Source of the DNA: Hahella sp. KA22
GTDB lineage: Bacteria; Pseudomonadota; Gammaproteobacteria; Pseudomonadales; Oleiphilaceae
Direction of reading: 5' to 3'
NCBI RefSeq assembly: GCF_004135205.1
Contig: NZ_CP035490.1
Span: 4,135,644 to 4,199,643, forward strand
DNA: 64,000 nucleotides
Numbering within the stretch: position 1 is the first letter of the stretch; every line of letters starts with the position of its first letter. The position numbers and the translations under genes were made by a program. Positions 1 to 64,000 of this stretch are shown piece by piece. The notes beneath the pieces are model-generated. The model was not told where the DNA came from, did no database searches, and saw nothing but the letters and a program-made list of their open reading frames with translations.

Positions 1-717
1 ACGGCGACCATTCAGCAAGTGGCCGCCACCACACAGGAAGCCGCAAGCGCAGCAGACCATGCCGATAAAGAGACCTCCCAGGGGCAGGAACTGGTCACCA
101 GCACCAAACGCATCATCAGTTCACTGGCGGATGAGATTCATCAGGCTGCGGAAGTGATTCATGACCTGGACAAACACAGCAAAGAAATATCCACCGTCCT
201 CAACGCCATTCAGGACATCGCCGAGCAAACCAATTTACTGGCCCTGAACGCCGCCATTGAAGCCGCCAGAGCGGGAGAAATGGGACGCGGCTTTGCGGTG
301 GTGGCGGATGAAGTGAGGCAACTTGCGTCTCGTACGCAGCAATCCACCACCGACACCCAAAAGATGATCAACTCTCTGCAGGATGGGGCCCGCTCTGCAG
401 TGGCCGCCATGGAGAAAAGCCGTGAGAAAGCCAATCACAGCGTCGACCACGCCCATCAGGCGGCGGAAAAATTGACCGCCATCGGTCGCCGGGTTAATCA
501 GATTTCGGATATCAGCACCCAGATCGCAAGCGCAGTGGAGCAACAGGGCGCCGTGAGTGAAGGCATCAACAACAGCATCGTTACAATCCGGGACGCCGCC
601 AGCGCCAACGCCACCGTGGGCCAGTACAACCGCAAGCGAGCGGAGGATGTGGCGCAACTCACTTCCGCTTTGCAGGAACTGGCGAAACAGTTCTGGAGCA
701 AACGAAGTCAGTCATAA
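1..717 (+). CDS. Methyl-accepting chemotaxis protein, C-terminal part (5' end outside window)
   Basis: The frame is open from base 1, so the sensor and membrane part lie upstream of the window. The visible 238 codons are the cytoplasmic signalling domain of a chemotaxis transducer: a long heptad-repeat helix carrying the conserved hairpin tip ([19 protein letters not shown], about residues 74-92 of the visible part) that contacts CheA and CheW, followed by [15 protein letters not shown] and a return helix ending in QELAKQFW. The ligand cannot be inferred because the sensor is missing. No che genes follow; the next gene is convergent. Confidence 0.93.
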
Positions 718-785
718 AATTGCGTGCGCGCTGTCCGCGTCCGCCGGGATCAAGGAGAGTTCAGCCAGTTCATCGAGGCGTAGAT

Positions 786-1613
786 TTATCCTGCGGATGC
801 GGTCAGTTTACCTAGCGCGCCTTCGATAGACTCTCCAACTAATGGCGAGATTTCAACGCGCAAGGCGGCCTCCAGTTCAGGAATCGCCTGTTTAACCTGA
901 TGCTCGCCCAGTCCGAAGGCGGCGATATCGCGTACGGTAGGGTCCATATCTTGAAGTCGGGCGATCAGCGCGCTTTCGAACAATGCCGACGCCAGCTCGG
1001 GTATGTTCTCTTGTGGCAATCCCGCGAGGATTTTGGTCGCTTCCTGACGCACTTCCGCCTCCTTGTCTTCCATCAACGGCGCCAGCATCGCCACGATAGC
1101 TTCATCCGGCCAGCGCCCCACCACGCCGCAGGCGACGCGACGCACTGTTTTATTTCCGTTACTCAGTAGCGGAACAAAGGCGGCGCGCACACGATAATCG
1201 GCGAAGTAGCGGTGCACGATGTGCGCTAACGCCAGAGCGGTTTCTTTAACAAGTCTGGCTTTGCCATGGCTGAGCGCGTCAATCAGCACATCGGTGACGC
1301 GGGGGTCGCGAATCCAGGCGTGAGTGGCTTTATTCACCGCCCTCGCCGCTTCTTTGGCGACGGCGGCGACCGCTTTGACGGCGCTGTCGTCATAAGGCGG
1401 CTGCAGGGCGGATTTGAGTGGATTGAGCTTTGCCGCCAACGCCTCTCCTATCGGGATCAGTTCGTAGTAGGCGTTTTGCAGCAAAGGGTTGTCGCCCTGT
1501 ACGAAACCTTCTTGCAGCAGCAGTTCCCGGGCTTCATCCGATTCGCCCTGCTGCAGCAGGGCTTGGGCTTTTGCGATGAGTTGCGTTTGCTCTGACGCAT
1601 CCCGTCTTAGCAT
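786..1613 (-). CDS. HEAT-repeat protein
   Basis: The product (275 aa) has no signal peptide and is built of alpha-helical repeats typical of HEAT or PBS-lyase HEAT-like proteins, for example the segments around VRRVACGVVGRWPDEAI, AEVRQEATKILAGL and PTVRDIAAFGLGEHQV. Such proteins are scaffolds or partners for other proteins; no catalytic motif is visible. A TTG start seven codons upstream is possible, but the ATG at 1613 has a strong GGAGG site about six bases before it and is preferred. A second, unrelated HEAT protein lies at 61.0-61.5 kb. Function unknown. Confidence 0.8.
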   Translation of the reverse strand: MLRRDASEQTQLIAKAQALLQQGESDEARELLLQEGFVQGDNPLLQNAYYELIPIGEALAAKLNPLKSALQPPYDDSAVKAVAAVAKEAARAVNKATHAWIRDPRVTDVLIDALSHGKARLVKETALALAHIVHRYFADYRVRAAFVPLLSNGNKTVRRVACGVVGRWPDEAIVAMLAPLMEDKEAEVRQEATKILAGLPQENIPELASALFESALIARLQDMDPTVRDIAAFGLGEHQVKQAIPELEAALRVEISPLVGESIEGALGKLTASAG

Positions 1614-1661
1614 CAATGTCCTCCTGACGGTCAATTCAATGAATGTCGCCGCGCCTGCGTC

Positions 1662-2108
1662 TCAGCTGGGATCGATTTTCTTCACCACATGAATCAAGCG
1701 CTCCACCTCGGTATATCCCAGAGCCGTGTGCGCTTTCAGGCTGATTTCATTATTGACCAGCATATCGCTGCCGATTTCCCGCAGGCCGCGATCCAGAGCC
1801 CATTCTTCGGCCGCGTCCATCAAGCGGCGACCGACACCCTGGCGACGATGGGAAGGGAGCACATACCAGCCCTCCACATAGGCGACCGGATGGCTCGCGC
1901 AGCCTTCCCCGTATGAGCGCAGCCCGGCTTCCAGAAAGCCCAGCATGTCGCCGTTATCGTCGATGGCGACAAAGGTGGCGAGGTCCGGCATGCTGAAATA
2001 AGCGAGAATCTCCGCTTCGTGCTCCTGCGGCGGGGTTTCAGGCCAGAGTTCCTGACGTAAGGCCAGCCAGTTGGCTTTGTCGGCCTCCATGACGTATCGG
2101 ATTTTCAA
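1662..2108 (-). CDS. GNAT N-acetyltransferase, AAC(6')-like
   Basis: A 148-aa single-domain GNAT protein. The N-terminus (IRYVMEADKANWLALRQELWP) and the acetyl-CoA loop RRQGVGRRLM after VEGWYVLPSH match the layout of aminoglycoside 6'-N-acetyltransferases, which transfer acetyl from acetyl-CoA to an amine. Whether the natural substrate is an aminoglycoside cannot be told; many chromosomal members have other amine substrates. The start is taken as the TTG at 2108 because GGGAGA lies seven to eight bases upstream and AAC(6') proteins start at this point; an upstream TTG would add eight residues. It stands just downstream of the HEAT gene's start, same strand, about 48 bp away. Confidence 0.75.
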   Translation of the reverse strand: MKIRYVMEADKANWLALRQELWPETPPQEHEAEILAYFSMPDLATFVAIDDNGDMLGFLEAGLRSYGEGCASHPVAYVEGWYVLPSHRRQGVGRRLMDAAEEWALDRGLREIGSDMLVNNEISLKAHTALGYTEVERLIHVVKKIDPS

Positions 2109-2191
2109 AGTTTTATCTCCCGTGTTCCGCAAGCGTACAGGCAGAGTTTTTCAGGAGCGGCTTTGTTTTGTCAAAGTAATTTTTACCATTT

Positions 2192-2223
2192 GTTCCCAGG
2201 CCGACGCGCATCAGCCTGGGAAC
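2192..2223. terminator. Perfect 10-bp hairpin between GNAT and GH28 genes
   Basis: GTTCCCAGGC at 2192-2201 pairs perfectly with GCCTGGGAAC at 2214-2223 around a 12-base loop. It lies 38 bp beyond the stop of the GH28 gene (minus strand) and could end that transcript, but no T-tract follows on either strand, so its role is uncertain. Confidence 0.4.
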
Positions 2224-2261
2224 GCATGTACGAGAGCCGTCTTAAGCGCTTCCAACGCGCG

Positions 2262-3446
2262 TCAATCGCAACTGCACTCTCCATCCACGTCCACATCTTT
2301 GCAGGAAATGGTTGCGCCGTCTTTGCAGTGCAGCTTTCTCAGCTTCACCGTGCATACATCGGCGTATTTGCAGTTGAGATCAATTTCACCGCCATGCACG
2401 GATATCTTTTTGTAGGTGACGTTTTCAATGCTGGAGCGGGCGTTTTTATCGCACTTGCTGCTGCCTGGGTCGTCACAATGATCATTGTGGTAGTCCGTTT
2501 TGATCAGGATCGGATTACTGGAAATACGCTTCACCAAACTGTCTTTGAATTTGATGTTTTCTACTTTGCCGTTGGCATATTTCTGCATTTTAATGCGCAA
2601 GCCAAAGTGTGAGTCCATCACTGTCACATTCTCGATTTCCACATCTTTAACTACGCTGTTCATGGCGACGGAGCCGATTGAAAGGCCATGGCCGTTATGA
2701 CAGGTCACGTTGGAGATGCGCACATTGGACGAGTTGGCTTTGACGGCGATACAGTCGTCGCGACTGCGGACTTCCGAGTCTTTGATGCTGATGTCGTCTC
2801 CGCTGATATCCATGCCGTCCAGATTGCAGGAGCTCTTCGAGCCGTTATGGTGTGTATTGACCGTGACGTCTTCAATCTCGACGCCGCCGCGGGAGTGTTC
2901 GACATGCAGATTGAATCCAGGTCCGTGGGATAAAGTAATGGACTTCACCAACAGGTTTTTAGAGCCTTGCAGATCCATCATGATGGGCCTGACTTTGCCA
3001 GAGTAGTCGCCACAGTCCTTGTCCCCCATCCAGGTATTATTGCGCCCGTCGATTTCGCCGTCCCCAGCGATCACTACGTTTTCCAGGTTTTCGCCTTTAA
3101 ACAGCGGCGGAAAGCGTTTTTCACCGCTTGGAATGGGCGGCCAGTCATCTTTGGAAGGGGCTTTCAACTTGTGCAGAATATACAGATTCAGGTTACTGCA
3201 AAGCTGGATCGGCACGTCCTGACCGTCCACTTTCGAGTCCTGATTGTCCATGAAGACGAACTTCTTCACCGAATCTCCCACCGCGCAGCAGTTAGCGATG
3301 GCGGAAGGCAAGTTATAGTTATAATCCGACGCATAACAGCACATGTTTCCCGGCTCCGAGCACACCGGATTTTCATCCGCCTGCGCGAGACCGCTCCACA
3401 TGAGAACAACAACAGCGAGTAGTTTGATCCTTATCATCCTGTTCAT
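2262..3446 (-). CDS. Secreted glycoside hydrolase family 28 (polygalacturonase-like)
   Basis: A 394-aa exported protein (signal peptide about residues 1-23, ending GLAQA|DE). The body is a right-handed beta-helix with the four GH28 signatures in order: NLDGMD (208-213, place of the NTD motif), SRDDC (228-232, catalytic aspartates D230 and D231), NGHGLSIGS (251-259, H253) and LRIK (283-286). GH28 enzymes hydrolyse alpha-1,4-galacturonan or related polysaccharides by inversion. It is rich in cysteines near both ends, suggesting disulfides outside the cell. Start: ATG at 3446 behind GAGGGAG. It is alone, with no pectin operon beside it, so the exact polymer is not certain. Confidence 0.85.
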   Translation of the reverse strand: MNRMIRIKLLAVVVLMWSGLAQADENPVCSEPGNMCCYASDYNYNLPSAIANCCAVGDSVKKFVFMDNQDSKVDGQDVPIQLCSNLNLYILHKLKAPSKDDWPPIPSGEKRFPPLFKGENLENVVIAGDGEIDGRNNTWMGDKDCGDYSGKVRPIMMDLQGSKNLLVKSITLSHGPGFNLHVEHSRGGVEIEDVTVNTHHNGSKSSCNLDGMDISGDDISIKDSEVRSRDDCIAVKANSSNVRISNVTCHNGHGLSIGSVAMNSVVKDVEIENVTVMDSHFGLRIKMQKYANGKVENIKFKDSLVKRISSNPILIKTDYHNDHCDDPGSSKCDKNARSSIENVTYKKISVHGGEIDLNCKYADVCTVKLRKLHCKDGATISCKDVDVDGECSCD

Positions 3447-3684
3447 GATGACTCCCTCTTCCTGCCATTGAGTGTTTGAGGTTTTTCCTGGGGAATGGCG
3501 TGTCGTCCTCTGCGACGCGCAGCTCTGTTTTACCTCCTTTCACAGGTTGATGAACAAGGCTCTATTATCGGCTCCCCACCTCCGTCTCGTCACACTTTGA
3601 TTAGACGCATTGCGCATAAAACGCCCAAGGCTATAGCGTGATTTTCTATGGGGCCAGTCGTAGCCATAAAAACTAAACGGGAAA

Positions 3685-3720
3685 ACACTGCGGCCAAGCT
3701 GGCTTGCCAAACCGCAGTGT
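3685..3720 (-). terminator. Intrinsic terminator of the di-heme protein gene
   Basis: ACACTGCGG (3685-3693) pairs with CCGCAGTGT (3712-3720), and TTTT follows on the minus strand, 35 bp past the stop of the minus-strand gene. TTTT also follows on the plus strand, so it may work both ways. In the 308-bp gap 3447-3754 I see nothing else; a 68-codon ORF spanning it has no family features. Confidence 0.65.
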
Positions 3721-3754
3721 TTTGAAGGAGAGGTCGCCCTCTCCAAAAGCGTGA

Positions 3755-6349
3755 CTAGAGTGAATTCAGGAATTGTTTCAGGGCGTCCCGATCAGCCGAA
3801 CTCAGCGCTTCGTAATTCTGGCGACTGCCGGCGGCTTCGCCGTCGTGCCAGAGAATCGCTTCGTCCAGGGTTCTGGCGCGGCCGTCATGCAGGTAGCGCA
3901 CGTTTTCCTGGCCGCCCTGTACAAACTTAAGGCTGCCCAGTCCCCACAACGGAGGCGTGCGCCACATGGACGCCACAGCGTCGCCCTGCGGCAGGGTGTC
4001 GGCCAGGCCGGCCCCCATGTCATGCAACAGCAGATCCGTATAAGGGTGGATCGTCTGTTTGCGCAGTTCCGCCATCGGATGCGTGTTACCGGTCTTCAGG
4101 GTAGCGGTGTGACAGGCGACGCAGCCCGTTTGCGTAAACACCTCTTCGCCCTGACTGATCCGTTGCGGATCGACGTCATGCTCCGGCGAGACACGAATCC
4201 CGTCGGGATAACCACTGCGCAGGCTGCGCTGCGCCGGGACGCCCAATAGCGCCAGATACTGACCGACGCGATCCATTTCAGCGTTATCGATATGAGTGTC
4301 GACAGCGGCGCCATGGCAGTCCGTTTCGGTCTTCTGGCAGGAGCGCTCGGGATAAGTCGGCGTAGTGACGCCCATATCCTGCAGGAACGCGGTCCCCACC
4401 TGATGACGCAGACTCAGCTTGGAAGCTTTCCAACCGAAGCGCCCTAATTGCACCGCGCCGGTTTCGGGATTTTTGATCCAGTTGGGCTGACCGCGCACGC
4501 CATCGCCGTCCGCGTCATTCTCATCCACTCCGGCGAGAATCGTGGCCTCGGACACAGCTTCCAACAGCCCCATACCAACCACCTGCGGCGCCTGCCGCAC
4601 AGAATACCGCTCCGGCGTCGGCCCCTGGAAGGCGTAGTTAGGTTTACGCAGCTCAACCACTTCGCCGCCATTCAGTTCCTTTGTGGTCACTTCATAATGG
4701 CTGAGATTGACGGCGTAGTTTTCCTGGTTGGCGTCCCTGGATTTCTGTAGCACGTTAAAGCCATAGAAAGGATCAGGCGCAGCGCCGTCCTGGGAGCCAA
4801 ACGCCGCGGTCAACACCGAATAGCCTTCCAGTGTCTGGCCTGCTTTGGCGGGCTCGCTACGTCCATTGTTCTGGTGACAACCGATACAGCTTTCGTTGTT
4901 ATAGCGCGGCCCCAGCTGCCCTACGTGAGCGTCGAATACCGGGTTAGTGTCGGAGAACTCGGAGTGCTTGCCAGAGGCGAATGAGGTGTGGAACAGGCGC
5001 CGCCCTTCCACGAAACGCTGACTGTTCTTGATGCCGATGTTGTTGGCCATCTGCTGGAACATGCGATGGGGCTCTTCCGAATAGTTGTAGGACACGCTCG
5101 CCTGTCCGCCCAGCAGCGTCTCCGCGGGCAGCGGTTCTGAGTCCAGATTTGGCGCGATGCCGTACCAGGGACGCATGCCTTTACCCACCACATAAAGTTG
5201 CTCGAAAGAGTAATAGCGCTCTCCCCCGCCGTCGATCACCGGCGTCTGCAGGCGCGGCGCCGGGGCCAGCTCGATTTTATCGCCGACCCGCAAAGGGCTG
5301 TGCGGCGACGTGCGCCAGTTGGAGTTGAAGTCCATCATGCATTCGCGCTTGCCTGCATGACAGATGGGCTGGCCGCCCTCATTGGGATTGTTGAAGCCGT
5401 AGTTCAGGGACCAGCCGAAGTCTTTCACGTTCGGGTTTTCGATGTTACGGAACAAACTGAAGGTCGTGCCCCGGAAGGTATTGGCGTTCACATGCAGCCA
5501 GACTTCAATTTTATCGCCGCCAGCGGGAACCGAGTCACGTATTTCCAGTCCGAAAGTGCGGTTCTGGAAGTAGAACGGCGGGAACGTAAGATAGCGCCCC
5601 GGCCCCTGATCCGGCGCATCCCAGGGCTCGCCCCGTTCACGGGCGTGACGCTCGGTGGGTCGGGCGCCCATCAGAGTGACCAGGGTACCGTCCGCATCCA
5701 CATACTGAATCCGCTCCAGCACATCCGTGCCCTTGGGATACAGCGGTTGAAAGGCGGCGGGCAGGTTGTCCGGCAGATCCGGTTCATCCGGCTCGTCGGG
5801 AACGTTTGGATCACCGGGACCATCAGGTTCATCTGGATCGTCCGGGCCTGACAGCGGCGTTCCGTATATCTCCAGATCGAAGATGGAGTATCCCCAGCCG
5901 TTGCCGCGACTGCGCTGGGTGGCGAAGATTCGCACGTAGCGGTAGTCCCCGCTGACATCCACCGTATCTGTGCGATCGCCGAACACGCCGCCGCTCTGGG
6001 CGGAAAGCGTGGTCCAGGTTTCATTGTCATTGGAGCCCTGGATTTCATAGGTTTCCGGGTTCGCCGCCTCCCAGTCGATGACGACCTGCTCCAGACTGCT
6101 CACTTTTCCCAAGTCTACGGTCAACCAACTGGGCGACACGCCATGATTGGATTCCCAGCGCGACCGACTGTCCGTATCCACGGCCAGCCTCGCCTGGCGC
6201 AACTCCGTGCTGGCGAAAGTGTTTTTACCCGCCGCCAGATTGACGGCTGCCTGTGCAACGGAAATTGAAGACGCCGCAGCAGCGACGCCAATAAGAGTTC
6301 CGGCGAGCTGACGCCGAAACGCCGTTCGGCACGAATCATTCGTATACAT
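3755..6349 (-). CDS. Secreted discoidin/CBM32-like + di-heme (DUF1111-type) oxidoreductase
   Basis: An 864-aa exported protein. Signal peptide about 1-34; F5/8-type C (discoidin, CBM32-like) domain about 36-162 (AVDTDSRSRWES, YVRIFATQR, IFDLEIYG); Asp/Pro-rich linker about 165-192; a middle region about 195-430 that I do not recognise; then a di-heme thiol-oxidoreductase-like domain with two c-type heme sites, CIGCH (about 487) and CVACH (about 742). The family is related to MauG/cytochrome c peroxidases and acts in the periplasm or outside the cell. The carbohydrate-binding-type domain suggests attachment to a polysaccharide surface (inference). Start: ATG at 6349 behind AAGGAGG. Two LacI-type operator-like boxes lie upstream. 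Monocistronic, with its own terminator. Confidence 0.85.
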   Translation of the reverse strand: MYTNDSCRTAFRRQLAGTLIGVAAAASSISVAQAAVNLAAGKNTFASTELRQARLAVDTDSRSRWESNHGVSPSWLTVDLGKVSSLEQVVIDWEAANPETYEIQGSNDNETWTTLSAQSGGVFGDRTDTVDVSGDYRYVRIFATQRSRGNGWGYSIFDLEIYGTPLSGPDDPDEPDGPGDPNVPDEPDEPDLPDNLPAAFQPLYPKGTDVLERIQYVDADGTLVTLMGARPTERHARERGEPWDAPDQGPGRYLTFPPFYFQNRTFGLEIRDSVPAGGDKIEVWLHVNANTFRGTTFSLFRNIENPNVKDFGWSLNYGFNNPNEGGQPICHAGKRECMMDFNSNWRTSPHSPLRVGDKIELAPAPRLQTPVIDGGGERYYSFEQLYVVGKGMRPWYGIAPNLDSEPLPAETLLGGQASVSYNYSEEPHRMFQQMANNIGIKNSQRFVEGRRLFHTSFASGKHSEFSDTNPVFDAHVGQLGPRYNNESCIGCHQNNGRSEPAKAGQTLEGYSVLTAAFGSQDGAAPDPFYGFNVLQKSRDANQENYAVNLSHYEVTTKELNGGEVVELRKPNYAFQGPTPERYSVRQAPQVVGMGLLEAVSEATILAGVDENDADGDGVRGQPNWIKNPETGAVQLGRFGWKASKLSLRHQVGTAFLQDMGVTTPTYPERSCQKTETDCHGAAVDTHIDNAEMDRVGQYLALLGVPAQRSLRSGYPDGIRVSPEHDVDPQRISQGEEVFTQTGCVACHTATLKTGNTHPMAELRKQTIHPYTDLLLHDMGAGLADTLPQGDAVASMWRTPPLWGLGSLKFVQGGQENVRYLHDGRARTLDEAILWHDGEAAGSRQNYEALSSADRDALKQFLNSL

Positions 6350-6435
6350 ACTGACCTCCTTTTAACGCTCCCGTTCTTTGTTTTTTTCTAAGTTGTCTGA
6401 GTCTGGGCATAAAAATTCACAGCGGTTAATTGATA

Positions 6436-6566
6436 ATGACAACGCTTTCATTAGAATGCTCATGGCATTCAAAAACAAACAGGAAACCGGCCTCTGCTGA
6501 TACTTTTTTGTAGAGTTTACTGTATGGGCGAACAGAAGCTTGCAGCCAGAAATGAAAACGCTTGCA
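6436..6566. promoter_or_regulatory. Two LacI-family (cre-like) operator boxes
   Basis: ATGACAACGCTTTCAT (6436-6451) and ATGAAAACGCTTGCA (6552-6566) share the imperfect palindrome with a central CG typical of LacI/GalR operators. They lie 87 and 203 bp before the di-heme protein gene. The second is identical over 15 bases, in reverse, to a box before the chitinase gene at 15016-15030. The regulator is not in the window. The gap 6350-6845 shows no convincing gene. Confidence 0.5.
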
Positions 6567-6845
6567 ATTCTGAAAGCTAACAATCCGCCATCTCTTAAAC
6601 AATCGCCAGAACGGACGAGAGAGCATGGATAAAAGGACTAGTAAGCCGCTGATATAAAATGACTAAACAACACAGTTCATAATTTCGCCAGCGACAACGC
6701 CCTACGAAAAAGTAATGGAAGAAGTTGACAGGTAAAAGAGTGATAAATCGCCTTTTTTAAGGCCTGCATTTAATCAGCGTAGATAGCTAACTTGGGCCCG
6801 ATAAAACGGGACAAATTGTTCGGTAAATTAATACAAGGAGAAGAT

Positions 6846-7550
6846 ATGTGGAATGAGTTGGAAAGAGTTATAAGCACTATCGGAAAAGCAGAGACTTCGT
6901 ATACAACACGGTACTTTGTGGATGTCCCCGGAGCTACTCCAAAGGGTGAGCAGACCATCAATATCAATGCCCTTGAGTCATCCTCGCGCTTCGATCTTGT
7001 CCTTGGCCGAGGACCTAATGCCAGAACCGTACTATGGCTACCATGGCAGGAAGGTGAAATCACCCGACTTAAACTGCGCAGGCAAGCAAATGACTATTGG
7101 TTTGTTACCGCCGCTTTATCTGGCTGCACTGTGGGTTTCAACAGAAAGACTAGCGAAGTCTTTCACTACAATGGAGACTTCAGTAGTTTTCCGGCGGATC
7201 TTCGTCAAACCAGCGACTTTCTATGCCCCCTGCAAAGATCCACGGGATTGACCCTTGACGCCTGGGCGGAAGGCGCGGGCGTACGCTCTGACGCCAATAG
7301 CAGAGTCACGCAGTATGGATCAATCGTACGCCAAGAGGCCAAAGCCGCTGTTCCTCCAAGAGGGCACGGACTTTTTAAAAACGGTAGGCCGGCTCAACCT
7401 GCGAAGTACCAAACACACGGAGTGCCCAGAGCAACCGTTATTGGCTTAGTGAGTGAGGGTTTTCTCACTCTTGCTTACCAAGATGCGTCTGAACAAGGAG
7501 AAAAACGTTACCCTTGGTATGAAATTACAACCGCAGTGCTAGCAGACTAA
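6846..7550 (+). CDS. Hypothetical protein, 234 aa
   Basis: I do not recognise this family. The product is soluble-looking, with no signal peptide or membrane segment, and contains LSGCTVGFNRKTSEVFHYNGD near its middle (SGC followed by a beta strand and HxxG). A similar SGC pattern with a downstream His/Tyr/Gly stretch occurs in the unknown protein at 18797-19402, which may point to distant kinship. The start at 6846 is chosen over an upstream in-frame ATG (6792) because AAGGAG lies five bases before it. The gene is richer in A+T than its neighbours and sits in a small accessory patch with two other odd genes, suggesting acquisition by transfer. Confidence 0.65.
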   Translation: MWNELERVISTIGKAETSYTTRYFVDVPGATPKGEQTININALESSSRFDLVLGRGPNARTVLWLPWQEGEITRLKLRRQANDYWFVTAALSGCTVGFNRKTSEVFHYNGDFSSFPADLRQTSDFLCPLQRSTGLTLDAWAEGAGVRSDANSRVTQYGSIVRQEAKAAVPPRGHGLFKNGRPAQPAKYQTHGVPRATVIGLVSEGFLTLAYQDASEQGEKRYPWYEITTAVLAD

Positions 7551-7580
7551 ACCAAGCAAACAAGCGCAAATATCTGCGCA

Positions 7581-7612
7581 AGTCGGATAAGCAAAGCGCT
7601 ATCCGGCTTCTT
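7581..7612 (+). terminator. Hairpin after the 234-aa gene
   Basis: AAGTCGGATA (7581-7590) pairs with TATCCGGCTT (7602-7611) with one G-T wobble, about 30 bp past the stop codon. No clean T-tract follows, so it may be a terminator or a diverged REP-like hairpin. Confidence 0.4.
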
Positions 7613-7630
7613 GCTCTCCCATAACGCTGG

Positions 7631-7662
7631 TGTCGGAAGGCGCTGCGCTTTTCCGACCTACC
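7631..7662 (-). repeat. REP element with GTAG foot
   Basis: On the minus strand it begins GGTAGGTCGG and runs through GCGCAGCGCC to CCGACA: a GTAG tetranucleotide at the foot of an imperfect hairpin, the standard form of bacterial REP sequences handled by REP-associated tyrosine transposases. Two further copies lie at 10149-10180 and 10204-10234. Confidence 0.65.
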
Positions 7663-7674
7663 TGGCGGTTCGTT

Positions 7675-8046
7675 TTAATTGCACCAGATATAAAAATTAC
7701 CGACATTTTGCGACTCACCTACAAGTCCGAAAAATAAGTAAGCACTCGATTCTTTGCTTAAGTTTTCCAGGCAATTGACGCCAATTTGCGCTTTGTATCC
7801 TTCCTTACTTTCACACTCAAAAGTTCCCTGCAATTGAACTACGCCATACAAACTAATCTTGCAGACGATGCCGCCAGGGCTACGCCACACTTCCTTTAGG
7901 ATGACATTCTCCAATTCACCGAAAGGAATACGCACCAAGCTTTCCTCTCTTTCGTTTAAATATCGAGCAACATTAACACCCGTAATTTCTTCAGCCAGGG
8001 CTGATAAGGAGACAAAAAGGCAAACCCAAAAATAGAAGAGCTTCAT
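7675..8046 (-). CDS. Small exported hypothetical protein
   Basis: A 123-aa protein with a clear signal peptide (MKLFYFWVCLFVSLSALA|EE, cleavage near 18-19) and four cysteines in the mature part, fitting a periplasmic or secreted protein with disulfides. No family recognised. Its ATG directly follows the stop codon of the truncated methyltransferase on the same strand (TAAATG), and AAGG lies about nine bases upstream. Lower GC than its surroundings, like the 234-aa gene nearby. Confidence 0.6.
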   Translation of the reverse strand: MKLFYFWVCLFVSLSALAEEITGVNVARYLNEREESLVRIPFGELENVILKEVWRSPGGIVCKISLYGVVQLQGTFECESKEGYKAQIGVNCLENLSKESSAYLFFGLVGESQNVGNFYIWCN

Positions 8047-8430
8047 TTACCGATACCTTTTCCCTCTACACAGTAAATTGTCTGCCGGATTAATAAGAGC
8101 GAACATGGAAACGACGCAGTCAAATCCTTCGGGGCAATGTGGCAGGCGCCCTACTCCCGCCGCCAAAAAGGACGCAGGCATCCCCAATGTCTGTTCTCGG
8201 GCGAATGCGATAAAAGGCTCTGCGGGATCGCAGCCGATCACATTGGCAGGTCGAGCGACATCGCAAATCGCACGAGTCAGCGCTCCCGTGCCGCAGCCCA
8301 CATCCAGCCAGTGCAAACCGGGCGGCGCATTCAGCCAGGACACGTATTCTAGAGCAATGCGCCGACTCCAACGTCCCATGAATGCTTCGTAACTCGACGC
8401 CGCCGCCCATTTGTCATCTGTATTCGCCAT
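8047..8430 (-). pseudogene. Class I SAM-dependent methyltransferase, truncated after the N-terminal half
   Basis: The 127 codons begin normally (start, helix ERW-like segment, then the SAM-binding motif LDVGCGTGALT at about 42-52 and the acidic loop GCDPAEPFIAFAR), but the reading frame ends after VVSMFALINPADN, where a family member would continue for about 120 more residues. The missing half normally completes the fold and binds the acceptor. The break coincides with the start of the unknown exported gene, so an insertion or deletion probably replaced the 3' end. A functional short form is unlikely. Confidence 0.7.
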
Positions 8431-8500
8431 GACTTTTCACGCCTCACGCGGCCCTCGAAGGTCGTCAGTTTGTCCCTGCAACGTAGCAGGTAGTTTCAGG

Positions 8501-9811
8501 TTAGGACTCGCTGGAGTTGTCCACCAGGTCACCCACCACATGGGAGACGTATTCCGCGCCTTTGAAGATCTCGTCGATTATTCTGGAGGCTTCTGCGATC
8601 AGCTCAGCGTTTTTCGCTGCTTGTTTGGTGACTTTGGCCATGCTGTCGCCGGCTTGCTGGACCAGTTGATTGTTGCGGTCGACCATCTGGTTAATTTCTT
8701 CGGTGGATTTGGTGGTTCTGCCCGCCAGAGTTCGAACCTCGTCCGCCACCACGGCGAAGCCCCTGCCATGTTCGCCGGCCCGTGCTGCTTCGATAGCGGC
8801 GTTCAGCGCCAGTAGATTAGTCTGGTCCGCAATGGATTTGATCGTGGTGACAATATTGGAAATCTCATTGGATTGGTCATTCAATTCTTCTACCAGCCTG
8901 GCGGACTCTCCAATATCGGAAGATATTTTTTCGGAGTTGGTCAGATTTTCTTTGAGAATGCGCGCGCCTTTCTCAGAAACCTGCGCGGTCTCCACGGATG
9001 TGCTGTGGGCGACTTCCGCCGCCTTCTGAACCGCCAACTGACGCTCAACTCTTTCCGTCACGTCGCTGGCGACCTTGGTGATCTTGACCACCCGCCCCTG
9101 GTAATCGAACACCGGGTTATAGGTCGCTTCTATCCAGACGGAGCCGCCCTGCTTGCTGATGCGGCGAAACAGGCCATTTTTGATTTCGCCGTTCGCCAGT
9201 TCGCGCCAGAAGTTGGGGTTTTCTCTGTAAAAATCGTCCGGACAGAATATCTCGTGATGCCTGCCTTTGAGTTCCTTCAGATCACTGTAGCCTAAAGCTC
9301 TGACAAAGTTTTTATTAGCGTTCAACACCGTCCCATCCGGCTTGAATTCTATGACCGCATTGGAGCGATCGATGGCTTTGATCAGGGCTTGATTATCCGC
9401 AGACTGCTCATAGGCTTTGGTGACGTCGTTGGCGACTTTCATCACGCGCACCACTTGCCCATCCTGAACAATAGGTATGTAGGTGGCCTCCAACCATACA
9501 TCGGAGCCATTCTTGTGCTTGCGCCTGAACGTCCCCCGTTTGGGAACGCCCCTCGCCAGATCGGCCCAGAACTGGCGATATTCAGCATCGACCACCTCAT
9601 CGGCGCAAAAGATACGGTGATGCCGTCCGATAATTTCATCCAGCTTATATCCCACCGTGGCCAAAAACAGCTCGCTGGCGTCCAAAATTTCTCCTGTCGG
9701 GGTGAAATAGATGGTGGCGCAGGATTTGGCGATGCTACTTAGCTCAGCCTGCAACGCTTTGGCTAAATTGTGGGCGTCGTGTTGTTGTTTGTTTTTCTTG
9801 GTGGAGAACAT
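8501..9811 (-). CDS. PAS-PAS methyl-accepting transducer, BdlA-like
   Basis: A 436-aa soluble chemotaxis-type transducer: two PAS domains (about 25-140 and 150-265, each with GRHH/FC...FWxxLA(N/R)G and KIxKVAxDVT endings) followed by an MCP signalling domain with [19 protein letters not shown]. No membrane segment is present. The architecture and length match Pseudomonas BdlA, which senses redox or nutrient change and promotes biofilm dispersal, and energy taxis receptors. Paired PAS domains of this type often bind heme. The start at 9811 ([10 protein letters not shown]) is preferred to an ORF start 46 codons upstream because family proteins begin here; GAGG lies 11 bases before it. No che genes are nearby. 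Confidence 0.85.
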
Positions 9812-9970
9812 ATAACGCCATACCTCAAATAGTTGCCCTATGGTTAAGTCTGAATGCGAACGGGAATAATTTAAGCATAGAACAATCCATCGCCGTTGGT
9901 AGCTCGTCCATTCGCGCAGTCCGGATGAGCTGGTCATCCGCAAAATCATTTCCTTGAACCGTACAGTATT

Positions 9971-10116
9971 ATTAATATGGCAATGATATTGGCATGTTAA
10001 TAACTAGGCGCATGGATGCGCCTGCGCGGCGGCTAGCCGCGGGAGACAGGGCCTGACCTGTGCAGGCCCTGTCGTTGCAGACAAATAGAAGGAAGCTATT
10101 TGACTGCCTGATTAAT
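9971..10116. repeat. 146-bp multi-hairpin element, copy 1
   Basis: Bounded by ATTAAT at both ends, it contains successive inverted repeats: TTAATATGGCAAT/ATTGGCATGTTAA, AGGCGC/GCGCCT, GCGGC/GCCGC, CAGGGCCTG/CAGGCCCTG and AAATAG/CTATTT. Copy 2 (16261-16406) is almost identical; copies 3-5 form a second subfamily. The rest of the gap 9812-10366 holds two REP hairpins and the xylB leader. Confidence 0.85.
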
Positions 10117-10148
10117 AATACGGGCCGCTGCGACGAACGGACCTTCTT

Positions 10149-10180
10149 TGTCGGAAGGCGCTGCGCTTTTCCGAACTACC
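10149..10180 (-). repeat. REP element with GTAG foot
   Basis: Minus-strand reading starts GGTAGTTCGG and shares the GCGCAGCGCCTTCCGACA arm with the copy at 7631-7662. Confidence 0.6.
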
Positions 10181-10203
10181 TAGTTATCGGTTGTTCCTTC
10201 TTT

Positions 10204-10234
10204 GTAGGTTGGATAAGCGCAGCGCCATCCAACA
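10204..10234 (+). repeat. REP element with GTAG foot
   Basis: Plus-strand GTAGGTTGGATAAGCGC, then AGCGCCATCCAACA: the hairpin TTGGAT/ATCCAA over a GTAG foot. With the inverted copy 24 bp away it forms a REP pair (BIME-like). Confidence 0.6.
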
Positions 10235-10366
10235 AGCCGCCATTCAGCAAACTTCCGTCCTGCTATGTCCCGCATTCGCAATTACCGGCGGGTTCGGCGT
10301 ACACTCCCTGTCATATTGTCCGTGGCCGATCAATGGCTTGCAGCCGGAAACCGAGGAGAATCAGGT

Positions 10367-11860
10367 ATGTACGTAGGGGTGGATTGCGGGACTCAGGGAA
10401 CCAAGGTGGTGGTATTGGACCCGGAGCGAGAAACCATTCTGGGAGAGGGCTACTCGCCTCATGCGCTGATCAGCGACGCCCATGGCCGCCGCGAGCAGCA
10501 TCCCGACTGGTGGACGCAGGCCCTCGTCGACAGCTACCGGCAGGCGCTGGAGCGCTCCGGCGTCGACAGTCGTCGTATTCGCGCCATCGGCGTATCCGGA
10601 CAGCAGCATGGATTGGTCGTGCTGGACCGTCATGGTGAGGTGATTCGTCCGGCGAAGTTATGGTGCGATACGGAAACCGCGCCGCAGAACGCGGTATTGC
10701 TAGAGCAGATGGGCGGAGAGCAAGGCTCTCTCGAACTGCTGGGACTGACCCTCGCCACCGGCTACACCCTCTCCAAGCTGCTCTGGCTGCGTCAACATGA
10801 AGCCGACGCCTTTCAACGCATCGCCCATATTTTGCTGCCTCACGACTACCTCAACTACTGGCTGACCGGCGAGATCGCCGCCGAATATGGCGACAGCTCG
10901 GGGACCGGGTATTTCGATATCCGTACTCGACGCTGGGTCCCGCAAGCCCTCGAACTTATCGCCCCCGATAGACGCCTGGCCAGCGCCCTGCCGCCATTGC
11001 TGCAGGCGCAGCAGCCCGTAGGCAGGGTCAGCCCCGCCATCGCCCGCTTGCTGGGCCTGTCGGATAACGTGTTGGTGGCCAGCGGAGGCGGCGACAACAT
11101 GATGGGCGCCATTGGCACAGGCAATATAGATGAAGCCGTGGTGACCCTCAGCCTGGGCACTTCCGGCGCGCTTTACGCTCATTCAAACCAGCCGCCAAAA
11201 CAAGGACACCCATCCCTGGCGGCGTTCTGCTCCTCCAGCGACGGCTGGCTGCCCCTGATATGCACCATGAATCTGACGGCGGTGGTTAACCAGGTTCGAG
11301 GTCTGTTCGGCTACGACCTGGACCGCTTCAACCAGGAAGCGGCGCAAGCGCCCATCGGCGCACAGGGCGTCACCCTGCTGCCGTTCCTCAATGGCGAACG
11401 CGTGCCGCCGCTTCCCGATGCGACAGGCAGCTTATTGGGTCTGAATATGCAGAACCTGCACCCCGCCAATGTTTGCCGCGCGGCGCTGGAAGGCGTCACC
11501 TTTGGGCTGCGTTACGGCCTGGACCTTTTGCGGACTTCCGGCATCCATTGCCAGGAAATCAGATTGATCGGCGGCGGCTCGAAAAGCCGGTTATGGCGTC
11601 AAATGGTGGCGGACATGATGAACGCCCGCGTCATTTGCCCCCAGGTTGGCGAGAGTGCGGCACTGGGCGGAGCGATTCAGGCGGCCTGGTGTGATGCGCA
11701 CGCCCAGGGCGACGGCATCCGTCTGCATGACCTGTGCCGGCGCTTTGTAAAACTGGATGAAGACGCCGCCGTATCGCCAACGCAAGACGCCGTGGAGGAA
11801 TACGAAAACGCTTATAAGTTGTACAGAACAAGACTGATGGAGATGCATCCTATCGCTTAG
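10367..11860 (+). CDS. xylB: Xylulokinase (FGGY family)
   Basis: A 497-aa cytoplasmic sugar kinase of the FGGY family. It phosphorylates D-xylulose with ATP to xylulose 5-phosphate for the pentose phosphate pathway. Visible features: the N-terminal phosphate loop VGVDCGTQGTKVVVLD, GVSGQQHGLV, the family motif region LPHDYLNYWLTG, the second ATP-site loop LSLGTSGALYA and the C-terminal adenosine motif IGGGSKSRLWRQMVADM. The start at 10367 follows GAGGAG by eight bases; upstream in-frame codons run into repeat DNA. No xylose isomerase or transporter is next to it, so related pentulose or pentitol substrates remain possible. Confidence 0.9.
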   Translation: MYVGVDCGTQGTKVVVLDPERETILGEGYSPHALISDAHGRREQHPDWWTQALVDSYRQALERSGVDSRRIRAIGVSGQQHGLVVLDRHGEVIRPAKLWCDTETAPQNAVLLEQMGGEQGSLELLGLTLATGYTLSKLLWLRQHEADAFQRIAHILLPHDYLNYWLTGEIAAEYGDSSGTGYFDIRTRRWVPQALELIAPDRRLASALPPLLQAQQPVGRVSPAIARLLGLSDNVLVASGGGDNMMGAIGTGNIDEAVVTLSLGTSGALYAHSNQPPKQGHPSLAAFCSSSDGWLPLICTMNLTAVVNQVRGLFGYDLDRFNQEAAQAPIGAQGVTLLPFLNGERVPPLPDATGSLLGLNMQNLHPANVCRAALEGVTFGLRYGLDLLRTSGIHCQEIRLIGGGSKSRLWRQMVADMMNARVICPQVGESAALGGAIQAAWCDAHAQGDGIRLHDLCRRFVKLDEDAAVSPTQDAVEEYENAYKLYRTRLMEMHPIA

Positions 11861-11957
11861 CCAGCACCTCATTTGTACTTTAAGTTTCCTTTTTATCCAT
11901 CTGTTTATAAAGCAGTTATTTTCTGTCTTTCAATTGTCGACGGTTGATCATTCCGCT

Positions 11958-11999
11958 ATGCTTGCTCTTTCTTTCTCGCGAACTCGCGAAAGCAAGCAT
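11958..11999. repeat. 42-bp inverted repeat upstream of the recombinase
   Basis: ATGCTTGCT (11958-11966) pairs with AGCAAGCAT (11991-11999), with a further CTCGCG/CGCGAA-type inner pairing. It lies about 200 bp before the tyrosine recombinase gene and could be a recombination or regulatory site. No T-tract follows. Confidence 0.4.
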
Positions 12000-12059
12000 T
12001 GCCATCGGGGCGTTTAAGCCCGCTCAATCACCGGTCCCAAGCATGAATAAGGAGTATTT

Positions 12060-12104
12060 ATGCCATTTGATGAAAAATTGTACTTAAATCCTCGAGCCCT
12101 ATAG
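12060..12104 (+). other. Possible 14-codon ORF with strong ribosome site
   Basis: ATG at 12060 follows AAGGAG by five bases and encodes MPFDEKLYLNPRAL before TAG. It may be a leader peptide or the stump of a lost gene. The remainder of the gap 11861-12201 is A+T-rich with no other feature. Confidence 0.25.
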
Positions 12105-12201
12105 CACTTTTCTCTCATCCCAGGCTTTATACTAAACATTAAGTTTAAATCTTAAATTATTGTTTTTAAACACAAACAAAACATAGCAGTCACCCAAAAC
12201 C

Positions 12202-13527
12202 ATGTCCGCTCCCGATTTTCCAGCTTTCCCCCTCTTTGACGCTCACCGCGAGTTCGTCAAGCTCCCTCTTGGCCTCGCCATGCTGGACGACTACCCGGAC
12301 AGCAGACAGTTTCTCGCTCGGCTTAAGGAAACCATTCCCGGGGTCAACGAGGACTTCATCAGCGCCCAGCGTTTTCTGAAGAGTTACTCCCGTAAAAGCG
12401 AGAAGACTTTCACCAGTTTCCGCAATGAGGTGGAGCGTTATCTGTTGTGGGCCTGGACGGTGGAAGGCAAAGCGGTGTCCCAGCTTCGTCGCTCTCATAT
12501 CGAGAATTACTTTGACTTTCTGCATGCTCCGCCAACAGGCTGGATTGGCTCCGGCAGCGTGCGCCGTTTTGAGTTTATTGGCGGACAGGGCCTGTTTCGC
12601 AGCAACCCGCTGTGGCGGCCCTTCGTGATTCGGGAGGCGGCGCGTTCAGCCAACGATTCCAAGCCGGACAGCAAAGACGCCGTCGCTTCGGCGAAGAGCG
12701 ATAAGAAGGACATTCTGCAGCCGGAAAAGAAAGGCTACCGCCTGAGCAACAGCGCCACCGCCCTGGCCTATTCCGCCATCAGCGTGTTTTATGATCATCT
12801 GGTGCAGGAGGACATCGTTCTCGGCAACCCTATACCCGGCATCCGCAAGGCCTCTCCCTATCTGATCAAAGATGCGCAGGTGAAGCAGATCAAGCGCCTG
12901 TCTGAGCTGCAATGGGAATATGTGCTGGAGACCCTGAAGGAAAAAGCCGCGGAGCAGCCGAACTATGAACGCACCATTTTCATTATCGCCTGCCTGAAAT
13001 CTCTGTATCTGCGTATCTCCGAGCTCTCCGACCGCCCTAAATGGACCCCCATGTGGGAGCATGTGTGGAAGGATCATGACGGTAACTGGTGGTTCAAAGC
13101 CTTCGGCAAAGGTCTCAAGATCCGCGATGTCTCCGTTTCCAGCGCCATGTGGGAGTACATCCGTCGCTACCGCGAGCACCGCGGCCTCACTGCATCGCCG
13201 TCTCCCGGCGATAAAGAACCGTTGCTGCAGAAAATGCGTGGCGGCGGCGGGCTCACCAGTCGCCAGATCGCCCGTTTGGTGCGGGAGGCTTTTGAGCTGG
13301 CCTATCACCGTATGATGAAGGACGGTTTCGAGAATGACGCCAAAGAGCTGCGCAAAGCCACTACCCACTGGCTGCGTCACACCGGCGCGTCCCAGGACAT
13401 CGCCAACCGCCCGCTCAAGCACATGGCGGACGACCTTGGCCACGCCAGCATGGGCACGACCGACCGGGTATATATTCAGTCCGACATGAAAGAACGAGCC
13501 GCCACCGGCCGCTCGCGCAAGGTTTAG
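12202..13527 (+). CDS. Tyrosine recombinase / phage-type integrase
   Basis: A 441-aa site-specific recombinase. The C-terminal catalytic domain shows the family residues R271 (YLRISELSD), H389 and R392 (HWLRHTG), H414 (LGHASMGTT) and the nucleophile Y424 (VYIQ); K302-304 in the beta hairpin FKAFGKGLK may be the catalytic lysine. The N-terminal core-binding domain occupies about 30-130, then a charged low-complexity stretch (about 150-175). Such enzymes cut and rejoin DNA through a 3'-phosphotyrosine. No tRNA, excisionase or phage genes are beside it, so it is a lone recombinase; its sites may be the inverted repeats upstream. No good ribosome site precedes the ATG. Confidence 0.88.
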   Translation: MSAPDFPAFPLFDAHREFVKLPLGLAMLDDYPDSRQFLARLKETIPGVNEDFISAQRFLKSYSRKSEKTFTSFRNEVERYLLWAWTVEGKAVSQLRRSHIENYFDFLHAPPTGWIGSGSVRRFEFIGGQGLFRSNPLWRPFVIREAARSANDSKPDSKDAVASAKSDKKDILQPEKKGYRLSNSATALAYSAISVFYDHLVQEDIVLGNPIPGIRKASPYLIKDAQVKQIKRLSELQWEYVLETLKEKAAEQPNYERTIFIIACLKSLYLRISELSDRPKWTPMWEHVWKDHDGNWWFKAFGKGLKIRDVSVSSAMWEYIRRYREHRGLTASPSPGDKEPLLQKMRGGGGLTSRQIARLVREAFELAYHRMMKDGFENDAKELRKATTHWLRHTGASQDIANRPLKHMADDLGHASMGTTDRVYIQSDMKERAATGRSRKV

Positions 13528-13548
13528 AGGCCTTCATTTCAAGGCCTC
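13527..13548. terminator. Hairpin between convergent recombinase and chitinase genes
   Basis: GAGGCCTT (13527-13534) pairs with AAGGCCTC (13541-13548), starting at the recombinase stop codon. It separates the two convergent genes but lacks a T-tract. Confidence 0.4.
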
Positions 13549-13562
13549 AGAACATATCTGGC

Positions 13563-14888
13563 TTAATTGCTCTTGCTGACCTTGAACCAGTTAATGTTCC
13601 AGCCCCCAGCCAGCGCCTTGACGCCAAATTGCAGCGGTCCGGCGGGCAGATTCACTTTGTGCTGCACCGTACGCCAGTTCTGCCAAGCTCCAGTGGCGGG
13701 AATCGACACACTGCCGTAGACCGGACTGCCTCCGGCTTTCTCCAGTTGCAGTCTGCCACCGCCGTTCAGGCTGGCCACCCGGTATTCCACGGTGTAAGTT
13801 CCTGCTTGCGGAATGTTCACCGCCGCGTAGGACATCCAGTCATTGGCGTCGATATAACCGACATTCTGGCCGCCGCCCGCATCGGTGGTGGGCTCCACCT
13901 GCACGCCGCTCATGTAGGTGTAGTTCTCCGCCTGAACGGTGATGCCGCCCGGGGTCGGGGGGTTACCGCCGTCGACTGTCTCCCAGATGGTTTTCATCAA
14001 AGAGGTATCGTCACGGGTATCCTGGGAAATTTCCCAGAACATGACGCCGCCCGCTTCGGATAGCGCCAGCTCGGTCTTCGCCCGGATAGTCGGCTGTCCG
14101 TTATAGTCGAGACCGCCTGCGTCGTCCCGTTGCGCCGCGCCGGCGCCGTAACGGGCGATTACGTCTTTATAGGCCACCCAGTCTTTATGGGAGTAAAACG
14201 GCACGCCCAGCACCGCTTTGTGCTGGGGCAGACCTTCGTTGAATTTCCAGTGAGTCAGCGCATTCTGCGCATGTTGATAGGTGGAATGCGGATAGCCCAG
14301 GTCGTACACCATCAGGTTGAGGAAATCCACGCTGTTGATAACGTCTGCGTCCACGCTGCCGGGAAAGTCCGACGCAGTGACCGCCGCCGTCAGAATCTTG
14401 TTGCGGCTGTGCAGCGCCGCGCCGAGTTCCCGCATCAGAGTTTTGAAGTTATTGGCTTCGGCGCCGGCTTCCGGGTATTCCCAGTCCAGGTCCACGCCGT
14501 CCAGGCCGTAGGCGTCCACCATGTTCATCAGATTACGGATAAAGTTGGCGCGACTGGCGCTGTTGCCGGACAGCGCGGCGAAAGCGGAGTCATCGCCGTT
14601 ATTCCATCCGCCCACGGCGATCTGCACTTTCACCCCGGCGCCATGAGCGCGCTGCACCAGCGTGCGCAAGCGCTGCTCCCCGCCTTCCAGGGGCTGCAAA
14701 CCGCCATTGGCGGTGGGTATGGCGAAGGAATAGTTAATGTGAGTGACTTTATCGTAAGGGATGCTGTTCACGTCTCCCTGCCAGGTTGGAAAGTATCCCA
14801 CGACTTTGAATTCAGCCATCGCCGGCTCGGCGATCATGGCGGTGGTCAGCGCGACTGCCGATGCAATGTGTTTGAGCTTGATAGCCAT
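13563..14888 (-). CDS. Secreted chitinase: GH18 + CBM6-like module
   Basis: A 441-aa exported enzyme. Signal peptide about 1-25 (MAEPAMA-type end), GH18 catalytic barrel about 27-300 with the motif DGVDLDWEYP (130-139) in which E137 is the proton donor, preceded by VQIAVGGW; then a short Gly/Pro linker and a C-terminal CBM6-like beta-sandwich about 312-441 (QAENYTYMSGV, YIDANDWMSYAAVNI, WNINWFKV). GH18 chitinases cleave beta-1,4-GlcNAc links with substrate assistance. The ATG at 14888 follows AGGTG by about eight bases and is preferred to an ATG nine codons upstream. A cre-like box identical to one before the di-heme gene lies 128 bp upstream. Confidence 0.92.
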   Translation of the reverse strand: MAIKLKHIASAVALTTAMIAEPAMAEFKVVGYFPTWQGDVNSIPYDKVTHINYSFAIPTANGGLQPLEGGEQRLRTLVQRAHGAGVKVQIAVGGWNNGDDSAFAALSGNSASRANFIRNLMNMVDAYGLDGVDLDWEYPEAGAEANNFKTLMRELGAALHSRNKILTAAVTASDFPGSVDADVINSVDFLNLMVYDLGYPHSTYQHAQNALTHWKFNEGLPQHKAVLGVPFYSHKDWVAYKDVIARYGAGAAQRDDAGGLDYNGQPTIRAKTELALSEAGGVMFWEISQDTRDDTSLMKTIWETVDGGNPPTPGGITVQAENYTYMSGVQVEPTTDAGGGQNVGYIDANDWMSYAAVNIPQAGTYTVEYRVASLNGGGRLQLEKAGGSPVYGSVSIPATGAWQNWRTVQHKVNLPAGPLQFGVKALAGGWNINWFKVSKSN

Positions 14889-15015
14889 AATTATCACCTG
14901 TCCTTTTAAGGTCATGTTTGTCGTGCTGGTCGGATGGAAGGCGCTTGCGGCGTATTTTTCGTTTTTTTGGCCTTGGATTTTTGCTGATCACCCGCGTTTA
15001 TTGAGAAAGCGACAA

Positions 15016-15030
15016 TGCAAGCGTTTTCAT
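15016..15030 (-). promoter_or_regulatory. LacI-family (cre-like) operator box before chitinase
   Basis: Minus-strand ATGAAAACGCTTGCA is identical to the box at 6552-6566 before the di-heme protein gene, hinting at shared control. The gap 14889-15374 otherwise contains only promoter-type DNA for the two divergent genes. Confidence 0.5.
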
Positions 15031-15374
15031 AACATACTCAATCATCATGGATAAGGTAATCACTCAAAAAGCCTATAACCGGCGTAAGTCAGGCTAGTTT
15101 CACCGGTATTTGCGAAGCCCTCTCTGATGAACAAAAGACGCTCAGCGCATCGAATATCCAGCGGGAAACATGCGTAATTCTTTCAACAAATTTTGCAAGG
15201 CTTACTCTCACATCTTTTGTAACCGGTTCTTTTTACTGACAAAAAAATCGCCCTATGCAGCTCGCGCCCCTTTGAATTCAAGGTTTGTGAGAGGTTGGCC
15301 CAGCGATTGCTCAAGCCTTATTGACAGTATGAGTAGTAAACCTTCAAACAGGATATTGATTAGAGGAAATGACC

Positions 15375-15869
15375 ATGAGCGACGTAATTACAGGTATGTT
15401 TAAAGTTCCCACTAACGCCAGTGCGGCGATTCATATGTTGGAATACAAAGGAATTAAGTCAGACGACATTTCACTGGTGACGAACAGCACGTACACCAAA
15501 GACAGCTTCGCCCTGACTGAGCACAGCAAACTGCCCGAGGGCGTGGCGGTGGGCGCGACCACCGGCGGCGTACTGGCTGCGGTAGCCGGCGGCCTGACCG
15601 CAGTGGGCGCGGTCGCTACAGCGGGCGCAGGCCTGTTGGCGGCGGGCCCCTTCGTCGCTGCTCTGGCGGCGGGCGGAGCCGGTGGCGCTGTAGGCGGTCT
15701 GATCGGCGGAGCCATCGGCCTGGCGATCCCTGAGCACGAGATCAAATACTACGAAGACGCCATCAAAAAAGGCGCTGTCCTGGTCGGCGTCCGCTACACC
15801 AGCGACACCAAGGACATGATCAAAGACGTGTTCAAACAATTTGATGCGGACAAAATAGCCACCGCATAA
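15375..15869 (+). CDS. Small protein with Gly/Ala-rich membrane-like centre
   Basis: A 164-aa protein. An N-terminal domain of about 50 residues (ITGMFKVPTNASAAIHMLEY, resembling stress-protein domains that tune alpha/beta folds) is followed by a Gly/Ala-rich hydrophobic segment about 55-125 that could form a membrane hairpin, and a C-terminal basic/acidic tail (YYEDAIKKGAVLVGVRYTS). This layout occurs in general-stress proteins of the GSP17M/DUF1269 kind, but I give no firm family. The start at 15375 has GAGGA eight bases upstream; the in-frame ATG at 15369 is too close to that site. Single gene followed by a hairpin. Confidence 0.7.
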   Translation: MSDVITGMFKVPTNASAAIHMLEYKGIKSDDISLVTNSTYTKDSFALTEHSKLPEGVAVGATTGGVLAAVAGGLTAVGAVATAGAGLLAAGPFVAALAAGGAGGAVGGLIGGAIGLAIPEHEIKYYEDAIKKGAVLVGVRYTSDTKDMIKDVFKQFDADKIATA

Positions 15870-15918
15870 GCGCACGGCACACAGGCTTTTGGGAATTTCT
15901 TGAGGTCTGTGTGCGCTT
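15868..15918 (+). terminator. Hairpin after the Gly/Ala-rich protein gene
   Basis: AAGCGCAC (15868-15875) pairs with GTGCGCTT (15911-15918) and an inner ACACAG/CTGTGT pairing is possible. TTCTTCTG follows, a weak T-tract. The rest of the gap up to 16260 contains only a 14-bp palindrome AATGGTTAACCATT at 16107-16120. Confidence 0.45.
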
Positions 15919-16260
15919 CTTCTGTTGATTTGCGCATCTTTCGACGTTAAACCTCACTCTAGGGCATAGCAAGCAGGCTCTGACTCGAACCCTTCCCAAA
16001 ACACCCATAATCTTCCACATTTGACGCATTTCAGGATGCTTCTCATATCCTGATATAAAGTTTCGGAATCTATCTTTCCCATATAAGCATCATAGGCCTC
16101 ATCGGAAATGGTTAACCATTCCTTTCTCTGGCCTATACATTAACCAACTGATCTTTATAGCAAACTTATTGTAGATTGCGGAGATGCCGGATAATCATAT
16201 TTTGCGGTTGTTACAGCCCCCGCATTTAAATGCGCGCAAATACAGGCGGGCTTCGCAGTT

Positions 16261-16406
16261 ATTAATATGGCAATGATATTGGCATGTTAATAACTAGGCG
16301 CATGGATGCGCCTGCGCGGCGGCTAGCCGCGGGAGACAGAACCTGACCTGTGCAGGCCCTGTCGTTGCAGACAAATAGAAGGAAGCTATTTGACTGCCTG
16401 ATTAAT
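16261..16406. repeat. 146-bp multi-hairpin element, copy 2
   Basis: Nearly identical to copy 1 over its whole length, with the same ATTAAT ends. Its right end joins directly to the T-tract of the katE terminator. Confidence 0.85.
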
Positions 16407-16436
16407 AAAAAAGCCAGCCCAAATACTGGGCTGGCT
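16406..16436 (-). terminator. Intrinsic terminator of the catalase gene
   Basis: AGCCAGCCC and GGGCTGGCT (9-bp perfect stem at 16412-16420 and 16428-16436) are followed on the minus strand by six T residues (16406-16411) and then by repeat copy 2. It lies 19 bp past the catalase stop codon. Confidence 0.85.
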
Positions 16437-16454
16437 AAAAGCTTGCTGAACGCC

Positions 16455-18554
16455 CTATCCGTCTTCCCTGTCCCAATAACGCAGGGCTCTGGCGCTGGTC
16501 AGGAAGCGTTCTATATCCGCTTTTTTAGACAGGCTGAACATGGCCTGGTCGCATTCGCGGCCGTTTAGTAATTGTTCCACGGTCTCTTGCAGATTGCTGG
16601 AGTACGCGATGTATTTGCTGTGCCGGTACGCATCTTCGATGAAATGTCTGGCTGCTGGCGTCGTGGTGAACAGACTCCGTTGTTCGTCGCTGACTATCAC
16701 TACGACGACGTCGTATAAAGCTGAGGGGCCGCCTTCGTAGGTTTCGTCGCCGGTGATGACTTCGCCATCGCTTAATGTCGTTCCCTGGATGGCGGGGGTG
16801 ATCAAGTCGTAATCCGCGCCCTCTTTTTTAAGCAGACGTTTTAAGTTTTTCAGCAGCTTGTTATCTGCGCCGTTGGACAGAAATACGCCGAACGTGCGCC
16901 CAGCCAGGGTCGGCTGTGAGCTTTTATTGATACTCAACGCATCCGAGACAGGTAAGTCCATAATAGGTTTCCTGGCCGCCGGGGCCGGTTTAGGCATGTT
17001 ACTGATCCCTAATTTGTTGGCGACGTTTTTCGCCAGTCCCCGGTCAATATTAAGCAAGTGTGAGACCATTCTTTCCCGAATGTCGCTACGCTCCACCTTG
17101 CTTAATTCAAACACCAGGGCGTCAGCGATATGCGCCTGTTCGGCCTCGGTTTGACTACGGTAAAACTGATTGGCCTGGCTGTAGTGATCACTGAAGGTTT
17201 CGCTGCGTTGCCGGACTTTCTCCCCCGTCATCGGTTCAGAATAGCTGACGTAGCCCGTTTCGCTATCCTCGCGCGGCCCGCCCTGCTCGCCGCCCCAGCT
17301 ATTCGGCTCGTAATTGGCGCGCCCCGCGCGGTTGTGCATGGCCATATGGCCGTCCTGCATGAAGTTGTGCACCGGACATTTAGGCGCATTGATGGGGATG
17401 TGCGTGAAGTTGGGGCTACCCAGGCGTTTAAGTTGGGTGTCCAGATAAGAGAAATTGCGCCCCTGCAGCAGCGGATCGTTGCTTTGATCAATGCCGGGGA
17501 CCAGATTCTGGGTGCAGAAGGCGACCTGTTCCGTTTCCGCAAAGAAGTTATCGACCGCTTTGTTGAGCACCATTCTGCCGACGATTTTCACTGGAACCTG
17601 TTCCTCAGGGATCAGTTTGGTGGCGTCCAGCACGTCAAACTCGAATTTTTCCGCGAAGGCGTCGTCAAAGAGCTGAACGCCCAGTTCCCAGGTGGGATAG
17701 TCCCCTGACTGAATCGCATTCCACATATCGCGACGATGGTAATCGGGGTCGGCTCCGTTGATGCGCAGCGCCTCGTCCCAGGTCACGGACTGCATGCCCT
17801 GCGCCGGCTTCCAGTGAAACTTAACAAAGGTGGATTTGCCTGCGGCGTTAATAAAACGGAAGGTGTGCACGCCAAAGCCTTCCATAAAACGCAGGGATCG
17901 GGGAATGGTCCGGTCGGACATGATCCACATCACCATGTGCATGCTTTCCGGGGTCAGGGAAATAAAGTCCCAGAAATTATCATGGGCCGTTTGCGCCTGG
18001 GGGAAACCGCGGTCCGGCTCCGCCTTTGCGGCGTGAATCAAATCGGGGAACTTCATGGCGTCCTGTATGAAGAACACTGGAATATTGTTCCCCACCAAAT
18101 CCCAGTTGCCTTCCTGGGTATAAAACTTCACGGCGAAGCCGCGCACATCGCGGGCCAGATCGGCGGAGCCTTTGTTACCCGCCACCGTGGAGAAGCGTGC
18201 GAACACCGGCGTCTTACGCCCTTTGCGTTTGAACAGATCGGCGCAGGTCACGCCATCCAGGGTGTCCAGCGCCTCGAAGTAGCCGTGAGCGCCGAAGCCC
18301 CGCGCATGTACAACACGCTCGGGAATACGTTCATGATCAAAATGAAACAGCTTTTCCCGCAATTGCCGGTCTTCCAGCAAGCCTGGTCCGCGGGCGCCGG
18401 CGCGCAGAGAGTTTTGGTTGTCTGCAATGGGTGTCCCTTGAGGTGTCTTGAGCACAGGTGCGCTCCGGGATTCTTGATGCGTTTCTCCGCCCTTCCCTAC
18501 ATTTTCTTTGTAACTTTTACTTGTTTTAACGGATGTGGATTTTTTTGTCGCCAT
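16455..18554 (-). CDS. katE: Large-subunit catalase HPII
   Basis: A 699-aa clade-2 heme catalase that converts hydrogen peroxide to water and oxygen in the cytoplasm. The core has the catalytic histidine in [12 protein letters not shown] (H83), [16 protein letters not shown], and the heme-proximal region; the C-terminal 150 residues form the DJ-1/PfpI-like flavodoxin domain ([20 protein letters not shown]) that marks large HPII enzymes. The N-terminal 20 residues are Lys/Ser-rich. The start at 18554 has AGGAAA eight bases before it and is preferred over an ORF start 20 codons upstream. A strong terminator follows. Monocistronic; stationary-phase control is usual for the family but not visible here. 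Confidence 0.95.
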
Positions 18555-18742
18555 GATCAATTTCCTGAAGTCTGTCCCTAAGTACGAGAATCGTATTAAG
18601 TACGGGGGTTGCAAGAACTTGGCGGTAACCTGTTGGAATGGTTAAACAAAACCGCCTTTAATTCACCCTGAACAGGGGCAAGAACCGCACCAGGTCAGAA
18701 AATGCCTGGGCGAGGAGGGAAATTGGCATGGGAAGTTTGATG

Positions 18743-18768
18743 AAAAAGCGCCGCTAACGCAGCGGCGC
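18743..18768 (-). terminator. Intrinsic terminator of the 201-aa gene
   Basis: GCGCCGCT (18748-18755) and AGCGGCGC (18761-18768) form an 8-bp stem; TTTTT follows on the minus strand. It lies 29 bp past the stop codon. Confidence 0.8.
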
Positions 18769-18796
18769 AACAAGTGAGCTTTAATTCAACGCAGGC

Positions 18797-19402
18797 TCAG
18801 ACCGGCAGCCCGGCGCTGGCCACCCAGCCAGGGATGGCTGTGTGATCGATGAGTCGTTTCACCTCACGGTTCTTGGTGGCGAAAGCGAACACATCGATGG
18901 TATCGCGGCTGACGCAAGCCAATACCGCGCCGGTCTGGTAACTCATCAGTTCGTCCTGCGTCAACATGCCCAGGCTGTCCCATTTATACAGCAGCTTGCC
19001 GCCTCTGGCCTTGAAGTATTCAGTGGGGTCCGCCAGCCTGCCGCCGCCCCGATAAGCGTGCACCGCGTGCAGGTATCCAAGCGGTCCGCGGAACAGATAG
19101 AACACACAGCCGGAGAAGCTGTCGGAATAGATATAACCAGGGGCTTCCAGGTCAGCGAAGGTCGCCTGGCGATCACGATATTTGATGTTCACCGCATCCG
19201 CCCCTTCCGGCCCCGGCACAGACTTCAGAAGCACTTCATTGTCGCCAAACTCCACTTTCGCGTGAGTGAAGTTGTCCATCATGCCGTCCCGTTGCGGGGC
19301 CTGAATGATTTGCTTGGACACCAGCTTCTCGTTGGCTGCGTTGTACCAGACCAGCCCGCCGCTGCGGATCACCTGGCCCACTCGTTCTGCATTAACAGTC
19401 AT
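18797..19402 (-). CDS. Hypothetical protein, 201 aa
   Basis: Not recognised. A soluble protein without signal peptide. It has SDSFSGCVFYLFRG and then HAVHAYRGGG near residues 100-125, a cysteine/histidine pattern that recalls the unknown 234-aa protein at 6846-7550. AAGGAAA lies seven bases before the ATG and a strong intrinsic terminator follows, so it is an expressed single gene between katE and phnR. No operon partner suggests a role. Confidence 0.7.
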   Translation of the reverse strand: MTVNAERVGQVIRSGGLVWYNAANEKLVSKQIIQAPQRDGMMDNFTHAKVEFGDNEVLLKSVPGPEGADAVNIKYRDRQATFADLEAPGYIYSDSFSGCVFYLFRGPLGYLHAVHAYRGGGRLADPTEYFKARGGKLLYKWDSLGMLTQDELMSYQTGAVLACVSRDTIDVFAFATKNREVKRLIDHTAIPGWVASAGLPV

Positions 19403-19692
19403 GCGTTATTTCCTTGAAAATTAAAACGTTCCACTTGGAGTTACCGCGTCTTGGGAACGACGCCGAGACTTCCGACAGGCGTCAGCGTCGCAAGTTCCCT
19501 TACCGCCTCCTGATCGTTCTTTTCCTGTTGCGACGGCAGCCTGTGGTTTCTGCTAAGCTTCGCAAACAAAGTCAAAAGGCGACGGGAACGCTGAATTCGG
19601 AAAAGAGCGACGTCGACTCACCGGTTAGCGGCGTTGACCTTCGACGGACCGTCATAGAATCGTCATATAGCTTCAATAGCCTTGTCGTATTT
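19403..19692. other. Non-coding region between divergent genes
   Basis: This stretch separates the minus-strand 201-aa gene from phnR. A 95-codon plus-strand ORF crosses it but lacks a ribosome site and family features. I see nothing else except the PhnR box at its right edge. Confidence 0.4.
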
Positions 19693-19706
19693 TTGGAATA
19701 GACCAG
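19693..19706. promoter_or_regulatory. Candidate PhnR operator before phnR
   Basis: TTGGAATAGACCAG matches 12 of 14 bases of the palindrome before phnS (20539-20552). It ends 11 bp before the phnR start, suggesting autoregulation. Confidence 0.5.
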
Positions 19707-19717
19707 AAGAATCTTTG

Positions 19718-20434
19718 ATGGAAAAGCAGATCGACAACCATTACCGCTACCTGCAACAGCACTTCAGCTATCTGATCCGCCAGCAGGCCCTCCTGCCTGG
19801 AGAGAAGCTGCCTTCTGAACGGGATATCGGCGAACGCTTCAATCTCACTCGCATGACGGTACGCCAGGGATTACAGATCCTGGAAGCCGAAGGGTTGATC
19901 TATCGCCAGAACCGGCGCGGCTGGTTCGTCTCGCCGCCGGCGGTGGTGTACAACCCGGCGCGGCGGCAGAGTTTTATTGAGTACGTGTCCAGTCAGGGCT
20001 TTGAACCCAGCACTGACCTGATCGGCGTCACCGTCAATCCTGCGGACGCGCGTATGGCGGAGCTGATGAAAGTCGACAAAGGCGCGCGCCTGTTGTTCTT
20101 GCAACGCCGCCGCTCCATTGACGGGCGCCCCGTGCTGATCGAGCACATCTATATCAACACGGCGCTGCTGCCCGGCATCGAAAAGGAAGACATGTCGCAG
20201 TCATTAACCCACCTGCTGCGCAGCAAGTATGGGCAGGCCTATCACAGCATGAACCTGATTTTTAAATCCACTGCGCTGCATGAAGACGCCGCCCGGGAAC
20301 TAGGCGCAGCGGCGGGTCTGCCCGGCCTCCATATCGAGCGAACCAACTACGACGCCTCCGGTCGGGTATTGGAGTTGGACTACGAATACTGGCGTCATGA
20401 CGCAGTGACGATCCAGATCGACGTCAACGACTAA
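19718..20434 (+). CDS. phnR: GntR/HutC-family regulator of phosphonate genes
   Basis: A 238-aa repressor-type regulator: winged helix-turn-helix about 5-72 (KLPSERDIGERFNLTRMTVRQGLQILEAEGLI, broken here for brevity in meaning: the classic GntR helix pair) and a UTRA ligand-binding domain about 95-235. UTRA regulators sense small metabolites; next to AEP transport and degradation genes the ligand is probably AEP or a catabolite (inference). The start at 19718 is chosen because family proteins begin here and the upstream in-frame codons overlap the operator box. Candidate operators lie before it and before phnS. Confidence 0.85.
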   Translation: MEKQIDNHYRYLQQHFSYLIRQQALLPGEKLPSERDIGERFNLTRMTVRQGLQILEAEGLIYRQNRRGWFVSPPAVVYNPARRQSFIEYVSSQGFEPSTDLIGVTVNPADARMAELMKVDKGARLLFLQRRRSIDGRPVLIEHIYINTALLPGIEKEDMSQSLTHLLRSKYGQAYHSMNLIFKSTALHEDAARELGAAAGLPGLHIERTNYDASGRVLELDYEYWRHDAVTIQIDVND

Positions 20435-20538
20435 TCTTCTCGCAACCGCTCGCCACTCAAATACGGTGCATACGCCGGTTAATCACAAAGTTCTTCAAAA
20501 CGTCACCTTTCTGCAACATTCAGTCGCTACCGTTGCCT

Positions 20539-20552
20539 CTGGTATAGACCAG
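20539..20552. promoter_or_regulatory. Candidate PhnR operator before phnS
   Basis: CTGGTATAGACCAG is a 14-bp near-perfect inverted repeat (CTGGT/ACCAG) of the type bound by HutC-subfamily GntR proteins such as NagR and DasR. It lies 35 bp before the phnS start codon. Confidence 0.65.
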
Positions 20553-20586
20553 AAGCAACCTCCAACCCTCACCAAGGAGACTGAAA

Positions 20587-21615
20587 ATGACGTTGAAGTA
20601 TCTGTTGAAGCGTGTGAGCGTCCTGGCCGGCGCAGCTCTGTGTTCCCTGGCGGCCCAGGCGGCGACCACTGAATTGACCGTATATACCGCTATCGAAGCG
20701 GAAGATTTGAAGAAATACGCGGCGCGCTTCAACGAAGAGCATCCGGACATCAAAATCAACTGGGTGAGGGATTCCACCGGTATCATCACCGCCAAACTGC
20801 TGGCGGAAAAAGAAAACCCGCAGGCGGACGTCGTCTGGGGCCTGGCCGCCACCAGCCTGATGCTGCTTAACGACGAAGGCATGCTGCAATCCTACAAGCC
20901 CAAAGGCTATGACGCCCTCTCCCCTAAATTCCGCGATAACAATGCGGAGCCTGTATGGACCGGCATGGACGCCTGGATGGCGGCAGTGTGTTTCAACACC
21001 GTGGAAGCGGAGAAACTCAATCTGCCCAAGCCTACTTCCTGGAAAGACCTGACCAGGCCGGAATATCAGGGCCATATCATCATGCCTAACCCCAACTCCT
21101 CCGGCACAGGCTTCCTGGACGTGAGCAGCTGGCTGCAGATGTTCGGCGAGGAAAGAGGCTGGCAGTACATGAGCGACCTGCACCAGAACATCAGCCGCTA
21201 CACCCACTCCGGCTCCAAACCCTGTAAAATGGCCGCGGCCGGTGAAACCCCCATCGGCATCTCCTTCGCCTTCCGCGCTGCAAAATCCAAGAAAGACGGC
21301 GCGCCGCTGGACATTATCTTCCCCCAGGAAGGCCTGGGCTGGGACATGGAAGCCACCGCTATCGTGAAAGGCTCCAAGAAAATGGACGCCGCCCAAACCC
21401 TGGTGGACTGGACCGTCTCCCGCAAAGCCAATGAAACCTACAACGAAGGCTACGCCGTCGTCGCCATGCCCGGCGTCGCCAAACCGGTGCAGTACTTCCC
21501 GGAAAACGCCGAAGCCCTGATGATCGACAACAACTTCACCTGGGCCGCCGCCAACCGCGAACGCATCCTGGCGGAATGGCAAAAACGCTTCGACGGCAAG
21601 AGCGAAGCCAAGTAA
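20587..21615 (+). CDS. phnS: AEP ABC transporter, substrate-binding protein
   Basis: A 342-aa periplasmic binding protein of the iron/AEP (FbpA-like) class with a signal peptide ending LAAQA|ATTE (about residue 23). It starts with TELTVYTAIEAEDLKKYAARF and contains the hinge and ligand segments PNPNSSGTGFLD and AMPGVAKPVQYFP. It delivers 2-aminoethylphosphonate to the permease/ATPase encoded downstream. AAGGAG stands eight bases before the ATG. A 1.18-kb repeat array separates it from phnT, odd for an operon. Confidence 0.9.
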   Translation: MTLKYLLKRVSVLAGAALCSLAAQAATTELTVYTAIEAEDLKKYAARFNEEHPDIKINWVRDSTGIITAKLLAEKENPQADVVWGLAATSLMLLNDEGMLQSYKPKGYDALSPKFRDNNAEPVWTGMDAWMAAVCFNTVEAEKLNLPKPTSWKDLTRPEYQGHIIMPNPNSSGTGFLDVSSWLQMFGEERGWQYMSDLHQNISRYTHSGSKPCKMAAAGETPIGISFAFRAAKSKKDGAPLDIIFPQEGLGWDMEATAIVKGSKKMDAAQTLVDWTVSRKANETYNEGYAVVAMPGVAKPVQYFPENAEALMIDNNFTWAAANRERILAEWQKRFDGKSEAK

Positions 21616-21629
21616 TCAGCGCTAACCGC

Positions 21630-22745
21630 GCTAACAGGACACCCACTTTAAACGCCCCTCGCATTCGTGCTGAGCTTGGGATTAAAAGTGGGTGCCCATT
21701 TAACATCGCCGTTCGTCCTGAGCCTGTCGAAGGGCGGCAGACAAACGCGGCCTAAAGTGGGTGTCCCTGTAATGGCCTTGATGATGACTGGACCATAAGA
21801 GCGCTTCGACAGGCTCAGCGCGAACGGATGTGATTGGGGTTAAAAGTGGGTGTCCGTTTAACACCGCCGTTCGTCCTGAGCCTGTCGAAGGGCGGCAGAC
21901 AAACGCGGCCTAAAGTGAGTGTCCCTGTAATGACCTTGATGATGACCGCAAGTTGTCAGGACACCCATAAGAGCGCTTCGACAAGCTCAGCGCGAACGGG
22001 TGAGCTTGGGATTAAAAGTGGGTGTCCGTTTAACACCGCCGTTCGTCCTGAGCTTGTCGAAGGGCGGCCGACAAACCCGGCCTAAAGTGGGTGTCCCTGT
22101 AATGACCTTTATGATGACTGGAAGCTATTAGGACACCCATAAGAGCGCTTCGACAGGCTCAGCGCGAACGGGTGTGTTTGAGGGTTAAAAGCGGGTGTCC
22201 GTTTAACACCGCCGTTCGTCCTGAGCCTGTCGAAGGGCGGCAAACAAACGCGGCCTAAAGTGGGTGTCCCTGTAATGACCTTGATGATGACCGGAAATTA
22301 GCAGGACACCCATAAGAGCGCTTCGACAAGCTCAGCGCGAACGGGTGGGTTTGGGATTGAGTTTTTAGGGATAAGCAGTTGTTTCGAGGGTGTGTTCTTA
22401 ACCGGACATCCAATTTAAAAGCTCACCTCGTTCGCGCTGAATTTAGGATTAAAAGCGGGGGTTTATTTAACACCACCGTTCGTCCTGAGCCTGTCGAAGG
22501 GCGGCAGACAAACGCGGCCTAAAGTGGGTGTCCATGTAATGACCTTGATGATGACCAGAAGTAATAAGGACACCCATAAGAGCGCTTCGACAAGCTCAGC
22601 GCGAACGGGTGTGTTTGAGGGTTAAAAGTGGGTGTCCCTGTAATGACCTTGATGATGACCGGAAGTAATCAGGCCCCCCATAAGAGTGCTTCGACAAGCT
22701 CAGCGCGAACGGGCGAGTTTGGGATTAAAAGTGGGTGTCCAGTTA
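21630..22745. repeat. 1.1-kb array of inverted and GTGGGTGTCC repeats
   Basis: Five imperfect units of about 170 bp (one longer, about 264 bp) fill most of the phnS-phnT gap. Each has GTTCGTCCTGAGCCTGTCGA (at 21711, 21869, 22041, 22213 and 22478), then GTGGGTGTCC, then ATGACCTTGATGATGA, then GGACACCCATAAGAGCGC followed by TTCGACAAGCTCAGCGCGAA. The two TTCGAC-type arms are inverted and can pair. The TCGACAGGCTCAG palindrome occurs in many bacterial genomes. I count 13 exact 10-mer-type cores here. A further single unit lies at 34786-34857. Confidence 0.85.
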
Positions 22746-22797
22746 GTTTCAGCGGACGCCGGTTAAATTTTGATAGACAGAACAAGAGTAATTAAAG

Positions 22798-23880
22798 ATG
22801 TCCAAGTCCCCCGCACCTTATCTGCAGTTGACCGATATCGATCAATACTTCGGTAATTTCCAGGCGCTGAGATCCGTTTCGCTGTCCGTGAATGAAGGTG
22901 AGTTCATCTGCTTTCTGGGACCTTCGGGCTGCGGTAAGACCAGTTTGCTGCGCATTATCGCTGGACTGGATGTCCTCAGTGCGGGTCAAGTGACGCAGGG
23001 CGGGCGGGACATCACTCATGCGCCGGTGAAAGCGCGGGATTTCGGCATCGTGTTTCAATCCTATGCCCTGTTTCCCAATTTATCTGTGGCGGATAACGTC
23101 GGTTATGGCCTGAAGTCTCAGGGCGTGAAAGCGGATGAGCGACGTCAGCGGGTGCGTGAGCTGCTCAGCGTAGTAGGCCTGGACGGCAGTGAAGATAAGT
23201 ACCCTTCGCAACTGTCCGGCGGACAACAACAACGGGTCGCCCTCGCGCGGGCGTTGGCCACTTCCCCGGGTTTATTGCTGCTTGATGAGCCCCTGTCTGC
23301 CCTGGACGCCCGTGTGCGTGCGCATTTGCGACAGGAGATCAAACAACTGCAGGCGCGGCTCGGCGTGACCACCATTATGGTCACCCATGATCAGGAGGAA
23401 GCGTTGACCATGGCGGACCGGATTGTGGTGATGAACCACGGCCGCATTGAACAGATCGGCTCCCCTCAGGATATCTATACCCATCCCCGCACGCCCTTTG
23501 TGGCGGAATTCGTGGGAGAGATGAATTTTCTACCAGGGCGCGTCGGCCCGAATCATTCACTACAGACGGGACCGGTGACGTTGCAGTGCGCCCGCGCTGC
23601 GGATATGTCGGAGTCCGCGCCGGTAAAAATCGCCGTGCGTCCCGAGGATATCCGTCTGCGTCTGAACGGCGATCGCCATAATGTACTGAGCGGCAGCGTG
23701 CTGGACATCCAGTTTCTTGGCTCCCGCGTGCGCTCGCGCCTCGCCCTGGACAGCCAGAACGCCGTATTGGTGGCGGATATTTCCATGAATGAGATGGCGG
23801 AGCTGGGATTGCGTCAGGGGCAGTCCGTGGAATTTCAACTGCCTCGTGATCGTCTGCGATTGTTTGCGGAGGCGTCATGA
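22798..23880 (+). CDS. phnT: AEP ABC transporter, ATP-binding protein
   Basis: A 360-aa ATPase: Walker A GPSGCGKTS (about 41-49), Q-loop, signature LSGGQQQRVALARAL (about 139-153), Walker B LLLLDEPLSALD, H-loop MVTHDQ, and a C-terminal TOBE-type regulatory domain about 245-355. It powers AEP import with the fused permease. The ribosome site is poor (only AAGAG about ten bases upstream). Its TGA overlaps the permease ATG (ATGA), indicating translational coupling. Confidence 0.9.
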   Translation: MSKSPAPYLQLTDIDQYFGNFQALRSVSLSVNEGEFICFLGPSGCGKTSLLRIIAGLDVLSAGQVTQGGRDITHAPVKARDFGIVFQSYALFPNLSVADNVGYGLKSQGVKADERRQRVRELLSVVGLDGSEDKYPSQLSGGQQQRVALARALATSPGLLLLDEPLSALDARVRAHLRQEIKQLQARLGVTTIMVTHDQEEALTMADRIVVMNHGRIEQIGSPQDIYTHPRTPFVAEFVGEMNFLPGRVGPNHSLQTGPVTLQCARAADMSESAPVKIAVRPEDIRLRLNGDRHNVLSGSVLDIQFLGSRVRSRLALDSQNAVLVADISMNEMAELGLRQGQSVEFQLPRDRLRLFAEAS

Positions 23881-25598
23881 GTAGAGCGACCATGACCCTG
23901 CCAGCCCGCCCCAGCGTCATCCCGCTATCCATCACTCTACGTCGTAGCCGCGACGAATGGGCGCTTGGCGGCGCCATGCTGATAGGTTTGCTGGCGTTAT
24001 TGACGGCAGTCGCCGCGCCTTTGTACGCGTTGCTGTCCAAAAGTCTGCAAAACCGGGCGGGAGATTTTGTCGGCCTGGAAAATTTCATCGCCTACGCGAA
24101 TACTCCCTCGCTGGTGGCGTCTATCGGCAACTCGCTGACGATCGCTTTACTGAGCACTGTCATCGTGATCACCCTGGCGTTCCTGGCCGCCTATTCGCTG
24201 ACTCGCACCCGCTTGCCCGGCAAAGGCGCGTTCCGTATGGCGCTGGCGGCGCCGATTCTGGCGCCTTCGTTATTGCCTGCCATCAGTCTGGTGTATCTGT
24301 TCGGCAACCAAGGAGTCATCAAAACATGGCTGTTGGGAGAAAGCATCTATGGTCCGATCGGCATTGTTATTGGCTCCTGTTTCTGGACCTTTCCCCATGC
24401 CCTGATGATCCTGGTGACGGCGCTGTCCAATACCGACGGACGCCTGTACGAGTCCGCTTCCGCGCTAGGTGCGTCGCCCCTTCGCACGTTTTTTACCGTC
24501 ACCCTGCCCGGCGCCAAATACGGCCTGATTAGCGCCGCCTTCGTGGTGTTCACTTTGGTCATCACGGACTTCGGGGTGCCTAAGGTCATTGGCGGCCAAT
24601 ACAACATGCTCGCCACGGACATCTACAAGCAGGTGATCGGTCAGCAGAATTTTCAGATGGGTGCGGTGGTGAGTGTGATTTTGCTTCTGCCTGCGATCCT
24701 GACTTTTCTGGCGGACCGTTGGGCGCAGCGACGCCAATCCGCAGCGTTGACCTCAAAGGCGGCGCCCTGGACGCCGCCCCGTCGCCCCCTAGCGGATAAG
24801 GGCTGCACGCTTTTCATGCTGCTGCTGACGGCGACGATCCTGGGAGTCATCACTATGGCGATCTACGCCTCACTGGTGACGTTCTGGCCCTACAACCTGA
24901 GTCTGTCGTTGAAGAACTATCAGTTCGACCTGATGGACGGAGGCGGTTGGGAGGCTTACTGGAACTCCTTACGAATGGCGACCTATACCGCATTTTTCGG
25001 CGCTATTTTTATCTTTTTCAATGCTTATCTGGTGGAGAAGCTGCAAGGTTTCCGCCCCTTGCGCGCCCTGTTCCACTTTATCGCCATCCTGCCGCTGGCG
25101 GTGCCCGGCATGGCGCTGGGGCTGGCGTACATCTTTTTCTTCAACGCGCCGTCCAACCCACTGAACGGCCTGTACGCCACCATGGCGATCCTGGTGATCT
25201 GCACCATCGCGCACTTTTACACGGTCTGTCATCTCACCGCGGTGACCGCCTTGAAGCAAATCGATCCAGAGTTCGAGGCCGTGTCCGCCTCGTTGAAAGC
25301 GCCGCAATGGTTAACGTTCTGGCGCGTGTCCTTGCCGGTGTGTCTGCCTGCGGTATTGGAGATTGGCGGCTATCTATTCGTCAACGCCATGACCACCGTG
25401 TCCGCCGTCATCTTTCTGTATTCCCACAACACCATGCTGGCGTCCGTGTCCGTACTGAACATGGACGACGCCGGGGACATCGCCCCCGCTGCGGCGATGG
25501 CGGTCATGATCATGCTGACCTGTCTGGTCGCCAAGCTTCTGCAATGGCTGTTGGGCGGCCTGTTACTGCGACGCACCCAGAAATGGCGCTGCGCCTGA
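23877..25598 (+). CDS. phnU: AEP ABC transporter, two-domain permease
   Basis: A 573-aa inner-membrane protein with two homologous BPD_transp-type halves, each of about six membrane helices (FbpB-like fusion). Each half has the EAA loop that meets the ATPase ([15 protein letters not shown] near 200; [16 protein letters not shown] near 470). It thus replaces separate PhnU and PhnV permeases. Overlaps phnT by four bases. Confidence 0.88.
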
Positions 25599-25651
25599 AG
25601 ACCGCGATGGCGTCCCCAGGATTTTCTCTTTCGTTTTTTGAGGGCTCATTT

Positions 25652-26761
25652 ATGAACCAACCCAATTATTATCTGCTCACCCCCGGCCCGATCACCACTT
25701 CCCGCACGGTAAAAGAAGCCATGCTGACGGACTGGGGCTCCTGGGATCAGGACTTTAATCAGGTCACCCAGACGGTGCGGGATAAGTTGCTGGCCGTCGC
25801 CAATGCCCAGGACACCCATGTTTGCGTACCTTTGCAGGGCAGCGGCACTTTCGCCGTGGAAGCGACCCTGGGAACCCTGCTTGGTCCGCAGGATAAGCTA
25901 CTGGTGCTGATGAACGGCGCCTATGGACAACGCATCGCCAAAATCTGCGACTACCTCAAGCGCCCCTACGTCTGCATCGACACCGGCGACTACCTGCCTC
26001 CCGACCCGAACGCCGTGGCGGAATTGCTGCGTCAGGACGCCAGCATCACCGCTGTGGCGGTGGTGCATTGCGAGACCAGCTCGGGGATTTTGAATCCCGT
26101 TGAAGCCATCGCAGAAGTGGTCAACGCCGCCGGGCGCAAGTTGATTATCGACTCTATGAGCGCCTTTGGCGCCCTGCCCGCAGACGCAAAGCGACTGGGC
26201 TACGCTGCATTGATCTCCTCCGCCAACAAGTGCTTCGAAGGAGTTCCCGGCTTTGGCTTCGCGTTGATTCGCCAGGACTTGCTGGAGCTGGCCAAAGGCA
26301 ACGCTCACTCGCTGAGCATGGATCTGCATGACCAGTGGGCTTATATGGAAAAAACAGGACAATGGCGCTATACCCCGCCAACCCATACGGTAGCGGCGTT
26401 CGCCCAGGCGCTGCGGGAATATGAGGAAGAAGGCGACGCCCCCGGACGTCTGGCCCGCTATACCCGTAATCGCGACCAACTCGTCGCCGGTATGCGTCAA
26501 TTGGGTTTCCGTACACTGCTGGAAGAACGCTGGCTATCGCCGATCATCGTCACCTTTTTATCCCCTGACGATCCCAGCTTTGATTTCAAACGCTTCTATC
26601 AAGAACTGAAGCAGCGCGGCTTCGTGATCTATCCGGGCAAACTGACCCAGACCGAAAGCTTCCGCATCGGCTGCATCGGCAAAATCGACACGCCGGAAGT
26701 GGCGCGTCTGCTGCAAGCCGTCAAAGACACCCTTATCGCTATGGAGATTTCTCTGTCATGA
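25652..26761 (+). CDS. phnW: 2-aminoethylphosphonate-pyruvate transaminase
   Basis: A 369-aa PLP enzyme that converts AEP and pyruvate to phosphonoacetaldehyde and alanine. It begins [18 protein letters not shown]; the PLP lysine is K193 in [12 protein letters not shown], and D167 in IIDSMSAFG binds the cofactor ring. The start at 25652 has GAGGG seven bases upstream and is in frame with a much longer ORF running back through phnU in another frame, which is a shadow. The stop overlaps the phnX start. A GGACACCCA core lies inside the gene (25809). Confidence 0.95.
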
Positions 26762-27642
26762 GTTACGCCTATCAACGTTTTTACCGCGGCCCCATTGAAG
26801 CCGTCATTTTCGACTGGGCCGGCACCACCTACGATTTCGGCTCGATGGCGCCGATTCGCGCCTTTCAGAATCTGTTCGCCGAGCAAGAGATTCCCATCAC
26901 TCTGGCGGAAGCCCGCGAGCCGATGGGGACGGAGAAACGCGAACACATCACGCGAATCCTGACCATGCCGCGAGTGCGCGAAGCCTGGAGAGAGAAATAT
27001 GGCGCGCTGGCGAGCGAGGCGGACATTGATCGCCTGTATCACGCCTTCGTGCCGATGCAGATCGAGGCCATTCGCGAATGCGCCCGCCCTATCCCCGGCC
27101 TGCTGGAAACAGTCGCCTGGCTGGAGCGACGCAATATCAAAATCGGCGCGAATACCGGCTATAACCGCGACATGCTGGACGTTCTGGCGGATATCGCCGC
27201 CGCCCAGGGCTATCGTCCCGCCAGCAATGTGTGCGCAACGGACGTGCCCAAAGGGCGCCCTTATCCTCACATGAGTCTGAAGAACGCGCTGGAGCTGGGC
27301 GTTGGCGACGTGCGCGCCTGCATCAAAGTGGACGACACCCTGCCCGGCATCGAAGAAGGCCTGGCCGCAGGCATGTGGACCGTCGGCGTCACCACCTCCG
27401 GCAATGAAGTCGGCCTGAGCCAGGAAGACTGGACCGCATTGGACAGCGCCAGCAAAACCGTCTTACGAGAGCAGGCGCAAGAGCGTTTTCGGCGCGGCGG
27501 AGCCCACGTCATCATCGGCAGCGTGGCGGATCTGCCCGCGGCGGTAGAGTATATTGAGCGCTGGCTGGCGCAAGGCCACGGCCCGGACACCACCGGTCTG
27601 GCCGGCGTCACCTTAACCGCGGCGGGAGTTTCCCTCAGGTGA
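26758..27642 (+). CDS. phnX: Phosphonoacetaldehyde hydrolase
   Basis: A 294-aa HAD-superfamily enzyme that cleaves the C-P bond of phosphonoacetaldehyde to acetaldehyde and phosphate. The nucleophile is D19 in VIFDWAGTT and the Schiff-base lysine is K60 in [10 protein letters not shown], both diagnostic. Late HAD acidic residues are in [17 protein letters not shown]. The protein is slightly longer than usual at the C-terminus. Overlaps both neighbours (ATGA and GTGA), so it is translationally coupled in the AEP operon. Confidence 0.94.
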
Positions 27643-28562
27643 CATGGACGGCTTTGGTTTTGGTGCTGATTTCCGCTGTCGCCCATGCGGGCTGGAACTT
27701 CTACGGTAAGAAGTCCAGCCCCACCATCGCCTTTTTCTTTCTGGTGACCTTGTTCGGTTTTCTGCTGTTCGCGCCAATTCTGTTCGCGCAGACACAACTG
27801 ATCGCCGCCTTTGACGCCAGAATTCTGCTGCTGTTGCTGGCGACTGGCTTGTTCCAGGCCGTGTATTTGAGCGCCCTGGCGGCGGCTTATCAGGCCGGGG
27901 ATATGTCCATTGCTTACCCCATTGCGCGTTCATCGCCGCTGATCATCGTCTGCCTGACCACCTTCGCTCTCGGCCAACGCGACAGCATCAGCGTGCAAGC
28001 GATGATCGGCGTGGCGTTGATTGTGGGTGGGTGTCTGTTTATCCCTATGACCCGTTTCAGCGACCTGCGCTGGTCCAACTACGGCAACCGCACCACCGCC
28101 TTCGCCCTGCTGGCGGCTGTGGCCACCGCCGGATATTCCATCGTCGACGACGCCGCCACCAGTCAGATGCGCGGACTACTCGATCCTGTCAGTGGACGCC
28201 CCTGGGCGGACCCGCTCCAGGTGTCTCTGGTCTACGTCACCTTGCAGTGCCTGAGCGCTGCGCTATGGATGTCCTTGTTAATCGCTTTAGTCAGCAAGGA
28301 GCAAGAGCGCCTGCAACCGTTACTGCGTCACTCTTTGGTGCGATGCATAGGAACCGCCGCCTTTATGACCGGCGCTTATGCGTTGGTGATTCTGGCCATG
28401 GCGTTCGCCAGTAACGTCAGTTACGTGGTTGCGTTTCGTCAGGTCAGCATTCCCTTGGGCGTGCTAATGGCGGTGGTGGGGTTCAAGGAGAAACTGTATC
28501 CCCCCAAGGTTGCGGGCGTCTTCACCACCGTATGCGGGCTGGTCGCCGTGGCGCTTGGGTAA
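27639..28562 (+). CDS. EamA/DMT-family transporter
   Basis: A 307-aa inner-membrane protein with about ten hydrophobic helices in two EamA repeats (YPIARSSPLIIVCLTTFALG in the first, YVVAFRQVSIPLGVLMAVV in the second). DMT proteins export or import small metabolites. The GTG start overlaps the phnX stop, so it belongs to the AEP operon; it may export a by-product such as alanine or an amine, or act as a second phosphonate carrier. Substrate unknown. Confidence 0.8.
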   Translation: MTWTALVLVLISAVAHAGWNFYGKKSSPTIAFFFLVTLFGFLLFAPILFAQTQLIAAFDARILLLLLATGLFQAVYLSALAAAYQAGDMSIAYPIARSSPLIIVCLTTFALGQRDSISVQAMIGVALIVGGCLFIPMTRFSDLRWSNYGNRTTAFALLAAVATAGYSIVDDAATSQMRGLLDPVSGRPWADPLQVSLVYVTLQCLSAALWMSLLIALVSKEQERLQPLLRHSLVRCIGTAAFMTGAYALVILAMAFASNVSYVVAFRQVSIPLGVLMAVVGFKEKLYPPKVAGVFTTVCGLVAVALG

Positions 28563-28590
28563 GGTCTGTTAACGTGATTGATGAAAGAAG

Positions 28591-29826
28591 ATGAGTACCA
28601 CAAATCGACATTTTGACGTCATTGTCATCGGCGCCGGCATCCTCGGATGCGCCAGCGCCGACTATTTAAGCGCGCAAGGACAGAAAGTCCTGTTGCTGGA
28701 TCGACGCGCGCCCGCCAGCGCCACCACCAGCCAGGCCGCCGCCTTGTTGGGACGCGCCCGCGGCGACGCCACCGGGCTGGAGATGGTCGACGAAACCTGG
28801 CGTGCGATTGAACGCCTGCAAACCAACTTGAAGGAAGACCTGGATCTGCGCGCCTGCGGCAGTCTGCACGCAGGCGTCAGCGCCGCCGCCAGCGCCAAAA
28901 TCCACACGCTGGCGGACGAAACGAGCAAACGGCGCCGCTCCGTCCGTTATCTGGACACCCATGATTTGCAGACGCGCCTCCCCTGGTTACAAGCGCCCAA
29001 GGACGTTGTGGCTGTCTTCGTCGCCGAAGACGGCTATATCGACCCCTATCAACTGGCCAGCGCGTACTTGCGTCATGCTCGTCGCTGCGGCGCCAGGTTA
29101 CAGCTCAATGCCGAGGTCGCGGAAATTCTGACGGACAGTCAAGGCGTCTGCGGCGTAAGGTGCGCTGATGGCGTCAGCTATTATTCTCGACAGCTTGTGC
29201 TGACGGGCGGTCCCTGGAGCGCGCTGCTATTGCGCCCTTTAGGACTGGCGCCCGCCATGGCGCCGGTGCGCAGTCAATATTGGATCTCCGCCCCGGACGC
29301 ACGCATCCAGCCGGATACGCCGGTCCTGGTGCTGCCGGACGCCAACGCCTATGCACGCCCGGAAGTTGGTGGACTGTTATTCGGACTGCGCGACCGCCAG
29401 CGTGTGCATTGTTCGCCCGAGCTGCTACCGGAGGACATCCATCGCTTCAGTTTTGATCAGGACAGCAATGGCCTCGCGTCGCTGGAAGACGGTTACGCGG
29501 GTCTTCAGCGTTGGCTGCCCATGTTGGACGAATTAAGGATCGCCGCCTATGTCAGCGGCGTATCCAGCTACACCCCGGACGGACATTTTCTGATCGGCTC
29601 CTTGGGAATCCCCGGTTTGTGGCTGGCGTCCGGATGCTGCGGCGGCGGTGTCGGGGCGTCTGGCGGTTTTGGACGTCTGATCGCCGAACTTATCAGTGGC
29701 GCCAAGCCCTTCACCAACGCCAGCCTGTATGACCCTAATCGTTTTGACGCCCACGACGTCAATCCATTCGATCCCGCCTTTCGACTGCGCTGCGCTCTAG
29801 CGCGTGAAGGCAAAGTATCAGGCTAA
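28591..29826 (+). CDS. FAD-dependent oxidoreductase (DAO family)
   Basis: A 411-aa flavoenzyme. N-terminal dinucleotide fold VIVIGAGILGCASADYLS (about 10-27) and the C-terminal FAD-binding stretch GLWLASGCCGGGVGASGGFG. DAO-family enzymes oxidise amines or D-amino acids. Flavoenzymes of this kind recur in phosphonate clusters and some oxidise AEP or N-methyl-AEP to phosphonoacetaldehyde, which phnX could then use; that role is inferred from position. AAGAAG precedes the ATG. Contains a GGACACCCA core read as Asp-Thr-His (28953). Confidence 0.85.
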   Translation: MSTTNRHFDVIVIGAGILGCASADYLSAQGQKVLLLDRRAPASATTSQAAALLGRARGDATGLEMVDETWRAIERLQTNLKEDLDLRACGSLHAGVSAAASAKIHTLADETSKRRRSVRYLDTHDLQTRLPWLQAPKDVVAVFVAEDGYIDPYQLASAYLRHARRCGARLQLNAEVAEILTDSQGVCGVRCADGVSYYSRQLVLTGGPWSALLLRPLGLAPAMAPVRSQYWISAPDARIQPDTPVLVLPDANAYARPEVGGLLFGLRDRQRVHCSPELLPEDIHRFSFDQDSNGLASLEDGYAGLQRWLPMLDELRIAAYVSGVSSYTPDGHFLIGSLGIPGLWLASGCCGGGVGASGGFGRLIAELISGAKPFTNASLYDPNRFDAHDVNPFDPAFRLRCALAREGKVSG

Positions 29827-29865
29827 TATTTGCTTTTTTTATGACTCACGATTTTAGGTTTTTCT

Positions 29866-30540
29866 ATGCCCTTAGCGCTTTTTGATCTCGATAACACCCT
29901 GCTCGCCGGCGACAGCGCGCAAGCTTTTTCCGAATTTCTCGCCGCCCGGGACGACATCGCCACGCCGCCCAATTTCCTGGAGCGCAACCAAGCCTTTATG
30001 GATGACTACGAAGCCGGGGCCCTGGATTTCAACGCCTACATGTCCTACACCCTGGCGCCCGTGGTGGGACTGCCGCCTGCGCAGCTGCAAGCGCTGATCC
30101 ACGCTTATCTGGACACCCACATTAACGCCATGATTCCCTCACGCGCCCGCGCTCTACTGGAAGAGCACCACCGCGCCGGCGACCCGGTCGTCATCGTTTC
30201 CGCCACCGGCGCGCACTTGGTGGAACCAATCGCCGCTCGCCTTGGCGTAGCCCATGTGCTGGCGGTGGACATTGAGACTCGGGACGGCGTCATCACTGGC
30301 GCCCTTATCGGGACACCCACTTTTAGAGAAGGCAAAGTCATCCGGGTGCAGGCATGGGCGGCCCAGCATGGCTGGGATTATCACAGCGCGGCCTTTTACA
30401 GCGACTCCCATAATGACCTGCCGCTGCTGGAGGCTGTCCGTCGCCCGGTGGCGGTTGATCCTGACCCCGTCCTGCGACGTATCGCCGCCGAGCGGAATTG
30501 GGAAATCCTATCGCTAAGAGATGAAAAGGCGCATTCATGA
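29866..30540 (+). CDS. HAD-IB hydrolase (SerB-like phosphatase)
   Basis: A 224-aa HAD phosphatase. Nucleophile motif LFDLDNTLLAGD (4-15), motif II VIVSATGAH, motif III lysine in FREGKVIRVQAW and motif IV YSDSHNDLPLLEA. Likely cleaves a phosphomonoester released in or near the AEP pathway; the substrate is unknown. Two GGACACCCA cores lie within the gene (30111, 30311) in different frames. Its stop overlaps the next start. Confidence 0.87.
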   Translation: MPLALFDLDNTLLAGDSAQAFSEFLAARDDIATPPNFLERNQAFMDDYEAGALDFNAYMSYTLAPVVGLPPAQLQALIHAYLDTHINAMIPSRARALLEEHHRAGDPVVIVSATGAHLVEPIAARLGVAHVLAVDIETRDGVITGALIGTPTFREGKVIRVQAWAAQHGWDYHSAAFYSDSHNDLPLLEAVRRPVAVDPDPVLRRIAAERNWEILSLRDEKAHS

Positions 30541-31103
30541 TAAGCCATCAATTTCTGACTGAACTGGAGCGCCTGTTCAGCCTTTATGGAAACAGAAGCT
30601 ACGGCGAGCACTGCACGCAGTACGAACACATGGCGCAATGCGGCTGGTGTGCGCAGCGGCAAGGCGGCTCAAAAGCGCTCATCGGAGCTGCGTTTCTACA
30701 CGACATCGGACACCTGCTGGCGGAAGATCGCAACCTGCCCGGCCGGGATCAATGGGGCTATGTCCATCACGATAGTCTTGCTGAGTCCTGGCTACGGGAA
30801 CACGGACTGCCAGAAAACCTGATCAGGCCTATCGGCATGCATGTGCAGGCGAAGCGTTATCTGGTGGCGACCCGACCTGAGTACGCCAAAGGACTATCCG
30901 TCGCCAGCCAGGCCACCCTGTTGCAACAGGGCGGCCCGTTCACCGAAGAACAATGCCGCGAGTTTGAAGCTGACCCCGCCTTTCACGACGCCATTCGCCT
31001 GCGGGAGCTGGATGAGCTAGGCAAGGCGGAAGAGTTTGAATTGCCGCCGCTGCAAGAGTGGGTGTCCTGGTTAGAGCGGCATTTTAGTCACCAGACTCAA
31101 TGA
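30537..31103 (+). CDS. phnZ: PhnZ-like HD-domain oxygenase
   Basis: A 188-aa HD-domain protein of the phosphonate-operon HDIG type. Visible metal ligands: Y22-G-E24 and E30-H31 (YGEHCTQYEHMAQ), H55-D56 (FLHDIGH, with H59), H77/H78 and H102 (GMHVQAKRYLV, with K106). PhnZ uses a mixed-valent di-iron centre to oxidise (R)-1-hydroxy-2-aminoethylphosphonate to glycine and phosphate. The usual partner PhnY, which makes that substrate, is not in the window. Translationally coupled to the HAD gene; last gene of the operon. A GTGGGTGTCC copy lies near its end (31058). Confidence 0.85.
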   Translation: MISHQFLTELERLFSLYGNRSYGEHCTQYEHMAQCGWCAQRQGGSKALIGAAFLHDIGHLLAEDRNLPGRDQWGYVHHDSLAESWLREHGLPENLIRPIGMHVQAKRYLVATRPEYAKGLSVASQATLLQQGGPFTEEQCREFEADPAFHDAIRLRELDELGKAEEFELPPLQEWVSWLERHFSHQTQ

Positions 31104-31274
31104 ACCATATCTGACAATTTAAATCATTTATATTCAATAGATTAACAACATAACTTAAACCTATTTATAATAATAAATAAGACCCCTTTTTCTGGCTAAT
31201 CGCTGGTATGCCTCGACTAGTCACCGCCACTTTAAGATGGGTGTCCTGATAAGCAGGTTGAGGCCCGCCACCGT

Positions 31275-31437
31275 TCAATTCTTGAACACGTCATCCTCGA
31301 GCAGTCTGCAGATCTTGCCCGATTGGACATTGAAATTGACGTAGCCAATGGACTCCAGCGGCATTTTGATCCACCAGGCACAAAGGTGGCGGCGTAAGCG
31401 TGGGTGGAGATGATGGTTGTGTCCCCCAGGGTCAGGC
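31275..31437 (-). pseudogene. Remnant of a small protein, frameshifted
   Basis: On the minus strand, one frame reads EGAIHGLTLGDTTIISTHAY and, after a shift near 31370, another reads WWIKMPLESIGYVNFNVQSG and on to LLEDDVFKN with TGA at 31275-31277. Both halves look like coding sequence (small proteins with a G-LTLGD start), but no intact ORF exists. The rest of the 31104-31601 gap is A+T-rich with one ATGGGTGTCC copy at 31237. Confidence 0.35.
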
Positions 31438-31601
31438 CGTGTATAGCTCCTTCATAGGTATCTCATATATATCAGTGAGTTAGAAGAAAAAGTGAAAATC
31501 AGACTACGATAGTCCCTTGCTAGATAGAAGCGCTTAAATATGGAAAAGTAAGGATGATCGTTGTTAACCGTCTTTCTGAGACCAAGATCTGTTTATCTAA
31601 T

Positions 31602-32411
31602 TCATGGAGATCCAGGGGATTGTGTATTAGCCATGGGATTGAACCGTGCAATCAGACCTTCTTCCCGCATCGCCCTCAACGTCGCCTCCAGAGCGGGGGC
31701 CAGATCCTGGTTGCGCTTGTGTACATACAAATAGGTCGAGACGCTTTCCAACACGCCAGCTTTGTTAATGCTGGCGTGAGAAAACTCCTCCGCGTGCAAC
31801 AGCGGATCGACCACAAAGTCGAGGTCGATGTACAGATCCGCCCGCCCCGCCTGCAGACGCCGCAAGCCCAGGTTGGCGTTGGCGACAAATTCCACCGGGC
31901 CCAGTTGCTTGATTTTAGGAAGCTCCTCCTCACAGCTCCCAACGCCTAAGCGACAATCCACCCGTAAATCCTGTCCGGCCAGGCTACTCCAGCCGTTCAC
32001 CCGCAAACCGGGAGACAGCGCATAGGCGGTAAAGCTCACCTCCCACAAAGGCGCGTTAATTCTTATCAGGTTCGGGTGCGCCGCCTCATACCCCGCCACG
32101 CGGCTGGGCAAACCATCCACCAGGCCAGAGTTAGCCAGCGCGCCACAGCGCTTGGAGGGGAAGGTTTTCATTTCAAACTCCAAGTTGAGACGGCGAAATA
32201 CTTCGGTATAGAAGAGCTTGTACTGGCGACCCTGTTCGGTTTCCGCCACTTGAGAAGACACCACCAATACCATTTTGCGAGCGGCGTAGGTGGGCGTTGC
32301 ACTGAGAGCGATAACGCAACCCAGCAACAACAAGCGCATCGCCAATAGACAGGATACGTGGCTTCCAGATAGGAGCATGAGACAGAACGGCATAAAGCGG
32401 CGGACAGACAT
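31602..32411 (-). CDS. Periplasmic solute-binding protein (SBP_bac_3-like)
   Basis: A protein of 245-269 aa with an N-terminal signal sequence (RLLLLGCVIALSATPTYA|AR). The mature part has the ligand-fold features of amino-acid-type binding proteins: YTEVFRRLNLEFEMKTFPSKRC, LAGQDLRVDCRLGVG, LQAGRADLYIDLD and LYVHKRNQDLAPALE. No ABC permease or ATPase is adjacent, as is common for orphan binding proteins that may serve in sensing. The start may be an internal ATG at 32339; neither has a strong ribosome site. A paralogue-type gene lies at 57.3 kb. Confidence 0.75.
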   Translation of the reverse strand: MSVRRFMPFCLMLLSGSHVSCLLAMRLLLLGCVIALSATPTYAARKMVLVVSSQVAETEQGRQYKLFYTEVFRRLNLEFEMKTFPSKRCGALANSGLVDGLPSRVAGYEAAHPNLIRINAPLWEVSFTAYALSPGLRVNGWSSLAGQDLRVDCRLGVGSCEEELPKIKQLGPVEFVANANLGLRRLQAGRADLYIDLDFVVDPLLHAEEFSHASINKAGVLESVSTYLYVHKRNQDLAPALEATLRAMREEGLIARFNPMANTQSPGSP

Positions 32412-32459
32412 ACTTCAAGCATAGTTGGAAAACGCCAGGACGCTATGCTAATGCGAGCC

Positions 32460-32978
32460 TCAAGCTATATCCCGCTGGAAACGGGCCATGGGAAAGCGTG
32501 AGCCAGGGCATTGCGTCGACTCTCCGGGAGTCATGCCATGGCCGGAGACATTCGCGGCGGGAATATCGTAGCGGGTCATCAATGCACGGGTCAGCCTGAC
32601 TAAAGCCTGGTACTGAGACTCAGGCACATCGCGTTTTTCAAAATCGCCAATCAGGCATACGCCAATACCGAGAAAGTTACGCGTCAGATTATGCAGCGTC
32701 AGATGCCCGCCCCAGAGGTCATACTCCTGCCGCCAGTCGCTGGCCACCTCTCCCATAGCGAGCCCATGGCCGTTGCCGATGACATAGTGATAGGGAATCG
32801 CATGAATGGGATCGTTGGGCTGGCGTTCTCGATGCACCCGTTGCAGCAACGCCAGATCTCCAGAGGCGCCGCCGCTGTGATGAATGACGATATAGCGCCA
32901 GCGACGCGGCCAACTCCAGACTCCCAGCCCCGCCGCCGCAAGCAGCGACGAGGCGAGAATAAACTTGCGGCGGTTCAT
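32460..32978 (-). CDS. N-acetylmuramoyl-L-alanine amidase (Amidase_2)
   Basis: A 172-aa exported amidase that cleaves the bond between N-acetylmuramate and L-alanine in peptidoglycan. N-terminal arginine-containing signal or membrane anchor (MNRRKFILASSLLAAAGLG), zinc motif YIVIHHSGG, HYVIGNGHG, and SGHGMTPGESTQCPG, with histidine and cysteine in the places of the T7-lysozyme-type ligands. The usual catalytic lysine position before the cysteine is threonine/glutamine here. Lies in its own unit. Confidence 0.85.
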   Translation of the reverse strand: MNRRKFILASSLLAAAGLGVWSWPRRWRYIVIHHSGGASGDLALLQRVHRERQPNDPIHAIPYHYVIGNGHGLAMGEVASDWRQEYDLWGGHLTLHNLTRNFLGIGVCLIGDFEKRDVPESQYQALVRLTRALMTRYDIPAANVSGHGMTPGESTQCPGSRFPMARFQRDIA

Positions 32979-33159
32979 AAGGTTCGTGGCGGCCTCGTTC
33001 TTCTCGGCGTCCCAGGCGCCCGCGATTTATACATCGGTTTACTAAAACGCGCTTACCAGGACACCCACATTAGTCAAAGCGTTCAGTACTACCTTCTCCT
33101 TTATCGCCGCGCAAGTTAAACGTCATTAAGCCGTCCGTTCTGCGTGCTGCCGTAGCGGT

Positions 33160-33465
33160 TCAGGCTGCACTCAAGTTTCGGCTTTCCGCCGGAGCCTCAA
33201 AGACGTGGTAAGCCTCGGGCCCAAAGGGATCAAGCGCCGTATCAAGGTGGCAGTAGTTCTCCGGCACCGGCTCGCCTGACATCACCACGTAAAACAGCCG
33301 GGGTTGAGAGGGTATTTCCACCGCCAAGGGCTCCTCAACCCAGATAAACACAGCTTTCTCCGTCACCAGATATTCGGAGCGAACAATCCGGCTGCCTTCT
33401 CGCAGCATGATACGATTGGCGGTTTGCGGTCCTTCAAGACGATATTTGTGGATAGCTTTCATCAT
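33160..33465 (-). CDS. Hypothetical protein, 101 aa
   Basis: A small soluble protein: ATKYRL-type start (AIHKYRLEG), REGSRIVRSEYLV, then AVFIWVEEPLAVEIPSQPR and FYVVMSGEPVPE. The pattern resembles a widespread small beta-sandwich family (DUF7352-like) found in phages and bacteria; function unknown. AGGT lies seven bases before the ATG. Confidence 0.6.
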   Translation of the reverse strand: MMKAIHKYRLEGPQTANRIMLREGSRIVRSEYLVTEKAVFIWVEEPLAVEIPSQPRLFYVVMSGEPVPENYCHLDTALDPFGPEAYHVFEAPAESRNLSAA

Positions 33466-33581
33466 AGCGTTTACCTGTTGCTTGCTTCAGTCTCAGTCTG
33501 GCAAAGCCAACAGATCGAGAAAAGCAGTTTTAAACGTCGTTTTGATACGGTTTTTTCGATCTTAATGCCTTCTTTTGATGC

Positions 33582-34475
33582 TCAAGACGCTGAACGGCGC
33601 AGACAAATCGCCTCCACCGCCGGGTTACCGGAGCGAGCGCTGCGCGTGACGGCGTACAGCCGCTCAGTCACCGCTTCAATGCTGCCTACCAGCTCCACTT
33701 GGTACTGCCGCAATACTTCCTCACAGATGACGGTTGGAGCGGCGAATACACCCAGACCGCGAGCGCCGAACACTTTGACCAATGCGCTATCGTCAATTTC
33801 CGCTTTGATGACCGGCTTGACGCCATGATCGCCCAGCCAGCGCATCAATTGCTGAAAATACGGCGACTCCAGAGTTGTCGCTAATAATGGCTGTCCATCC
33901 AAGCTGAGAGGAAAGTTTTTGCGTAAAGTACGCGCCAGATCGGGCTTGGCGAACAGGCTGATGCTGGAGCTTTCCAGCTCGCGCCAGTGGGTCTGGCTGT
34001 CTCGATGAAGGGGCGGCAAGCGATCCGCCAGCACGATATCCAGACGATAACTCAGCAGCTCCTGCACTAAGTGCTCGACAGTCCCCGAGCGACACGAGAG
34101 CTTGACCTCCCGATCCAGATGCAGGGCCGGCTCCAACATGCGGTAAGCGAACAGTTTATGGATCGAAGCGGAAATCCCCACCGCCAGACTGATGGAGCGC
34201 CCACTGGTCACCAGCAACGCAACCTGTTGCAGCTCGCCGGCCACCCGGAACATATCGTCCGCGTAACTGAGCACCAGCCGGCCAAGCTGGGTCAACGTCA
34301 TACGCCGTCCCTTGCGATTGAACAACAAACCGCCCAGCGACTCCTCAAGGGAGGATAATTGTCCGCTGAGCGTCTGCGGCGCCAGATTGAGTTCCTTACT
34401 GGCGGCGACCAGCGAGCCCTCCCGCGCGATCACCCAGAAATAGTAAAGATGTTTAAAGTTCAGCGATTTCAGCAT
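33582..34475 (-). CDS. LysR-family regulator, NhaR-like
   Basis: A 297-aa LysR-type activator. Winged HTH about 5-65 (LNFKHLYYFWVIAREGSLVAASKELNLAPQ-type start with FWVIAREGS), effector domain 90-297. The opening LNFKHLYYFW and the overall length match NhaR, which answers sodium stress by activating the NhaA antiporter. No antiporter gene is close, so the target is unknown. Confidence 0.82.
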   Translation of the reverse strand: MLKSLNFKHLYYFWVIAREGSLVAASKELNLAPQTLSGQLSSLEESLGGLLFNRKGRRMTLTQLGRLVLSYADDMFRVAGELQQVALLVTSGRSISLAVGISASIHKLFAYRMLEPALHLDREVKLSCRSGTVEHLVQELLSYRLDIVLADRLPPLHRDSQTHWRELESSSISLFAKPDLARTLRKNFPLSLDGQPLLATTLESPYFQQLMRWLGDHGVKPVIKAEIDDSALVKVFGARGLGVFAAPTVICEEVLRQYQVELVGSIEAVTERLYAVTRSARSGNPAVEAICLRRSAS

Positions 34476-34636
34476 TAATGCGGCTCTCCCTACCTGTCTG
34501 CTACCTCTCTGTTTAGCAGAAGCAAGGGGGTTGTTGAAACCTGAAGAGCATTAAAACGCCCGCCTGTTGAAGCAGTGATGTTTTCGTGCACGAAAGGTGG
34601 GTGTCCATTTAATGATTTTGACGATGACTGGAAGTT

Positions 34637-34782
34637 ATTAACATGGCAATGATATTGGCATGTTAATCATCAGGCGCATGGACGCGCCTGCGCGGCGTTA
34701 AGCCGCGGGAGACAGGGCCTGACATGTGCAGGCCCTGTCGTTGCAGACAAATAGAAGGAAGCTATTTGTCTGCCTGATTAAT
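34637..34782. repeat. 146-bp multi-hairpin element, copy 3
   Basis: Same layout as copy 1 but of the second subfamily (ATTAACATGG start, a perfect GCAGACAAATAG/CTATTTGTCTGC last stem). A GTGGGTGTCC copy lies 31 bp to its left and another 4 bp to its right. Confidence 0.85.
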
Positions 34783-34785
34783 AGT

Positions 34786-34857
34786 AGGACACCCAGTAAG
34801 AGCGCTTCGACAAGCTCAGCGCGAACGGGTGGATTTGGGATTGAATTTTTAGGGATA
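34786..34857. repeat. Solitary unit of the phnS-phnT array
   Basis: GGACACCCAGTAAGAGCGCT, then TTCGACAAGCTCAGCGCGAA and GGATTTGGGATTGAATTTTT follow the order seen at 22303-22372 almost base for base, 12 kb away. It directly abuts element copy 3. Confidence 0.7.
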
Positions 34858-34993
34858 GACAATTGCTGGCTTGGCGGCAAGCCTTGGGAAACCGGATCGG
34901 ACAGGGTCTACGGTGGGTGTCTTGCTAACATTGCACTATTAGCGTTGAGACCGTAACCCCTTCAAAATCCTGGGGTTCAGTCACACTCAAAAT

Positions 34994-35103
34994 GTGGGTG
35001 TCCTGTTAAGAACACCATGGCTGAGCCCCCGCAAACATGGGGGCCCATCGCACCTTAACGGTGGGTGTCCTGCTAGCGCTATTCGTGTAAAAAGTGGGTG
35101 TCC
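34994..35103 (+). repeat. Three GTGGGTGTCC copies before deoD
   Basis: GTGGGTGTCCTG at 34994, 35061 and 35094, followed by TTAA, CTAG and TTAA. They are in the same orientation, 67 and 33 bp apart. A diverged copy (GTGGGTGTCTTG) is at 34912. With the other repeats they fill the 642-bp gap 34476-35117. Confidence 0.8.
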
Positions 35104-35117
35104 TGTTAACGTGATGG

Positions 35118-35828
35118 CTAGAAGCTGACCGCCGCTTCCAGGGCGATTTCCACCATGTCGTTGAAGCTGGTGCGTCTTTCTTCCGGGCTCAGTCTTTCAC
35201 CGCTTAACAGATGATCGCTGACGGTGCAAAGCGCCAGGGCTTTGCCGCCACATGCGGCGGCCACGCCGTAGAGTCCGGCGGCTTCCATCTCCACCGCCTT
35301 GACGCCATGTGCGGATAGGTGTTCTGTTAAGCCGGGATCGGCGGCGTAGAACAGGTCTGTGGTGAACAAAGCGCCAACATGGTATCGCGTCTCCCGACGA
35401 CGGGCGGCGTTGACCACTGGCTCCAGCAAATCATAGTCGGCAATGGCGGCGAAATCGTAATGATTGAGACGCACTCGGTTCACCAAAGAGTCCGTTCCTG
35501 CCCCCATTCCGATAACGATGTCGCGCACTTTCACTTCATCGCGAATAGAACCGCAGGAGCCGACGCGAACGATATTTTTCACATTGAACTGGGTATATAG
35601 CTCATGGGCGTAGATGGAGATGGAGGGCACGCCCATGCCTGATCCCATAACCGAAAGCCTGCGTCCACGGTATTCGCCAGTGTATCCGAGCATACCGCGC
35701 ACATCATTCACCAACACGGGTTTCGCCAGATAAGTCTCCGCGATGTGTTTGGCTCGGAGCGGATCGCCCGGCATCAAAACGGTATCTGCAAAGTCACCGG
35801 GATTAGCGGCGATATGAGGAGTGGCCAT
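35118..35828 (-). CDS. deoD: Purine-nucleoside phosphorylase
   Basis: A 236-aa hexameric-type (PNP_UDP_1) phosphorylase that splits purine (deoxy)nucleosides with phosphate into base and (deoxy)ribose 1-phosphate. Motifs: [15 protein letters not shown] at the N-terminus, RVGSCGS and the nucleoside site [13 protein letters not shown]. Follows deoB by 63 bp on the same strand; AAGGAAG precedes the ATG. Forms a salvage set with deoB and deoC. Confidence 0.95.
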
Positions 35829-35891
35829 AATCGTCTTCCTTATGTGATGAGGTGAAACAGATGGGCGCGCATCCCGGCGCCCTGGGATAAT

Positions 35892-37139
35892 TTAATGGGC
35901 TGCTGGAGCGAGAAAGGATTCGCCGAAGTCCAGTCGGCCAAGATGAAAGTATTCCGCCAGCGTCTGACCGATGTCGGCGAACGTCTTTCTGGCGCCGATA
36001 AAGCCATGTGGCGCACGCTTGCCGTACATCAGGATGGGAATATGCTCCCGTGTATGATCGCTGCCGGGCCAGGTAGGATCGCAGCCGTGGTCCGCCGTCA
36101 GAATCAGCAGGTCGTCATTCCTCATGGAGCCCATAATGTCCGGCAACATGGAGTCAAAATTTTCCAGCGCCTTCGCATAGCCGGTGACGTCGCGACGGTG
36201 GCCGTAAAGCATGTCGAAGTCCACCAGATTGGTGAAAATCATCGTGCCTTGCTCATTTGTCGCGCCGTCGCTCTCGTTCATTGCTGTCAGCGTCGCTTCC
36301 ACCAGCGCACATAGACCGTCCGCCTTGACCGAACGACTGACGCCTTTGCCAGCATAGATATCGGAGATTTTGCCAATGGCGATCACCTGCCCTCCGGCAA
36401 GATTCAGCTTATCCAGCAGCGTTGGTTTATGAGGCGGCGTGGCGAAATCACGGCGAGCGCCGGTGCGACGAAAGTCTTCCGGCGATGCGCCCACAAAAGG
36501 ACGCGCGATGACGCGGGCGATGTTATAGGGGTCGATATGTTTGCGGGTGATTTGGCACAGCTCATACAAACGCTGCAAGCCAAAGGATTCTTCGTGGCAG
36601 GCGATCTGAACAACACTATCCGCGCTGGTGTAGAAAATCGGCTTGCCCGTCGCCATATGCTCCATGCCCAGATCCACAATAATCTGGGTGCCGGAGGCAT
36701 GAACATTGCCCAGCACGCCAGGCAGCCCGGCTTCTTCAACAATGGCGTCGAGCAACTCCAGCGGGAAGCTTTGCTGCTTATCGGTGAAATAGCCCCAATC
36801 GAACAGCACGGGAACGCCGGCGATTTCCCAATGCCCGGAAGGCGTGTCTTTGCCGGAGCTTAGCTCTTCCGCAAAGCCATAAGCACCCATAATGGCTGGC
36901 GTCGACTCTAACCCTGGCGCCGCAACGCCGCAACTGGCTTCTCCCGCCTTGCCCAGGCCTAACCGATTCATGTTGGGAAGCCGCAGTGGCCCTGCTCTGC
37001 CTTGGCTATCGCAAGCGCCGGCGGCGCAGGCTTCGGCGATATGCAATAAGGTGTTGGCGCCGGTGTCGCCGAAACGCGCCGCATCGGCCGTGGCGCCAAT
37101 GCCAAAGCTGTCCAGTACGATCAAAATTGCCCTGCTCAC
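35892..37139 (-). CDS. deoB: Phosphopentomutase
   Basis: A 415-aa metalloenzyme of the alkaline-phosphatase superfamily that moves the phosphate of (deoxy)ribose between positions 1 and 5. [18 protein letters not shown] at the N-terminus (metal site and nucleophile region), [13 protein letters not shown] and [20 protein letters not shown] at the C-terminus carry the Mn ligands. Start is GTG at 37139 behind AAGGAG. Between DeoC and DeoD in the pathway. Confidence 0.95.
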
Positions 37140-37185
37140 ACTCTCTCCTTAAAAGTAACTTCTGTCTCCATGACGGTTCGTTGTT

Positions 37186-37331
37186 ATTAACATGGCAATG
37201 ATATTGGCATGTTAATCACCAGGCGCATGGACGCGCCTGCGCGGCGACAAGCCGCGGGAGACAGGGCCTGACCTGTGCAGGCCCTGTCGTTGCAGACAAA
37301 TAGAAGGAAGCTATTTGTCTGCCGGATTAAT
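37186..37331. repeat. 146-bp multi-hairpin element, copy 4
   Basis: Second-subfamily copy inside the deoC-deoB gap; its first and last stems are essentially perfect. It leaves 48 bp to the deoC stop and 46 bp to the deoB start, and could weaken read-through between these genes. Confidence 0.85.
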
Positions 37332-37379
37332 ATTGTGTTATCGGCGCTCGTTGGCGCGATCTGCGTCTTGCAGTGTAGA

Positions 37380-38147
37380 TCAGTATTCCAATGTGGCGTG
37401 GTCGGAACCGTGTCCCAACAACACCAGCAGATTATGCAACAAGCTGCTGGCGCCAAAGCGGAAGTTGTCTGGAGACACCCAGTCGTCACCCATGATATTC
37501 ATCGCCAGACTGAGGTAGAGCCGCGCCTGCTCCGGCGTGCCGACTCCGCCAGCGGCTTTAAACCCGACCGGCGCACGGGACTCGCGTATGCAGTTGAGCA
37601 TGACTTCCGCCGCATCCAGCGTCGCATTGACCTTCACTTTTCCGGTGGATGTCTTCAGAAAATCCGCGCCGGCGGCGATCGCCAATTCACTGGCGCGTCG
37701 CACATTGTCCGGAGTCATCAATTCGCCGGACTCAATGATGACCTTTAATGGGACCGCCTCGCCGCAAGCGGCTTTCACCGCGGCCACTAATTTGCGCCCC
37801 GTGTTTTCATCTCCCGCCAGCAAGGCTTTATAGGGAAACACAAGGTCGATCTCATCCGCCCCAGCGCGGATCGCTTCGGTGGTTTCCACAATCACCGCGT
37901 CGGCTGGCGATTCGCCGTGAGGGAAGTTCACCACAGTCGCCACTTTCACAGGCGAGTCGCTCAAATTTTGCTTCGCCAGCGCGACAAAACGGGGATATAC
38001 GCACACTGCCGCCACCCAGCCTTCCGGGGTGCGCGCTTTCTGGCAAAGGGCGGTGATGCTGGCGTCCGTGTCCGCTTTATTCAGCGAAGTCAGGTCCAAC
38101 AATGGGATAGATAATCGGGCGGCTTCTTGTAGTGTCAAACGTCTCAT
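37380..38147 (-). CDS. deoC: Deoxyribose-phosphate aldolase
   Basis: A 255-aa class I aldolase that splits deoxyribose 5-phosphate into glyceraldehyde 3-phosphate and acetaldehyde. The Schiff-base lysine lies in ADFLKTSTGK and the proton-relay lysine in VGFKAAGGV; ADEIDLVFPY is also typical. The ATG at 38147 has AAGGA seven bases upstream; an ORF start 28 codons earlier is not supported. With deoB and deoD on the same strand it makes a deoxynucleoside salvage unit lacking deoA. Confidence 0.94.
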   Translation of the reverse strand: MRRLTLQEAARLSIPLLDLTSLNKADTDASITALCQKARTPEGWVAAVCVYPRFVALAKQNLSDSPVKVATVVNFPHGESPADAVIVETTEAIRAGADEIDLVFPYKALLAGDENTGRKLVAAVKAACGEAVPLKVIIESGELMTPDNVRRASELAIAAGADFLKTSTGKVKVNATLDAAEVMLNCIRESRAPVGFKAAGGVGTPEQARLYLSLAMNIMGDDWVSPDNFRFGASSLLHNLLVLLGHGSDHATLEY

Positions 38148-38279
38148 TCCTGGTTCCTTGGTCACATATAAAAATCCTAAAAGCGCATTATTATGCGCAG
38201 ATACCCACGATTCAAAACGGATATAAATCAAATTTCATCTTCATACCGCAATTCTCCGCCTCACTGTTGCAAAAGCCGT

Positions 38280-39224
38280 CTACAGCCACCCCTTGCGCTT
38301 GAAATACAAATAGGGGGCCACTGCAGACACAATCATCAGGCCGATCGCCCAGGGATATCCCAACAGCCATTTCAGCTCAGGAATATAGTTGAAGTTCATG
38401 CCATAGATACTGGCGATCAAGGTGGGCGGCAGCAAAACCACAGATACGATGGAGAAGATTTTAATGATCTGGTTCTGGTGAATATTGATGAAGCCTTGCG
38501 TGTAGTCCATCAAGTAATTGATCTTTTCAAACAAAAATGTGGTGTGAGACATCAACGTCTCCACATCGCGCATGATTTCCTGACAGGTCTGCTGCATCTC
38601 CGGCCAGGGCTTGGCGTGACGCTGCAGAAAGGAGATCGCGCGCTCCGTATCCATCAGGCAAAGTCGCACCTTGCCGTTTAAATTCTCCACTCGCGCCAGT
38701 CCGCCGATAGCAGCCTGCAAGTCACCGCCCTGCTCCAGCACCTGATGGCTGATATGATCGAGCTTACGATGGGTGTCCTCTATCACATCCGCCAGATTTC
38801 CCACTTTTTGCTCCAGCAGCGCCACCAGCAGTTGAGCCGGGCCAGCCACCTCCACCTGGCCTTTCTCCGCCCGCGTCCGGAACAACCCGAAGTCAGCGCA
38901 ATCGCTCTGCCTTAATGTAATCAGCCGCTGTGTCTGCAATATAAAAGCAACCGTGACCGTTCTGGGTCGGCCGTCTCCGTTCGACAAAAACAGCGAGTGC
39001 ACGTGCACGCCGTTGGCGTCAGTGAAAAACCGCGCTGAAGACTCGATCTCCTCCACCGCCGACGACTCCGGCAAATCCTCGGGTAATAACGCATTCAGCA
39101 GTTCGCGCTCCGCCGCATCCGGCGCCTGCGCATCAATCCAGGAAGCCTCCTGCAGCGTCTCTTGGGACACAGAAGACGAAACCTCATGAACTCCGTTATC
39201 CCTGATCGTAAACAACTTCAGCAT
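38280..39224 (-). CDS. corA: CorA-family divalent-cation transporter
   Basis: A 314-aa magnesium/cobalt channel. A long cytoplasmic alpha/beta funnel (1-250) ends in two membrane helices about 255-275 and 288-308; the selectivity signature YGMNF lies between them in SIYGMNFNYIPELKW. The C-terminus is basic (YFKRKGWL). AAGGAA lies seven bases before the ATG. A GTGGGTGTCC-type core lies within it (38769), read as Asp-Thr-His on the coding strand. Confidence 0.92.
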   Translation of the reverse strand: MLKLFTIRDNGVHEVSSSVSQETLQEASWIDAQAPDAAERELLNALLPEDLPESSAVEEIESSARFFTDANGVHVHSLFLSNGDGRPRTVTVAFILQTQRLITLRQSDCADFGLFRTRAEKGQVEVAGPAQLLVALLEQKVGNLADVIEDTHRKLDHISHQVLEQGGDLQAAIGGLARVENLNGKVRLCLMDTERAISFLQRHAKPWPEMQQTCQEIMRDVETLMSHTTFLFEKINYLMDYTQGFINIHQNQIIKIFSIVSVVLLPPTLIASIYGMNFNYIPELKWLLGYPWAIGLMIVSAVAPYLYFKRKGWL

Positions 39225-39282
39225 GCTGATTCCTTGAATATTGTGCAGGTTGGGTTATGGCGAAGGCGTCTGGGCGCTTACC

Positions 39283-39335
39283 AGGACACCCATAATTAGC
39301 GCTGTATTTAAACATCGACTTAGTAGGACACCCAC
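39283..39335 (-). repeat. Two GTGGGTGTCC copies between corA and the discoidin gene
   Basis: GGACACCCA at 39283 and 39326, same orientation, each preceded by CCA or GTA; a decayed copy (GGACCCCCAC) is at 39413. The 399-bp gap otherwise holds the operator at 39518. Confidence 0.75.
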
Positions 39336-39517
39336 TTTTGCGGCAGAGAAACATTTGTCGCCGGGCAGGCTCTCATAATCAGTGAGTGCATCGCTGCCGT
39401 ACAAATTACTGGGACCCCCACAATTAGCCAGTTAAACAGATGTAATAAATCCCTGCATCTGAGCAGGAGGTTGCGCACCTTTGGACTAGATCCCTTTTAG
39501 CCCCTTTGGGTAATCGT

Positions 39518-39534
39518 TTGGGAACGGTTCCCAA
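39518..39534. promoter_or_regulatory. Perfect 17-bp palindrome upstream of secreted four-domain protein
   Basis: TTGGGAACGGTTCCCAA is an exact inverted repeat around a central G, 89 bp before the ATG at 39624. The form suits a LacI/GalR-type repressor operator. No candidate regulator is next to it. Confidence 0.55.
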
Positions 39535-39623
39535 CCTAGACTCGAAAACGTATCACGTTAATAACAGGCATCGCCAAGCCTGACCGCCAATGAACCTAAT
39601 TAAAGCAATAAGGAAGGACACCC

Positions 39624-40997
39624 ATGATTTCATCCCACTGGCGCAGACATGCGCTAGCGCTCTCTATCGCAGCGGGAGCTGGCCTCGGCCATTGCGCTTT
39701 CGCAGCGGAGAATCTGGCGCACATGCGACCTGTCACTACGTCTTCTGTCGAATCCAGCGATCTCAGCGGCTACATGGCCGTCGACGGCGACGCCAGCACT
39801 CGCTGGGGTAGCGCCTACGGCAGTTCAGCCTGGATCTATGTGGACCTGGGTGAAAAGCGATCCATATCCCGCGTCAGGCTTACGTGGGAAGCAGCTTACG
39901 CTAAAGCCTATGACATACAGGTCTCCAACGACGCGTCATCCTGGACGACAGTCCGTTCCGTCACTGACGCAGACGGGGACGTTGATGATCTGACCAACCT
40001 GAACGCCACCGGCAGATACGTCCGCATCAAAGGTAAAAAGCGTGGAACCGAATACGGTTATTCGTTGTGGGAAATAGAGGTTTATGGTGCGGACGCAAAC
40101 AACGGCGGAGAAAAATCCGTCACGCTCTACGAGGACACCCACTTTAAGGGCTATGCCGTTGAGCTGCCCGTTGGCGACTACAACTTAACCAGCCTGATAT
40201 CCCGTGGCGCATTGAACGATGATCTGTCTTCCGCCCGAGTTCCCAGTGGTCTAAAGCTGGAGGTGTTTCAGCACAACAACTTCAAAGGCGTACGTGACCT
40301 CTACACGTCTGACACGGCGGAATTAGACCGCGACGATGACGCATCCTCTGTACGCGTCTCCAAAACGGAAACAACGGACGGAGGCTCCGATGTGCACCCG
40401 GATTGGCAGTCGGGACATAACTACGAGGAGGGAGACATCGTCCGCTACAAAGGGAAGCTGTATATCGCCGTTCACGCCAATCCGGGCTATGACCCGGTCA
40501 TCAGCCACTGGTTCTGGGATGAGTATCAAGGGGGTGAAGACGGTGGTGACTCAGACGACGGCAATGACGATGGAGACAACGGGGACGACTCCGGCGCTAA
40601 CTGCGCCGCCGGTAATAACTGGAACGAAGCCAATCTGACCAACTACGAATCTTACCCTGATCCCAACAGCGAAGAGTGCATCAAGTACAACGGCTGCGAA
40701 TGGGCCGGCCAATTCGCAGGCCTGGATGGCGTGCAGCCGGAAAGCTGGGTCAAAGCCCACAATATCGCGGCGGTTCACTCCAAAGACTTCAACTGGTTGA
40801 ACGGTAAAACGCTACGGTTACGTCAGGGCGGTAAGGAAATCGATGTCGTCGTGTACGACATGTGCGCCGATTCGGACTGCGATGGCTGCTGCACCCAAAA
40901 CCTGGGTCGTACGGGTTATCTCATCGACATTGAGAAGTACACCATGCAACGTTTTGGGACCGGTTCAGGCACGGTCCAGTGGCAGGTGTGCGACTGA
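39624..40997 (+). CDS. Secreted multidomain protein: discoidin, beta/gamma-crystallin, chitin-binding and double-psi-barrel-like domains
   Basis: A 457-aa exported protein (signal peptide about 1-27, AFA|AEN). Domains in order: F5/8-type C about 30-155 (AVDGDASTRWGSAYG, YGYSLWEIEVYG); beta/gamma-crystallin about 160-248 (VTLYEDTHFKGYAVELPVGD then LEVFQHNNFKGV); a CBM5/12-type chitin-binding module about 257-305 (YEEGDIVRYKGKLYIAVHANPG); an acidic Asp/Gly linker; and a cysteine-rich C-terminal domain about 330-457 (YDMCADSDCDGCC) of expansin/barwin-like double-psi type. It probably binds and loosens chitin or cell-wall polymer; no hydrolase residues are seen. The motif GGACACCCATG forms its start codon, behind AAGGAA. 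Confidence 0.8.
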   Translation: MISSHWRRHALALSIAAGAGLGHCAFAAENLAHMRPVTTSSVESSDLSGYMAVDGDASTRWGSAYGSSAWIYVDLGEKRSISRVRLTWEAAYAKAYDIQVSNDASSWTTVRSVTDADGDVDDLTNLNATGRYVRIKGKKRGTEYGYSLWEIEVYGADANNGGEKSVTLYEDTHFKGYAVELPVGDYNLTSLISRGALNDDLSSARVPSGLKLEVFQHNNFKGVRDLYTSDTAELDRDDDASSVRVSKTETTDGGSDVHPDWQSGHNYEEGDIVRYKGKLYIAVHANPGYDPVISHWFWDEYQGGEDGGDSDDGNDDGDNGDDSGANCAAGNNWNEANLTNYESYPDPNSEECIKYNGCEWAGQFAGLDGVQPESWVKAHNIAAVHSKDFNWLNGKTLRLRQGGKEIDVVVYDMCADSDCDGCCTQNLGRTGYLIDIEKYTMQRFGTGSGTVQWQVCD

Positions 40998-41019
40998 CCT
41001 TTCTCGGCTCCACGACCTC

Positions 41020-41043
41020 AATCCGGTGGACAGCCACCGGATT
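41020..41043 (+). terminator. Hairpin terminator of the four-domain protein gene
   Basis: AATCCGGTGG (41020-41029) and CCACCGGATT (41034-41043) form a perfect 10-bp stem with a four-base loop, 22 bp past the stop; TTACTTCT follows. Confidence 0.75.
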
Positions 41044-41154
41044 TACTTCTCACTGCTTTCCCTTCGCTAAATAGCTGCTATCTTTTTACTCGCATATAAA
41101 AACCAACGAGCCGTCCTTCAACCGCCGCCCGACTAAAACAAAAAGGATTTTTAC

Positions 41155-41787
41155 GTGGTTGCCTACGTTATTTTCGATTTTGATGGGACTATCGCCGACA
41201 CCTACTCCTGGTTTCTCAAAAATATCCAAGATATGTCAAAGACCTTCAACTTCCGCTATGTCACTGAGGAAGAAGGCGAAACGCTGAGGGATAAAACCTA
41301 CGGCGAAATTATGGAGTTTTTAGGCATCAGCGCCTGGCGCACGCCACAATTGGCGAGGGAATTCAGAAAGCGCGCCGCCGGTAAGATGACCAGCGTCAAA
41401 CCCTTTCCCCACATCAAAGAGACGCTTCAGCGTTTAGCCGATCACGACTACAAATTAGGCATCGGTTCGTCCAACTCAGAGAGCAATATCCGTATGTTTC
41501 TCAAACATAATGATCTCGAAGTGTTCGACTACTTCAGTTGCGGCATGTCTTTGTCCGGCAAGGCGCATAAGCTGCGAGCGCTCCTAAAAAACGAAAGAAT
41601 ACAGGCCCACGAGGCGATTTATATCGGCGATGAGCTGAGAGACATTGAGGCCGCACGCAAAGCCGGCCTGAAATGCGGCTCCGTCGCCTGGGGCTACAAC
41701 ACCTTCACACGCCTGAAAGAAGAACAGCCGGATTATTGCTTTGAAACGCCACTGGAAATTGTTGAAAAGCTGGTGGAGAGACTTTGA
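41155..41787 (+). CDS. HAD hydrolase
   Basis: A 210-aa HAD hydrolase of the phosphoglycolate-phosphatase type: motif I VIFDFDGTIADTYSW with nucleophile at D9-D11, a helical cap about 20-85, motif II GIGSSNSES, motif III lysine near GKAHKLRALLKN and motif IV YIGDELRDIEAARKAGL. Start is GTG with AAGGA upstream. Substrate unknown. Confidence 0.85.
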   Translation: MVAYVIFDFDGTIADTYSWFLKNIQDMSKTFNFRYVTEEEGETLRDKTYGEIMEFLGISAWRTPQLAREFRKRAAGKMTSVKPFPHIKETLQRLADHDYKLGIGSSNSESNIRMFLKHNDLEVFDYFSCGMSLSGKAHKLRALLKNERIQAHEAIYIGDELRDIEAARKAGLKCGSVAWGYNTFTRLKEEQPDYCFETPLEIVEKLVERL

Positions 41788-41801
41788 TCCGCGCTCTTAT
41801 T

Positions 41802-42958
41802 GTGGGTGTCCTGTTAACCGGTTTCATTTAATTCGCTCAGCTCTGCCGCTCCTGTGCTATTCATACCAAAAGCAACCTGGCGTTAGCGCCGCCAGGAATC
41901 CGCTTGTAACCCAGCTTGGCGCAGACTGACTTCAGCCGATAGAAGGCGCCAACCCAACCTCTGAAGTGACTCTCAAATTTGTGACTGGCCGTCAGCCAGT
42001 GATTAGGATCGAAGTTCAAGCGTTGCAGTATTGGCGGATAGCTTTGATGGATATAGCCAGGTTTATCCTCCCTTTGCGCTCTTCCCGTCCAATCCACCAG
42101 CGCCAGATAGTCATCCAGAGCGAATGGAATCCCCTGAGAGGATTTATTTCGATGAGAGCCTGTAAACGGCATGAGTTTAGCTGGCTGATGCGACTGTTCA
42201 CTTTTGAGAGCGTTAATGCGCCTTTGGATGGAGGTGTACTGGCTTCCCTCCGGCGTCCTCGCCAAATTAGCTCGCACGGGATTTAAATCGACATAGGCCA
42301 GGCACGCCAATAATGCTTTTTCGTCCAACAGCGCTTGAGACTTGAAACGCCCCTCCCAGAACCGGCCAGTACAGCCATCTTCCCGGTTCGCCATTCTTGC
42401 AATGGGCTCATTCAGGCAACGCATAAACCAACTGATGCAAGCAAGCCGCTGTCGCCATACAGCGATCTGCTTTTTCAGCAAATGGAAGTGAGCATCTTCT
42501 ATCGGCTCGCCTCGCAAATAACGCCAACTCAACTCGGTCCCGGTAAAAAGGGTGTTCCAGCGACGCACGACTTCCCTATCGCTCCATGAGGCCGCGTTAC
42601 TTGCATTGACATGAAGCACGACATGGAAATGATTACTCATCACCGCATAGGCGCACACGTCCATGGCGAATACAGAAGAAAGGAATAATATGCGGGACTC
42701 TACCCATTTGCGGCGATGAGAATAATCTCGACCGTCAGTATCCTGACCGCATAAGTAGGCTTGTCGCACACAGCGGGAGATGCAGTGGTAAAAAGGCGTG
42801 GCTTCGACGGAAATCTGCGCATTCCGTGGCTTTGGCATGGTTTTCATCCTTGAATTAACGTCACAAAGTGCTGGCTATATAACCAGCATTATTGGTGGTC
42901 GTCAAGTCTGGACGGGCGGGTAATAAAACGGACACCCACTTTAATACAGTGGGTGTCC
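41802..42958. repeat. GTGGGTGTCC copies flanking the transposase gene
   Basis: GTGGGTGTCCTGTTAA at 41802 lies 59 bp beyond the transposase stop; GGACACCCAC at 42930 and GTGGGTGTCCTGATAA at 42949 lie beyond its start. The outer copies are direct repeats around about 1.15 kb; the two at 42930-42958 are inverted and form a 10-bp hairpin. Confidence 0.7.
41861..42847 (-). CDS. REP-associated (IS200-like) tyrosine transposase
   Basis: A 328-aa Y1-type transposase. It shows the HUH motif in VMSNHFHVVLHV (H73 and H75) and the candidate catalytic tyrosine Y185 in AYVDLNPVRAN, the RAYT signature; ending in a basic C-terminal region. RAYTs nick single-stranded DNA at hairpins with a GTAG-type foot and are thought to move REP sequences. 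Unlike insertion sequences it has no inverted terminal repeats; copies of GTGGGTGTCC lie on both sides. GTAG-footed REPs exist elsewhere in the window, making them likely substrates (inference). Confidence 0.85.
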   Translation of the reverse strand: MKTMPKPRNAQISVEATPFYHCISRCVRQAYLCGQDTDGRDYSHRRKWVESRILFLSSVFAMDVCAYAVMSNHFHVVLHVNASNAASWSDREVVRRWNTLFTGTELSWRYLRGEPIEDAHFHLLKKQIAVWRQRLACISWFMRCLNEPIARMANREDGCTGRFWEGRFKSQALLDEKALLACLAYVDLNPVRANLARTPEGSQYTSIQRRINALKSEQSHQPAKLMPFTGSHRNKSSQGIPFALDDYLALVDWTGRAQREDKPGYIHQSYPPILQRLNFDPNHWLTASHKFESHFRGWVGAFYRLKSVCAKLGYKRIPGGANARLLLV

Positions 42959-43008
42959 TGATAAGCTCATGCGATTATTCGCACTGCTTTCTCAGACGTT
43001 TCAATGCC

Positions 43009-43737
43009 CTATAACTCTTCGGCAATCGCCAGCAGGTAGGCCGCCACTTCCGTCGGTTGCGTCAGGTTTGGGCAATGCCCGGTAGCCATCGAATAAGTGC
43101 GACGAACGCCTCCTTGTGCGGCCATTTGTCTCTGCGCCGCAAGCGGCACAGCGTTGTCTTCTGTTGTTTCAATGTAGTACTTCGGAATGGCGCCGCAACG
43201 CTCCTCAGTGATACACAGCTTTTCAAACAGCGGAGCAGCTGGTTCCGCCACCATGTATTTAGCGGCTTCACTAAAGGCTTCCGCGGACGCATCCTGAGCA
43301 AAAGCGGCGTGAGCTTTTTCCGCGGAGACATAGGCTTCCGTCTTATCATCTGACAAATAGAAGTTTTCCACCGCCAGAGATCCTGTCACGCCAGCCACCG
43401 CATCGCCAAACGAAGCGTCATTGGGCAACAGAAACGCCGCCAGATAGACCAGGCCGCGAATTTTCTCAGGCCGCGCCTCCGCAACTTGACTGATGGTGAC
43501 TCCTGCAAAACTGTGTCCCACCAGAATAACCGGTTGCTCTGAGCGATCCACCGCCTCCAACACAGTCGTCACGTAATTCTGCAGCCGGATAAGTTTAGCT
43601 GGCGTTTGATCCGCGCCATGGCCCGGTAAGTCAGGTGCGATAACAGTGTGTCCCTTCGCCGTCAATTGATCCGCCACATGCTTCCAAGCCCAAGCGCCCA
43701 GCCATGCTGCGTGTACAAGAATATATGTGCTTTTCAT
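43009..43737 (-). CDS. Alpha/beta hydrolase
   Basis: A 242-aa esterase-type hydrolase: oxyanion strand ILVHAAWLGAW, nucleophile elbow VGHSFAGV (S about 78), acid and His near ETTEDNAVP and ATGHCPNLTQP. Similar to esterases and hydrolases of the methylesterase/HNL class; substrate unknown. The start at 43737 follows AGAGG by six bases. It shares flanking GTGGGTGTCC repeats with the next gene. Confidence 0.85.
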   Translation of the reverse strand: MKSTYILVHAAWLGAWAWKHVADQLTAKGHTVIAPDLPGHGADQTPAKLIRLQNYVTTVLEAVDRSEQPVILVGHSFAGVTISQVAEARPEKIRGLVYLAAFLLPNDASFGDAVAGVTGSLAVENFYLSDDKTEAYVSAEKAHAAFAQDASAEAFSEAAKYMVAEPAAPLFEKLCITEERCGAIPKYYIETTEDNAVPLAAQRQMAAQGGVRRTYSMATGHCPNLTQPTEVAAYLLAIAEEL

Positions 43738-43769
43738 AGATACCTCTGTGTTAAATGACAAACGTTGAA

Positions 43770-43799
43770 GTGGGTGTCCGGTTACTAAAGTGGGTGTCC
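43770..43799 (+). repeat. Two direct GTGGGTGTCC copies
   Basis: GTGGGTGTCCGGTTAC at 43770 and GTGGGTGTCCTGATAAGCTC at 43790. The latter agrees over at least 20 bases with the copy at 42949, beyond the basic motif. Confidence 0.8.
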
Positions 43800-43816
43800 T
43801 GATAAGCTCAGGCGCT

Positions 43817-44194
43817 TTACTGTGGATTCAGGCTCAGAACGCTAAAGTCATCCTGCGCCAGTTTCCATTCACCACTATCCTGCTTCACCCACAGCTCTTT
43901 GCTGATAAAGCCGTTGGCGATATTCATGCGCCAGTTAGCGGAAAGAACGGCGCTTTTGGCGTCGATGACTTTGACGTTTACGTCCATATACTCCAGTTGC
44001 GAAGGGTTGAGGTTGGCGAAGTCGCGCCAGAATAAGGCGATAGCGCCAGAGCCTTTGAATTCTCCAACCGGGTCCACACGCATGAGGGCGTCGGACAGGT
44101 AACCGGAGAGGCAACCTTCAACATCGCCACGGTTAAAGCAGGCAATCCATTCTCTGCTGGCGCTCAGGACTTCTTCGATAACGATCTGGGACAT
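43817..44194 (-). CDS. SnoaL/NTF2-like protein
   Basis: A 125-aa single-domain protein of the SnoaL/DUF4440-like fold: start VLSASREWIACFNRGDVEGCL, then ALMRVDPVGEFKGSGAIALFW and VLSANWRMNIANGF. Proteins of this fold are small isomerases or binding subunits; no catalytic residues can be assigned. It is divergent from the LysR gene, 87 bp away, which may regulate it. Confidence 0.75.
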   Translation of the reverse strand: MSQIVIEEVLSASREWIACFNRGDVEGCLSGYLSDALMRVDPVGEFKGSGAIALFWRDFANLNPSQLEYMDVNVKVIDAKSAVLSANWRMNIANGFISKELWVKQDSGEWKLAQDDFSVLSLNPQ

Positions 44195-44281
44195 TTCACT
44201 TTCCTCTCTCTTGCTGTTTCGGGAACGATAGGAATAATATTCGAATTCACTAACGCAATAATTGGCTCGTTTTAAAACTCA

Positions 44282-45181
44282 ATGTTTAGAAATAATGAAC
44301 AAAAAGCGCTTCCCTATCGTATGCTGGTCTTTCATGAGGTGGTGAAGTGCGGATCTTTTACCGGCGCCGCAGAGAGCTTGGGACATACCCGGTCAGGTAT
44401 CAGCACTTATATCAGCCAACTGGAAGCATTAGTCGGTACGAAGCTGCTGAGTCGTAGCACCCGGCGACTGCATCTGACGCCTGCGGGACGCCAGTTCGCA
44501 ATGCGCTGCGAACAAATGGCGGAAACACTGCAACTGGCGGTGGATGAGTTACAGGACTTTGAGCAGGAACCTCAGGGGCGGATCGCCATTACCGCTCCTC
44601 ACGCCTTTGAATCTCTACTCGTAGAGTCAGTGATAGCCGATTTGTGTCGGCAATATCCAAAGCTGATCGCTGATGTCACCTTCTCAGATCAGAAGCTTGA
44701 TCTGCTTGAGCATAAACTGGATATGGCGATCACAGTTGGCCCGCAGAAAGACAGCGACTATCACGCGCTAAAACTGGGTGTCCTGCGTTCGTTTCTGGTT
44801 GCTTCGCAAGCTTATCAGGACACCCATGGCAAGCCTGATCCTCAGCAGTTCCAAGACCACACCCTGATTCTGCTGCCCTGGCAGCACAAAGCGTCTCTGT
44901 TCAACAACGGCGAGCAGATTCCTTTACAGGCGGGTAAGACAATGCAGGTCAATACGCTGCCGGCGGCGATCAACTATGCCCGGCATGGATTAGGCTTGCT
45001 GCTGGCCCCCTCCATTTTCGTGGCGGACGCCATTGGTCGCGGCGAGTTGGAAAGAGTGGCCCCGGATTGGCAGGCGGAAGACAGAGACGTCTACGCCTTG
45101 CATACCCTTGGCAAGCGCCTTCCTTTCATTCTCAGGCAGGCGACGGAGCGGCTGAAGTGGAAGTTGGAGTCGTTGGGATAA
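44282..45181 (+). CDS. LysR-family regulator
   Basis: A 299-aa LysR-type regulator: HTH about 15-70 (EVVKCGSFTGAAESLGHTRS then ISTYISQLEALVGTKLL), effector domain 95-295. Divergent from the SnoaL-like gene and near an alpha/beta hydrolase, which may be its targets. Two copies of the GGACACCCA-type core (44774, 44817), in opposite orientations 43 bp apart, lie within the coding sequence. The ATG has no strong ribosome site. Confidence 0.85.
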   Translation: MFRNNEQKALPYRMLVFHEVVKCGSFTGAAESLGHTRSGISTYISQLEALVGTKLLSRSTRRLHLTPAGRQFAMRCEQMAETLQLAVDELQDFEQEPQGRIAITAPHAFESLLVESVIADLCRQYPKLIADVTFSDQKLDLLEHKLDMAITVGPQKDSDYHALKLGVLRSFLVASQAYQDTHGKPDPQQFQDHTLILLPWQHKASLFNNGEQIPLQAGKTMQVNTLPAAINYARHGLGLLLAPSIFVADAIGRGELERVAPDWQAEDRDVYALHTLGKRLPFILRQATERLKWKLESLG

Positions 45182-45209
45182 CGCAGGGGTTTCTATTGGG
45201 GTGTTTACA

Positions 45210-45325
45210 AGGACACCCACTTTTACCTCTTTAACGGCATATTGAGATTGAACGCACGGCCATTCCGTTTTCACTGCTTACCAGGACACCCATAATTTAT
45301 TATCGGTTGCTTACCAGGACACCCA
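45210..45325 (-). repeat. Three GTGGGTGTCC copies before the M23 protease gene
   Basis: GGACACCCA at 45211, 45283 and 45317; two are preceded by TTACCA. All in one orientation. The rest of 45182-45590 holds only promoter-type DNA. Confidence 0.75.
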
Positions 45326-45590
45326 ACTTCCCCCCACCCACCATGAGCTCCCGAAACTGAGCGCCACGCCTCATTTTTCTGCGACAAACACAACCAAAGT
45401 TTCAAGTTTCACCCATAACGCTTACGCCGCTTACACTAAACGGTATAGCGGATAACCCTTTACGGATAACCCTACCTCTGACCGGACGAGTCTAATTTCT
45501 GCCGTTTTACTGATTCCACCGGACCCGTCCTTCATACAGACTGCGCAAGATAATTCTAATACTTACAACTCAATCCCAAAGAGAAACCTC

Positions 45591-47492
45591 ATGAATAGGA
45601 TGATCAAGTCTATCCTGACCTGCGCGCTAACCGCTCTGCCGTTTTTCGCCCAAGCCTACGATAGCGATGCAATTCCCGACGACCAATTTATATATTCCTA
45701 CGACGAGATGCTGAACTTCGACGTGGCGGCGTACCTGGAAGAACATGCGCCTCACCTGAAAGATCAAGCAGACGTGATTACGCACTGGGCCGGTTACAGC
45801 ACCGTCAGCCCGAAAGTTCTGATGACCCTGATTGAAATGCAAAGCGGCTTGCTCAGCCATGGCGGACGTCAGTTCGCGGCCATGCAGCAGCCTATGGGCG
45901 AATTATCCTCCGAATCCGGCTTCAATGCGCAAGTGCAGGATATCGCCACTCGCCTCGCCACCAACTACTACAAAACAGTAGGGCAAGAGCAGCAGAACCT
46001 GTCTTTCGTGGGGCAAGGCATCGCCACAGAATCCCTGTCTGATGAATTGCGCAACAGCTCAGAGGGTGATATTGAGGAGTTCCAGGAGGTTTATCATCGC
46101 CTGTTCCCGGAAACCGCCCGCTCCGCCAGCACACCTTCGGCGGCCCCATCTCTGAATCGTTTTGCGGCGTACACACGCAATGCTGTACCACCGGATAATT
46201 TGCTGCAGCTGCCCTTCCCTGTGGGCGAGCAATGGTATTTCGGCGGCGCGCACACTTACACTGGCAGCGGCAGCTACCCGCTTTCCTCTCTGGACTTGAA
46301 CAACGGCGGCTACTGGGGCTCCAACACCTCCAACAAATGGGCGGTGGCGTCAGCAGGAGGCACCGCAGTTCGTCACTCTTCCTGTTTCGTTGAGGTGCTG
46401 CACGAAGGCGGATGGTCGACCACTTACTACCACCTGGACAACATTCAATTCCAGAATCGCGCCACGGTTTCCCGGAACCAGAAACTGGCGAACTACGCCA
46501 ATAACCAATCTCAAGCGCTCTGCGACGGCGGCAGCTCCACTGGCCCTCACCAACATTTCAGCTTGAAATATAACGGCAGCTACTTCCACCTCGACGGCGT
46601 CGCCCTGTCCGGCTACAAAGTGAAAACTGGCCGCTGGAGTTACGACGGCGACTGTAATTACTTCTGGTTGAGCAAAGACAACTATCGTTACTGCGCCAAT
46701 CGCTCCCTCAGCAACCCCGGCGTTCCCAATGGCGGCGATCCCGATGACGGAGGCGATGACGATAACGGCGGCGACGATGGCGGTGATGACAACAGCTCAG
46801 AAACCACTCTCCGCAACGGCCAGACCGTGCAGAACATGTCCGCCAATAAAGAAGACCTGAAGTACTACGTGTTGGATGTCCCTGCCGGCTCGCGCAATCT
46901 GTATTTCAAAATCAGCGGCGGACGCGGCGACGTGGATATGTACGTCAAACGTGATGGTCGTCCCGGCTTCAACAACTACAACTGCCGTCCATACACCACC
47001 ACTCAGGACGAGCAGTGCTATTACCGCACGCCACAGGCCGGCAAGTACTACATCATGCTGCACGCGTTCTCCAACTACTCAGGAATCTCTCTGCAGGTTG
47101 GCTATGAGAACGACAGCGATCAGGGCAATAACCGCGAAATGTCCAATGGCCAGGTGTACCGCAACCTGTCCGGCGCACAGGGTGAGAAATCTTATTTCCG
47201 CCTGAACGTGCCCGCCGGCGCTACAGACCTGCGTATTGAGATGTCCGGCGGAACTGGCGACGCGGACATGCACGTCATGTATCAGTCCCAACCGACGCTG
47301 AGCAACTACCACTGCCGCCCTTATTCGACCACTCAGGTGGAGTGGTGCTCCTGGCGCTATCCCTACGCCGGCACCTTCCACATCATGCTGTACGCCTTTA
47401 AGCCTTATTCAGGCATCCAGCTGGTCGCCACCTATAAAACAGGCTCTGGAGCCAGAGCCTCAATGAATTTGACGGAGCATATGGAGGAATAA
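45591..47492 (+). CDS. Secreted M23 metalloprotease, LasA-like, with two PPC domains
   Basis: A 633-aa exported protease. Signal peptide 1-22, propeptide about 23-195, M23A peptidase domain about 200-370 with zinc ligands H221 and D235 (GGAHTYTG, SSLDLNN) and H322 with H320 (GPHQHFSL), and H281 (YYHLDNI). Then an acidic linker (about 372-400) and two pre-peptidase C-terminal domains about 402-505 and 515-625. LasA-type enzymes cut glycyl bonds in peptidoglycan or elastin and can lyse other bacteria. Signal type and linker resemble other secreted proteins here; type II secretion is likely. A strong terminator follows. Confidence 0.9.
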   Translation: MNRMIKSILTCALTALPFFAQAYDSDAIPDDQFIYSYDEMLNFDVAAYLEEHAPHLKDQADVITHWAGYSTVSPKVLMTLIEMQSGLLSHGGRQFAAMQQPMGELSSESGFNAQVQDIATRLATNYYKTVGQEQQNLSFVGQGIATESLSDELRNSSEGDIEEFQEVYHRLFPETARSASTPSAAPSLNRFAAYTRNAVPPDNLLQLPFPVGEQWYFGGAHTYTGSGSYPLSSLDLNNGGYWGSNTSNKWAVASAGGTAVRHSSCFVEVLHEGGWSTTYYHLDNIQFQNRATVSRNQKLANYANNQSQALCDGGSSTGPHQHFSLKYNGSYFHLDGVALSGYKVKTGRWSYDGDCNYFWLSKDNYRYCANRSLSNPGVPNGGDPDDGGDDDNGGDDGGDDNSSETTLRNGQTVQNMSANKEDLKYYVLDVPAGSRNLYFKISGGRGDVDMYVKRDGRPGFNNYNCRPYTTTQDEQCYYRTPQAGKYYIMLHAFSNYSGISLQVGYENDSDQGNNREMSNGQVYRNLSGAQGEKSYFRLNVPAGATDLRIEMSGGTGDADMHVMYQSQPTLSNYHCRPYSTTQVEWCSWRYPYAGTFHIMLYAFKPYSGIQLVATYKTGSGARASMNLTEHMEE

Positions 47493-47509
47493 CATTTTCC
47501 GTCATCCGA

Positions 47510-47539
47510 AGCCCCCAAGATGCCCTGGGGGCTTTTTTT
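47510..47539 (+). terminator. Intrinsic terminator of the M23 protease gene
   Basis: AGCCCCC (47510-47516) pairs with GGGGGCT (47527-47533) and TTTTTTT follows, 18 bp past the stop codon. Confidence 0.9.
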
Positions 47540-47556
47540 ATTCAGCGCCACCCCCT

Positions 47557-47841
47557 CTATTTTTGACCTTTGTCGACAATTTTTTTCTCAAGATCCTTCC
47601 TGCGAATTAAGTCCTCTCCATTTTCCTTCTCGATAATCCAAAATCGTTCTCTCACTATAGCGACAGCGCCGGAGACATCCATGCAGCGCTCGCGTTCGGC
47701 ATCGTTCATCAATGAAATATCCAGACAAAAGGAATCGCCATATTCCCTCGCCAAAAGCTCTACGGCCTTGTTTAAATCCAGCGTCATCAGCATTTTTAGA
47801 GAGTGATATTTAAGGCAGGGATTTATTGTCACTTTATCCAT
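47557..47841 (-). CDS. Hypothetical protein, 94 aa
   Basis: A small charged, helical protein (LNKAVELLAREYG, DAERERCMDVSG, EKENGEDLIRRKDLEKKI). No family recognised, no signal peptide. It converges on the protease terminator. Ribosome site is poor, so coding status is uncertain, but composition is protein-like. Confidence 0.5.
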   Translation of the reverse strand: MDKVTINPCLKYHSLKMLMTLDLNKAVELLAREYGDSFCLDISLMNDAERERCMDVSGAVAIVRERFWIIEKENGEDLIRRKDLEKKIVDKGQK

Positions 47842-47983
47842 ATTTTCATCAACTTAAGAAGTAAACCAAGCATGAAGCGCAGAGATGAGCGGTCCTCGGT
47901 GAGTATACAGACACAGCTCCAATCTTTAGTGCTTCAACTAATATACATTCATGGTCCCAATCCCTGAATCTCCGGAGGCCTTT

Positions 47984-48493
47984 ATGAATGCGGATGAACT
48001 CAAAGCCTTGCAATCTCCCCTGAAACAGCAATACAAGGAAAAGCCGGAGACGGCGCTGATTACGCTGAAAGCGCAAGGGCGTATCGGCGAAGGAATCACT
48101 TGCAAGGTGGAGACTGGTAGAGCAATGGCGGAGGCGGGGCTGCATCCGGCGACGGGCGGCGATGGTTTATCGCTTTGCTCCGGCGATATGCTGCTGGAGG
48201 CCCTGGTAGCCTGCGCTGGCGTCACCTTGCGCGCTGTCGCCACGGCGACCGGAGTGGATCTGCAGGATGCAGTGATTCGCGCGGAGGGCGACCTGGATTT
48301 CAGAGGCACGCTGTCCGTCGCCAAAGAAGCCCCTGTCGGCTTCAAAGCCATTCGCCTGCATTTTGACCTCAAAAGCCAAGCGGATACAGAGCAACTCAGC
48401 TCCCTGATGAAACTGACGGAACGCTATTGCGTGGTCTATCAGACTTTGGCCCGCTCGCCGGACATCCATGTTGAGTATGTCGCAACATCATAA
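47984..48493 (+). CDS. OsmC/Ohr-family protein
   Basis: A 169-aa OsmC-type protein. Conserved cysteine region LVACAGVTLRAVATA with a second cysteine in RYCVVYQTLARS, the peroxidatic and resolving positions of OsmC proteins that reduce organic hydroperoxides. TGGDGLSLCSGDMLLEA precedes it. The ATG at 47984 has GGAGG six bases upstream and is preferred to an in-frame ATG 11 codons earlier. Confidence 0.8.
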   Translation: MNADELKALQSPLKQQYKEKPETALITLKAQGRIGEGITCKVETGRAMAEAGLHPATGGDGLSLCSGDMLLEALVACAGVTLRAVATATGVDLQDAVIRAEGDLDFRGTLSVAKEAPVGFKAIRLHFDLKSQADTEQLSSLMKLTERYCVVYQTLARSPDIHVEYVATS

Positions 48494-48561
48494 AAGCAGC
48501 TGACGACTCCACTCCTCTCGCGTGCTCTCATGCTCTCGCCTTTCCGCTCTCCTCGGCGGGT

Positions 48562-50148
48562 TTATGGCGCAAATGCCCCCGCACTGGCGTCCCGCCAGTC
48601 TCTCGCCCAAGTGCGGGGTAAGTCGTCGTCATCCAGCAGTTGGCCTGGAGTGAGGAATTCGTATAGCTCTGCGAAAGTTTCTACGCGCATGTCGCCAATG
48701 CGTCGGAAAATCAGCTCCGGGGAAATCTGACTCAGGCTGTCCACGCCCATGGCGTTCATCAGGTCCAGAAAACTGTGGATACTGCCCTGATGAAAACGAT
48801 AAACACGCTCGGCTTTATCTTCCACCACCAGCCCTTTATACAGCCAGGGGTCCTGGGTCGCGATGCCGGTTGGACAAGTGTTTTTGTTACACCGCAACGA
48901 CTGCACGCAACCCAGCGCGAACATCATGCCCCGTGCGCTGTTGCACAGGTCCGCGCCCAACGCCATGGCGCGAATCATATGAAATCCGGTCATGATCTTG
49001 CCGCTGGCGATGAGGCGAATATGGTCTCTCTTACCCACGCCAACCAAAGCGTTGTTGACGAACATCCAGGCGTCCCGGGCGGGCATTCCCAGTGAGTTGG
49101 AGAACTCCAGCGGCGCAGCGCCAGTGCCGCCTTCGCCGCCATCCACAGTGATGAAATCCGGCGTGACGCCAGTTTCCAGAATGGCTTTGCAGATGGATAA
49201 AAACTCTACCCGCCGCCCCACCGAGAGTTTGAACCCTACCGGTTTACCTCCCGACAGCTCACGCAGGTGAGCAATAAACTCCAGCATTTGCGTCGGGTTA
49301 TGAAACGCCCGGTGACGGGGTGGACTGATGACATCCTCCCCCATCGGCACTTTTCGGATTTCCGCCAGTTCCTCATTCACCTTACAGGCAGGCAGCACGC
49401 CGCCATGTCCCGGCTTGGCGCCCTGAGATAATTTCAGCTCGATCATGCGCACTTCGTCCCGCTGCGCCATGTCCTTGAACATCTCAGGATCAAAGTCGCC
49501 TTTGTGGGTGCGGCATCCAAAATAGGCGGTGCCAATCTGCCAGGTCAGATCAGCGCCCGCTTCCAGATGGTAAGGCGAAACCCCGCCCTCGCCAGTGTTA
49601 TGGGCAAACCCGCCTTTCTTGGCGCCGCGGTTCAACGCCCTGATCGCAGCCGGTGAGAGTGCGCCGTAACTCATCGCGCTGATGTTAAGCACCGAGGAAG
49701 AATACGGCTGTCGACATTGCTCGCCGCCAATCACCACGCGGGGTTCTTCTTTCAACGGCTCCGTTTCCGACAGCGCATGCGCCGCCCACTCGTAGCCGAC
49801 GCGATACACATCCCGTTCGGTGCCGAATGGCTTGGTCTCCAGAGCGCCTTTGGCGCGCTGATAGACAATGGCGCGAATCTCCCGGGGAATGGGGTGCGCA
49901 TCAATATTGGATTCTATGAAGTATTGCTGGATTTCCGGGCGAATCCGCTCCAGCCAGTAACGGGTGTGGCCGATCACAGGAAAATTTCGCAGGATCGCGT
50001 GTTCGGACTGCAGAACGTCATACAGCCCAATAGCGATGACCGGACCGAAAAAAATCAAAAACCACCAAACTGGCGGCCAGACCAGAGAAATCAACGCCAT
50101 TGCCGCCAACAAAGCTATGGATGTCTGGTAAAACCACCTTCTGATCAT
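48562..50148 (-). CDS. FMN-binding glutamate-synthase-like protein
   Basis: A 528-aa protein with two N-terminal membrane helices (about 5-45) and a GltB-type FMN/Fe-S synthase domain: MSYGALSPAAIRALNRGAKK, TVDGGEGGTGAAPLEFSN (FMN phosphate loop) and a cysteine cluster CVQSLRCNKNTCPTGIA that fits a 3Fe-4S site. It lacks the glutaminase domain of GltB, so it is not a full glutamate synthase; members of this group are membrane-linked oxidoreductases of uncertain substrate. Single gene. Confidence 0.85.
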   Translation of the reverse strand: MIRRWFYQTSIALLAAMALISLVWPPVWWFLIFFGPVIAIGLYDVLQSEHAILRNFPVIGHTRYWLERIRPEIQQYFIESNIDAHPIPREIRAIVYQRAKGALETKPFGTERDVYRVGYEWAAHALSETEPLKEEPRVVIGGEQCRQPYSSSVLNISAMSYGALSPAAIRALNRGAKKGGFAHNTGEGGVSPYHLEAGADLTWQIGTAYFGCRTHKGDFDPEMFKDMAQRDEVRMIELKLSQGAKPGHGGVLPACKVNEELAEIRKVPMGEDVISPPRHRAFHNPTQMLEFIAHLRELSGGKPVGFKLSVGRRVEFLSICKAILETGVTPDFITVDGGEGGTGAAPLEFSNSLGMPARDAWMFVNNALVGVGKRDHIRLIASGKIMTGFHMIRAMALGADLCNSARGMMFALGCVQSLRCNKNTCPTGIATQDPWLYKGLVVEDKAERVYRFHQGSIHSFLDLMNAMGVDSLSQISPELIFRRIGDMRVETFAELYEFLTPGQLLDDDDLPRTWARDWRDASAGAFAP

Positions 50149-50196
50149 GCGAACGCTCCCTATATGTGTCTGCGAGTATATGCCGGGCAGACGGTT

Positions 50197-50487
50197 TTAT
50201 CCGTTTTCGCGCACTTGTTCGATTTCTATCTGAATCAACTCAAGCAAACGATTAGTAAAAATATATTGAGGATAATAATCGTCGGTGGAAATACTGCTCA
50301 TCAGAAGGGAGAACTGGTCTTTACAGTCGTCCAGATTACTCAGTACGTTGTCGGACAAATCCTCGGCGCTCCTTATCTCGTCAAGCTGTCTCAACTTGCA
50401 AGTGATGTACGCAGTCGCCTGCTCGGGACGACAGTCAGGCTTGCCAAGTTTGTGCCAATCTTCATCAACCAAAGTCGTCTTGTTCAT
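50197..50487 (-). CDS. Hypothetical protein, 96 aa
   Basis: A small acidic helical protein (TAYITCKLRQLDEIRSAEDL, RLLELIQIEIEQVRENG). No family recognised. GAAAGA precedes the ATG weakly. It stands 48 bp downstream of the glutamate-synthase-like gene on the opposite side of its promoter; role unknown. Confidence 0.5.
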   Translation of the reverse strand: MNKTTLVDEDWHKLGKPDCRPEQATAYITCKLRQLDEIRSAEDLSDNVLSNLDDCKDQFSLLMSSISTDDYYPQYIFTNRLLELIQIEIEQVRENG

Positions 50488-50816
50488 GCTCTGTCTTTCA
50501 TTGGCGCGCTAACCCGGAGATGTGTCTTTTCCGCCCTATCCGCCGCGGACAGAATAAAGTATATGCCTTCACACTTCCAAGGGGAAAGTCATGCGCCGTC
50601 AATTGTAAGGTTTACAACCCGCTTGGAAAAAATGCCTTCAGAATCCGGGCGCTACGCCTTGATTTAATGGTTCCCCCGCCCTCATGACCCGTGCGTTGTT
50701 GAAATGTAGCCATGGCAAGAAAATTGCGGCGCTTATGAGGACACCCATCGCAGTGCAGGTTCAACGTTCTGGATCTGCGCCGCCCAAACGGATATCAGAA
50801 AACGGAAACATTCACT
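50488..50816. other. Intergenic stretch with one GGACACCCA copy
   Basis: This 329-bp gap shows no credible gene. It contains GGACACCCA at 50739 (preceded by CTTATGA), about 70 bp before the DJ-1-type gene. Confidence 0.5.
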
Positions 50817-51353
50817 ATGAATATCAATGAAGCAAAGGTTCTTATCATCGCCACCCACGGATTTGAACAATCCGAACTGGAAGTTCCACGGGACCGCCTG
50901 CGCGACGCGGGCGTCACGGTCCACGTGGCCTCTTTGGAAGCCGGGCGCATTCGGGGGTGGAGCGGAAAAGATTGGGGGGAGGAAGCCCCCGTGGACAAGA
51001 CCGTGCAAGACGTGGAGGTAGAGGACTACCACGCCCTGGTGTTGCCCGGAGGGCAGATCAACCCTGACTTGCTGCGGGTGGAGAAGACAGTGATTGACCT
51101 GATCCATAAATTCAACATCGCTGAAAAGCCTATCGCCGCCATCTGCCACGGCCCCTGGCTGCTGATCGAAGCCCAGATCGTCCGCGGCATTCGCGCCACC
51201 TCTTACAAGTCCATCATCACCGACATGAAAAACGCCGGCGCGGAATGGGTGGACGACGCCACCGTGCGCGACCGCAATATCATCACCGCCCGCCACCCAG
51301 GCGACCTCGACGCCTTTGTCAGCGCCGTCAAGGACGCTCTCGCCGCACTTTAA
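50817..51353 (+). CDS. DJ-1/PfpI-family protein
   Basis: A 178-aa protein of the class I glutamine-amidotransferase-like fold (PfpI/YhbO type): VLIIATHGFEQSELEVPRD, LVLPGGQINPD and the nucleophile C110 in AAICHGPWLLIEA with the following His (H111). Members act as proteases, deglycases or chaperones in stress. First of a run of stress-type genes up to 57 kb. Confidence 0.85.
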   Translation: MNINEAKVLIIATHGFEQSELEVPRDRLRDAGVTVHVASLEAGRIRGWSGKDWGEEAPVDKTVQDVEVEDYHALVLPGGQINPDLLRVEKTVIDLIHKFNIAEKPIAAICHGPWLLIEAQIVRGIRATSYKSIITDMKNAGAEWVDDATVRDRNIITARHPGDLDAFVSAVKDALAAL

Positions 51354-51392
51354 CTTACATCGTTCGCCGTGAGCAGATAAAGGAAGTTCGCC

Positions 51393-52217
51393 ATGCAGGA
51401 ACAGACTATCCGGTCATCATCGCCATTTTCGCGCGCCATTGTACATCGCGACCAATACCGGGCCCTGCATAGCCGCAACCTGTGGGCTCACTTTATGAAC
51501 ATGGCCCTGGCGCTCTGGCTCGTCTGCTCGCCAGCGCTGCGGGACTATAGCGAACCCGGCATGATATACAGCGATGTGATCGCGGGGGCGGTATTGCTGG
51601 TCTTCGCCGGGCTATCCCTGTCCTGGCGTTATAGCTGGGCGCGCTGGGTTTGCGCTGTAGTGGGGTTGTGGCTGATGTCGGCGCCGCTGCTATTCTGGAC
51701 ACCCAATGCAGCCGCTTATTTGAACGACACACTGGCCGGCATACTGGTTATCGGCTTCGCCATTGCATTACCGCCCTCTCCTGGCGTTTCCTCAAGAGCG
51801 GAGCTGGATGAAACCAACATTCCGCCAGGGTGGGATTTCAACCCCTCCAGCTGGTTTCAACGCCTGCCGATTATCGCCCTGGCGATGGTTGGCCTGCTGA
51901 TCTCGACGTATCTGTGCGCATACCAGTTAGAGCATATTCCCGAAGTGTGGGACCCATTCTTCACCGGCTCTCGCACTGATCCCCAAAACGGCGCGGAGGA
52001 AATCATCACTTCGTATGTGTCCGAAGCCTGGCCGGTTCCCGACGCCGGCGTGGGCGCGTTAACCTATGCGCTGGAAATCCTGTCCGGGCTGGTGGGATCG
52101 CACAAACGCTGGCGCACCATGCCCTGGCTGGTGGCGCTGTTCGGATTCATGATTGTGCCTCTGGGCATTGTCTCCATCACCTTCATCATTATTCAGCCTA
52201 TCTTGCTGGAAACCTGA
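51393..52217 (+). CDS. SPW-repeat / VKOR membrane protein, N-terminal part up to in-frame TGA
   Basis: A 274-codon ORF with about six to seven membrane helices: SPW-type repeats (about 25-135: NLWAHFMNMALALWLVCSPAL, WVCAVVGLWLMSAPLLFW) followed by a vitamin K epoxide reductase (VKOR)-like part with PVPDAGVGALTYALEILSGL and FGFMIVPLGIVSITFI. It stops at TGA (52215-52217), exactly where family members carry Trp before the CxxC redox motif; the same frame continues with CALC. AAGGAA lies eight bases before the ATG. Without the next part the protein lacks its disulfide centre. It may be a pseudogene, or TGA may be read through or a sequencing error. Confidence 0.7.
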   Translation: MQEQTIRSSSPFSRAIVHRDQYRALHSRNLWAHFMNMALALWLVCSPALRDYSEPGMIYSDVIAGAVLLVFAGLSLSWRYSWARWVCAVVGLWLMSAPLLFWTPNAAAYLNDTLAGILVIGFAIALPPSPGVSSRAELDETNIPPGWDFNPSSWFQRLPIIALAMVGLLISTYLCAYQLEHIPEVWDPFFTGSRTDPQNGAEEIITSYVSEAWPVPDAGVGALTYALEILSGLVGSHKRWRTMPWLVALFGFMIVPLGIVSITFIIIQPILLET

Positions 52218-52790
52218 TGCGCCCTCTGCCTGATTGCGGCCACCGCGATGTTGTTGCAGATCCCCTATTCACTGGATGAATTAGTGGCCACCGGTCAATT
52301 TCTGTATCGACGCAAACAGGCCGGACGCTCGCTGTGGCAGGTATTTTTCCTCGGTGATGAAGACAGCGGCGGACGCGTCGCGCCGGAGCCCAGCTTCGAG
52401 CAACGCCCGGCCGCCATCATGAAAGACGTCGTGGGCGGCGGCGTGGGGCTGCCCTGGAACCTCGCCGTAAGCATACTCATCGGCGTGGGTTTGATGTGCA
52501 CGCGACTGCTGTTCGGAACCGAGGGCGCGATGGCGGACTGGGATCATCTGATTGGATCGCTGACCATTACCGTAGCGGTGATTGCATTGACGGAGGTCGC
52601 AAGACCCGTACGCTTTCTATTGGTCCCGCTTGGCATTTGTTTATTGCTGACGCCCTTCGCCTACGGTCCAGGCTTTAACGCCTCTCTCGCCAGCCTGATC
52701 GCCGGCTTGGCGTTGATCCTGTTGAGCCTGCCGCGCGGCGACATCAGCAGGCGTTACGGTAACTGGAATCGCTGGATGTTCTTGCAATGA
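52218..52790 (+). pseudogene. C-terminal part of the SPW/VKOR protein after the in-frame TGA
   Basis: In frame with the preceding ORF, it starts CALCLIAATAMLLQIPYSLD, the CxxC motif and following helix of VKOR, and continues with GQFLYRRKQAGRSLW and four further membrane helices to a stop at 52790. A possible internal ATG is at 52248, with no ribosome site, and would omit the CxxC. The intact 191 codons show no other damage, so loss is recent or the TGA is tolerated. The complete protein would have 465 residues. Confidence 0.65.
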
Positions 52791-52796
52791 GCGGCG

Positions 52797-53021
52797 CTAT
52801 TTACGCCGCCAACGCCCGTCCCGCTTCACATATTTCTCTTTGACGGCAGACCATGCCACCCGACGCGCTGTTTCATCCCGCGAGGCGTCGCCGCGGCGGT
52901 CTTCGGGATCTCGATACTGATCCCAGGCATGATTGAACGCGGCCAGAAAGATTTCCTGCGCGTGCTTGGGCAGGACATGAGAGACATTGTTGGGCAGTTC
53001 GCTGAGGCGGTCATAAGGCAT
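52797..53021 (-). CDS. chaB: ChaB-family protein
   Basis: A 74-aa protein typical of ChaB: LPNNVSHVLPKHAQEIFLAAFNHAWDQY (core helix pair, shown in parts), then VAWSAVKEKYVKRDGRW. ChaB proteins are small partners of the ChaA cation exchanger and appear in many stress loci. AAGGAGG lies nine bases before the ATG. Confidence 0.85.
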   Translation of the reverse strand: MPYDRLSELPNNVSHVLPKHAQEIFLAAFNHAWDQYRDPEDRRGDASRDETARRVAWSAVKEKYVKRDGRWRRK

Positions 53022-53149
53022 TCTCCATCCCTCCTTGTGAGCATTTCCCGGCTGGTCTCACAGATGACGCCAGCCGTCCGCCTCTTTCACAAATCAAAAT
53101 TCAGGCCAGCTTATCCCAGCCGGTGTGCAAGTCGACCGAGTCGTCTTAT

Positions 53150-53386
53150 CAGGACACCCATCTTAACCTCATGGACTCAAGCCGCCTTATATCGCCTTAC
53201 ATGGACACCCACCCGTTCATCAATGTATTTCGATGCGATTCGAATCTGGACGCTATATGGACACCCATTGTTTTATCCAGACACCCACCGCAGCCCTGTC
53301 CTTATGCGGACACCCACAACAACGCCCCACTGCCTCCACGCCGAGGTCTTACCAAGACACCCACTTTAGATTACCAGGACACCCAC
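53150..53386 (-). repeat. Seven-copy GTGGGTGTCC cluster
   Basis: Seven copies of GGACACCCA(C/T) or near variants start at about 53152, 53203, 53259, 53279, 53308, 53355 and 53376, all in one orientation, 20 to 56 bp apart. Five have the exact nine-base core, two have AGACACCCAC. Spacers share no sequence. The surrounding gap 53022-53535 has no gene with a ribosome site. Confidence 0.85.
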
Positions 53387-53535
53387 TATAGACTGGCACG
53401 ACCCTTGTATCCCCTAACAGACAAGGAGGTCGTTTTCCGCGACGTTGGTCAGTCCGTAGCCAACGCCCCGCCAAAGCAGTGCGCAGCAGGAAGCGGCCGC
53501 ATCACTCATCAGATAAAGGAAAGTTGGAAAGAGTC

Positions 53536-54642
53536 ATGTCGGATACTACAAACACCTCACCACAACCACTGGTCATCGTCACCGGTTCCGCCGGCGATAT
53601 CGGGTCCAGCCTTATTCTTAATTTGACGGGGAAGTACCAAGTCATTGGTATGGACCGGGAAGAAACGCCCCTCGCGGATCACAGCTACACCCTGGACCTG
53701 ACTTCCCCGGATGACGTCAAGAAAACCTTCGACGCCTTTCGGGAGAGATTTGGACGTCACATCGCCGCCGTCTTTCATCTGGCCGCGTATTTCGATTTCA
53801 CCGGGGAAGACTCCCCGCTCTACGAAGAAGTCAACGTGAACGGCGCACGCAATCTCATGGCGGCGTTGCAGGATTTCTACGTGGAGCGCTTTATCTACTC
53901 CAGCACCATGCTGGTCCATCGCGCCAGCGAGCCTGATGGTCCCCCCATCACCGAGGAGACGCCTCTGGACCCGGATTGGGTGTATCCCGAATACAAAACC
54001 AAAGCGGAGATCATCATCAAGGAGAATGCCGGCTCCATGCCCTACAGCATCCTGCGTCTCGCTGGTCTGTATGACGACAAGCAGGCCGCCCCGGTCCTGT
54101 CGCAGCAGATTGCGCGCATCTATGAGAAAGATTTGGAGAGCCACTTGTATCCTGGCGACACCGACGCCGGCCAGGCCTATGTGCACCGTCAGGACTTGAT
54201 GCAGGCATTTTTGAAAACCTTGCAGCGCCGTCGCGATCTCCCCAAAGAAAACATCATGTTGATTGGCGAAGACCGCGCCTTGAGTTATGGCGAATTGCAG
54301 GATCGTATTGGCGAGTTGATTCACGGCAAAGAGCACTGGCGCACGCTGCGCGTCCCCAAGACTGTGGCCAAGGCAGGCGCCTGGGTGGAAGAAAAGGCTG
54401 AACCGATTATTCCCGACAGCATCGATAAAGGCGAGAAGCCTTTCATCAAGCCGTTTATGGTGGATATGTCATCCGATCATTACGAGTTGGATGTCAGCCG
54501 CGCTGCGGAGCTTCTCGACTGGAGGCCACGGCACGCCCTTTACGATGATTTGGAGAAACTGATCGCCAACCTGAAGAAAAATCCTCAAGGCTGGTACAAA
54601 GCCAACGACGTTACCCTGCCGGAGTCCCTCAAGGCCTCTTAA
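53536..54642 (+). CDS. NAD-dependent epimerase/dehydratase
   Basis: A 368-aa extended short-chain dehydrogenase: cofactor loop VTGSAGDIGSSLILNL, serine and tyrosine-lysine sites in YSSTMLV and VYPEYKTKAEIII, and a substrate domain after 190. Sugar-nucleotide or related substrate. The ATG at 53536 has GGAAAGAG before it; upstream in-frame codons are in repeat-side DNA. Followed by an intrinsic-type hairpin. Confidence 0.85.
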   Translation: MSDTTNTSPQPLVIVTGSAGDIGSSLILNLTGKYQVIGMDREETPLADHSYTLDLTSPDDVKKTFDAFRERFGRHIAAVFHLAAYFDFTGEDSPLYEEVNVNGARNLMAALQDFYVERFIYSSTMLVHRASEPDGPPITEETPLDPDWVYPEYKTKAEIIIKENAGSMPYSILRLAGLYDDKQAAPVLSQQIARIYEKDLESHLYPGDTDAGQAYVHRQDLMQAFLKTLQRRRDLPKENIMLIGEDRALSYGELQDRIGELIHGKEHWRTLRVPKTVAKAGAWVEEKAEPIIPDSIDKGEKPFIKPFMVDMSSDHYELDVSRAAELLDWRPRHALYDDLEKLIANLKKNPQGWYKANDVTLPESLKAS

Positions 54643-54683
54643 TCGTTTAGGCTAAGCGCTTGATTGCGCGCTAAAAATCATTC

Positions 54684-54711
54684 CCTCGCCGGTCATTCCG
54701 GCGAGGATTTC
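54684..54711 (+). terminator. Hairpin terminator of the epimerase gene
   Basis: CCTCGCCGG (54684-54692) pairs with CCGGCGAGG (54698-54706), loop TCATT, followed by ATTTCATTT. It lies 41 bp past the stop codon. Confidence 0.75.
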
Positions 54712-54881
54712 ATTTGTCTGAACGCTCACCAGAGATACAACTTTGCTTTCAATACAGACTCTCACCTATCCGCCATTTGGCCGCCCACCCTTGAAATACA
54801 AGCCAATTACACTTGACATCAACCCGGCCATGCTTTTAAATTCGACTTGCTTATACTTGTATTTCAGCCCAGGTGTTGCAT

Positions 54882-55124
54882 ATGGATACGCAGTCTCAAA
54901 AATCTCCCCGCGAACTCGCCGAAGAAGCGATTCGGCGTTATCGCACTGAATATCTGAGCGACCTCGAGAAGTGGTCCGAAGAGGAGCCGGTGATGTTAGG
55001 CGCTACTCCCACCGTCAAAGAGCAAAGACGCTACAAGCAGCTGTCCCTGAAAGAGATCAGCCGCCTGATGGACCAATCGTCCATGGAGTATCAGCTCAAA
55101 CGCATGAAGTCCCGGGGTTGGTGA
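54882..55124 (+). CDS. Hypothetical protein, 80 aa
   Basis: A small charged helical protein (SPRELAEEAIRRYRTEYLSD, LKEISRLMDQSSMEYQLKRM). No family recognised. The ATG at 54882 has AGGTG six bases upstream, better than an in-frame start three codons earlier. It converges on the Hsp20-like gene. Confidence 0.55.
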   Translation: MDTQSQKSPRELAEEAIRRYRTEYLSDLEKWSEEEPVMLGATPTVKEQRRYKQLSLKEISRLMDQSSMEYQLKRMKSRGW

Positions 55125-55171
55125 AGGCGCCGGGGCGTTCGATCACACGCCAGCGCCTTCCGCTCCCGCTT

Positions 55172-55777
55172 TCATCCCGTATTTTTCGGTATGGTAATGA
55201 CGATTTCCTTGCCTTTGTTATTGATGGTCATCCCTGACTCAATCACTGGATCAGACAACGTCATAGATTGAGAAAACTGACTGGCGGACACGGTTTTTCC
55301 CGCCAAGCCGCCAGAGCTACTCTCACTCTCGCTTCTCACCTTGCCGGAGATTTTTAACGTATCTCCATCCAGGTCCGCATTCAGTTCCACTTTCTCACCT
55401 TCTGGAACCGTCACCGTAACCTTGTACTCCTTAGCATCCTCATTCACGTCAATGTTGGGCCCAGGCGATGACAATCCAAAGCCCTGCAGGCTGAAAGTCG
55501 AGTTGCCCGGCGCCATCTGTTTCATCATCTCATCCATGCGCTTCTGCATTTCCGCAAACTGCCCGCTTGGGTCCCAATTATCCGACCAAGGGTCCCAGTT
55601 TTTGGGCCAGGGATCAGGCGCCGCGCTCAAGGGGAGATTGACGTTGGGCGTATTCCTCGCCTCCAGGGCTGCAACTTTCTGATTCAATTCCCAGGTGTAA
55701 TAACCCAGGCCGGCAATCGCTGCCAAGCCCACGCCAGCGGCGACGCCAAGTAGCGTCTTTTTGGTTTTGCTTTGCAT
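55172..55777 (-). CDS. Membrane-anchored Hsp20-like (alpha-crystallin domain) protein
   Basis: A 201-aa protein with an N-terminal membrane helix or signal anchor (TLLGVAAGVGLAAIAGLGYY, about 8-27), a coiled stretch, a Trp/Pro/Asp-rich middle (DPWPKNWDPWSDNWDPSG) and a C-terminal alpha-crystallin-like domain about 105-201 (DAKEYKVTVTVPEGEKVELN, TLKISGKVRS, VITIPK). It could hold a small chaperone at the cell envelope. GGGAGG precedes the ATG. Third of three Hsp20-type genes on this strand. Confidence 0.8.
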   Translation of the reverse strand: MQSKTKKTLLGVAAGVGLAAIAGLGYYTWELNQKVAALEARNTPNVNLPLSAAPDPWPKNWDPWSDNWDPSGQFAEMQKRMDEMMKQMAPGNSTFSLQGFGLSSPGPNIDVNEDAKEYKVTVTVPEGEKVELNADLDGDTLKISGKVRSESESSSGGLAGKTVSASQFSQSMTLSDPVIESGMTINNKGKEIVITIPKNTG

Positions 55778-55941
55778 GTTAATGACCTCCCTAGTTGATC
55801 AGAGGCCCTTACGTCTGGGTCGTCATGACGACTTCATGGCGGCGAACAGAGAGGCCGGGCCTCGTCGCCGGAGGCAGACCTCACAAGGCCCGCCCCGGTG
55901 TAATGACAAATGAATGGTTAAGTTATAAATGAATCGCCAAA

Positions 55942-56535
55942 TTACGAGTGAATAGCGATACGTTTCACCTCCTTGGCGTCTGGTTCGCGCCGGGGAATCT
56001 CCAGCTTGAGCACGCCGTTTTTGAGTTGCGCATGAATGTCTTCCACATTGGCGTCGTCCGGCAGCGATAAGGTACGCTGAAACGCGCCGTAGCTGCGCTC
56101 AATGCGGTAAAACTGCTTGTCCTTACTCTCACTTTTCTCTTCCTTGTGGCCGCGGATTAGCAGCTGATCGCTTTTTACTTCTATGGACAAATCAGACTCC
56201 GACAAGCCCGGGACATCCAGGGTGATTTCATAGCGCTTTTCATCACCGGATACGTCGATCAAAGGCCGGTACGCCTGGCTCGCGCCGAGACGTTCAAGGG
56301 GCGACGACCCACGCCGGGAAAGCATGGACGGCATACCAAACGCGTTGAACACATCGTCGAACAGACGGTCCATTTCCTGATGTAGACGCAGCAGCGAGTC
56401 CGCGCCGGACGCCGAGGCCGGCGGGTTCACGCCAGCGGCCGCGTCTTGTCGGGATACCGGTAGTTGTTCACGCTGAACCTGGCGCTCATCCTCGTGCTTA
56501 AACCAGTTCCAGGGATTGAGTTTGTTCAGTTTCAT
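55942..56535 (-). CDS. Hsp20 family small heat-shock protein
   Basis: A 197-aa protein with an alpha-crystallin domain about 95-190: PLIDVSGDEKRYEITLDVPG, LLIRGHKEEK, GAFQRTLSLPDDANVEDI, and the GVLKLEIPR motif; these chaperones bind unfolding proteins. The ATG at 56535 has GGAGG eight bases upstream (GTG five codons earlier overlaps that site). Follows the next Hsp20 gene by 111 bp, likely the same unit. Confidence 0.9.
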   Translation of the reverse strand: MKLNKLNPWNWFKHEDERQVQREQLPVSRQDAAAGVNPPASASGADSLLRLHQEMDRLFDDVFNAFGMPSMLSRRGSSPLERLGASQAYRPLIDVSGDEKRYEITLDVPGLSESDLSIEVKSDQLLIRGHKEEKSESKDKQFYRIERSYGAFQRTLSLPDDANVEDIHAQLKNGVLKLEIPRREPDAKEVKRIAIHS

Positions 56536-56646
56536 CTTCCGTTCCTCCACATAGAGTCATGCATCACAGGCAAACAAAAGTACTGAAAATGTCTTCCACC
56601 GAACTGTTGCGGCGCCAACGTGACGGACGCTGGCGCCGCTCCGCCA

Positions 56647-57138
56647 TCAAGCCGCTTCGTTGGTGGCGTCAGGCCTTTCCTCAGACCCTGCGTCGTCTTC
56701 ATGCTCCAGCAAATGCCCGCCATCGGTGATCGCAATCTGCTTTGGCTTCATCGACTCAGGAATGTTCTGTTTCAATGTAATCGTCAGCAGGCCATTACTG
56801 AGTGAGGCGTCTTTCACTTCCACGTACTGGGCCAGATTGAAAGAGCGTTCGAATGTCCGTCCCGGAATTCCCTGGTACAGATAATTGCGGGAGGCGTCCT
56901 GCTCCTTGCGGCCGCGCACGGTAAGAACGTTTTTCTCCACCGTGATGTCAAGCTCACTGCGTGCGAACCCCGCCACCGCCAAAGTGATGGCGTATTGGTT
57001 CTCTTGCAACGCTTCGATGTTGTAAGGCGGATAAGCAGGCGAATCGGTCTCGCCGGTGAGCGCGCGATCAATCAACGACGCCAGTCGTTCAAAGCCGACG
57101 CTGCTGCGATAAAGTGGGGTTAAGTCGATTGAGTTCAT
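56647..57138 (-). CDS. Hsp20 family small heat-shock protein, IbpA-like
   Basis: A 163-aa IbpA/IbpB-like chaperone: start LTPLYRSSVGFERLASLID, alpha-crystallin domain about 35-130 with YNIEALQENQYAITLAVAGF, LTVRGRKEQD, RTFERSFNLAQYVEVKDASL and GLLTITLKQNIPE. The ATG at 57138 has GGAGG seven bases before it. A sigma-32-type promoter lies 71-98 bp upstream. Confidence 0.92.
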   Translation of the reverse strand: MNSIDLTPLYRSSVGFERLASLIDRALTGETDSPAYPPYNIEALQENQYAITLAVAGFARSELDITVEKNVLTVRGRKEQDASRNYLYQGIPGRTFERSFNLAQYVEVKDASLSNGLLTITLKQNIPESMKPKQIAITDGGHLLEHEDDAGSEERPDATNEAA

Positions 57139-57208
57139 TCTATATCCTCCGCTTTGAAGCAATATAAACAAAGTCAAAAGACCAAGGGGCTATCCCTGGC
57201 GTTTACCA

Positions 57209-57236
57209 ATTTATGGTCGGAACGCGACTTTTCAAG
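57209..57236 (-). promoter_or_regulatory. Sigma-32-type promoter for the Hsp20 genes
   Basis: On the minus strand CTTGAAA (57236-57230), 13-base spacer and CCATAAAT (57216-57209) match the heat-shock consensus CTTGAAA and CCCCATNT with two to three mismatches in the second box. It lies before the IbpA-like gene. Confidence 0.6.
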
Positions 57237-57305
57237 CGTGAATTTTGTGACAATTTGGACAGGTTTTAAGCAGCGTCAGAAGGGAATGCGAACAGCGCAG
57301 CGGAG

Positions 57306-58070
57306 CTATTCAGCCAGCTTGAGGTAGTTGTTCGCGATGACTTCATAGCGCCCATTGTCTTTCAACTCCTGCAGCCGCTGATTGAATACATCACGCAGCT
57401 TGGCGGACTTGAAAATAGCGTAACGAGGGGCGCTGTTGAACAAGGGATGAACGGTGTAAGGCGCCTCATAAATCGGACTGGTTGAATGCAGCTGATTCAG
57501 GTAGTAATGAAAAATGCGCTTATCAAGGATGATCGCGTCCGTACGCTTCAAAAACAGCATCTGCACTTGCGCTCGTTGATCCACAACTTCCTCGATCTGC
57601 GGATTCTGCGCAGCCATCTTGGCGTATTCCGGAGGCAGATAAAGATGGGCGTTCTGGAACACCACCAGGCGCTTATCCTTCAGGTCGTCCACTTTGATAA
57701 TCCCGTTCGCCTGATCGTTCAGCGTCACCACGACGTTCTGGTAGTAAACCACCGGATCGGAAAGGTAATAGCCGCCTTCGGAGTAATTGCCCGGAGGCAG
57801 ATTAAAGGCGCCATCCACGCGCTGATTTCGTAACTCCGCAAACAGACGCCGGTTGGTGGTGTATATGAAGTTAACCGCATACTCCCGTTCCGACAGCGCC
57901 TCGCGAATGATATCCACCACCAGACCGCGGTTTTCCTCAGCAATGACATAAGGCGCGATAGAGGAAGACGTGATCAGTTCCAGTTGACGGGAAAACGGTT
58001 GGTCAGCCGCGAAACCGTAACCGGCAAGCAGCAAGAAGCCAAACACACAGGATAAGACACAGCGAATCAT
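57306..58070 (-). CDS. Periplasmic solute-binding protein (SBP_bac_3-like)
   Basis: A 254-aa exported binding protein (signal peptide about 1-21, GYGFA|ADQ). The mature part shows the bilobal amino-acid-type fold: GLVVDIIREALSEREYAVNF, YYLSDPVVYYQNVVVTLND and RDVFNQRLQELKDNGRYE. No transporter genes are adjacent. The start may also be the GTG at 58082; both lack a good ribosome site. Confidence 0.8.
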   Translation of the reverse strand: MIRCVLSCVFGFLLLAGYGFAADQPFSRQLELITSSSIAPYVIAEENRGLVVDIIREALSEREYAVNFIYTTNRRLFAELRNQRVDGAFNLPPGNYSEGGYYLSDPVVYYQNVVVTLNDQANGIIKVDDLKDKRLVVFQNAHLYLPPEYAKMAAQNPQIEEVVDQRAQVQMLFLKRTDAIILDKRIFHYYLNQLHSTSPIYEAPYTVHPLFNSAPRYAIFKSAKLRDVFNQRLQELKDNGRYEVIANNYLKLAE

Positions 58071-58346
58071 GAGCAACGCCACATAATCAAATGATCACCG
58101 ACAACGTTAAATCAATGGACGCCAAGCGCTCTCTCCAGTGAGTACTCCCTTATCAATCATAGACGCCCGCCGGGTTAGCGCAAGTCGCCCACAGGTCCAG
58201 TTCCATTGCGCTCAACTTCACCACGCAAAACCCTCATTCCCTTATTGCGACCAGTTACCGCGCCGCCCTGATAAGTACGTTAACTGGCGATTATTGGTTC
58301 TTAGCCAGTGCGCTTGGGGCTAGTGAGAGCCATTCAGCCGCCGTTC

Positions 58347-58763
58347 TCACTCCTCACAGGCGCTCTCCCCTATCTCCATCAACTGAAAATCATACCCGCC
58401 ATAGCCTTTGTGGAAAGGACGAAGGTAGTCGATGGGAAACTGGTGCAGAACGCCTTTCATGCACACGGAAATCTGGCTGTCGGATAGCAGATTCGCCAGG
58501 CGTGTAGCGACTTCGTCTTGCGCTTCCGAATCGCTGTAGGGATAAATCAGATTATTGACGTACTGCTGATATTTTTCTGCGCCGACGGACTCAACATCAA
58601 AAGCGATGCAGTTTCCTCGCGCGCAATTGTAGGTGACGGGGATAGCCTTGAGGGCGACAGCTTCATCGCTTTTGATTTGCCGTAAATAGGGCCCCAGTAC
58701 ACGAAAAACAAGGAGAACCAAAATAACGATTACAACCAGAGATATTGCCGTTTTCTTAATCAT
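58347..58763 (-). CDS. Membrane-anchored hypothetical protein
   Basis: A 138-aa protein with one N-terminal membrane helix (ISLVVIVILVLLVFRVLG, about 7-24) and a small periplasmic domain with cysteine pairs (NCARGNC, ISVCMKG) and the ending MEIGESACEE. No family recognised. The start at 58763 is chosen because the membrane helix then lies at the N-terminus. Confidence 0.55.
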   Translation of the reverse strand: MIKKTAISLVVIVILVLLVFRVLGPYLRQIKSDEAVALKAIPVTYNCARGNCIAFDVESVGAEKYQQYVNNLIYPYSDSEAQDEVATRLANLLSDSQISVCMKGVLHQFPIDYLRPFHKGYGGYDFQLMEIGESACEE

Positions 58764-59041
58764 ATCTACTACTAAAAATCTGTATTTCGCCGGGTTAACG
58801 CATTCCCTGCCATGACTCATTTCCAACAACGCCATCACCCAAAAGCAGCTTTGCAAGTGCTTGGCTTCAGGCGAAATCGAGTCAGTTTGTTATGTCTGTT
58901 CAAGTGGAGTTAACTAAGTAAACTCAGTGGCGAAACAGTAACAGATGCGATCTCTTTCACAATATCGCAAACGGACTACGCCCCGATCAGGGGGCGCAAT
59001 ATTGGCTGAATTTTGTGCGCATTATGGATAATAACCGGAAG

Positions 59042-59869
59042 CTAGAGGCCCTGATGTTTTCGCCACTCCCCTGGCGAGCATCCCACACAGGCCTTGAACG
59101 CCCGCGACAACGCCGCCTCGCTCCCATAGCCCACCTCACTGGCTATCAACTTCAGCGGCTCCCCCTGCAGCAAGGCCCGTTGCGCCAGACTAATACGCCA
59201 GCGCTGCAGGTAAACGCCCGGCGTGCATCCGACGCGATCGCGAAACAGATTGGCGAATACACTGCGGGACATACCGGCATGATCAGCCAGTTTTTCCAGT
59301 GACCAGTCCTCTCCTGGCTGTTCATGAATAGCCACTAACGCCATTTTTAAGCGCGGGTGCGCCATTCCCGCCAGCATGCCGACCTGGGTGCGTCCGTCTT
59401 CCATCAGAGACCGCAGCACCTGTATCAGGACGACTTCAAAGAGGCGGTCCAGCACCGCCTGCCGTCCGCAATTACCGGCGAACGCTTCCTGAAATAGTAA
59501 ATCCAGCACCGGCGCAGCGCCCGGCAATGAAGAGAGAGGCAGGCAGATAAATTCCGGCAGCGCCGCGACAACCGGGTTGTTCGCCCCGCCCTCAAAACTC
59601 AGGTTGGCGCAGGCGAAATCAGCGCCGACCACCGGATCAGTGACGAAGCGATGAGGCAATGGCCGCGGATAAAACAACAGACTCGGCTCCGCCACTTTGG
59701 CGACGACTTTCCTGCCATGACGCACTTCCACCGCCCCCTGGCGCACGAGATGAAGCTGCCCATATTGGTCCTTGCCGTATACGTCTGTAACACCGCACAA
59801 AGGGCCGGTATTGAACACACGCGCGTTAATAGAAAAGTGTTCCAGCAACGCCGCCAACCGATCTACCAT
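59042..59869 (-). CDS. AraC-family regulator
   Basis: A 275-aa regulator: N-terminal cupin-type sensor (about 15-150, VTDVYGKDQYGQLHLVRQGA and LLFYPRPLPHRF) and C-terminal AraC double HTH (about 180-270, LEKLADHAGMSRSVFANLFR and GYGSEAALSRAFKACVGCSP). Divergent from a chloroperoxidase-like hydrolase gene, its likely target. The ATG at 59869 is preferred; an ORF start 17 codons upstream overlaps an inverted repeat. Confidence 0.88.
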   Translation of the reverse strand: MVDRLAALLEHFSINARVFNTGPLCGVTDVYGKDQYGQLHLVRQGAVEVRHGRKVVAKVAEPSLLFYPRPLPHRFVTDPVVGADFACANLSFEGGANNPVVAALPEFICLPLSSLPGAAPVLDLLFQEAFAGNCGRQAVLDRLFEVVLIQVLRSLMEDGRTQVGMLAGMAHPRLKMALVAIHEQPGEDWSLEKLADHAGMSRSVFANLFRDRVGCTPGVYLQRWRISLAQRALLQGEPLKLIASEVGYGSEAALSRAFKACVGCSPGEWRKHQGL

Positions 59870-59904
59870 AAAGATACTCTGGGTTAAGTTATCAGGATTA
59901 TTTG

Positions 59905-59919
59905 TGATATATCGTATCA
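59905..59919. promoter_or_regulatory. Candidate operator between AraC and hydrolase genes
   Basis: TGATATATCGTATCA has TGATA/TATCA arms and lies 36 bp before the araC-type start and 78 bp before the hydrolase start, so it could serve the regulator of this pair. Confidence 0.4.
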
Positions 59920-59996
59920 TGCATAAGGGTAAAGTTGCTCCTGCTTGGTGGCCAAGACCACTAGCGCCATAAATATCAAAGCATCAAGGAGAAAAC

Positions 59997-60953
59997 ATGA
60001 AATCACTTACCCGCCCCCTCAGCGCACTCACCCTGGCGTTTTTCACACTGGCTGGCGCCGCGCAGACGTCCGCCGCCGAGACGTCCTTAACCAGTCAAGC
60101 CGCCGCAGCGGTAGCCCAGACCGCCAACTACATCACCACCCGAGACGGCGCACAGATCTACTACAAAGACTGGGGCCCCAAAGACGCACCCGTGGTGGTC
60201 TTCAGTCATGGCTGGCCGCTGAGTTCGGATAGCTGGGAGTCGCAAATGCTGTTCCTGGCTGACAAAGGGTATCGCGTTGTGGCGCATGACCGTCGCGGCC
60301 ACGGTCGCTCCAGTCAGCCCTGGGAAGGCAATGATATGGATCATTATGCGGACGACCTCGCCGCCGTGATCGAAACACTGGACCTGAAGGACGTCACTCT
60401 GGTGGGATTCTCTACTGGCGGGGGCGAAGTGGCGCGCTATATCGGTCGGCACGGAACGCAGCGGGTCAAAAAGGCGGCCTTGATCTCCGCAGTGACGCCC
60501 CTGATGTTGAAGACGGACAGCAATCCCATCGGTTTGCCGCTGCAAATGTTTGACGATATCCGCAATGCGTCTCTCAAAGATCGCTCCCAGCTCTATCTGG
60601 ATATCGCATCGGGCCCATTCTTCGGCTTCAATCGTCCCGGCGCTCAAACGTCTCAAGGGATGATTCAGTCATTCTGGGCCCAGGGCATGCAAGGCGGACA
60701 CAAGAGCACCTACGACTCAATCGCCGCGTTCTCCGCCACGGATTTCCGCGATGACCTGAAGAAGTTCGACATCCAAACGCTGATCGTGCACGGCGACGAC
60801 GACCAGATCGTCCCCATCGACGCCTCCGCCCGCGCCGCGGTGAAACTGATCAAAAACGCCAAACTCATTGAATACCCAGGCGCGCCCCATGGCCTCACAG
60901 ATACTCATAAAGATCGGCTGAATCAGGATTTGCTGAGTTTTTTGCAACATTAA
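59997..60953 (+). CDS. Exported alpha/beta hydrolase, chloroperoxidase-like
   Basis: A 318-aa hydrolase of the non-heme chloroperoxidase type. Signal peptide about 1-26 (AAQTSAA|E). Opening [20 protein letters not shown], nucleophile elbow [19 protein letters not shown] (S about 139), and acid/His in [11 protein letters not shown] and [16 protein letters not shown]. Members are esterases or perhydrolases, and cofactor-free halogenation is a side activity. AAGGAG lies five bases before the ATG. Divergent AraC gene probably controls it. Confidence 0.88.
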
Positions 60954-60965
60954 GTTGAACTTGCC

Positions 60966-60991
60966 AGCCGCCTCAAATTGTTGGGGCGGCT
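60966..60991 (+). terminator. Hairpin terminator of the hydrolase gene
   Basis: AGCCGCC (60966-60972) pairs with GGCGGCT (60985-60991), 13 bp past the stop codon; only CATTC follows, so it is a weak intrinsic terminator. Confidence 0.6.
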
Positions 60992-61013
60992 CATTCGCTC
61001 ATAACAAGATCGT

Positions 61014-61520
61014 TTAACTCGTTCGCTCCGATAACTTGTCCACCCAATCCCACGGAATCAAAGACTCAAACCCCGCATATGAAGACGCTCTTTCCAGCTC
61101 GCGCATCAGTTTTTCGTCGATATCCGTTTGAGCTACTCTGGCAATGCCTCTCAACGCCTCCATGCGAACGAAAAGGTCTTCCGTTTTATCTCGCAACAGG
61201 TCGTTGAGCGTGAGAAGGACTGCTGGGTCTTTTGTCCCTGCGTAATACCCCACCCAGTTGATAAGCGCCGTCGCTCTGACGTCGTCGTCTTCACCTTTAT
61301 TCATCAAAGGGATCAGTTCATGTTTGAAGTCCGGTATGCTCCAGCAGGTTCCGAGCACCATAATGGCGGCGCGCTGGAGATCCGGCTCCGGGTGCTGCAG
61401 AAAGCGCCTGACATCTTCCATCAGCTCGTAACAGTCGGTTTTGCCAATATCAATTAACGCATCATAAATGTCGTCAATATCTTCAGAGGCAAGTTTTTCT
61501 TTGAGCCTGATGATATTCAC
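61014..61520 (-). CDS. HEAT-repeat protein, small
   Basis: A 168-aa helical-repeat protein (MEDVRRFLQHPEPDLQRAAIMVL, in parts; RATALINWVGYYAG; LFVRMEALRGIARVA). Scaffold-type; no catalytic motif. The GTG at 61520 has AGGA seven bases upstream and is preferred; a GTG at 61574 would add 18 residues. Unrelated in sequence to the HEAT protein at 0.8-1.6 kb. Confidence 0.7.
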   Translation of the reverse strand: MNIIRLKEKLASEDIDDIYDALIDIGKTDCYELMEDVRRFLQHPEPDLQRAAIMVLGTCWSIPDFKHELIPLMNKGEDDDVRATALINWVGYYAGTKDPAVLLTLNDLLRDKTEDLFVRMEALRGIARVAQTDIDEKLMRELERASSYAGFESLIPWDWVDKLSERTS

Positions 61521-61699
61521 CCTACAGTCCTGTCGATATTCATGTTTTTTCTGATTGGTCGGCTCTTGGCCCACCTAGCGGCAAAAGAGAGACCTCAACA
61601 TAAGAGCCCTCTCTTCTATTGCAAAAACGCCACAAAAGTTTCACCAAATATTCTACAAACACCGCGACACCGACTTCTAGAATTAACAGGGTTAGCGGT

Positions 61700-61865
61700 A
61701 GACCTTTTGTGTAAGTAATGCCTCGGAATCAGCAGGCGTCTCTCGCCGCCTTGCTAAAAGGGAAGTCCAGGAGTGACAGGGTTCAAGCTAACCTGGAATC
61801 ACCTCCGCATAAATGCTGAAGACTGAACTAACACCTCTTGGGGGCGGCCCAGCCCCCGTTTTTAT
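61700..61865 (+). ncRNA. Candidate small RNA ending in an intrinsic terminator
   Basis: A plus-strand terminator (GGGGGC at about 61840-61845, GCCCCC at about 61852-61857, then GTTTTT) has no plus-strand gene before it: the nearest, at 59997-60953, has its own hairpin and the gene between is on the other strand. Before it lies a second hairpin, GGAGTGACAGG with CCTGGAATCACCTCC (61770-61806). No ORF of note. I see no clear promoter. Element copy 5 begins in its T-tract. Confidence 0.4.
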
Positions 61866-61994
61866 TAATCAGGCAGACAAATAGCTTCCTTCTATTTGTC
61901 TGCAACGACAGGGCCTGCACAGGTCTGGCCTTGTCGCCGCGCAGGCGCGTCCATGCGCCTGGTGATTAACATGCCAATATCATTGCCATGTTAA
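61864..61994. repeat. Multi-hairpin element, copy 5 (inverted, internally deleted)
   Basis: Inverted relative to the other copies and about 131 bp, missing about 14 bases between the GCGGC stem and CAGGGCC stem so that those two hairpins are damaged. The ends ATTAATCAGGCAGAC and CATGTTAAC remain. Its ATTAAT end joins the T-tract of the terminator at 61838-61863. Confidence 0.85.
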
Positions 61995-62071
61995 CAATCT
62001 CCACAAACTGGTATCCGCCAACTGAAGAAAGCCGCACAGTTGGAGCCTCTTAGATCGCCCTATCAACGCCT

Positions 62072-62656
62072 TCAACGTTGGACTTTCGATACAATCCCAC
62101 GCTTTCGGTTCAGCCGTCTGTAGCTATCCAAACGATAAGGGTTCGCCTCCCGATAGGCGTCCAACGGCGCCAACATGGTCCCACCGCGATTCAAGGCGTT
62201 GTCGATAACCTCAACAATGCGCCGGTTCGGCCAGGGCTTGCAGGTGATCTTTAGCAACTCGTTAAAAGCGTCGTCTTCCCGGCCCGCCCCATGTATTAAC
62301 GCCAAAGCGCCGTACCCTATGGCTGTGGAGCGGCTCACGCCGGCATGGCAGTGGATGACCAGGCGGTTTTCGGAGCTCTCAAGAATCGCCTGCAGGGTGT
62401 TCAGGACGTCGCTGATCACCGCGTCAAAGTGGTGAGTGGCTTCCGCTCTCTCCTGGTCAAATATTCTTATGACGTGATGCGCTTCCACATGAGCGACCAG
62501 CTTGGGTATCGCCTGTTCGCTGATATCAGGATCAAGCAGAGAAATAACGTGTGTCGCCTGCCAGGCTTTCGCCAACGCTTCCACACGGTATAAACATGAA
62601 ATTTGCAACGGCCAGACAGAATCGGTAGTGGTCACAACAATATCCTTATTGGTCAT
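62072..62656 (-). CDS. Protein-tyrosine / dual-specificity phosphatase
   Basis: A 194-aa cysteine phosphatase with the signature HCHAGVSRST (102-111; nucleophile C103, R109) and an aspartate-containing loop before it (DPDISEQAI). Such enzymes hydrolyse phosphotyrosine or other phosphate esters. Its 3' side faces element copy 5; no partner kinase is adjacent. Confidence 0.85.
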   Translation of the reverse strand: MTNKDIVVTTTDSVWPLQISCLYRVEALAKAWQATHVISLLDPDISEQAIPKLVAHVEAHHVIRIFDQERAEATHHFDAVISDVLNTLQAILESSENRLVIHCHAGVSRSTAIGYGALALIHGAGREDDAFNELLKITCKPWPNRRIVEVIDNALNRGGTMLAPLDAYREANPYRLDSYRRLNRKRGIVSKVQR

Positions 62657-62743
62657 GGGCTTGATTGCGCCAGAGCCTACCAGCCGCAGCAGAAGCTTGA
62701 CAACCTCTGCGTCCAGCCGGACCGACCGGACGCAGACTTGTTT

Positions 62744-63718
62744 TTATACCGACAACAATACCGCCCCGACAGTCTGCCCGCTTTGCAGCAAAGTATGGGC
62801 CTGGGAGGCCTGCTCCAAGGGAATTTTATCCGCGATATCCACGGTCAGTCCATTCGCCAGTTGCTCCATGACCGCATTGCCGCTGATCCGGTAATGGTGT
62901 AGATCCGCCATATGCAGCAGCACGCTGGGGCGGGTGAATTGAATCGCTCGCGCCATGGTTTCCATCGGCAGACTCTGCAACATGCCAGAGGGCTGCCCAA
63001 TGCCGGCGACTGTACCAAAGGCCCCGGCGCTCGCCAGACTTTTCGCCAGTGTGTCCGCGCCAACGCCGTCGATAACGTAGTCTACGCCAGCGCCGTCAGT
63101 GAGCCTCTGCACGGCTTCAGCAAAGTCCTGCTCGCGATACAGAATCACGTCGTCGTAGCCTTTACAGCGGGCGATCTCAGCCTTTTCCGCACTCCCTACG
63201 GTCCCGATCAGTCTCACGCCGAGTTTGCTCGCCCACTGACCCAATACCTGCCCCAGCCCACCTGCGGCAGCGTGAACCAGCATCGACTCGCCAGCCGCGA
63301 CGGGTCTAACCCGGTTCAATAGCATGTGAGCGGTCATTCCCCGCAATAGTGCAGACGCCGCCGCTTCATCAGAGACTGAGTCTGGAACGGGTAATAATCT
63401 CTCCGCCGCAACATTACGATGACTGGCGTAACTTCCTAACGGAAAGCCGGCATAGGCGACGCGTTGGCCAAGACTCAACTCTGTCACGCCATCTCCCAAC
63501 GCTTCAATCACACCTACCGCCTCAACGCCCAATACGCGGGGCTCATCGGTGATGGGATAAAGTCCGCAACGGAAGTAGATGTCCACGAAGTTCACTCCCA
63601 CCATACTGTGACGGAGGCGCACTTCTCCCGGAGCTGGAGGCGATAGTTGAAAGGTCGCTGGCCGTAATACGGACGGCTCGCCAATTTGGGACATTTCTAT
63701 ACGGATAGGCGTACTCAT
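62744..63718 (-). CDS. Quinone oxidoreductase (zinc-free MDR family)
   Basis: A 324-aa NADPH:quinone-reductase-type MDR protein: N-terminal GroES-like domain with RHSMVGVNFVDIYFRCG, VLGVEAVGVIEALGDGV, and a Rossmann domain with VHAAAGGLGQVLGQWASKLG. No zinc-ligand cysteines. The ATG at 63718 has AAGGAG seven bases upstream; the ORF start seven codons earlier is not supported. Divergent from a LysR gene, which may control it. Confidence 0.9.
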   Translation of the reverse strand: MSTPIRIEMSQIGEPSVLRPATFQLSPPAPGEVRLRHSMVGVNFVDIYFRCGLYPITDEPRVLGVEAVGVIEALGDGVTELSLGQRVAYAGFPLGSYASHRNVAAERLLPVPDSVSDEAAASALLRGMTAHMLLNRVRPVAAGESMLVHAAAGGLGQVLGQWASKLGVRLIGTVGSAEKAEIARCKGYDDVILYREQDFAEAVQRLTDGAGVDYVIDGVGADTLAKSLASAGAFGTVAGIGQPSGMLQSLPMETMARAIQFTRPSVLLHMADLHHYRISGNAVMEQLANGLTVDIADKIPLEQASQAHTLLQSGQTVGAVLLSV

Positions 63719-63745
63719 TCTGAACTCCTTAGTGCTCATACTGTA

Positions 63746-63755
63746 GTGGGTGTCC
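63746..63755 (+). repeat. GTGGGTGTCC copy in the divergent qor-lysR gap
   Basis: GTGGGTGTCCTGTTAGC, the only exact copy in the last 10 kb of the window, lies 28 bp before the quinone reductase start. Confidence 0.75.
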
Positions 63756-63830
63756 TGTTAGCTCCCTGTTAGCTAGGCAAACTTTAACTGCGGCATGCTT
63801 TGTAGAAAATTCCCCAAAATCACACAGTAT

Positions 63831-63848
63831 TTGTGCATAATTGCACAA
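63831..63848. promoter_or_regulatory. Perfect 18-bp inverted repeat at the LysR start
   Basis: TTGTGCATAATTGCACAA is an exact palindrome whose last base is the A of the LysR ATG. It is placed to act as an operator of the LysR gene and of the divergent quinone reductase. Confidence 0.5.
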
Positions 63849-64000
63849 TGAAATCGATTAACTGGGATGACATTCGCTATTTCCTGGCGCTGGCGGAAGC
63901 AGGCGGCCTGTCCGCCGCTGCGCGCACGCTTTCTGTCGAGCACAGCACCGTTGCGCGTCGGGTGGGTATGTTGGAGCGGGAATTGGAAGTGAAGCTGTTT
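63848..64000 (+). CDS. LysR-family regulator, N-terminal part (runs off window)
   Basis: The visible 51 codons are a LysR helix-turn-helix: INWDDIRYFLALAEAGGLSA, then RTLSVEHSTVARRVGMLERE. The effector domain lies beyond the window. No ribosome site precedes the ATG because the palindrome abuts it, so the start could be a later codon or a leaderless message. Confidence 0.88.
   Translation, partial: MKSINWDDIRYFLALAEAGGLSAAARTLSVEHSTVARRVGMLERELEVKLF

Follow-up and report, generated by a model that had tools for sequence, protein, structure and literature searches.

A 64,000-nucleotide stretch of the Hahella sp. KA22 genome (the window, meaning the whole stretch analysed here) raises the question of why one nine-base sequence, TGGGTGTCC, recurs in it so often. 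Counting both strands, we found 51 exact copies at window positions 11204 to 63755, against a mean of 0.37 and a maximum of 3 in 100 dinucleotide shuffles, which bears out the preliminary description of about 50 core copies where chance would give about 0.5. A tandem array at 21.6–22.75 kb accounts for 13 of the 51. By our own gene list 18 copies fall within genes, 4 of them in a doubtful open reading frame (ORF 52929-53369); the rest are 14 copies in 11 genes.

That excess is strand-independent and runs through several reading frames, and the preliminary description had pointed to DNA uptake sequences or another genome-organising motif as precedents. Gradual build-up by mutation and uptake bias is argued for uptake sequences in the accessible part of PMC1939737. 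The whole-genome count contradicts such a role, which we consider barely credible. The 6.96-Mb genome holds 107 copies, 51 of them in the window, and the same pattern written backwards occurs 48 times; the remaining 6.9 Mb contains 56 copies, close to that whole-genome control. The seven 20-kb stretches on each side of the window hold 2 copies in total, and 400 kb of control sequence gave 2 exact copies, each of them poorly flanked. The excess is thus real in the window region and missing elsewhere, the copies being confined to a few tens of kilobases around one transposase gene. Isolated copies of TGGGTGTCCTGGTAA, inspected as sequence only, were seen at about 6.50 Mb in genome G000 and at 6.69 Mb in G001 (G numbers are our genome labels).

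The core belongs to a longer unit, WANNNTGGGTGTCCTGNTAA, of roughly 20 bp. In a consensus of 38 sites, with the 13 sites of the block 21600-22800 excluded, positions +12 to +14 are TAA-like (T in 32/38, A in 30/38 and A in 27/38), position -5 is A or T in 36/38 and position -4 is A in 28/38; the longer form of the intergenic copies described earlier is therefore real. Information stops at the motif edge, and position +11 inside the motif is nearly free. Two paired stretches do form hairpins. For three single copies the folding energy (-0.1 to -0.3 kcal/mol) is no better than that of shuffled sequence, and a hairpin REP, with a GT[AG]G head and a hairpin, was rejected as a candidate on this ground. 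The intergenic copies are listed below, where "7/7" marks a match at all seven flank positions.

21637–22740, no single strand: tandem array of 13 copies, including three inward pairs 43 bp apart
Array copies, first part: 21637 (-), 21758 (+), 21847 (+), 21959 (-), 22019 (+), 22088 (+), 22131 (-)
Array copies, second part: 22261 (+), 22304 (-), 22525 (+), 22568 (-), 22629 (+), 22732 (+)
31238–31246, plus: intergenic, 7/7
33059–33067, minus: intergenic, 7/7
34598–34606, plus: intergenic, probable pair partner of 34787, with a 150-bp repeat between them
34787–34795, minus: intergenic, probable pair partner of 34598
34995–35003, plus: intergenic, 7/7
35062–35070, plus: intergenic
35095–35103, plus: intergenic, 7/7
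39284–39292, minus: intergenic, 7/7
39326–39334, minus: intergenic
43771–43779, plus: intergenic
43791–43799, plus: intergenic, 7/7
45211–45219, minus: intergenic
45284–45292, minus: intergenic, 7/7
45317–45325, minus: intergenic, inexact at this place in G001, G002 and G005
63747–63755, plus: isolated motif past the cluster, at the same place in G001 and G005

The likely G001 counterparts of the 34598/34787 pair are 43 bp apart. Inward pairs at this spacing resemble REPINs and may be mobile units.

Amid the cluster lies a gene that the preliminary description, although right about the motif excess, did not mention.

41861–42847, minus: RAYT / TnpA_REP-like HUH transposase gene, 328 aa, present in every main motif cluster
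42950–42958, plus: outward motif upstream of this gene, in the canonical flanking position
42930–42938, minus: motif forming a hairpin with an 11-bp stem with the copy at 42950
41803–41811, plus: motif 3' of the gene, in non-canonical orientation and distance

Measured from this gene, the cluster reaches about 31 kb to the 3' side and about 11 kb to the 5' side, with a single outlier beyond. The protein carries HFH at residues 73-75 and Y185-x3-N189-P190, and H73, H75, Y185, N189 and P190 are invariant among 45 aligned sequences. It matched NCBIfam NF047646 with an E-value of 3e-10 and 40 bits, under the 80-bit cutoff; Pfam gave no match for it, and PF01797 scored 20.8 on the G016 relative against a cutoff of 23. 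Using an AlphaFold2 model (pLDDT 84.7), Foldseek ranked 4er8, a RAYT bound to a REP hairpin, first and as the sole match below 0.001 (E 9.2e-4; TM-score 0.56 by target and 0.30 by query), followed mostly by IS200/IS605 transposases with E-values above 0.03. A PDB sequence search returned nothing up to E 1, and no PADLOC or PHROG match to defence or phage families was obtained. The gene encodes a REP-associated tyrosine transposase (RAYT), putatively of subclass 2.3; that placement is deduced from the 328-aa length and the structural model, which fit the roughly 325 aa, the insertions between core elements and the long C-terminal tail described for the subclass. This genome has one full-length RAYT and three weak short matches, and G015 has six full-length copies within the stretches fetched.

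We examined whether motif and gene travel together. Motif clusters syntenic with the window occur in 3 of 6 other genomes of the genus, and across four Hahella-group genomes the cluster is about 40 kb wide. The gene at 41861-42847 is the only one common to every main cluster of G000, G001, G002, G005, G015 and G016; besides weakly similar ABC ATPases and, in G016, one 80-residue stretch, the G015 and G016 clusters share only RAYT with the window. In 78 loci chosen by protein alone, one of them from Hahella, an unbiased 9-mer count was led by the same core: ranked by the number of loci in which a 9-mer reaches at least three copies, the top ones were GTGGGTGTC in 20 loci, TGGGTGTCC in 19, TGGGTGTCT in 19 and ATGGGTGTC in 17. 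The form TGGGTGTC occurs 285 times in these loci, against 27.8 expected and 37 for the backwards control, with at least three copies in 44/78; the other 34/78 have fewer than three, some of them using variants and some being short contigs. Relatives in G003, G004 and G006, 50-58% identical and some of them incomplete, have 0-6 TGGGTGTC per stretch fetched.

Position and variant point the same way. After homologues shorter than 280 residues were dropped, 97 were kept in addition to the window itself, and an outward TGNNTGTC[CT] stands upstream of the RAYT gene in 79/97 testable cases (opposite orientation, 5) and downstream in 72/90 (opposite orientation, 1). It is found on both sides in 57/89 cases, some rows being near-identical copies from one neighbourhood. 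The window and three other Hahella-group genomes have the canonical upstream copy and no canonical downstream one. Over the 33 of 78 loci used for a distance profile, which have 10-kb flanks on both sides and do not include the Hahella locus L069, motif density falls with distance from the RAYT gene. On the protein tree the core variant clusters (16 changes; shuffled mean 23.0; 0/200 as low), as does the AC variant (2 changes; mean 8.7; 0/500 as low); the GA variant does not (8 changes; mean 7.8). Motif clusters accompany the RAYT gene family, and in most of the relatives studied the gene is flanked by outward copies. TGGGTGTCC is probably the core of a recognition motif of about 20 bp that belongs to the RAYT at 41861-42847 and whose sites accumulate near that gene.

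The genes in or at whose edge the motif stands are the following.

11204–11212, minus: FGGY (xylB-like) kinase gene, same place in G001, G002 and G005
17434–17442, plus: katE, conserved SYLDTQ, perhaps partly coincidental, core also in 2/10 outgroups
18428–18436, plus: katE, probably a chance match, its flanks being weak and G001 and G005 having no copy
25810–25818, minus: phnW-like aminotransferase gene, ungapped against two motif-less orthologues
28953–28961, minus: FAD (DAO) oxidoreductase gene
30111–30119, minus: HAD gene, first motif
30311–30319, minus: HAD gene, second motif
31059–31067, plus: near the end of the phnZ-like gene, the alignment ending with the motif core
38770–38778, plus: corA, ungapped in 19/19 outgroups, 0 with the motif
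39616–39624, minus: at the first base of the F5/8-type C gene, counted outside genes
40133–40141, minus: F5/8-type C / CBM gene
44775–44783, plus: LysR gene, first of an inward pair 43 bp apart
44818–44826, minus: LysR gene, second of the pair
50739–50747, minus: 3' end of ORF 50733-51296
51697–51705, minus: SPW/VKOR gene
53152–53385, minus: five copies (53152, 53203, 53259, 53308 and 53377), four in the doubtful ORF

That copies lie inside genes irrespective of strand and in several frames had been reported before and is upheld by these 14, of which 9 match at least 5 of 7 flank positions. Function of the encoded peptides (D-T-H, G-T-P and so on), with the DNA merely following, or chance could be invoked, as 7/14 in-gene copies read D-T-H or D-T-Q and resampling codons with the proteins fixed itself yields 2.15 copies on average. 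The maximum in those 500 trials was 6 against the 14 observed, and the proteins are unrelated and read in several frames. Across three other genomes, 85 of 114 possible site-by-genome pairs (38 sites) could be compared, with the block 21600-22800 and unalignable sites excluded and the 4 sites of ORF 52929-53369 left out of the in-gene counts. Core differences were 6/351 inside genes, against 13% in flanks, and 13/414 in intergenic copies, against 18-20%, so the core is conserved where no protein is encoded as well. At in-gene wobble positions 5/117 differ, against 24.4 expected from the same codons elsewhere (0/20000 simulations as low). The TAA part differs at 16/117 in genes, no better than the flanks; only the core is conserved there. 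An origin in protein constraint or chance is very improbable, and the constraint on DNA rather than protein proposed earlier stands.

How did the in-gene copies arise? Ordinary REP/REPIN-like transposition would have the RAYT insert each copy as a unit, preferentially nearby, the in-gene copies being tolerated insertions. Local REP accumulation near rayt genes is reported in PMC2817692, both the tandem array and the 43-bp inward pairs have the appearance of copied units, and several RAYT copies stand close together in other genomes. Against this, outgroup comparison of 10/14 in-gene sites (all except 11204, 40133, 50739 and 51697) gave ungapped alignment to all outgroups at 9/10 sites and, at the FAD site, to 9/10 outgroups, and nearly all outgroup sequences lack the motif; the tested copies were therefore gained by substitution. 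The two katE sites are weak evidence for such gain. Single-base differences between Hahella genomes also create or destroy the core (30111; G001 9794 and 35876). The sharp motif edge and the nearly free +11 are unlike copies of one element, and the intragenic REPs described in PMC3733652 are inserted elements, of which over half code for 20-30 residues. Whole-unit insertion, which the preliminary description had allowed as an origin, was not seen for the testable in-gene copies, and pure insertion is rejected for them; as a general account transposition is unlikely, though it may apply to intergenic copies. At the testable in-gene sites, existing codons acquired the motif by substitution, and its core is retained more strictly than coding demands.

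Might the sites then serve the host? The RAYT could have been domesticated as a local DNA-binding protein whose sites regulate or organise phosphonate, transport and stress genes, a possible though doubtful account. It fits the core's strong DNA-level conservation, which extends to wobble positions, the synteny across four genomes and the single full-length RAYT gene. It sits less well with copies that lie on either strand, within as well as between genes that are unrelated to one another, with spacings that show no helical phasing (p about 0.46 for same-strand, 0.14 for inward and 0.64 for outward neighbours), and with the G015 and G016 clusters, which share so little besides RAYT that there is no common host gene set.

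Since the copies crowd the RAYT gene and the in-gene ones are substitution-born and kept, the enzyme appears to shape its own neighbourhood. On the account we favour, the HUH nuclease would recognise, and perhaps nick, the sites, and would act mostly near its own gene; selection or biased copying favouring enzyme-recognised, gene-linked sequences would then let sites be gained and held, and could explain why the in-gene copies persist. This would parallel, locally and limited to cis, the drive by which DNA uptake sequences accumulate. A bolder reading, less likely than not, is that the transposase writes its motif nearby without insertion: near-matches within tens of kilobases, codons of unrelated genes included, would be converted and then kept by enzyme-dependent biased copying or by selection through linkage to the transposase gene, a molecular drive that acts locally and in cis on a bacterial chromosome.

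These results supply a likely DNA partner, with a simple testable sequence, for a RAYT subclass reported without one, and describe a transposase-linked motif under DNA-level constraint in host genes, gained by substitution and not insertion. They bear on how REP-like sequences spread and on whether RAYTs serve hosts or themselves, a question that can be tested directly in Hahella strains, where about 50 sites have been mapped around a single gene. In open-licence literature we found no paper joining the motif letters with a tyrosine transposase; among the matches listed, titles for the letters alone look unrelated, and nothing relevant appeared on Hahella repeats or REP. Local repeat accumulation near rayt (Nunvar 2010) and flanking inverted repeats (TIRtrons, 2013) were already known from the accessible parts of those papers; the motif for this RAYT subclass is new, as are in-gene copies gained by substitution and retained.

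Compared with TnpA-Y1 subclass 2.3 as described in the available portions of Quentin et al. 2018 (PMC6006769), the window protein is of similar length (328 aa, against a median of 325 aa for the subclass) and likewise has HUH with Y-x3-NP, long additional stretches both within and after the core, and a gammaproteobacterial spread. Those portions give no REP-like repeat for the subclass after a hairpin-model and manual search, whereas here, with membership deduced as above, a linear motif flanks most genes examined. TIRtrons (TIRYT), RAYT-like genes flanked by inverted repeats (Di Nocera et al. 2013, PMC3733652, accessible part), likewise have a Y1 transposase gene with inverted short repeats around it, some with more genomic copies, and by our own reading their consensus GGGGWSAS agrees with TGGGTGTC at 6/8 positions, a lead and not a test. 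Their motif differs, PMC6006769 places most of the examples in subclass 2.1, and the accessible account in PMC3733652 does not mention in-gene substitution gain or wobble conservation; the trait of inverted repeats on both sides, found in the 57/89 cases above, is represented in the Hahella group, window included, by the canonical upstream copy only. Nunvar et al. 2010 (PMC2817692) describe REPs accumulating near the rayt genes of three marine gammaproteobacteria and of Thauera, a betaproteobacterium, the regions concerned being no longer than two hundred kb. Concentration near the RAYT gene is shared; the repeats there are inverted palindromic REPs, and Hahella is not named in the accessible main text. 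With 14/51 window copies in genes, the spread here is regional and not genome-dispersed and extragenic as in REP sequences. In the 77 other loci 19 motifs lie in ORFs and 217 outside (backwards control, 9 and 5), so that, the motif being almost entirely intergenic there, spread into genes is a feature seen so far in Hahella. DNA uptake sequences, by the accessible text of PMC1939737, are also a short motif that builds up gradually and is not an inserted element; they are genome-wide and tied to competence, whereas the motif described here is regional and tied to a transposase gene.

The window (C1:4135644-4199643) contains 51 copies of the nine-base core TGGGTGTCC, whereas 100 dinucleotide shuffles average 0.37 and never exceed 3; this bears out the preliminary estimate of about fifty copies. 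Uptake sequences and other genome-organising motifs had been offered as precedents, but a genome-wide role of that kind is not supported: the whole 6.96-Mb single-contig genome contains 107 copies and 48 of a backwards control (the motif letters read in reverse), so the motif is near chance level outside the window. Stretches of 20 kb adjoining the window, seven to each side, contain 2 copies in total, and in 400 kb of control sequence taken from this genome there are 2 exact cores, whose flanks are poor. The surplus copies form a regional cluster, spanning about 11–53 kb of the window with a single outlier at 63.7 kb. Far from the cluster, at about 6.5–6.7 Mb, an isolated TGGGTGTCCTGGTAA was seen with similar surroundings in this genome and in G001, another Hahella-group genome (fetched stretches L067, 9757, and L068, 9295).

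From 38 copies, with those of a tandem array left out, we derived the consensus WANNNTGGGTGTCCTGNTAA; TGACTGTCC is a variant of the motif. Position -5 is A or T in 36 of the 38 copies and -4 is A in 28; further on, +11 is almost free, +12 is T in 32, +13 is A in 30 and +14 is A in 27, with scant information past the motif end. When folded, three single copies did no better than shuffles; two paired stretches formed hairpins. Inward pairs 43 bp apart occur four times in the window, three in the tandem array at 21671-22745 and one within a LysR gene. Units in the array are mostly about 172 bp apart and contain motif pairs together with the repeat GCGCTTCGACAAGCTCAGCGCGAACGG and its inverse. The array and the paired units look like copied elements. 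The window also carries a 150-bp interspersed repeat with the palindrome GACAGGGCCTG...CAGGCCCTGTC, the plus-strand copies of which are 93–99% identical to the first:

Copies of the 150-bp interspersed repeat in the window
9969-10118, plus strand, 150-bp repeat
16259-16408, plus strand, 150-bp repeat
34635-34784, plus strand, 150-bp repeat
37184-37333, plus strand, 150-bp repeat
about 61845-62003, inverted, 150-bp repeat

One of these copies sits between the motifs at 34598 and 34787, the likely G001 counterparts of which are 43 bp apart.

Across 58 genomes (this one and 57 relatives), TGGGTGTCCNNNTAA was counted 33 times in the window's own genome and 33, 18 and 29 times in the Hahella-group genomes G001, G002 and G005, nearly all in a single cluster, and 0, 1 and 1 times in three other genomes of the genus (G003, G004 and G006). 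Two genomes of other genera, G015 and G016, have smaller clusters located elsewhere. Comparing cluster gene content through ORFs of at least 80 aa, we found one gene common to every main cluster, at 41861-42847 on the minus strand, with 55–60% identity between genera; an 80-residue stretch common to G016 and a Hahella gene, and weakly similar ABC ATPases, were not in all clusters. The 328-aa product contains HFH and YVDLNP and weakly matches REP-associated tyrosine transposases (RAYTs). Its predicted structure (pLDDT 84.7) most closely resembles that of a RAYT in complex with REP DNA (4er8), followed by IS200/IS605 transposases. Elsewhere in the genome, C1:5929610-5937193 (L232-L234) holds three short, distant RAYT-like matches (36–40% identity over about 65–75 residues).

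The association was also approached from the protein side. A scan by protein alignment only, keeping the best 80 of at least 581 stretches encoding a relative, gave 78 loci, nearly all gammaproteobacterial and one of them Hahella. All 9-mers in these 78 loci were tallied blind to the motif and ranked by the number of loci with at least three copies; among this best-scoring set the top four were GTGGGTGTC (20 loci), TGGGTGTCC (19), TGGGTGTCT (19) and ATGGGTGTC (17). In the same best 80 of at least 581 stretches, we counted 285 copies of TGGGTGTC where 27.8 were expected (backwards control 37), with at least three copies in 44 of the 78 loci and fewer in 34. Using 97 homologues and the window, we found an outward-facing TGNNTGTC[CT] at 40–150 bp on the upstream side of the gene in 79 of 97 testable cases and at 100–330 bp on the downstream side in 72 of 90; 57 of 89 have both. 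In the opposite orientation the counts are 5 upstream and 1 downstream. These rows are not all independent, because some are near-identical copies from a single neighbourhood. Neither the window nor its three relatives have the canonical downstream outward copy. With distance from the RAYT gene, the motif excess declines over several kb in the 33 loci that have full flanks. Three or four RAYT copies lie close together in loci of other genomes (L061 8819-19767, L094 5368-10996 and L120 5881-12274), pointing to local gene duplication. A locus with a Bacterioplanes RAYT relative (L105) has CTCCGGTAA 24 times and CATTACCGG 21 times within 11 kb, possibly another repeat family.

The middle letters of the motif are mostly GG, with AC and CC found, for example, in Pseudoalteromonas. 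On a FastTree protein tree with 79 labelled rows, the variants cluster (16 changes against a shuffled mean of 23.0; 0 of 200 shuffles as low); the GA type shows no clustering on the tree (8 changes, mean 7.8).

ORFs in our gene list hold 18 motif copies. Without the four that lie in ORF 52929-53369, which is doubtful, 14 copies in 11 genes remain; of these 14 copies, 9 match at least 5 of 7 flank positions. Resampling codons with proteins fixed yielded 2.15 copies on average and at most 6 (500 trials), and shuffling codon order 0.33 on average and at most 3 (300 trials). Ten of the 14 copies could be compared with outgroups. The phnW site, both HAD sites, phnZ (where the alignment stops at the motif core) and both LysR sites align ungapped with G004 and G006, both of which lack the motif there. 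The corA site is ungapped in 19 of 19 outgroups, which read E-D-[LI] (one E-H-I) against E-D-T in Hahella, and the FAD enzyme site in 9 of 10, in a poorly conserved region. Both katE sites are ungapped in all outgroups compared; conservation of the peptide accounts for the core of the first being present in 2 of 10 as well, and the second, which is missing in G001 and G005, is poorly flanked. Between Hahella genomes the core is made or broken by single substitutions, e.g. at 30111. Together with the ungapped outgroups, this shows that the tested in-gene copies arose by substitution and were not inserted; whole-unit insertion in orthologues, which the preliminary description had named as evidence against its reading, was not seen at these sites. 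In the 77 other loci (from the best 80 of at least 581 stretches), 19 copies lie in ORFs and 217 outside (backwards control 9 and 5), an almost wholly intergenic distribution, so in-gene accumulation is shown for Hahella only.

Of the 14 in-gene copies, thirteen recur at the corresponding position in one or more of the other Hahella-group genomes. Across 39 site-by-genome pairs, 6 of 351 positions of the in-gene core differ, compared with 13% in flanks; across 46 pairs for the intergenic core, 13 of 414 differ, compared with 18–20%, and free position +11 differs in 16 of these 46. Between genes the TAA part is also conserved (11 of 138 differ); inside them it behaves like flanks (16 of 117). 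Wobble positions of the in-gene core differ at 5 of 117 sites, where 24.4 would be expected from identical codons in other parts of the region and the same genome pairs (0 of 20,000 simulations as low); conservation p-values are approximate because the comparator genomes share ancestry. A cruder test with a wider motif definition gave 21 of 192 against 287 of 1193. This agrees with the earlier reading in so far as the core is conserved as DNA.

Given the flanking architecture, the RAYT probably binds the motif, which would mark the ends of its gene. Being an HUH nuclease, the enzyme would generate a 3' end from which synthesis can be primed, a property described for this class (PMC8266576). 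Should its action be largely confined to the vicinity of the gene, nearby motif-like sequences could be converted, or favoured via linkage, and would then be held. The main rival is that bound sites are selected for a host role. At the sequence level, the data show gain by substitution and constraint, with which both conversion or linkage and host-role selection are compatible.

The length, core insertions and taxonomic spread reported for subclass 2.3 (median 325 aa; Quentin et al. 2018, PMC6006769) fit the family of the window RAYT. Biochemistry for this subclass was not found in the literature examined, and that study states that subclasses 2.1 and 2.3 gave no REP-like sequences in either automatic or manual searches. 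Neither a motif for this RAYT subclass nor in-gene copies that arose by substitution and are kept as DNA were found in print among the matches listed, and both count as new. Nunvar et al. 2010 (PMC2817692) had already described a build-up of palindromic REPs around rayt genes in Thauera and three marine gammaproteobacteria, and Di Nocera et al. 2013 (PMC3733652) had described TIRtrons, whose end motif GGGGWSAS resembles that of the window. The intragenic REPs in the latter source were inserted, and over half of them encode 20–30 residues, whereas the tested Hahella in-gene copies arose by substitution.
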